Positions 1-23,868 of a stretch of DNA of 23,868 nucleotides are shown here, piece after piece (position 1 is the first letter of the stretch; every line of letters begins with the position of its first letter). Source of the DNA: Saccoglossus kowalevskii (Eukaryota; Hemichordata; Enteropneusta; Harrimaniidae); contig NW_003152270.1 in assembly GCF_000003605.2 (NCBI RefSeq), positions 2,617-26,484 on the forward strand. The letters run 5' to 3'. The position numbers and the translations under genes are program-made. The notes under the pieces were generated by a model. The model ran no database searches, was not told where the DNA came from, and saw only the letters and a program-made list of their open reading frames with translations.

Positions 1-723
1 TACATTGAGACTGCCAACCACTTCATCTACATCCATATTGCAAGCTGTTTCACTTATATTCATATGAACATAGCAATCTGTTACAACAACAGGACTAAGT
101 ATATATGACGAAATCCTCCTGTGATTTAACAATTGATAAAGATGCAGTATAATGTCATAATAACATAATTTATTACAGAGTTATCGATGTATGAAGTTAA
201 CTTTTATTATCCCCGATACATGTACTTGAAAGGTACTACTTCCGTGCATGCTATGAGAAAAAATAGCATATAATAGCTGGTATACAAGTAGTTTTAAAAT
301 AATTACAGTAAATTTGGAGATTCGGTGTTTTAATTCTATTCGCCTGATCACTCTATACTGATAATGAAAATTGTTTCCCAATAATTCGCAATGTATAATA
401 TATATTATCTTACATTTGTAGTATGCTAAAGTGTACGGCGTAAATTTGAATGAATTATATTGGCTCTCAGTCAGGTTGTACAACATTTATTTTTGTTATA
501 GATTAAAACCTGAATTGTAATTCCATCATGCGGTTCATTTCATTTAGAATTCTGTGTACATTTCAAATGATCTTAGTCTAATACGCGAACTAAGTGAACC
601 GTGCAGCTGATATCATGTATTCTTGTTAATCATGTGGTCAACAGTAAAAAGTTATCCCAAAGAACGCAATTGAAAGTATTTAACTATTGATACCCAGCAC
701 AAAAATTATTAAGTCTCATCTTT
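1..723 (-). other. 3' flank and putative 3' UTR of gene copy A
   Basis: No coding frame is credible here. From about position 64 the sequence aligns by eye with 5807-6380 (flank of gene B), and from about 141 with 21811-22357 (flank of gene C). The homology among all three copies stops roughly 30 bases beyond a shared poly(A)-signal position, as expected if this is the transcribed 3' UTR of the family. Bases 1-63 match nothing else I recognise in the window. Confidence 0.55.
169..174 (-). promoter_or_regulatory. Putative poly(A) signal of gene copy A
   Basis: TTTATT on the plus strand reads AATAAA on the minus strand, about 550 bases after the remnant stop codon of copy A. The same site is AATAAA in copy C (21839-21844) and GATAAA in copy B (5909-5914). 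Its role is inferred from this position at the edge of the shared homology. Confidence 0.4.
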
Positions 724-1348
724 TTATGTACTGGCTTGAAGCACATGGTCAACATAATTAGGACCATCAGAGTAATATTCGCAGGTATAGATGGTATACT
801 CATTATTTTTGCGAACCAAACACATTCTATCACGCGTTGAGTCTTCTTCAGGAAGTGACCCCTTCAACTCGATTTGTCAGCGATGAACAAGAACATTAAT
901 TTAAGGAATCAGAGGAGAACAGTTTGAAACACAATATCAAAAAATAGACACACACAACAATCTCACAATAAATGTGTTCTTACATTCCACACAATTCAGT
1001 TATTTTGTAAATGGCTTTGCATTATTAAATCAAATTCAAACAATCCGTCATAGCAGTTTTAATACTAAAATTGTCAGTGGATTTAATTTATATATTATAT
1101 ATTAAAAAAAACGAAATGTATAAATGGTACAATAATCAAACCATCACAACACCCAACCCGCAATGCTAGCTAAACAGTTTTTTACTACGATTGTGTTGAT
1201 GCTTTTACGCTTATTGTGGTTTATATTGACATGCGAATAATCATAGCAGGATACTCACCACAATTTTACAAACAAATTGACACCACGCCTCTCCTATTCC
1301 ATCGACCTCACATAGTTGACAATTGTCAGTTGGCACCGCTACAGTTCC
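724..1348 (-). pseudogene. Broken copy A of the secreted cysteine-rich protein gene
   Basis: Two exons of the family are recognisable. The 30-codon middle exon (1348-1259) keeps its acceptor (TTTTACAG before GGAACT), its donor (GTGAGT) and an open frame with four cysteines, including the Trp-Cys pair shared with copy B. The last exon (about 884-724) still encodes the CLVRKN and YTIYTCEYY motifs and ends in TAA at 724-726. However, about 23 bases covering its splice acceptor and first six or so codons are missing compared with B and C, and a further one-base gap creates a TGA in the old frame. The signal-peptide exon is absent: homology to copy B stops near 1498 inside the following intron, where a repeat block begins. 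I judge it a pseudogene. A rescued splice form elsewhere cannot be excluded but would need a new first coding exon. Confidence 0.8.
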
Positions 1349-1579
1349 CTGTAAAACATTGTATGTCGATATATACATTTTTTTTAGTTAATATGAAACA
1401 GAATAATAATAACAACCTTTTAGGCCACTATATTAAAAAAATATTGTTTATTACGCAGTATGAAATTATCTCTTTTTCAGAGAATTGCCCTCGTTAGGTA
1501 ATTGCCCAGTTAACGTCTATTTCACAGTGCTACATATGTGTCCGTAATATGACGACTATAAGTCATCAGTCATATTTTT

Positions 1580-2760
1580 AGCATTTTTCATTACCTTATA
1601 ATCTGTTAATCCCTGTATCTTTCTGTTTGGCAAGACATGTCAGCTAAATTGTTTTGTCATTGTTCATCAAAAGTCAAGGTAAACTACAAGTTAGAAGTTT
1701 GTTTTACCTAAGACAAATAATTAATACATGTATATGTGAAATTAAAATGCTGAAACATAATTGATTATATATTTTGATGACCTTATAGTGATACTACCAC
1801 TTATTACCAGCATATTTGTTTTGAATTGCGCTGACATCAACCAAACCATTTTCGTCACAGGGGTGTCAGCAGTCATTCCTTAAAAAAATTTCAAGAAACA
1901 CAATATTTTGAACTATTTGGAGGATTCACTTAAAACAAAATAATTCAACCCAAGATTAAATAACATGGAAAATTAAAGAAATGACATTTTTGTGAGAAAG
2001 TGAGCAAAACATACTGAAATAAACAACGAAAAATGGTCTAACCTTTAGCTTTTTCGTTGAGCTCTCAAAAGTCCGGTATGTGTATGATTTACATGCCACT
2101 ACTATCATTCGTCTCTCAAGTATTTTTTTAAATTTAGTATTATTGTAAGTTGTAAAAATGTTTTAGTTATTTTTAATTTCGCTGTCAACAACTAAATTTA
2201 TCACATGGATTTTGAAAAAACACCAATATATTATGCATTATATTACATACTATTTAGAAGAATAATTAGTTTGAAATTGTATTAAATCTAAATGGAAAAC
2301 ACCATGAATCATACCAGTCAAAACATTAGCAAAAACATACCTCTCCCATAAATAGTTTAACCTTATTTAAATGAGAGAATCATTTTAATATGGTGGGGTC
2401 ATCACGAAAATCCTGCGGATTATCCCCGTCTGGATCTTTTATTTGGTGACGAAATTGTTTAAAAAGAGCACGCAAATTGTCTTTTCATTGCGTTTTAATT
2501 GTACCTTTAAGATCAAAATCATATCAAACTCTTGCGTGGTGTTATTTACTTGTGCTGTTTTAATTTCTAATAGTAGGTAAGATTGATACAATTGTTCCAC
2601 TGGCAAATAATTTCGCCACACCTGCTTTAGAACGTCACTGCTCAAGGATAAAGTGGACTCGTTTTTGCAATTATATTTCAAAATAAAAAAAATAGAATCT
2701 GCTGTGATTATTCTGTGAACATTTCAGAGCTCTGTCATAAACGGAATGTGCACATATTTT
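1580..2760. repeat. R1 unit 1 (type a, with ~150-bp insert)
   Basis: First of three tandem units, measured from the AGCATTTTT landmark. It shares sub-blocks with the other units, for instance GCTGACATCAACC near 1830 and the stretch from 2150 to 2700. About 150 bases between roughly 1978 and 2125 have no counterpart in the other units, which explains its 1,181-base length against about 1,037. It resembles unit 3 more than unit 2 around 1820-1960. Short minus-strand frames inside it, such as 2681-2439, are broken by stops in sister units, so I do not call a gene. Confidence 0.75.
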
Positions 2761-3797
2761 TAGCATTTTCGTTACCTTTTAATCTTTTAATCCTTGTATC
2801 TTTCTGTTTGGCAAGACATGTCAGCTAAATTGGTTTGTCAGTGTTCATAAAAAGTCGAGGTAAGCAGCAAGGTAGAAGTTTGTTTTACCTAAGATAAATA
2901 ATTAATTAACTGTATATATACAATTAAAATGCTGAAACATAATTGATTATATATTTTGATGACCTTATAGTGATACTACCACTTATTACCAGCATCTTTG
3001 TTCTTATTTAGGATTGCGCTGACATCAACCAAGCCATTTTCATCACAGGGGTGTCAGCAGTCCTTACTTGGCAAATGTTCAAGAAACACAATATTTTGAA
3101 CTATTTGCAGGATTCACCTAAGATTGAATAACATGGAAGATAGTATTTTTTTAAACTTAATGTTTTTTATTAATTTGTAAAAAAAGCTGTAAAAATGTTT
3201 TAGCTATTTTTAATTTTGCTGTCAACAACTAAATTCATCACATGGATTTTAAAAAAACACCAATATATTTTGCATTATATTACATACTATTTGGAAGAAT
3301 AATCAGTTTGAAATTGTATTAAATCTAAATGGAAAACACCATGAATCGTACCAGTCAAAACATTAGCAAAAACATACCTCTCCCATAAATAGTTTAACCT
3401 TATTTGAATGAGAGAGTAATTTGAATACCTATGGGTCATCACAAGAATACTGCGAAGTACCCCAGTCAAGATCTGTTATTTGGTGTCAAAATTGTTTAAA
3501 AAGAGCATGCAAATTGCCTTTTCATTACGTTTTAATTGTACCTTTAACACCAAAATCATATCAAACTCTTACGTAGTGTTATTTACTTGTGCTGCTTTAA
3601 TTTATAATAGTAGGTAAGATTGATACAATTAATTCACTGGCAAATAATTTCGCCACACCTGCTTTAGAACGTCACTGCCCAAGGATAAAATGGACGCTTT
3701 TTTGAAATTATATTTCAAAATAATAAAATAGAATCTGCGGCGATTATTCTGTGAAAATTTCAGAGCTCTGTCATAAACGGAATGTGCACATATGTTT
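2761..3797. repeat. R1 unit 2 (type b)
   Basis: Second tandem unit, 1,037 bases. Around 3001-3140 it carries the b-type version (TTCTTATTTAG followed by GATTGCGCTGAC), almost identical to the distant unit at 11447 and different from its immediate neighbours on either side. No conserved gene is visible. Confidence 0.75.
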
Positions 3798-4265
3798 AGC
3801 ATTTTTTGTTACCTTTTAGTCTTTTAATCCTTGTATCTTTCCGTTAGGCAAGACATGTCAGCTAAATTGTTTTGTCAGTGTTTATAAAAGGTCGAGGTAA
3901 ACAACAAGGTAGAAGTTTGTTTTACCAAAGACAAATAAATAATTAAATGTATATGTGAAATTAAAATGCTGAAACATACATAATTGATTATATTGTGATG
4001 ACCTTATAGTGGTAGTACCACTTATTACCAGCATATTTGTTTTGAATTGCGCTGACATTAACCAAACCATTTTCGTCACAGGGGTGTCAGCAGTCATTCC
4101 TTGAAAAATATTCAAGAAACACAATATTTTGAACTATTTGCAGGATTCACATAAGACAAAATAATTTAACCCAAGATTAAATAAAATGGAAGACAGTATT
4201 TGTTTAGAACGTCACTGCTTAAAAATAAAGTGGACGCTTTTTTGCAATTATATTTCAAAATAAAT
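3798..4265. repeat. R1 unit 3 (type a, internally deleted)
   Basis: Third tandem unit, truncated. After about 4195 the sequence jumps from the middle of the unit to near its end, leaving about 470 bases. It has the a-type version around 4030-4190, like unit 1. It is followed by the tail GTGCACATAAGTAAAAGGTGAC, also seen after the unit at 11447. Confidence 0.7.
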
Positions 4266-4912
4266 GTGCACATAAGTAAAAGGTGACAATATCATTATTA
4301 TTATGAGCCTGTGCTCACTAATTTCAAAACACTTGACATAACTTCGTGTTAAGCATAAAGTTTATTGTTTCTTTTAACTGACATGACGTGTACTATACAC
4401 TTTTGTATTCTTTACGGCTTAAGTAAAACGATCTATGTTTTATTTCTACATTGATCATTAGGCGTCCTTGTCAAGATATGTGTACAGTTATTTAACAAGA
4501 TTTAATTCAGTAGACCTAGAATCAAATCCAGTTGTAGTTGATACAACCCATGATTCAACATAGTCAAGGTCTTATGAAAATGCATATTAGAAGACAATAG
4601 ACAAATATATACTTCAATGTAGAAGATATACTGTTAAATAGCAGAAATAGATGATCTTAGTTGGTAACTGAAATATCCCGGACAAGTAAGATTGAAAATT
4701 GAGGAATTTTCACTATGTTATTTAAAGTGGAACATACAGAGTACTTTGGTATGTATTATTGATAAACAACACCAACTATTGTGTGGGAAATATGATTCCA
4801 CCTTGTTGCCCAGCTACCAAGAGATACGACAATGGTAATCAGTTACGCTGTATTTGAACCAGTTTAACTCGTCATGGTCCCGACGCTTGATTTGACATTT
4901 TGATACTGACAG
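4266..4912. other. Unique tail between the R1 array and the exon remnant
   Basis: No gene is visible. The sequence parallels 12480-12912, except that about 215 bases near 4363-4580 are present here and absent there. All frames contain frequent stops. It probably represents intron or intergenic sequence upstream of the terminal exon that follows. Confidence 0.5.
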
Positions 4913-5039
4913 ACACACGTTTGAAAGATCAACTTTTTTTGTAGATTATATGTATGTAGCAGGAATACACTGCACTAAACCAAACAGCCGAGTTGGTAGA
5001 GGCTTTTGTTTATGCACCGTTTGGAGGTTTGGTCTATAG
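4913..5039 (+). pseudogene. Broken copy of the gene D terminal exon
   Basis: This region aligns with the intact exon at 12921-13160. It keeps a DYMYV-like stretch, the SRVGRGFCL motif and the upstream splice-acceptor context (ACTGACAG). About 65 bases near the exon start are missing. Homology then ends near 5027, where the frame runs into TAG at 5037-5039, so the last two thirds of the cysteine-containing end are gone. The fragment is therefore a dead duplicate of the D exon, made by the same segmental duplication that copied the R1 block. Confidence 0.65.
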
Positions 5040-5806
5040 AGATGTCTCGATGATTCGCAAATCATAGTCGAATCTTGTATCGAATCATTCCCGAAAAAGC
5101 TGATTAATTTTGGGAAATAAGAATGCATGTTCTTTGGAGTTAAATAAATGCATTTCCATTTTATTTATTAAGAACATTATACAACATAATATTAGAATTT
5201 TGTTTTGACATCATAGATCACATTGCACAGCTTTCAGCTTTGATGTGTTATTTAACTTAACTTAACATTAAAGTGTCTGTGAAATGCCCACCCACACATT
5301 TCCCATTTGGGATTTGTGTTTCACTGAATTAGACAGTTATTGTTTTTTTGGTTGAAAATGATTACTCGGATCAGAGTCAATTCAAAAATGTTTTTGTGTT
5401 GTAGCCTAGCCCACCTAAGAGTCTACGGTTTCCGATGATAAACCATGGTCTTCACATGATGTCAACACCCAATCATAAGATTTATGTCAGACACGTGATT
5501 TGTAGGTATATAAGGCAGAAGTCTACAATGGCAATTCATTCTACGCTGGACTAGCCACGGTTAAGTTTTCCTCGAACCTTTTTAAGTCGTGTAATTTACT
5601 AGTATTTTGGTCTGGATGAAACCCGACATCCACCCTCTGGCGCACATGACAAGGTGACGGGTGTAGGTTTCCAGCTGTATCTTTCCACAAAGCGTTTTTT
5701 TTGTTTTTTTTTCTGGGCAGTCTGTGTGCTAAAAGGGGATATACATTAGTGTATAATTGTTTTCAGTTTCGTTGCATTATAACTGTTTGTTCTTAGTTGT
5801 TCTTAG
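5040..5806. other. Intergenic region with promoter-like patch
   Basis: No coding frame is supported. The stretch contains a CCAAT/E-box/TATA arrangement near 5469-5513 and a T-rich run at about 5694-5712. I find no second copy of it in the window. A solo LTR or a remnant 5' end of a mobile element is possible, but I could not identify matching TG...CA ends with a target duplication. Confidence 0.4.
5469..5513 (+). promoter_or_regulatory. Core-promoter-like CCAAT and TATA pair
   Basis: CCAAT at 5469-5473, a CACGTG E-box near 5492 and TATATAA at 5507-5513 lie in the order and spacing typical of a RNA polymerase II promoter on the plus strand. Initiation would be expected about 30 bases downstream, near 5540. 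No open reading frame follows closely, so the transcript, if any, is unknown; an LTR promoter is an alternative. Confidence 0.35.
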
Positions 5807-5908
5807 AACATAGCAATCAGTTTCAACAACAGGACCAAGTCTATATGACGAAATCCACCTGAGAATTAACAATTGATAACGATGCAGTATAATGTCATAA
5901 TAACATCA

Positions 5909-5914
5909 TTTATC
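5909..5914 (-). promoter_or_regulatory. Mutated poly(A)-signal position of gene B
   Basis: At the position where copies A and C read AATAAA on the minus strand, copy B reads GATAAA. If the site is the ancestral poly(A) signal, B has lost its canonical form. Confidence 0.4.
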
Positions 5915-6378
5915 ACAGAGTTATCGATATATGAAGTTAACTATTTTTATCTCCGGTACATGTACTTGAAGGCAACTATTTCTGCGCATGCATAGTTGGT
6001 ATACACGTACTTTTCAAATAATTACATAAATTTGGAGATTTGGTGTTTTAATTTTATTCGCCTGATCATTCTATACAGATAATATTAAATTATTCCCATT
6101 ATTTCCCAATTTATATTATATATCATCCTACATATGCAGTATGCGAAAGTGTACGGCGTAAATTTGGATGAATTATATTGACTCTCAGTCAGGTTATATA
6201 ACATTTATTTTTGTTATAGATTAAAACATTTATTTTAATTCCATCATGCGGTTCATTTCATTTAGAACATTTGTGTACATTTCAAATGATCTTAGTCTAA
6301 TACGCGAACTGAGTGAACCGTGCAGCTGATATCATGTATACTTGTTATATTAAAGCATGTGGTCAACAGTAAAAAGTT

Positions 6379-6390
6379 AAGTCCCATCTT
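6379..6390. repeat. Target-site duplication, left
   Basis: AAGTCCCATCTT matches AAGTCTCATCTT at 7465-7476 with one mismatch. The same 12 bases occur once, uninterrupted, next to the stop codon of copy A (about 710-722), which shows the empty site. Confidence 0.8.
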
Positions 6391-7464
6391 CGGGCAAATG
6401 GTTTCAATCACAGAAAGATATCTCGGAGCAAGCTAATAAAGCACTATTGTGTTTGAAAAACAAACATTATGGGGTTGGGGGGACTGCAGCCTGATCTTGC
6501 ATGCAATGTATTTGACTGTAATATATTGCTAATTTTGTTATATGGTAGTTGTGTGTGGGGAATGCGGGGTGTAATAGCTGGCATAGAAAAAGTACAAAAT
6601 AAGTTTTGTAAATTTCTATTGAGAATTAGTTTCAACACTTCCAATGCTACAGTAAGGGGTAAAATAAGAGACACTCAGTTAGAGTTAATGTTAATATTGA
6701 AATGGTCAAATTTTGGCTGAAACTGAATCAAGAGGGTGGTTCAGCTATTTTAAAGGACTGGTATAATTATCTATACAATAGGGCAGAAGGGGGATCTAGG
6801 TGTTGGGCTTTAGAGGTAAAATATACATCTGGATATGGACATCTATGGTATGAACAAAGAATTGATAATAGCAAGATGTTCTTCAGTGAACTTAAAAGAA
6901 GATGTATTGATATATCTAGACAGAATTGCCGTGCAGAAATTAATAAAAATGTAAAGCTTCAAACGTATTGCATGTTTAAACAAGATTTAATATGTGAAAG
7001 ATATCTTGCTACTTTTTCGTTGGCCACTCCTATCTATTCATGTGCTATAACCAGACTTAGAATTTTCTGTCATCTCCTAGAAATTGAAAATGGTAGAACA
7101 TTAGATATTCCACGTGACCAAAGGTTATGTCCGTTTGGTTGTAGGGTCACAGAGGACGTATACCATTTTACTATGGTTTGTCCAAAATATGAAGCACTTA
7201 GACAAAAATTCTTACCAAAATATTATTTTACACCACCAACCAAGATGAAATTCATTGCATTGCTACTGAGTACTAACTCGTATATTTTATTAAGTTTGGG
7301 TAAATATTTGTTTAAGAGTTTTTATTACAGATAAACTGAAATGGAAGTATAATTTGAAGTATATGTATCTTGTAATTTTAAAGCGACCGAGTGTAATTTT
7401 AGTTTTGAAATGTAACAGTACCGCTAGGCCGGTGGTCATATAGTGCTGAATAAAGAATAATAAT
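6391..7464 (+). mobile_element. 5'-truncated non-LTR retrotransposon
   Basis: The 1,074-base insert is bounded by a 12-base target-site duplication. It ends in a short A-rich tail (GAATAAAGAATAATAAT), and its only coding content is the downstream end of a reverse-transcriptase ORF. Severe 5' truncation, a variable target duplication and an A-rich 3' end are the hallmarks of target-primed reverse transcription. The closely related copy A lacks the insert, so it arrived after the A/B duplication. It sits antisense to gene B, with the duplicated target ending one base from the stop codon. I cannot assign the clade with confidence from this C-terminal piece. Confidence 0.85.
6393..7334 (+). pseudogene. 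C-terminal part of a non-LTR reverse-transcriptase ORF, frameshifted
   Basis: The reading starts with a KWFQSQKDISEQANKALL stretch typical of the region after the RT palm and thumb. It continues with a LLYGSCVWG motif and an IEKVQNKFCKFLLR stretch, and ends in a zinc-binding-like CPFGC...EDVYHFTMVCPKYEALR tail, where the ORF-final Cys-Cys-His-Cys pattern of these elements is expected. The frame shifts near 6475 in a G-run and again near 6700, just before MVKFWLKLNQ. After the second shift the frame is open for 210 codons to TAA at 7332-7334. The catalytic YxDD part of the enzyme and any endonuclease are missing, so the piece cannot be active. Confidence 0.8.
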
Positions 7465-7476
7465 AAGTCTCATCTT
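7465..7476. repeat. Target-site duplication, right
   Basis: AAGTCTCATCTT, the right copy of the duplication flanking the retrotransposon. It is identical to the empty site in copy A. Confidence 0.8.
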
Positions 7477-7477
7477 T

Positions 7478-8850
7478 CTATGCAATGGCTTGAATAACAT
7501 GGACAACGTAATCAGGATCATCAGAGTAATATTCGCAGGTATAGATGGTATACTCTACATTTTTGCGAACCAAACACATTCTATCACGCGTTGCGTCTTT
7601 TACAGGAAGTGTCACATTTATCTCGATTTGCTCGGCGATGGCTGATGGGCAATCCTATATATGAACAGAAACATTAATTTAAGGAATCAAAAAAGAACAT
7701 GATGAAACGCAACAACAAACAAACCCACACGACAATTTCACAACAAATGTTTTCTTACATTCCACACAATTCAGTTATTTTGTAAATGACTTGCATCAAT
7801 ATCAAATTCAAACAATCCGTCATAGCAGTTTCAATTTTCCAGTGGATTTAATTTATATATTATATATTAAAAAAACAAAATGAATAAATGGTACAATAAT
7901 CAAACCATTGCAACATTCATTCCCCATTGCTAGCAAACATCTTTGCACTATGATTACGTTGCTGATTTTATGCTTACTGTAGTGTTTGATGATGACATAT
8001 CAACAATCATCGCAATATACTCACCACAATTGTACAAACCATTTGACACCACGAGTTTTCTATTGCACTTATCTCACATCGTTGACAATTGTCAGTTGGC
8101 ACTGCTCCAGTTCCCTGTAACACAATGTATGTCGATTTATACAACGTTCTTTTGTTTATATAAAAGAGAATAATAATAACAACCTTGTTAAGCCGCACAT
8201 GAATTTCTGTATGAATTTTTATGTATGAATTTCTCTCTTTTTCAGTGAATTGCCCTCGTTAGGAGTTTATGACATTCTTTGAAACCCATTCAACTGTGAG
8301 AGTCTAGTTCAGTGTCTACATACAAACCTGAACAATCCTAAGTGAGAACCATCGCTTTCTCACACAAGAACAAAAACAGCCCGTCAGAAATCACTGTTTC
8401 TATCACACACAGTCACATATTGGGATATTCAAATATGACAATTTACACTAATATTCCACTAAACATACTACCCGTTAGTTGTTTCAAAATATCAATAATG
8501 TAACAGAAGAATACTAAATAACATACTATATCATCATTTTTAATGAAGCCAATTCGTGATGCGAGTATTGCGTCATACTCATAGTGACGTGTACCAGGTA
8601 TAAATGCTGCATTTCCATAATAAAATGTTCCAATAAATCTACTATCTTTCCCCTCAATAGTATTTTCAATGTCTACTATATGAAGTGGGCAGGAAAAGTC
8701 CTCAGTGCATACACTATGCCCTACTCCATTGTCATACAGGACATCATTACAATCCGTGCAAGTGCCATTAGCAGGGTTTCCAGGGTGATGCTGAGCAATT
8801 GATGTAACTGTCATCATGATCATACCCCAAAATGAAAGTGATAAAAACAT
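7478..8850 (-). CDS. Secreted cysteine-rich protein, copy B (three coding exons)
   Basis: Spliced by hand: exons 8850-8527 (108 codons), 8114-8025 (30 codons) and 7654-7478 (58 codons plus TAG). Donors are GTATGT and GTGAGT; acceptors are GTTACAG and CATATATAG; both introns (412 and 370 bases) are phase 0. An acceptor, ATTTCCAG, lies two bases before the ATG, so an upstream untranslated exon is expected. The 196-residue product starts with a signal peptide (hydrophobic SFWGMIMMTV, likely cleavage after residue 19), then has an NGT sequon at 28-30. It has eleven cysteines (31, 34, 48, 54, 118, 121, 131, 135, 140, 165, 178). Residues 54-121 loosely recall an NTR/TIMP-type fold, which is inference only. 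It is about 69% identical to copy C in the first exon. An antisense retrotransposon lies directly after the stop. Exact function and family are not recognised. Confidence 0.82.
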
Positions 8851-8856
8851 CCCTGG

Positions 8857-8960
8857 AAATAAATAAATAAATAAATAAATAACGAACAACGAACGAACAA
8901 AGAACTAAAGTGAAAGCGAACAAACAAATAAATAAAGACATATTGAATGAACGAAGGAAT
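8857..8960. repeat. Simple repeats (AAAT)n and (GAAC)n-like
   Basis: AAATAAAT tandem copies are followed by interrupted GAAC/AAAC tetranucleotides. They lie immediately upstream (minus strand) of the acceptor before the gene B start codon; the T-rich minus strand forms its polypyrimidine tract. Copy C has a tetranucleotide microsatellite at the same place. Confidence 0.75.
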
Positions 8961-9114
8961 AATGAACAAACGAAGAAATATGATACAAAGAATAGAGAGA
9001 AATGATTGTTCAGAATAACTTTGATTGCAGACGTAGTAAATATATATTAGTTGAAGAATGTTTGTATTGAAAGAGCCTACCTTGACCTCTCAGATCAAAT
9101 TACGTCGGGAATTT

Positions 9115-9707
9115 GACAAGTTCATTGGAGCTTGAACCAATCATAGCTAGTGTCTCAGATCACATTATCTATGTGTTCGTATTGACATGCATAGGCATAA
9201 TCGTATTCAGGTTTGGTGTGTATAGAGGGAAAAGGTAATTATTTGTTTATCCAGATTTATCGAAATTCAGTGTCATCGAATGGGATATATTTTTTCCAAA
9301 GCTAATAGATGAAAAGTTCATTGGAGATTAAACCAATCATAGATAGTGTCTCAGACCACATTATCTATATGTTCGTATTGACATGCATTGGCATAATCGT
9401 ATTCAGGTTTGGTGTGTATAACGGGGAAAGATAATTATTTGTTTTTTTCTTCAGTTTTATCCAAATTCAGTGTCATCGAATGGTATATATTTTTTCCAAA
9501 GCTAATAATTGACAAGTTCATTGGAGCTTGAACCAATTATAGATAGTGTCTCAGACCACATTATCTATGTGTTCGTATTGACATGCATAGGCATAATCGT
9601 ATTCAGGTTTGGTGTGTATAAGGGGGAAAGATAATTATTTGTTTATCCAGATTTATCGAAATTCAGTGTCATCGAAAGGTATATATTTTTTCAAAGCTAA
9701 TAATATC
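9115..9707. repeat. Three tandem ~198-bp units
   Basis: Three near-identical units begin at the landmark TTCATTGGAG at 9121, TTCATTGGAG at 9317 and TTCATTGGAG at 9517, giving periods of 196 and 200 bases. Each contains ACCAATCATAG or a close variant, TATTGACATGCAT and AGTGTCATCGAA. The third ends near GCTAATAATAT. They lie upstream of gene B on its strand, probably in its first intron or promoter region. No coding frame spans them. Confidence 0.85.
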
Positions 9708-11350
9708 CTTTTATAACATTTTTTCAACTTTGTCACATGTTTTTGTCGATGTTTTACCACATCGTAGATTTGTTCATCAAACACGTGGTCACGTTGTGTG
9801 ATGTCTCTCTACCAGGATTTGCTGTTTACGTCGCATAATGGTAACGCAGGAATACTGACATGCTCATATAATGGAGAAACTACACTTTTATAGAAGTTGA
9901 ATACACTGTGTTGATCCAACAATGCAACTTCCGGTTTATAGACTGTCGCGTTGTGACTCTATTTATTTACGTTTTTGCAAACCAGCATGCGACTATCTGT
10001 TATCAAATGTCACTCACTGATAGGCACGAGCTTGTGATCTGCTGTAACAGAATTGTATTGAAGTTGTTTTATTAACACGGGCACAAACATGTATATTCAA
10101 TAACCATATCAACAAATAATTTTGTTGTTGTATATTCAGGTGAGAACTGCTGCATAAGCGCACGAGCGAAACAAGTGCGACAGCCTATACTGGTTGAGTT
10201 TGGAGTTTGTTAAATATATGAAGACAATTGTTTGCTTCAAGTGCAATAAACAAGTTTCAAGTACAATAAAAATACTATAATATCAGGGCACGCCAAGAAG
10301 CTGGTACAAGGGTCAATCCCAAGTTCAAGTAAACTAAGAGTTTGAACTGACCCAATGTGCGCTAAAGCTGCTCATAGTGGAAAATGATTTTACTGCAGTG
10401 TTTTTACCTCTGATGCAAATAAGAATTTCAGAACTACATTTGTGTTGTAATGCTGTTGTATATCGTTACAGTGGTAGAAAACCTGTCAGAGTGAGAGTGG
10501 AACTGATCATTTGTTTGAAAAATGTACTGTTGAGTCCTTTTAAGATCGATACATTGATGGTTCAGCCCTTCGCTTTCTTTGAAGTCGGGTGTGCTAATGA
10601 GGTCCAACTATTAGTGTATCCTCAGGAATGAAAAAAAAAAATCATAATGGTCTACAGGATCCAGATAAGCACTGGTATATGGTCTCAAGTCTTCTCCCGA
10701 TTTGTTTTGGAAAGTAGTGCAGGTCTGAATACTGAACGAATAAAACATTGAATGGTGTGTTGTAGTGATTCTGATATTAGGAAGACGGGTATGATAAAGC
10801 ACGAGATAGTGACTCTTGGGGAAGCAGTAACATTAGTATCGTATCACAGTACAATGTGAAAACAAGATGAGATAGATATATAAGTAACAGATTTAAGTGA
10901 AAGATGTATAGACCAATGGGTTTTACCTGCTGTCTTTGTCAACTATAATTGTATCTAGTTTGTGACCATTATATCAAGGATGTGGCAACGAATATAAGTT
11001 GGGGCTTGACCACACTGTTTCAATTAAAACGGCTGGTTAAAATTGTCAACGGTAAACACATTTTCACTGATACATACAAACCCATGCCAATAATGAAACC
11101 ACAAAAACATTCCAGCACTACTTACTTTTAGTAAGTTAAAGCTGAAAAAAAACAGTTTGAAAGATATGTACCCGCAGGAGTCACACTCACGATACAACAA
11201 ATACTTCATGTTATGTGATTCGGATATAGATGGATTTGTCTACCAAGTGAATGAATACAAAACATAGCTACCAATAGTGAAACAATATACATACTTAACA
11301 AAGCTTAAAACAAATTTAACCCGTATTGTTGTCGTGGAGACTATCAAAAA
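9708..11350. other. No clear gene; possible upstream region of gene B
   Basis: The 84-codon frame at 10377-10631 begins at GTG and has no recognisable motif. Two minus-strand TATAAA sites (near 9892 and 9936) could serve an upstream exon of gene B, but I cannot place the exon or its donor. Sequence from about 10080 onwards shows no repeats shared with other parts of the window. Confidence 0.4.
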
Positions 11351-11446
11351 TTGCAAGCCCAGTTAACGTCTATTTCACAGTGCTACATATGTGTTCGTAA
11401 TATGACTACTATAAGTCATCACTTATATATACATATCCATATTTTT

Positions 11447-12480
11447 AGCATTTTTGTTGCCTTTTAATCTTTTAATTTTTTGCATCTTTCTGTTTGGCAT
11501 GACGTTTCAGCTAATTTGGTTTATCAGTGTTCATAAAAAGTCATGGAAAACAAGGTAGAAGTTTGTTTTCCTTAAGACAAATAATTAATTAAACGTATAT
11601 GTACAATTAAAATGCTGAAATATAATTGATTATATTTTGATGACCTTATAGTGATACTACCACTTATTACCAGCATATTTGTTCTTATTTAGGATTGCGC
11701 TGACATCAACCAAGCCATTTTCATCACAGGGGTGTCAGCAGTCATTACTTGGCAAATGTTCAAGAAACACAATATTTTGAACTATTTGCAGGATTCACCT
11801 AAGATTAAAGAACATGGAAGATAGTATTTTTTTTAAATTTAGTGTTTCTTATTAATTTGTAAAAAAAAAAACTGTAAAAATGTTTTAGCTATTTTTAATT
11901 TCGCTGTCAACAACTAAATTCATCACATAGATTTTAAAAAACACCAATATATTTTGCATTATATTACATACTATTTGGAAGAATAATCAGTTTGAATTTG
12001 TATTAAATCTAAATGGAAAACACCATGAGTCATACCAGTCAAAACATTAGCAAAAACATACCTCTCCCATAAATAGTTTAACCTTATTTGAATGAGAGAG
12101 TAATTTGAATACCTAAGGGTCATCACAAGAATACTGCGAAGTACCCCCGTCTAGATCTGTAATTTGGTGTCAAAATTGTTTAACAAGATCATGCAAATTG
12201 TCTTTTTATTACGTTTTAATTGTACCTTTAACACCAAAATCATATTAAAATCTTGCAAGATGTTATTTACTTGTGCTGATTAAATTTAATTTATAATAGT
12301 AGGTAAGATTGATACTGTTGTTCCACTGGCAAATAATTCCGTCACACCTGCTATAGAACGCCACTGCTTAAGGATAAAGTGGATGCTTTTTTGCAATTAT
12401 ATTTTTAAAATAAATAAAAATAGAATCTACAGCGATTATTCTGTGAAAATTAAGAACTCATAAACGGAATGTGCAAATAA
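11447..12480. repeat. R1 unit 4 (type b)
   Basis: The single unit of the second block, about 1,034 bases. Around 11680-11820 it is almost identical to unit 2 and differs from units 1 and 3 by the same set of changes, including the TTCTTATTTAG acceptor-like stretch. This makes it a b-type unit. Confidence 0.75.
11693..11824 (+). other. Exon-like open segment in R1 (DCADINQ...)
   Basis: A good acceptor (GTTCTTATTTAG) precedes 43 open codons ending in TAG at 11822-11824. The segment starts GAT TGC in phase 0, as does the last exon of the A/B/C family, but resemblance beyond Asp-Cys is weak. Unit 2 has the same acceptor at 3010-3011 with a slightly earlier stop. Units 1 and 3 lack the acceptor, and unit 1 has an early stop. 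It could be a fossil exon or chance. Confidence 0.2.
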
Positions 12481-12920
12481 CATAAGTAAAAGGTGACCAA
12501 ATGTCATTATTATTATTATGATCATGTGCTCACTTATTTCAAAACACTTGACATCACTTCGTGTTTAGCATAAAGTTCATTATTTTATTAGAAGACAATA
12601 GACAAATATATACTTCAATGCAGAAGATATACTGTTAAATAGCAGAAATAGATGATCTTAGTTGGTAACTGAAATATCCCGGACAAGTAAGATTGAAAAT
12701 TGAGGAATTTTCACTATGTTATTTAAAGTGGAACATCCAGAGTACTTGGGTGTGTGACTTGATATACAACACCAACTAATATGTGGGAAATATGGTTCCA
12801 CCTTGTTGCCCAGTTACCAAGAGATAAGACAATGGTAATCAGTTACGGTGTCTTTGAACCAGTTTAACTCGTCATGATCCCGACGTTTGATTTGACATTT
12901 TGTTACCGACAGTCACACAG
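12481..12920. other. Tail before the gene D exon
   Basis: No gene is visible. The sequence parallels 4266-4912. It contains a donor-like GGACAAGTAAGATT near 12683, but every frame before it is interrupted, so I do not call an exon. Confidence 0.45.
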
Positions 12921-13160
12921 CAGGCTGTAAACCTGGATGAAATGTCTTTTGGTTTTACCAATGTTACTACTGCGTTTGAAAGATTAACTTTTCTTGTAGA
13001 TTATGTGTATGTAGAAGAAATACACTACGCTGAACCAAACAGTCGAGTTGGTAGAGGCTTTTGTTTATACAACGTTCGAGGGAGAGAAATTACTTCTGTG
13101 AAGTTATCTTGCAATTTCAACTGCGTAAAAGTGGATTGTCAATATTTTGCTACTAAGTAA
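12921..13160 (+). CDS. Terminal exon of an unrecognised gene (gene D)
   Basis: An open frame of about 79 codons ends in TAA at 13158-13160. Acceptors lie at 12911-12912 (ACCGACAG) and, in phase 0, at 12919-12920 (CACACAG), so it is best read as a last exon rather than a whole gene; there is no ATG near the left edge. The product has an NVT sequon, a DYVYVEE stretch and four cysteines (GRGFCL, KLSC, NFNC, VDC) before FATK. The FCL context echoes the last exon of the A/B/C family (RDRFCLVRKN), hinting at distant kinship, but the alignment is short and may be chance. Upstream exons were not found. A broken duplicate lies at 4913-5039. The intact frame here, against a broken sister, suggests it may still be in use. 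Confidence 0.45.
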   Translation, partial: QAVNLDEMSFGFTNVTTAFERLTFLVDYVYVEEIHYAEPNSRVGRGFCLYNVRGREITSVKLSCNFNCVKVDCQYFATK

Positions 13161-13820
13161 TTTTTAATGTGATTTCGTATCACAACCATTCTAACTCGAA
13201 TAACAATTATTTTTTCAATTCATTCAAGCGCCATCATTCACGCACTTGTCCTCGACGCGTTCACCCATTTCAACATTTCAAGTTCGTGATTTACTAACCA
13301 TGGACTCATTATATCATTTTTGTTTATCATTTCTCCATTTCATTGATAGCCATAGTTCAATCTTCAGAATGTTAACAGATTTTCTCTTATTTCAATTTTG
13401 CATCAGTGTATGAACATCCCCAGTAGCCTGACAAATAACTAGAAGAAAAGCCAGACGTCAAACCCGACTTTGACAAAAAAAATCAAAATAGCCATAGAAA
13501 TCGTGGAGAGTTCCGTGGCCAATATACGTCGGCACTTCAACTGACCATCGGCCACAATACAAGTGACTCTGATTGTGCAGTACAGCTACCCGCGGCGACC
13601 AGCTACAGAAGGGATATATTTCGTATCTAACTCAACCCTATATGTGTTCTTTATGGTTCACTCTTCCCCGAGAAACAAGTACTTGATTATATACTTAATA
13701 ACATAAACAATTATAATATTGATGTTCCAATAAATGATTTGAGGCCAGAAAATAGCAGGCATTTCACAGGCATTTTTATTTAACCCGTCATAGCTATAAA
13801 TCCGTATGTAGACTCAATAT
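13161..13820. other. Intergenic, with a GC-richer patch
   Basis: Mostly AT-rich and without coding signal. Between 13439 and 13630 one plus-strand frame is open for 63 codons without a start codon, in sequence visibly richer in G and C than its surroundings. The protein resembles nothing I know. Confidence 0.4.
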
Positions 13821-14395
13821 TTAATTACATCATTATAACCATTGTCATGTCTAAAACACAATAATTAACAAGTCGTCTTTAAATCACACTTCACGCACCT
13901 CGAATAATCAAAAAAATACTTATGCAAAAAAGGATAGGAATACCAGAAATGTGTATATTGTTACTCTTCTCGGGGAACGTTCATTCGAAGATTTTATCCT
14001 GTCGAGCAGACGAAGCACTTACATATTCCCGAATGAACAATGCACAAAAGTTGTGTTTTCAAGAGTTGGTCAATGTTCTTGACATCATTTTTTTTTATGT
14101 AACGTAATAGACAAACCTTACAGGTCTTCTTGTACCTCGGTGTCAGAGTTATTCCACTAGATAATTATTTTCCGTGCTGTTATTCTGAATATGATAATTG
14201 TCTGAACAATGGATGACAGTTTTTGTCGCGTGCTATGTAAATTATTTATGACGTTAAAAAATATTTTAGTCGATAAATTTTGAAATAGTAATAGCAAGTC
14301 GGAACAATTGTGGACAGAGCGTAATCAGTGGTGCTAATGCGATGACCCAAGCCCCATCCAACAAGATATACAAAACAAACACATTCTGCAATTGT
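13821..14395 (+). repeat. Left arm of a long imperfect inverted repeat
   Basis: Segments here occur in reverse complement and in reverse order at 16665-17154. Examples are CAAGTCGTCTTTAAATCACA at 13869 against 17082-17101, the ATAGTAATAGCAAGTCGGA stretch near 14286, and AATGCGATGACCC near 14337. The left arm holds an extra stretch within about 13960-14190. Homology may extend outwards to about 13795. Neither arm has a conserved coding frame. Confidence 0.75.
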
Positions 14396-14914
14396 TAGGT
14401 AACTGATGTACAGTTGGCTCGTACTTCCCAAAGGTTATAAACTCTTTATCTTAAAGGTCAAGTCTCTATGGCGTGGTAGAGTGAACATGCGATCAGCTAT
14501 TCGCACGATCACGTGATTACCTGGATTTAAAGCCCTGCGAAGTTGTTATACTAAATACAATAAGTAAACACTCTATTTATCAAATTCCTCAAATTTTTGT
14601 TTATAATGTCTATCTTAAACATGCATGTAGTTGATTGTAAACAATAGTGCAAATGCACGTGAACTGATTGTGCAAAAGGGAAGTCATCATAACAAAAGTC
14701 TGACCAGGCACAACTGAGAACAACATTTAACACATTACGGTAGTCTAAGAATTCATTTAAAAAATAGTGTCGCTATTTGGCAAAGTTGAACCAAATTTCA
14801 AAACACTGCTATACATCAATAACTCACCTTGAGTATGATCAAATACAAGTAATAAAATCGGACTGTTTTAGGGAGTGACAATATTATTCTTTGTAACTAA
14901 AATAATTATATCTG
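14396..14914. other. Inverted-repeat spacer left of mariner
   Basis: No gene or repeat is recognised between the left arm and the mariner 5' end. The minus-strand frame at 14733-14551 has no supporting signal. Confidence 0.4.
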
Positions 14915-14937
14915 CTAAAAATCGTTGAATGTTTTGT
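14915..14937 (+). repeat. Mariner 5' terminal inverted repeat (diverged)
   Basis: CTAAAAATCGTTGAATGTTTTGT compares with the complement of the 3' end, CAAGGGGCGTTGAATATTTAAT, with the core CGTTGAAT exact. The left boundary is uncertain by several bases. Confidence 0.55.
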
Positions 14938-15102
14938 AGAAAACCTTCGCGGTTTAACAGTTGTTAAAAAAATGCTACGACTTTTCAAAAAAAAAAGTTT
15001 CCCATGTACTACAGGTATAGAATATCGAATGAGGTAGAACATATATACCAAAATAGATAGGAGTGAGAAGTATACTTCTACAGAGACGTAAACAGGTGTG
15101 AA

Positions 15103-16062
15103 ATGGAACCAATTGAGTGTCGCGCAGTGATCCATTTTTGTATTTGAAAGGACACACACCAAAGGAGTCTTTTGATGAAATGAAAGAAACTTATGGTGAT
15201 GATGCCCCATCATATGACCTTGTAAAACGCAGGGATCGTGAATTCAAACATGGTCAGAAGTCTGTGGAAACAGCTCCCAGACCTGGTCGTCCCTTTCTGC
15301 CATTGATGAGGCACTTGTCCGTCAAGTTGAGGCAGCCATTTTGAGAGATCGACGCATTACTGTTCGCCAAATATCTCAAGAGATCAAGATTAGTACAGGG
15401 TCTGTGGAAACTATCATTCATGACTATTTGCATATGTAAAAGGTGTCTGCCAGATGGATTCCCAGGTTGCTCATACCTTTCCAGAAGCAAGAACGCGTCG
15501 AGTGTTCGAGGATGAATTTGGAGATGTGCCAAGAAGATGAGTTTTTCAAAAGACTGATTACACAGGATGAAACTTGGGTCCATCACTATGATCCAGAGAC
15601 CGAATCCCAGTCAATGTAGTGGAAGCACTTGGACTTACTACCTCCAAAGAAGGCAAGGATTCAGCCCTCCACTGGAAAGGTCATGCTCACAGTCTTCTGG
15701 GACCAGGACGGAGTAGTGATGACAGATTTCCTGGCAAAAAGTACCACAATTACATGAGCCTATTACGCTTCACTTATATCAAGAGGCAGGGCAAGATCAA
15801 CAAAGGTATCCTCCTCCTGCAGGACAACGATCTGACCCACAATTCGCCAGGTCAGAAGCACTGGCATGTGACTATGAAATCCTCCCCACCCTCATTACTA
15901 CCCTGACCTTGCACCCTCTGACTTTCATCTCTTCCCAGCCACGCAGTTGTTTTTGAAAGGAAAGCGTTTCCCAAATGATGCAGCCTTGACATCAGAAGTT
16001 ACGACGTGGTTGGAGGACCAACCCGGAGCTGCATCAAACGATGGGAGAAATGCATAACATAA
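15103..16062 (+). pseudogene. Mariner transposase, inactivated
   Basis: The ATG at 15103 starts MEPIECRAVI, the usual opening of the N-terminal helix-turn-helix region; after a one-base loss near 15130 it continues FLYLKGHTPKESFDEM and SVETAPRPGRP. After a shift near 15290 comes a second helix-turn-helix (RRITVRQISQEI), then a stop at 15437-15439. The catalytic region follows with TQDETWVHHYDPE, a stop at 15617-15619, WDQDGVVMTDFL, a shift near 15745, LLLQDNDLTH, another shift near 15890 and PDLAPSDFHLFP. All three acidic positions of the DD34D triad are therefore still readable, but the frame is broken at least four times and has two stops. TAA at 16060-16062 is the likely original end (WEKCIT). 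The protein is not made in functional form. Confidence 0.88.
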
Positions 16063-16093
16063 AAATCTTCTGCTATGGGAAATGGTCAGATGC

Positions 16094-16115
16094 ATTAAAT
16101 ATTCAACGCCCCTTG
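16094..16115 (-). repeat. Mariner 3' terminal inverted repeat
   Basis: Read on the minus strand it is CAAGGGGCGTTGAATATTTA, close to the widespread mariner end pattern with AGGGGCGTT. TA follows at 16116-16117. Confidence 0.65.
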
Positions 16116-16117
16116 TA

Positions 16118-16664
16118 GGTGAATGTAAAATGATTTAGATTCTGTAAATTAAGTTTCATGCGCAGCCGGTATTTATTTAACATGTTAACTACTGGAATCG
16201 TTTTAATGTTTAAATCAATGAAAATAATAGAGTTGATAATATAATATATTATTATACATCTGTCACAGTAACGCCATAAGTTACAGCGTGCCGTAATTTT
16301 GCGGTATTGCACTGTGTATTTTCATCCTAACATATTTGGAAACGCGAATTTGAAATATGGAACGATTACGTGTGTAAGCGTCCTTTTATAATAAAAACAA
16401 ACATGGCTACTCCCAGGGTTTGACTGATCCCCACACAAAGAAGTTCGCTAAATCTGTTCTAAACGTTTTGGGTTTCGGCATTTCCATGATGTATTTCTGG
16501 GAGGAGAGGATGTATAATAATAAGGTTATTACGAGGATATGCACGAATACAGTACGCAGTCGCATCGACCTCCACTGCACGTCAGTCGAAACTCCCGCTG
16601 TACTGTCTTCGTCTTCGAACTTAATAATATAATGTTAACCAAAATCCTAGTAAGGAATACAAAT
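16118..16664. other. Inverted-repeat spacer right of mariner, with a 70-codon frame
   Basis: The only open stretch of note is on the plus strand at about 16423-16632 (TDPHTKKFAKSVLNVLGF..., GISMMYFWEERMYNN). It looks like a small membrane protein start: a basic N-terminus and a short hydrophobic segment ending in WEER. An ATG in good context at 16403 opens MATPR but hits TGA five codons later in a different frame. It might be a decayed small gene or chance; I do not recognise it. Confidence 0.25.
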
Positions 16665-17154
16665 GCAAAATAGGTTTGCTTTTGTATATTTTGTTAGATG
16701 CTGTTTGGGTCATCGCATTGGCATGACTGATAACCGACTGTCCACAATTGTCCCAACTTGCTATTACTATTTTGCACATTTATCATTTGAATTTCATAAA
16801 TAATGGAGTTGCCACACTTTCATCCCTGTCACTAGTGTCATTTGACATCGTCGGGCAATACGGACAATTAGCATATTCAGAACAACAGGTGGCTATATTT
16901 ATCTATCAATCAACCCTTCTTCGAGTGAGCGTACGTCAACACCAATATTACTGTATCCCATCCTTTTTGCATATTTATTTTCCAAAATGTATTTCTGAGT
17001 TTGCGCGTTGAGTAATTATCGAAGTAGAGGCTTGCTCTTTGACATTCTATGTTTAACAACATAATTAATAGCAGTGAAGTGTGATTTAAAGACGACTTGG
17101 TAATATTGCGGTTTACATATGTCAATAGCTGGCGTTATAATAATGTAATTAAAG
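16665..17154 (-). repeat. Right arm of the long imperfect inverted repeat
   Basis: Reverse complement of 13821-14395 with many substitutions and indels. Shared landmarks include GTGATTTAAAGACGACTTG at 17083-17101 and, on the complement, CAATGCGATGACCCA near 16712. It may extend to about 17185. The minus-strand frame at 17125-16910 is not preserved in the other arm. Confidence 0.75.
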
Positions 17155-18350
17155 AGTGAATGTATAAACGAATTTACAACTGGATGATGGTCGTACGTCA
17201 ATGACTATCAACTCAGCTGTTTGGTTTAGAGATTATTGTAATGAAATTCTCTATTTGAGTAGTACATATGGATTACCCTAAAAAATATCTTAACTTACTG
17301 TAATTGCTTCGTCCAATTAATTCACCACAGCAAAGCTAAGCTAGGTGTATAATAATAATAATTATTGTGCAGTATAACGAACATCGACAGCTATATACTC
17401 ACGGACATAGATTACAAATCAAGTCTAGATTCAACACAGGTTCAGATCTGGTGGGTCTAATTCAATTTTATTGCAATTAGCGACAATGAAAAACATGTGG
17501 TGTTTTGTAATCATATGTTCTGTTACTGTGGTACGTTGGGCCAATGAGTGCTATACACTCATCCCATTCAGATGAGTCGGATTTCACTTTATGGAAAACC
17601 ATACAAGCCATTGCTTTTTCAATCTCATATTTCTAGAACTAGAATAAACATTTTTTCCTTGGTCAATCCTAGTAGCTTATCTGATTCAGAAATTACATTT
17701 ATCGTCATCTATGTATGAAGTAATCCAATATCATAATTACCTATTTTTCACCTTGTGTATGTTGATCAGTACCTCTTTAATGTTTATGACAGATGTAAGT
17801 ATCTTGCAACTCAGCTTAGTAGCATTATGCAAATTCGGTTTTACTGTTTTTAACACAAGCATTATGTGTTTCAATAAGCCTCATTTTACTCATTTCTATT
17901 TCTCTACTAGCAAAACAGTTAATAAGGATCATTTACACACTCTTTACACTGAAGACAGGGTGGGAATTCTTACAAGCCATCAAAAGCGAATTCCAGCCCA
18001 TTAGCTTGGCAGTTCCCAACCACAGATCCTACAGGCGTCATTGGTATGAGCAGTTTTTCCAAGTATTGTAACTTTTCTTAGGAATGTTCATATACAAGCC
18101 ATGACAAATATGGACATTCGCCCATGATTATTCCTAGCAGTGAGCAGTGACATATATATATATTTCACAAAGGTAATAATGTAAAGCTCTTTGCAAGTCA
18201 CATTAAGCTTATGCTGCTGTTCGCTCTGTGTTTTTCTATGCAACGCATTACTTTTCACTTTGCTATCTTGAAGATTAGCTAATCAATACCTAATACCCTT
18301 GTTATTAACAAATATCTGAAATATTTAATATACTGTGAACTGACTGATCA
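17155..18350. other. Mostly featureless AT-rich region
   Basis: No gene can be supported. The 97-codon frame at 17711-18004 is hydrophobic, low in complexity and without recognisable motifs; I do not call it. A 29-codon frame at 17486-17575 with a signal-peptide look is listed separately. Confidence 0.4.
17486..17575 (+). CDS. Tiny frame with signal-peptide-like start (tentative)
   Basis: The ATG has an A at -3 and opens MKNMWCFVIICSVTVVRWA, a plausible signal peptide with a cleavage-like A at residue 19, then NECYTLIPFR and TGA. A donor-like GTACGT lies inside at 17530, so it could instead be the first coding exon of a longer secreted protein. No continuation was found downstream. Chance is quite possible. 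Confidence 0.15.
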   Translation: MKNMWCFVIICSVTVVRWANECYTLIPFR

Positions 18351-20040
18351 CTCGGCAAGCCCTCACCCCTTTAATGTGAACAATGGCTTGAACTTTTCAT
18401 CCTAATCAAACTTCTGTTTTGCCTACTAGCTCATGAATGGTTCTTGCTACAAGCGCAACTGTATTTGAAGAACACCTATAAGGCAACCTGAGATATGTTT
18501 TACTCGTATCAGCATATCAGTGGCCTTCGATTTTGTTACAGTCTTCACTTTGTCTAGATTATACTTAAAATTCAGCAAGGTGTTTAATTGCTTTTGTGAT
18601 AGCGTTTTCATATTACCCTGTCAAATTCATTTATCTGAAAATCATTAGTGTGAACTCCCGTCAAGTTATGACTCGTGGTCACCCATAAGATAATGATTGC
18701 ATCCAATATTAAAATAAAGATGACGGACTATAACGTTAATTCATCTCGTTCTATTCTGGATTATTTAGAGCACATAAATATCTAAATATTTATATAACTG
18801 TGTTTTTTTATTTTTGCAATGTATTTGACATGTCTAATATGTTACTCCTTGTTTTGCATATTGTCTGTATCACAGTTCCTGTGGGTTTCTGGTGTAATCC
18901 GTTATAGCTGTTGAGGGCACTGCAGCTGGTCGACAACCAGTTATGCTCTTGTATTCAATAACTGAATTTTTAATAGAAGGAATTGATTGTTTCTTATTGG
19001 CAATTAATACCAGAATATTGATGATAAAACTCAAAACATTACAACATAGTTCATTACATAACTGACTGTCCGAACTTAGACTTTAAATGTTTATTCATGC
19101 CAGGGTACTTACCCTGTGTTTTATTCGGAGGGCCATGTAATTTGCAAATCCTGGCTATGTGCTTGAATTGATCTCAATGAACTTCGGTTTAATACGTAAC
19201 TGATCGTCAAATCTCGGACTTTAATTGTGCATGTAAACCCGGGTACTAACCCTGTGTTTTTTTGAATGGCCATGTAATTTGCAAATCCTGGCTATGTGCT
19301 TGAATTGATCTCAATGAACTTCGGTTTAATACGTAACTGATCGTCAAATCTCGGACTTTAATTGTGCATGTAAACCCGGGTACTAACCCTGTGTTTTTTG
19401 AATGGCCATGTAATTTGCAAATCCTGACTATGTGCTTGAATTGATCTCAATGAACTTCGGTTTAATACGTAACTGATCCTCAAATCTCGGACTTTAATTG
19501 TGCATGTAAACCCGGGTACTAACCCTGAGTTTTTTGAATGGCCATGTAATTTGCAAATCCTGGCTATGTGCTTGAATTGATCTCAATGAACTTCGGTTTA
19601 ATACGTAACTGATCGTCAAATCTCGGACTTTAATTGTGCATGTAAACCCGGGTACTAACCCTGTGTTTTTTGAATGGCCATGTAATTTGCAAACCCTGGC
19701 TATGTGCTAAAATTCGTCTCAAATCACTATGGTTCATTACGTAACTGACCGCCCAATTTCACTGTGCATTCAAGCTACAGTAATGACCCTGTGTTTTTCC
19801 AGAGGACCATGTAATTTGAAAACCCTATCTTTGTGTTAAAATTAGTCCCAATTGGACTTTAATTGTGCATGCAAACCAGGGTACCGACCCCGTGTTGTTT
19901 CTGTGTTGCACCTTGTAATTTCCAAACCCTGGTCCAATTCACATTGGGTAATATGTAACTGACTGTCACAATTTTGACTTTAATTGTGTACGAGAACCAG
20001 CAGCAGGGGCCATATATATGTCCTTCGAATATACAGTACA
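18351..20040. repeat. 1.69-kb tandem unit 1
   Basis: This 1,690-base unit starts at CTCGGCAAGCCCTCACCCC and is repeated immediately at 20041 with very few substitutions. Its first ~650 bases are unique sequence and the rest is a 136-bp satellite array. No coding frame is supported; minus-strand frames inside are products of the repeat. Confidence 0.9.
19103..19785. repeat. 136-bp satellite array in unit 1
   Basis: The landmark GGGTACTAACCCTG recurs at 19241, 19378, 19514 and 19650, with a variant at 19103 (GGGTACTTACC). Spacings are 138, 137, 136 and 136. The central units are nearly identical; those towards 19770-20010 are strongly degenerate (landmarks near 19773 and 19879), as is the stretch before 19103. 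This is the usual pattern of homogenised centre and decayed edges. Confidence 0.9.
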
Positions 20041-21733
20041 CTCGGCAAGCCCTCACCCCTTTAATGTGAACAATGGCTTGAACTTTTCATCCTAATCAAA
20101 CTTCTGTTTTGCCCACTAGCTCATGAATGGTTCTTGGTACAAGAGCAACTGTATTTGAAGAACATCTATAAGGCAACCTGAGATATGTTTTACTCGTATC
20201 ATCATAACAGTGGCCTTCGATTTTGTTACAGTCTTCACTTTGTCTAGATTATACTTAAAACTCAGCAAGGTGTTTAATTGCTTTTGTGATAGCGTTTTCA
20301 TATTACCCTGTCAAATTCATTTATCTGAAAATCATTAGTGTGAACTCCCGTCAAGTTATGACTCGTGGTCACCCATAAGATAATGATTGCATCCAATATT
20401 AAAATAAAGATGACGGACTATAGCGTTAATTCATCTCGTTCTATTCTGGATTATTTAGAGCACATAAATATCTAAATATTTATATAACTGTGTTTTTTTT
20501 TATTTTTGCAATGTATTTGACATGCTTAAGATGTTACTCCTTGTTTTGCATATTGTCTGTATCACAGTTCCTGTGGGTTTCTGGTGTAATCCGTTATAGC
20601 TGTTGAGGGCACTGCAGCTGGTCGACAACCAGTTATGCTCTTGTATTCAATAACTGAACTTTTAATAGAAGGAATTGATTGTTTCTTATTGGCAATTAAT
20701 ACCAGAATATTGATGATAAAACTCAAAACATTACAACATAGTTCATTACATAACTGACTGTCCGAACTTAGACTTTAAATGTTTATTCATGCCAGGGTAC
20801 TTACCCTGTGTTTTATTCTGAGGGCCATGTAATTTGCAAATCCTGGCTATGTGCTTGAATTGATCTCAATGAACTTCGGTTTAATACGTAACTGATCGTC
20901 AAATCTCGGACTTTAATTGTGCATGTAAACCTGGGTACTAACCCTGTGTTTTTTTGAATGGCCATGCAATTTGCAAATCCTGGCTATGTGCTTGAATTGA
21001 TCTCAATGAACTTCGGTTTAATACGTAACTGATCGTCAAATCTCGGCCTTTAATTGTGCATGTAAACCCGGGTACTAACCCTGTGTTTTTTGAATGGCCA
21101 TGTAATTTGCAAATCCTGGCTATGTGCTTGAATTGATCTCAATGAACTTCGGTTTAATACGTAACTGATCGTCAAATCTCGGACTTTAATTGTGCATGTA
21201 AACCCGGGTACTAACCCTGTGTTTTTTGAATGGCCATGTAATTTGCAAATCCTGGCTATGTGCTTGAATTGATCCCAATGAACTTCGGTTTAATACGTAA
21301 CTGATCGTCAAATCTCGGACTTTAATTGTGCATGTAAACCCGGGTACTAACCCTGTGTTTTTTTGAATGGCCATGTAATTTGCAAACCCTGGCTATGTGC
21401 TAAAATTCGTCTCAAATCACTATGGTTCATTACGTAACTGACCGCCCAATTTCACTGTGCATTCAAGCTACAGTAATGACCCTGTGTTTTTCCAGAGGAC
21501 CATGTAATTTGAAAACCCTATCTTTGTGTTAAAATTAGTCCCAATTGGACTTTAATTGTGCATGCAAACCAGGGTACCGACCCCGTGTTGTTTCTGTGTT
21601 GCACCTTGTAATTTCCAAACCCTGGTCCAATTCACATTGGGTAATATGTAACTGACTGTCACAGTTTTGACTTTAATTGTGTACGAGAACCAGCTGCAGG
21701 GGCCATATATATGTCCTTCGAATATACAGTACA
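20041..21733. repeat. 1.69-kb tandem unit 2
   Basis: Second copy of the preceding 1,690-base unit, ending at AATATACAGTACA. Only scattered single-base changes (for example CCTACTAGC to CCCACTAGC near its start) and changes in T-run length separate it from unit 1, so the duplication is recent or an assembly effect. Confidence 0.9.
20793..21476. repeat. 136-bp satellite array in unit 2
   Basis: Landmarks at 20794, 20933, 21070, 21206 and 21342 repeat the array of unit 1 with the same number of units. The whole 1.69-kb block was therefore copied together, not by independent expansion. Confidence 0.9.
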
Positions 21734-22357
21734 TTGAGTATGTTGTCCACAGAAACCCAGAATAAATCTAGACATTACTTTAGACATTCAGTTATTAATA
21801 ATGCAAAAAAGATGCAGTATAATGTCATAGTAACATCATTTATTGCACAGTTATCGACATATGAAGTTAACTTTAACTATAATTATCCTAGATACATGTA
21901 ATTTAAAAGTGAAGGGTATTATTTGCGTGCATTCGGTATACATAATTCTTAATAATTACAGTTAATTTGATCTAAATACTGCCAGAGTGGCTTTCTGATA
22001 TATGACTGGAGAATTGGTGTTTTGATTCCACTCAATAATTCCCAACCTATGATCTATCGCATCCTACATATACAGTATGCTAAAGTGTACAGCGTCCAAG
22101 ACATAACTTGTATGGACTCCCAATCGGATTGAACAACATTCTATCAAACATTCATTTTTGTTCTAGAATAAACCCTTCATTTGACTTGTACAGGAATTAA
22201 AATATATTTAGTCCTATATGCAAACGGAGTAGACCTTGCAACTGATAACGTATAATTGTTGAAGCACGTGGTCTACAGTACGAAGTTATCCAAAACTACG
22301 CAATGAAAAGTACCTAACTATTGATAACTGGCACAAAGATAATTAATTGCCATCTTT
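21734..22357 (-). other. 3' flank and putative 3' UTR of gene C
   Basis: From about 21805 to 22357 the sequence aligns with the flanks of copies A and B. The putative poly(A) signal lies at 21839-21844, about 515 bases after the stop codon. No coding frame is credible. Bases 21734-21804 join this flank to the tandem 1.69-kb units. Confidence 0.5.
21839..21844 (-). promoter_or_regulatory. Putative poly(A) signal of gene C
   Basis: AATAAA on the minus strand, placed about 30 bases inside the edge of the homology shared by the three gene copies. Confidence 0.45.
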
Positions 22358-23698
22358 CTATGTACTGGCTTGAATCAGATCGTCAACGAAATTAGGATCA
22401 TCAGTGTAATATTCGCAGGTATAGATGGTATACTCGTCATTTTTGCGAACCAAACAGAATCTATCACGAGTTGAGATTTTCTCAGAATGTGTCGCTAATA
22501 ACTCGATCTCTGTGGCGATGGCTGATGGACAATCCTATATGTGAACAAAAACATTGATTGATGGAATCAGAGAAGAAAATGTTGAGACGCAATAACAAAT
22601 AAACATATACGACTGTTTCCCTACGAATGTTTTCATTCCACACAATTTAGTTACTTTGTAAATGACTGCATTATTTCAAGCAGTATTAGTATATCAAACA
22701 TTTAAAGTGTAAAATATGGTATTATACATTTAAAAATGAAGTAAATAAGTGGTACAATAATCAAACTATCACAACACCCAACCTTCTCTCTCTTTTTTCC
22801 CCTACGATTGTGTTGATGCGTTTTTGCTTATTGTAGTGTATGTTTACAAAGAAATAAACATTGCAGGTTACTCACCACAATTGTACAAACAAATTGGACC
22901 CATGCGTCTTCTATTTCGTCGACCTCACATCGCTGACAATTGTCAGTTGGCACTGCTACCGTTCCCTGTAAAACAATGTATATCGATATATACAAAGTTG
23001 TTTTAGTTAATATGAAACATAATAATGAAAAACCTTGTTACGCCACAATATTAGAAAATGTTGTTCATTATGCAGTATAAATTTCTCTATTTAGTGAATA
23101 TATCTCGTTAGGAGGCTATGACTTTCTCCAAAACACTTCAACCCATGCTGCAAGGCTTAGTTTAGTACCAAATTTGTCTTAAAGTCCTAAGTGGGAATCA
23201 TTGCTTTATCACACAAGAACAAAACCAGCCCAGTTTCTATTGCACACAAATGCACATTGTGATATTAAATTATGACTTTTGACAGAACTGTTTCACTAAA
23301 TATATTGCTTGTGTCAAAACATCAATAATGTTTTACTTGAATGTGCAAAATTAGCGGAATTCAAAATAACGTACTATATCGCCCTTTTTAATGGAGTCGA
23401 TTCGGTCTGCGAGTATTTCCACATATGCATAGTGACGTGTACCAGGCACGAATGCTGCATTGCCATAATAATATGCTGCATGGAACATAACTTCTTTTCC
23501 CTCAATAGTATTTTCAATATCTGCTATGTCAAGTGGGCAGGTGAAATCCTCTGTGCATACATTATGCCATACTCCATTGTCGTACATAGCACCATTACAA
23601 TTCGTACAAGTGCCATTAGCAGGGTTTCCAGGGTGATCTTGAGCATGTGATGTCACTGCCATCATGATCAGACCCCAAAATGAAAGTGATACAAACAT
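22358..23698 (-). CDS. Secreted cysteine-rich protein, copy C (three coding exons)
   Basis: Spliced by hand: exons 23698-23375 (108 codons), 22965-22876 (30 codons) and 22534-22358 (58 codons plus TAG). Donors are GTACGT and GTGAGT; acceptors are TTTTACAG and CACATATAG; introns of 409 and 341 bases are phase 0, as in copy B. TTTTCAG lies five bases before the ATG, so a 5' untranslated exon lies beyond the window. The 196-residue product has a signal peptide (SFWGLIMMAV, likely cleavage after residue 19), an NGT sequon at 28-30, and cysteines at 31, 34, 48, 54, 118, 121, 135, 140, 165 and 178. Residue 131 is Val, where copies A and B have Cys. Patterns such as AYYYGN and an EIL...KKGDI...CQRC run loosely resemble an NTR/TIMP-type domain. 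Function is unknown; secretion is the only confident prediction. Confidence 0.83.
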
Positions 23699-23756
23699 GG
23701 TTCCTGAAAATAAATGTATTAAATAAATAAAATCCTGTTTCCTGAGAATAAATACG

Positions 23757-23827
23757 TCAGTCAGTCAGTCAGTCAGTCAGTCAGTCAGTCAGTCAGTCAG
23801 TCAGTCAGTCAGTCAGTCAGTCAGTCA

Positions 23828-23868
<41 letters not shown>
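23757..23868. repeat. Compound microsatellite (TCAG)19 (CCAG)9
   Basis: Nineteen perfect TCAG copies at 23757-23832 are followed by nine CCAG copies to the window edge, where the array continues or is cut. It lies just upstream of the acceptor of gene C, in its presumed first intron. Confidence 0.97.

Follow-up and report, generated by a model that had tools for sequence, protein, structure and literature searches.

A small tandem family of putative secreted cysteine-rich proteins in Saccoglossus kowalevskii: two intact genes and a degenerate copy

We analysed a stretch of 23,868 nucleotides from the genome of Saccoglossus kowalevskii (hereafter the window) and delineated in it two intact minus-strand genes, copies B and C, along with a degenerate relative, copy A. 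The three coding exons of B and C (Table 1) are separated by two phase-0, GT..AG introns, which measure 409 and 341 bases in C and 412 and 370 bases in B. Intron 1 opens with GTACGT in C and GTATGT in B and closes with TTTTACAG and TGTTACAG, respectively, and intron 2 opens with GTGAGT and closes with CATATAG in C and TATATAG in B. An acceptor-like TTTTCAG lies 5 bases 5′ of the ATG of C and on that account suggests an upstream non-coding exon in this copy; a comparable TTTCCAG lies 2 bases 5′ of the ATG of B. The products are 196 residues each and 70% identical, which bears out an earlier note on this DNA that had proposed two complete proteins of this length. The same note had held that open-frame scans miss the gene, and indeed the list of open reading frames of at least 70 amino acids contains exon 1 of B and C without exons 2 and 3. 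Scans of the window with Rfam (gathering thresholds) and ARAGORN returned no matches.

Table 1. Positions in the window of the coding exons, their remnants and the surrounding duplicated units
Feature	Position	Strand	Details
Copy C, whole	22358-23698	minus	
Copy C coding exon 1	23375-23698	minus	108 codons; signal peptide (by hydropathy and eye), first CxxC, C48, C54; donor GTACGT
Copy C coding exon 2	22876-22965	minus	30 codons; second CxxC, C135; phase 0, TTTTACAG / GTGAGT
Copy C coding exon 3	22358-22534	minus	58 codons (22361-22534) and stop (22358-22360); CLVRKN.EYTIYTCEYY end
Copy B, whole	7478-8850	minus	
Copy B coding exon 1	8527-8850	minus	108 codons; donor GTATGT
Copy B coding exon 2	8025-8114	minus	30 codons
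Copy B coding exon 3	7478-7654	minus	58 codons (7481-7654) and stop (7478-7480)
Copy A, whole	724-1498	minus	
Copy A exon 2	1259-1348	minus	intact, 30 codons, both splice sites present
Copy A exon 3 remnant	724-879	minus	start and intron-2 acceptor deleted; in-frame TGA 877-879; stop codon 724-726
Duplicated unit around A	66-1498	.	homologous to 5806-8263 and, from 138, to 21808-23112
Duplicated unit around B	5806-8879	.	split by retroelement fragment
Duplicated unit around C	21808-23731	.	

Judged from its sequence, copy A is a pseudogene, since exon 1 is absent from it, as are the acceptor of intron 2 and the beginning of exon 3. The latter two were taken out by a deletion of 24 alignment columns; 38 codons of the exon 3 remnant persist (727-840), with weaker in-frame homology reaching 876. 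A tblastn search over the window for an exon 1 belonging to A matched only exons 1 of B and C, the next best match having an E-value of 2.8. The shared gene structure claimed earlier for three copies accordingly stands for B and C in lengths, phases and splice sites and falls for A: the statement that all three have exons of 108, 30 and 58 codons is wrong, as A keeps only exon 2 whole. The CLVRKN.EYTIYTCEYY end, by contrast with these losses, was recovered in A as well as in B and C.

The homology of the unit around A stops within intron 1. The retroelement fragment in the unit around B (6391-7464) is flanked by two 12-base near-repeats and starts one base past the stop codon of B; from this position in the 3′ flank it could impair the gene. 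Its ORF found no pattern match in the viral contig collection.

Both products display a hydrophobic N terminus, called as a signal peptide from hydropathy and inspection by eye with an inferred cleavage site, a sequon at N28 and an acidic pI (4.25 and 4.49). The two CxxC pairs reported previously are present in each of them, the first cysteine being residue 31, about ten residues past the likely cleavage site. All 10 cysteines of C recur in B, which by itself is unremarkable at 70% identity (P ~0.03), and B features an odd eleventh, C131, which exon 2 of A also encodes and copy C lacks.

Comparison of B with C reveals 81-83% identity in the exons and 73% in the intron. The 588 coding columns are free of indels, whereas the 807 intron columns contain 15 events, a rate at which ~10.9 coding events would be expected (P ~2e-5). 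The two proteins differ at 58 amino acids, where neutrality predicts 70.4 +/- 4.1 and yields a count as low in 2 of 2000 simulations, and a stop is gained in 97.65% of the neutral simulations at the B-C divergence. B and C are under coding constraint, which is weak and comes from one sequence pair, because dN/dS is only mildly below 1 overall (0.62, bootstrap 95% 0.41-0.98) and amounts to 1.17 in exon 3. The differing residues comprise 16 of the 73 that lie within five positions of a shared cysteine and 38 of the 93 that lie further away.

The profile searches of the product for which the earlier note had called gave no Pfam match: with B and C, no family was listed at E-values up to 10, a limit that the HMMER filters put effectively at ~0.1. 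NCBIfam returned nothing for C and a single chance-level match for B (3.4), and a search of the PDB sequences with C retrieved only uromodulin, again at chance level (6.2 and 9.4). A B/C profile run against the PDB retrieved a designed helical repeat (0.013, over three weak short stretches), uromodulin (1.7) and flavocytochrome c (4.3), all of which we take as chance. Among viral contigs, exon 1 of C (13 pattern matches), exon 1 of B (4) and exon 3 of C, B and A (148) yielded no match confirmed by tblastn, and the same holds among prokaryotic contigs for the B/C alignment (123), a weak search with two peptide patterns only, both in or adjoining the signal peptide, and for exon 3 (48); these viral and prokaryotic collections have little bearing on animals. 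The protein is unnamed in the titles and abstract openings found in the literature, a coverage outside which lie supplementary files and most subscription journals.

The gene models, the constraint and the null Pfam, NCBIfam and PDB searches support the original proposal of an unrecognised secreted cysteine-rich tandem family. We consider it reasonably probable that B and C are functional genes that, together with the pseudogene A, represent an unplaced small secreted family generated by local duplication and subject to loss by deletion; it is probably lineage-restricted, relatives having been sought only in the viral and prokaryotic collections. A unit of ~2 kb would have spread by local same-strand duplication and been lost again by deletion, in a process of birth and death. 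The product is predicted to enter the secretory pathway and shed ~20 residues, leaving an acidic extracellular domain of 176 residues with ~5 disulfides among the 10 cysteines common to B and C. Its cysteine framework and the surrounding segments appear to change little and the intervening stretches faster, a pattern as might be expected for a secreted binding protein whose loops face a varying partner; that it engages in binding, and not in a catalytic or structural role, is a guess. Animals commonly possess secreted cysteine-rich families that are lineage-restricted and change fast, and the case therefore matters chiefly to annotators of the host genome, who gain a small, unplaced family of secreted proteins comprising two intact genes plus a copy in decay, with exact exon coordinates where single-exon ORF scans fail. 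Its weight would grow with the demonstration of a fold, or of a role in a particular tissue (immunity, reproduction or adhesive).

The earlier note had also discerned a weak NTR/TIMP-like pattern, which finds no sequence support. A highly diverged protein of the NTR type (the TIMP/netrin C-terminal module), built as an OB-fold barrel and inhibiting a protease or ligand, is an unlikely identity; one CxxC pair would then correspond to the cysteines at the N terminus and the other to the pair that follows strand C. By eye, the signal-like N terminus, strand-like segments and cysteine-pair order resemble those of the NTR module (PF01759; netrin, PCPE, complement C3/C4/C5): C-x2-C-x13-C...C-x2-C recalls the C-x3-C-x10-C...C-x2-C of the PCPE NTR domain, and the strand-like GTRHYAYVEI...GTVAVP and YTIYTCEYY are placed like IKRIQYEI...IEFIYTA and MHITLCDFI of TIMP-2. 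A local hhalign match with three TIMPs also lands on the GTRHYAYVEI...GTVAVP stretch, with a probability of 0.07%. However, neither B nor C is listed by the Pfam NTR or TIMP (PF00965) model at E-values up to 10, and as a control the NTR model scores netrin-1 at 3.5e-32, PCPE at 9.5e-17 and TIMP-2 at 0.0018 (below the curated cut-off). Against a six-sequence NTR profile in hhalign, shuffled queries did as well in 134/200 local and 15/200 global comparisons, and in 168/200 and 30/200 with the cysteines held fixed, whereas four known NTR groups used as positive controls each beat 60/60 shuffles. At its best the local alignment covers a single column; globally, the N terminus of the query is paired with the C terminus of the NTR profile, in a register differing from that seen by eye. 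Moreover, the stretch that follows the third NTR-like cysteine runs for 69 residues to the next one, compared with 52 in netrin-1 and PCPE (hand count), and the mature N terminus, as placed by the inferred cleavage, is without a cysteine. An NTR module has about six cysteines, conserved in the order pair, single, pair and later single, with which the present order is compatible by eye; ten are shared here (four extra) and the middle stretch is longer. TIMPs are likewise small, secreted, cysteine-rich and tandem-expanded, but they carry at the mature N terminus a CxC that chelates the metalloproteinase zinc, for which the present proteins have no counterpart, their first motif being CxxC. In a molluscan survey (PMC10755359), bivalve TIMPs and 'pseudo TIMPs' are described as expanded by tandem duplication in Pteria penguin and Magallana gigas, and 132 of 142 molluscan TIMPs have five exons, as against the three coding exons found here.

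The acidic, tyrosine- and cysteine-rich product with its signal-like N terminus could instead serve in extracellular material (byssus, shell, mucus or egg coat) as a structural or cross-linking protein joined by inter-chain disulfides, which we also regard as improbable. The odd eleventh cysteine of B and A would suit such a role, and scallop Sbp8-1 (PMC5975577) offers a precedent: a TIMP-like byssus protein that polymerises through two free cysteines, this atypical TIMP likewise being small and secreted with extra, possibly unpaired cysteines. Yet no repetitive or low-complexity stretch is visible by eye, the number of cysteines is even in C, and Sbp8-1 is a recognisable TIMP, which the B/C protein is not.

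Returning to the favoured unplaced family, the cysteine spacings of its members could point to a half-size module that was duplicated internally, as CxxC-x13-C-x5-CP in exon 1 and CxxC-x13-C-x4-CP in exons 2-3, an origin that we hold to be quite doubtful. The spacings are near-identical, VCT...CP occurs in both halves, and two of the four half-versus-half pairings stand out against 5000 shuffles (fractions of 0.036 and 0.028); the other two do not (0.549 and 0.966), the four fractions become 0.64, 0.07, 0.98 and 0.06 once the cysteines are fixed, and an intron splits the second half and not the first. The bolder version, a novel-fold secreted disulfide-rich domain in which internal duplication gave rise to two such CxxC-x13-C-x4/5-CP half-modules, within a family whose tandem expansion continues in one animal lineage, seems to us very doubtful. 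That all copies are decaying functionless duplicates, B and C having open frames only as leftovers, would accord with the pseudogene A, the retroelement fragment in the 3′ flank of B and the dN/dS near 1 in exon 3, but is highly improbable in view of the stops that nearly all neutral simulations gain and the coding indels that were expected and not seen.

We found that the gene family proposed in the earlier note is real and that the observation was mostly right. Phase-0 introns, coding exons of 108, 30 and 58 codons and two complete 196-residue products were correctly described for copies B and C, the two intact genes for a putative secreted cysteine-rich protein (introns with GT..AG ends, 409/412 and 341/370 bases long). 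Their proteins align without gaps at 70% identity, and the intron-2 donor GTGAGT is identical across B, C and the third copy, A. Because a T-rich stretch and CAG stand immediately 5' of each ATG (C, TTATTTTCAG-GAACC-ATG; B, TTATTTCCAG-GG-ATG), a non-coding first exon further upstream is suggested for both genes. Copy A is a pseudogene, and the claim that all three copies share these exon lengths was wrong, since A is missing exon 1 and has a reduced exon 3. Its homology to B and C stops at 1498, within intron 1, and a tblastn search for its exon 1 over the window recovered only exons 1 of B and C (next match E 2.8). Exon 2 of A is intact; a 24-column deletion removed the acceptor and first codons of exon 3, of which 38 clean codons are left (727-840), with in-frame homology on to 876 and a TGA, read from the window sequence, at 877-879.

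Coordinates of the intact genes, the duplicated units and the fragment inserted in the B unit
Feature	Position	Strand	Remarks
Copy C coding exons	23375-23698, 22876-22965, 22361-22534	minus	108, 30, 58 codons
Copy B coding exons	8527-8850, 8025-8114, 7481-7654	minus	108, 30, 58 codons
Duplicated unit A	66-1498
Duplicated unit B	5806-8879		minus an insert
Duplicated unit C	21808-23731
Fragment read as non-LTR retrotransposon 3' end	6391-7464	opposite to B	ORF, AATAAT tail, flanking near-repeats
ORF of fragment	6702-7334		210 aa

The reading frames of B and C are, as judged from this one sequence pair, under selection, though weakly. All the statistics compare B with C, whose introns are 73% and exons 81-83% identical: there are no indels in 588 coding columns against 15 events in 807 intron columns (10.9 expected at the intron rate; P about 2e-5), and the 58 amino-acid differences are fewer than the 70.4 averaged by neutral simulations (s.d. 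4.1; 2/2000 as low). A stop was gained in 97.65% of neutral simulations, and dN/dS is 0.62 (bootstrap 95% 0.41-0.98), with values of 0.49, 0.48 and, highest, 1.17 for exons 1, 2 and 3.

The first 20 residues of both proteins resemble a signal peptide, the 15-residue hydropathy taken at residue 1 being 2.05 for C and 1.73 for B. The predicted mature chain has about 176 residues (19.6-19.7 kDa, pI 4.25/4.49, ten tyrosines), and N28 forms a glycosylation sequon in each protein. Cysteines 31, 34, 48, 54, 118, 121, 135, 140, 165 and 178 are common to B and C; B has an extra one at 131, which exon 2 of A also encodes. B and C differ at 16/73 positions close to a shared cysteine (five residues away or fewer) and at 38/93 elsewhere, and the CLVRKN.EYTIYTCEYY block is identical in A, B and C save the dotted position. 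Inference of function reaches only to a secreted, disulfide-held extracellular protein, which probably binds a partner; families of this kind are common.

Pfam listed nothing for either the B or the C protein with the E limit set at 10 (in practice its filters remove most matches beyond about 0.1); NCBIfam gave one chance-level match and PDB sequences only weak matches that we read as chance. An internal repeat formed by the two CxxC-x13-C-x4/5-CP stretches is an improbable reading, with mixed results: two of four half-versus-half pairings give shuffle fractions near 0.03, whereas the other two give 0.5 or more. The NTR/TIMP-like pattern hinted at earlier finds no support, although the cysteine order appears to resemble that of an NTR domain. 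The Pfam NTR model detects PCPE, netrin-1 and, below cut-off, TIMP-2, but neither B nor C. When the B/C profile was aligned by hhalign to a six-sequence NTR profile, the local score (10.7, one aligned column) was equalled by 134/200 column shuffles, or 168/200 with cysteines fixed, and the global score, in a register senseless for an NTR domain, by 15/200 and 30/200; in the positive controls (TIMPs, PCPE, netrin-1 and C3, each against the remaining NTR groups) 0/60 shuffles did as well. Judged by sequence, B and C do not belong to the NTR proteins. The available tests, with no animal genomes among the sequences searched, leave the family unplaced, and because of that scope we only infer its lineage restriction.

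The duplicated unit spans about 2 kb, 3' flank included. A and B are the younger pair, because their similarity (80-85%) exceeds that of B-C (75%) and A-C (70%). The three lie on one strand with repeats between them, and further copies may lie past the window end. The fragment in the B unit is probably the 3' end of a non-LTR retrotransposon, judged from its ORF, its AATAAT tail and the flanking near-repeats; the ORF matches no Pfam family up to E 10 and carries a CPFGC...HF...CP pattern typical of LINE ends. The flanking near-repeats, AAGTCCCATCTT (6379-6390) and AAGTCTCATCTT (7465-7476), form a 12-base target duplication (6379-7476 overall) whose copies differ at one base. The second starts one base after the B stop codon, so the original 3' flank of B has been displaced; the nearest AATAAA is 154 bases from that stop.

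The window (23,868 bases; G+C 34.5%; CpG observed/expected 0.71) holds spliced genes and several repeat classes, which point to a eukaryotic and most likely animal origin. Successive copies of an about 1-kb repeat at 1504-4265 adjoin the point of exon 1 loss in A and recur some 8 kb off at 11357-12585 (85-91% alike), followed by a common stretch (4585-5021/12586-13076, 82% alike). Upstream of B a 200-base unit is repeated three times in tandem (9113-9704), and (GTCA)n turns into (GCCA)n at the window end (23756-23868), immediately upstream of C. A decayed mariner-type transposon (14283-16772) is bounded by inverted ends that are 83% alike over 114 aligned bases (separately, 93-nt arms); it has a Mos1-type HTH_48 domain (E 5.4e-06), and the frame that was translated contains many stops. 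The outer inverted repeats around it (13797-13894 and 17074-17176, 79% alike) are perhaps a host element which the mariner entered. A 1.69-kb tandem duplication (18349-21733, 98.5% alike) holds 4.7 copies of a 136-base repeat per half, an arrangement that may be reminiscent of the satellite-like arrays that Helentrons are reported to carry in oyster (PMC7492417).
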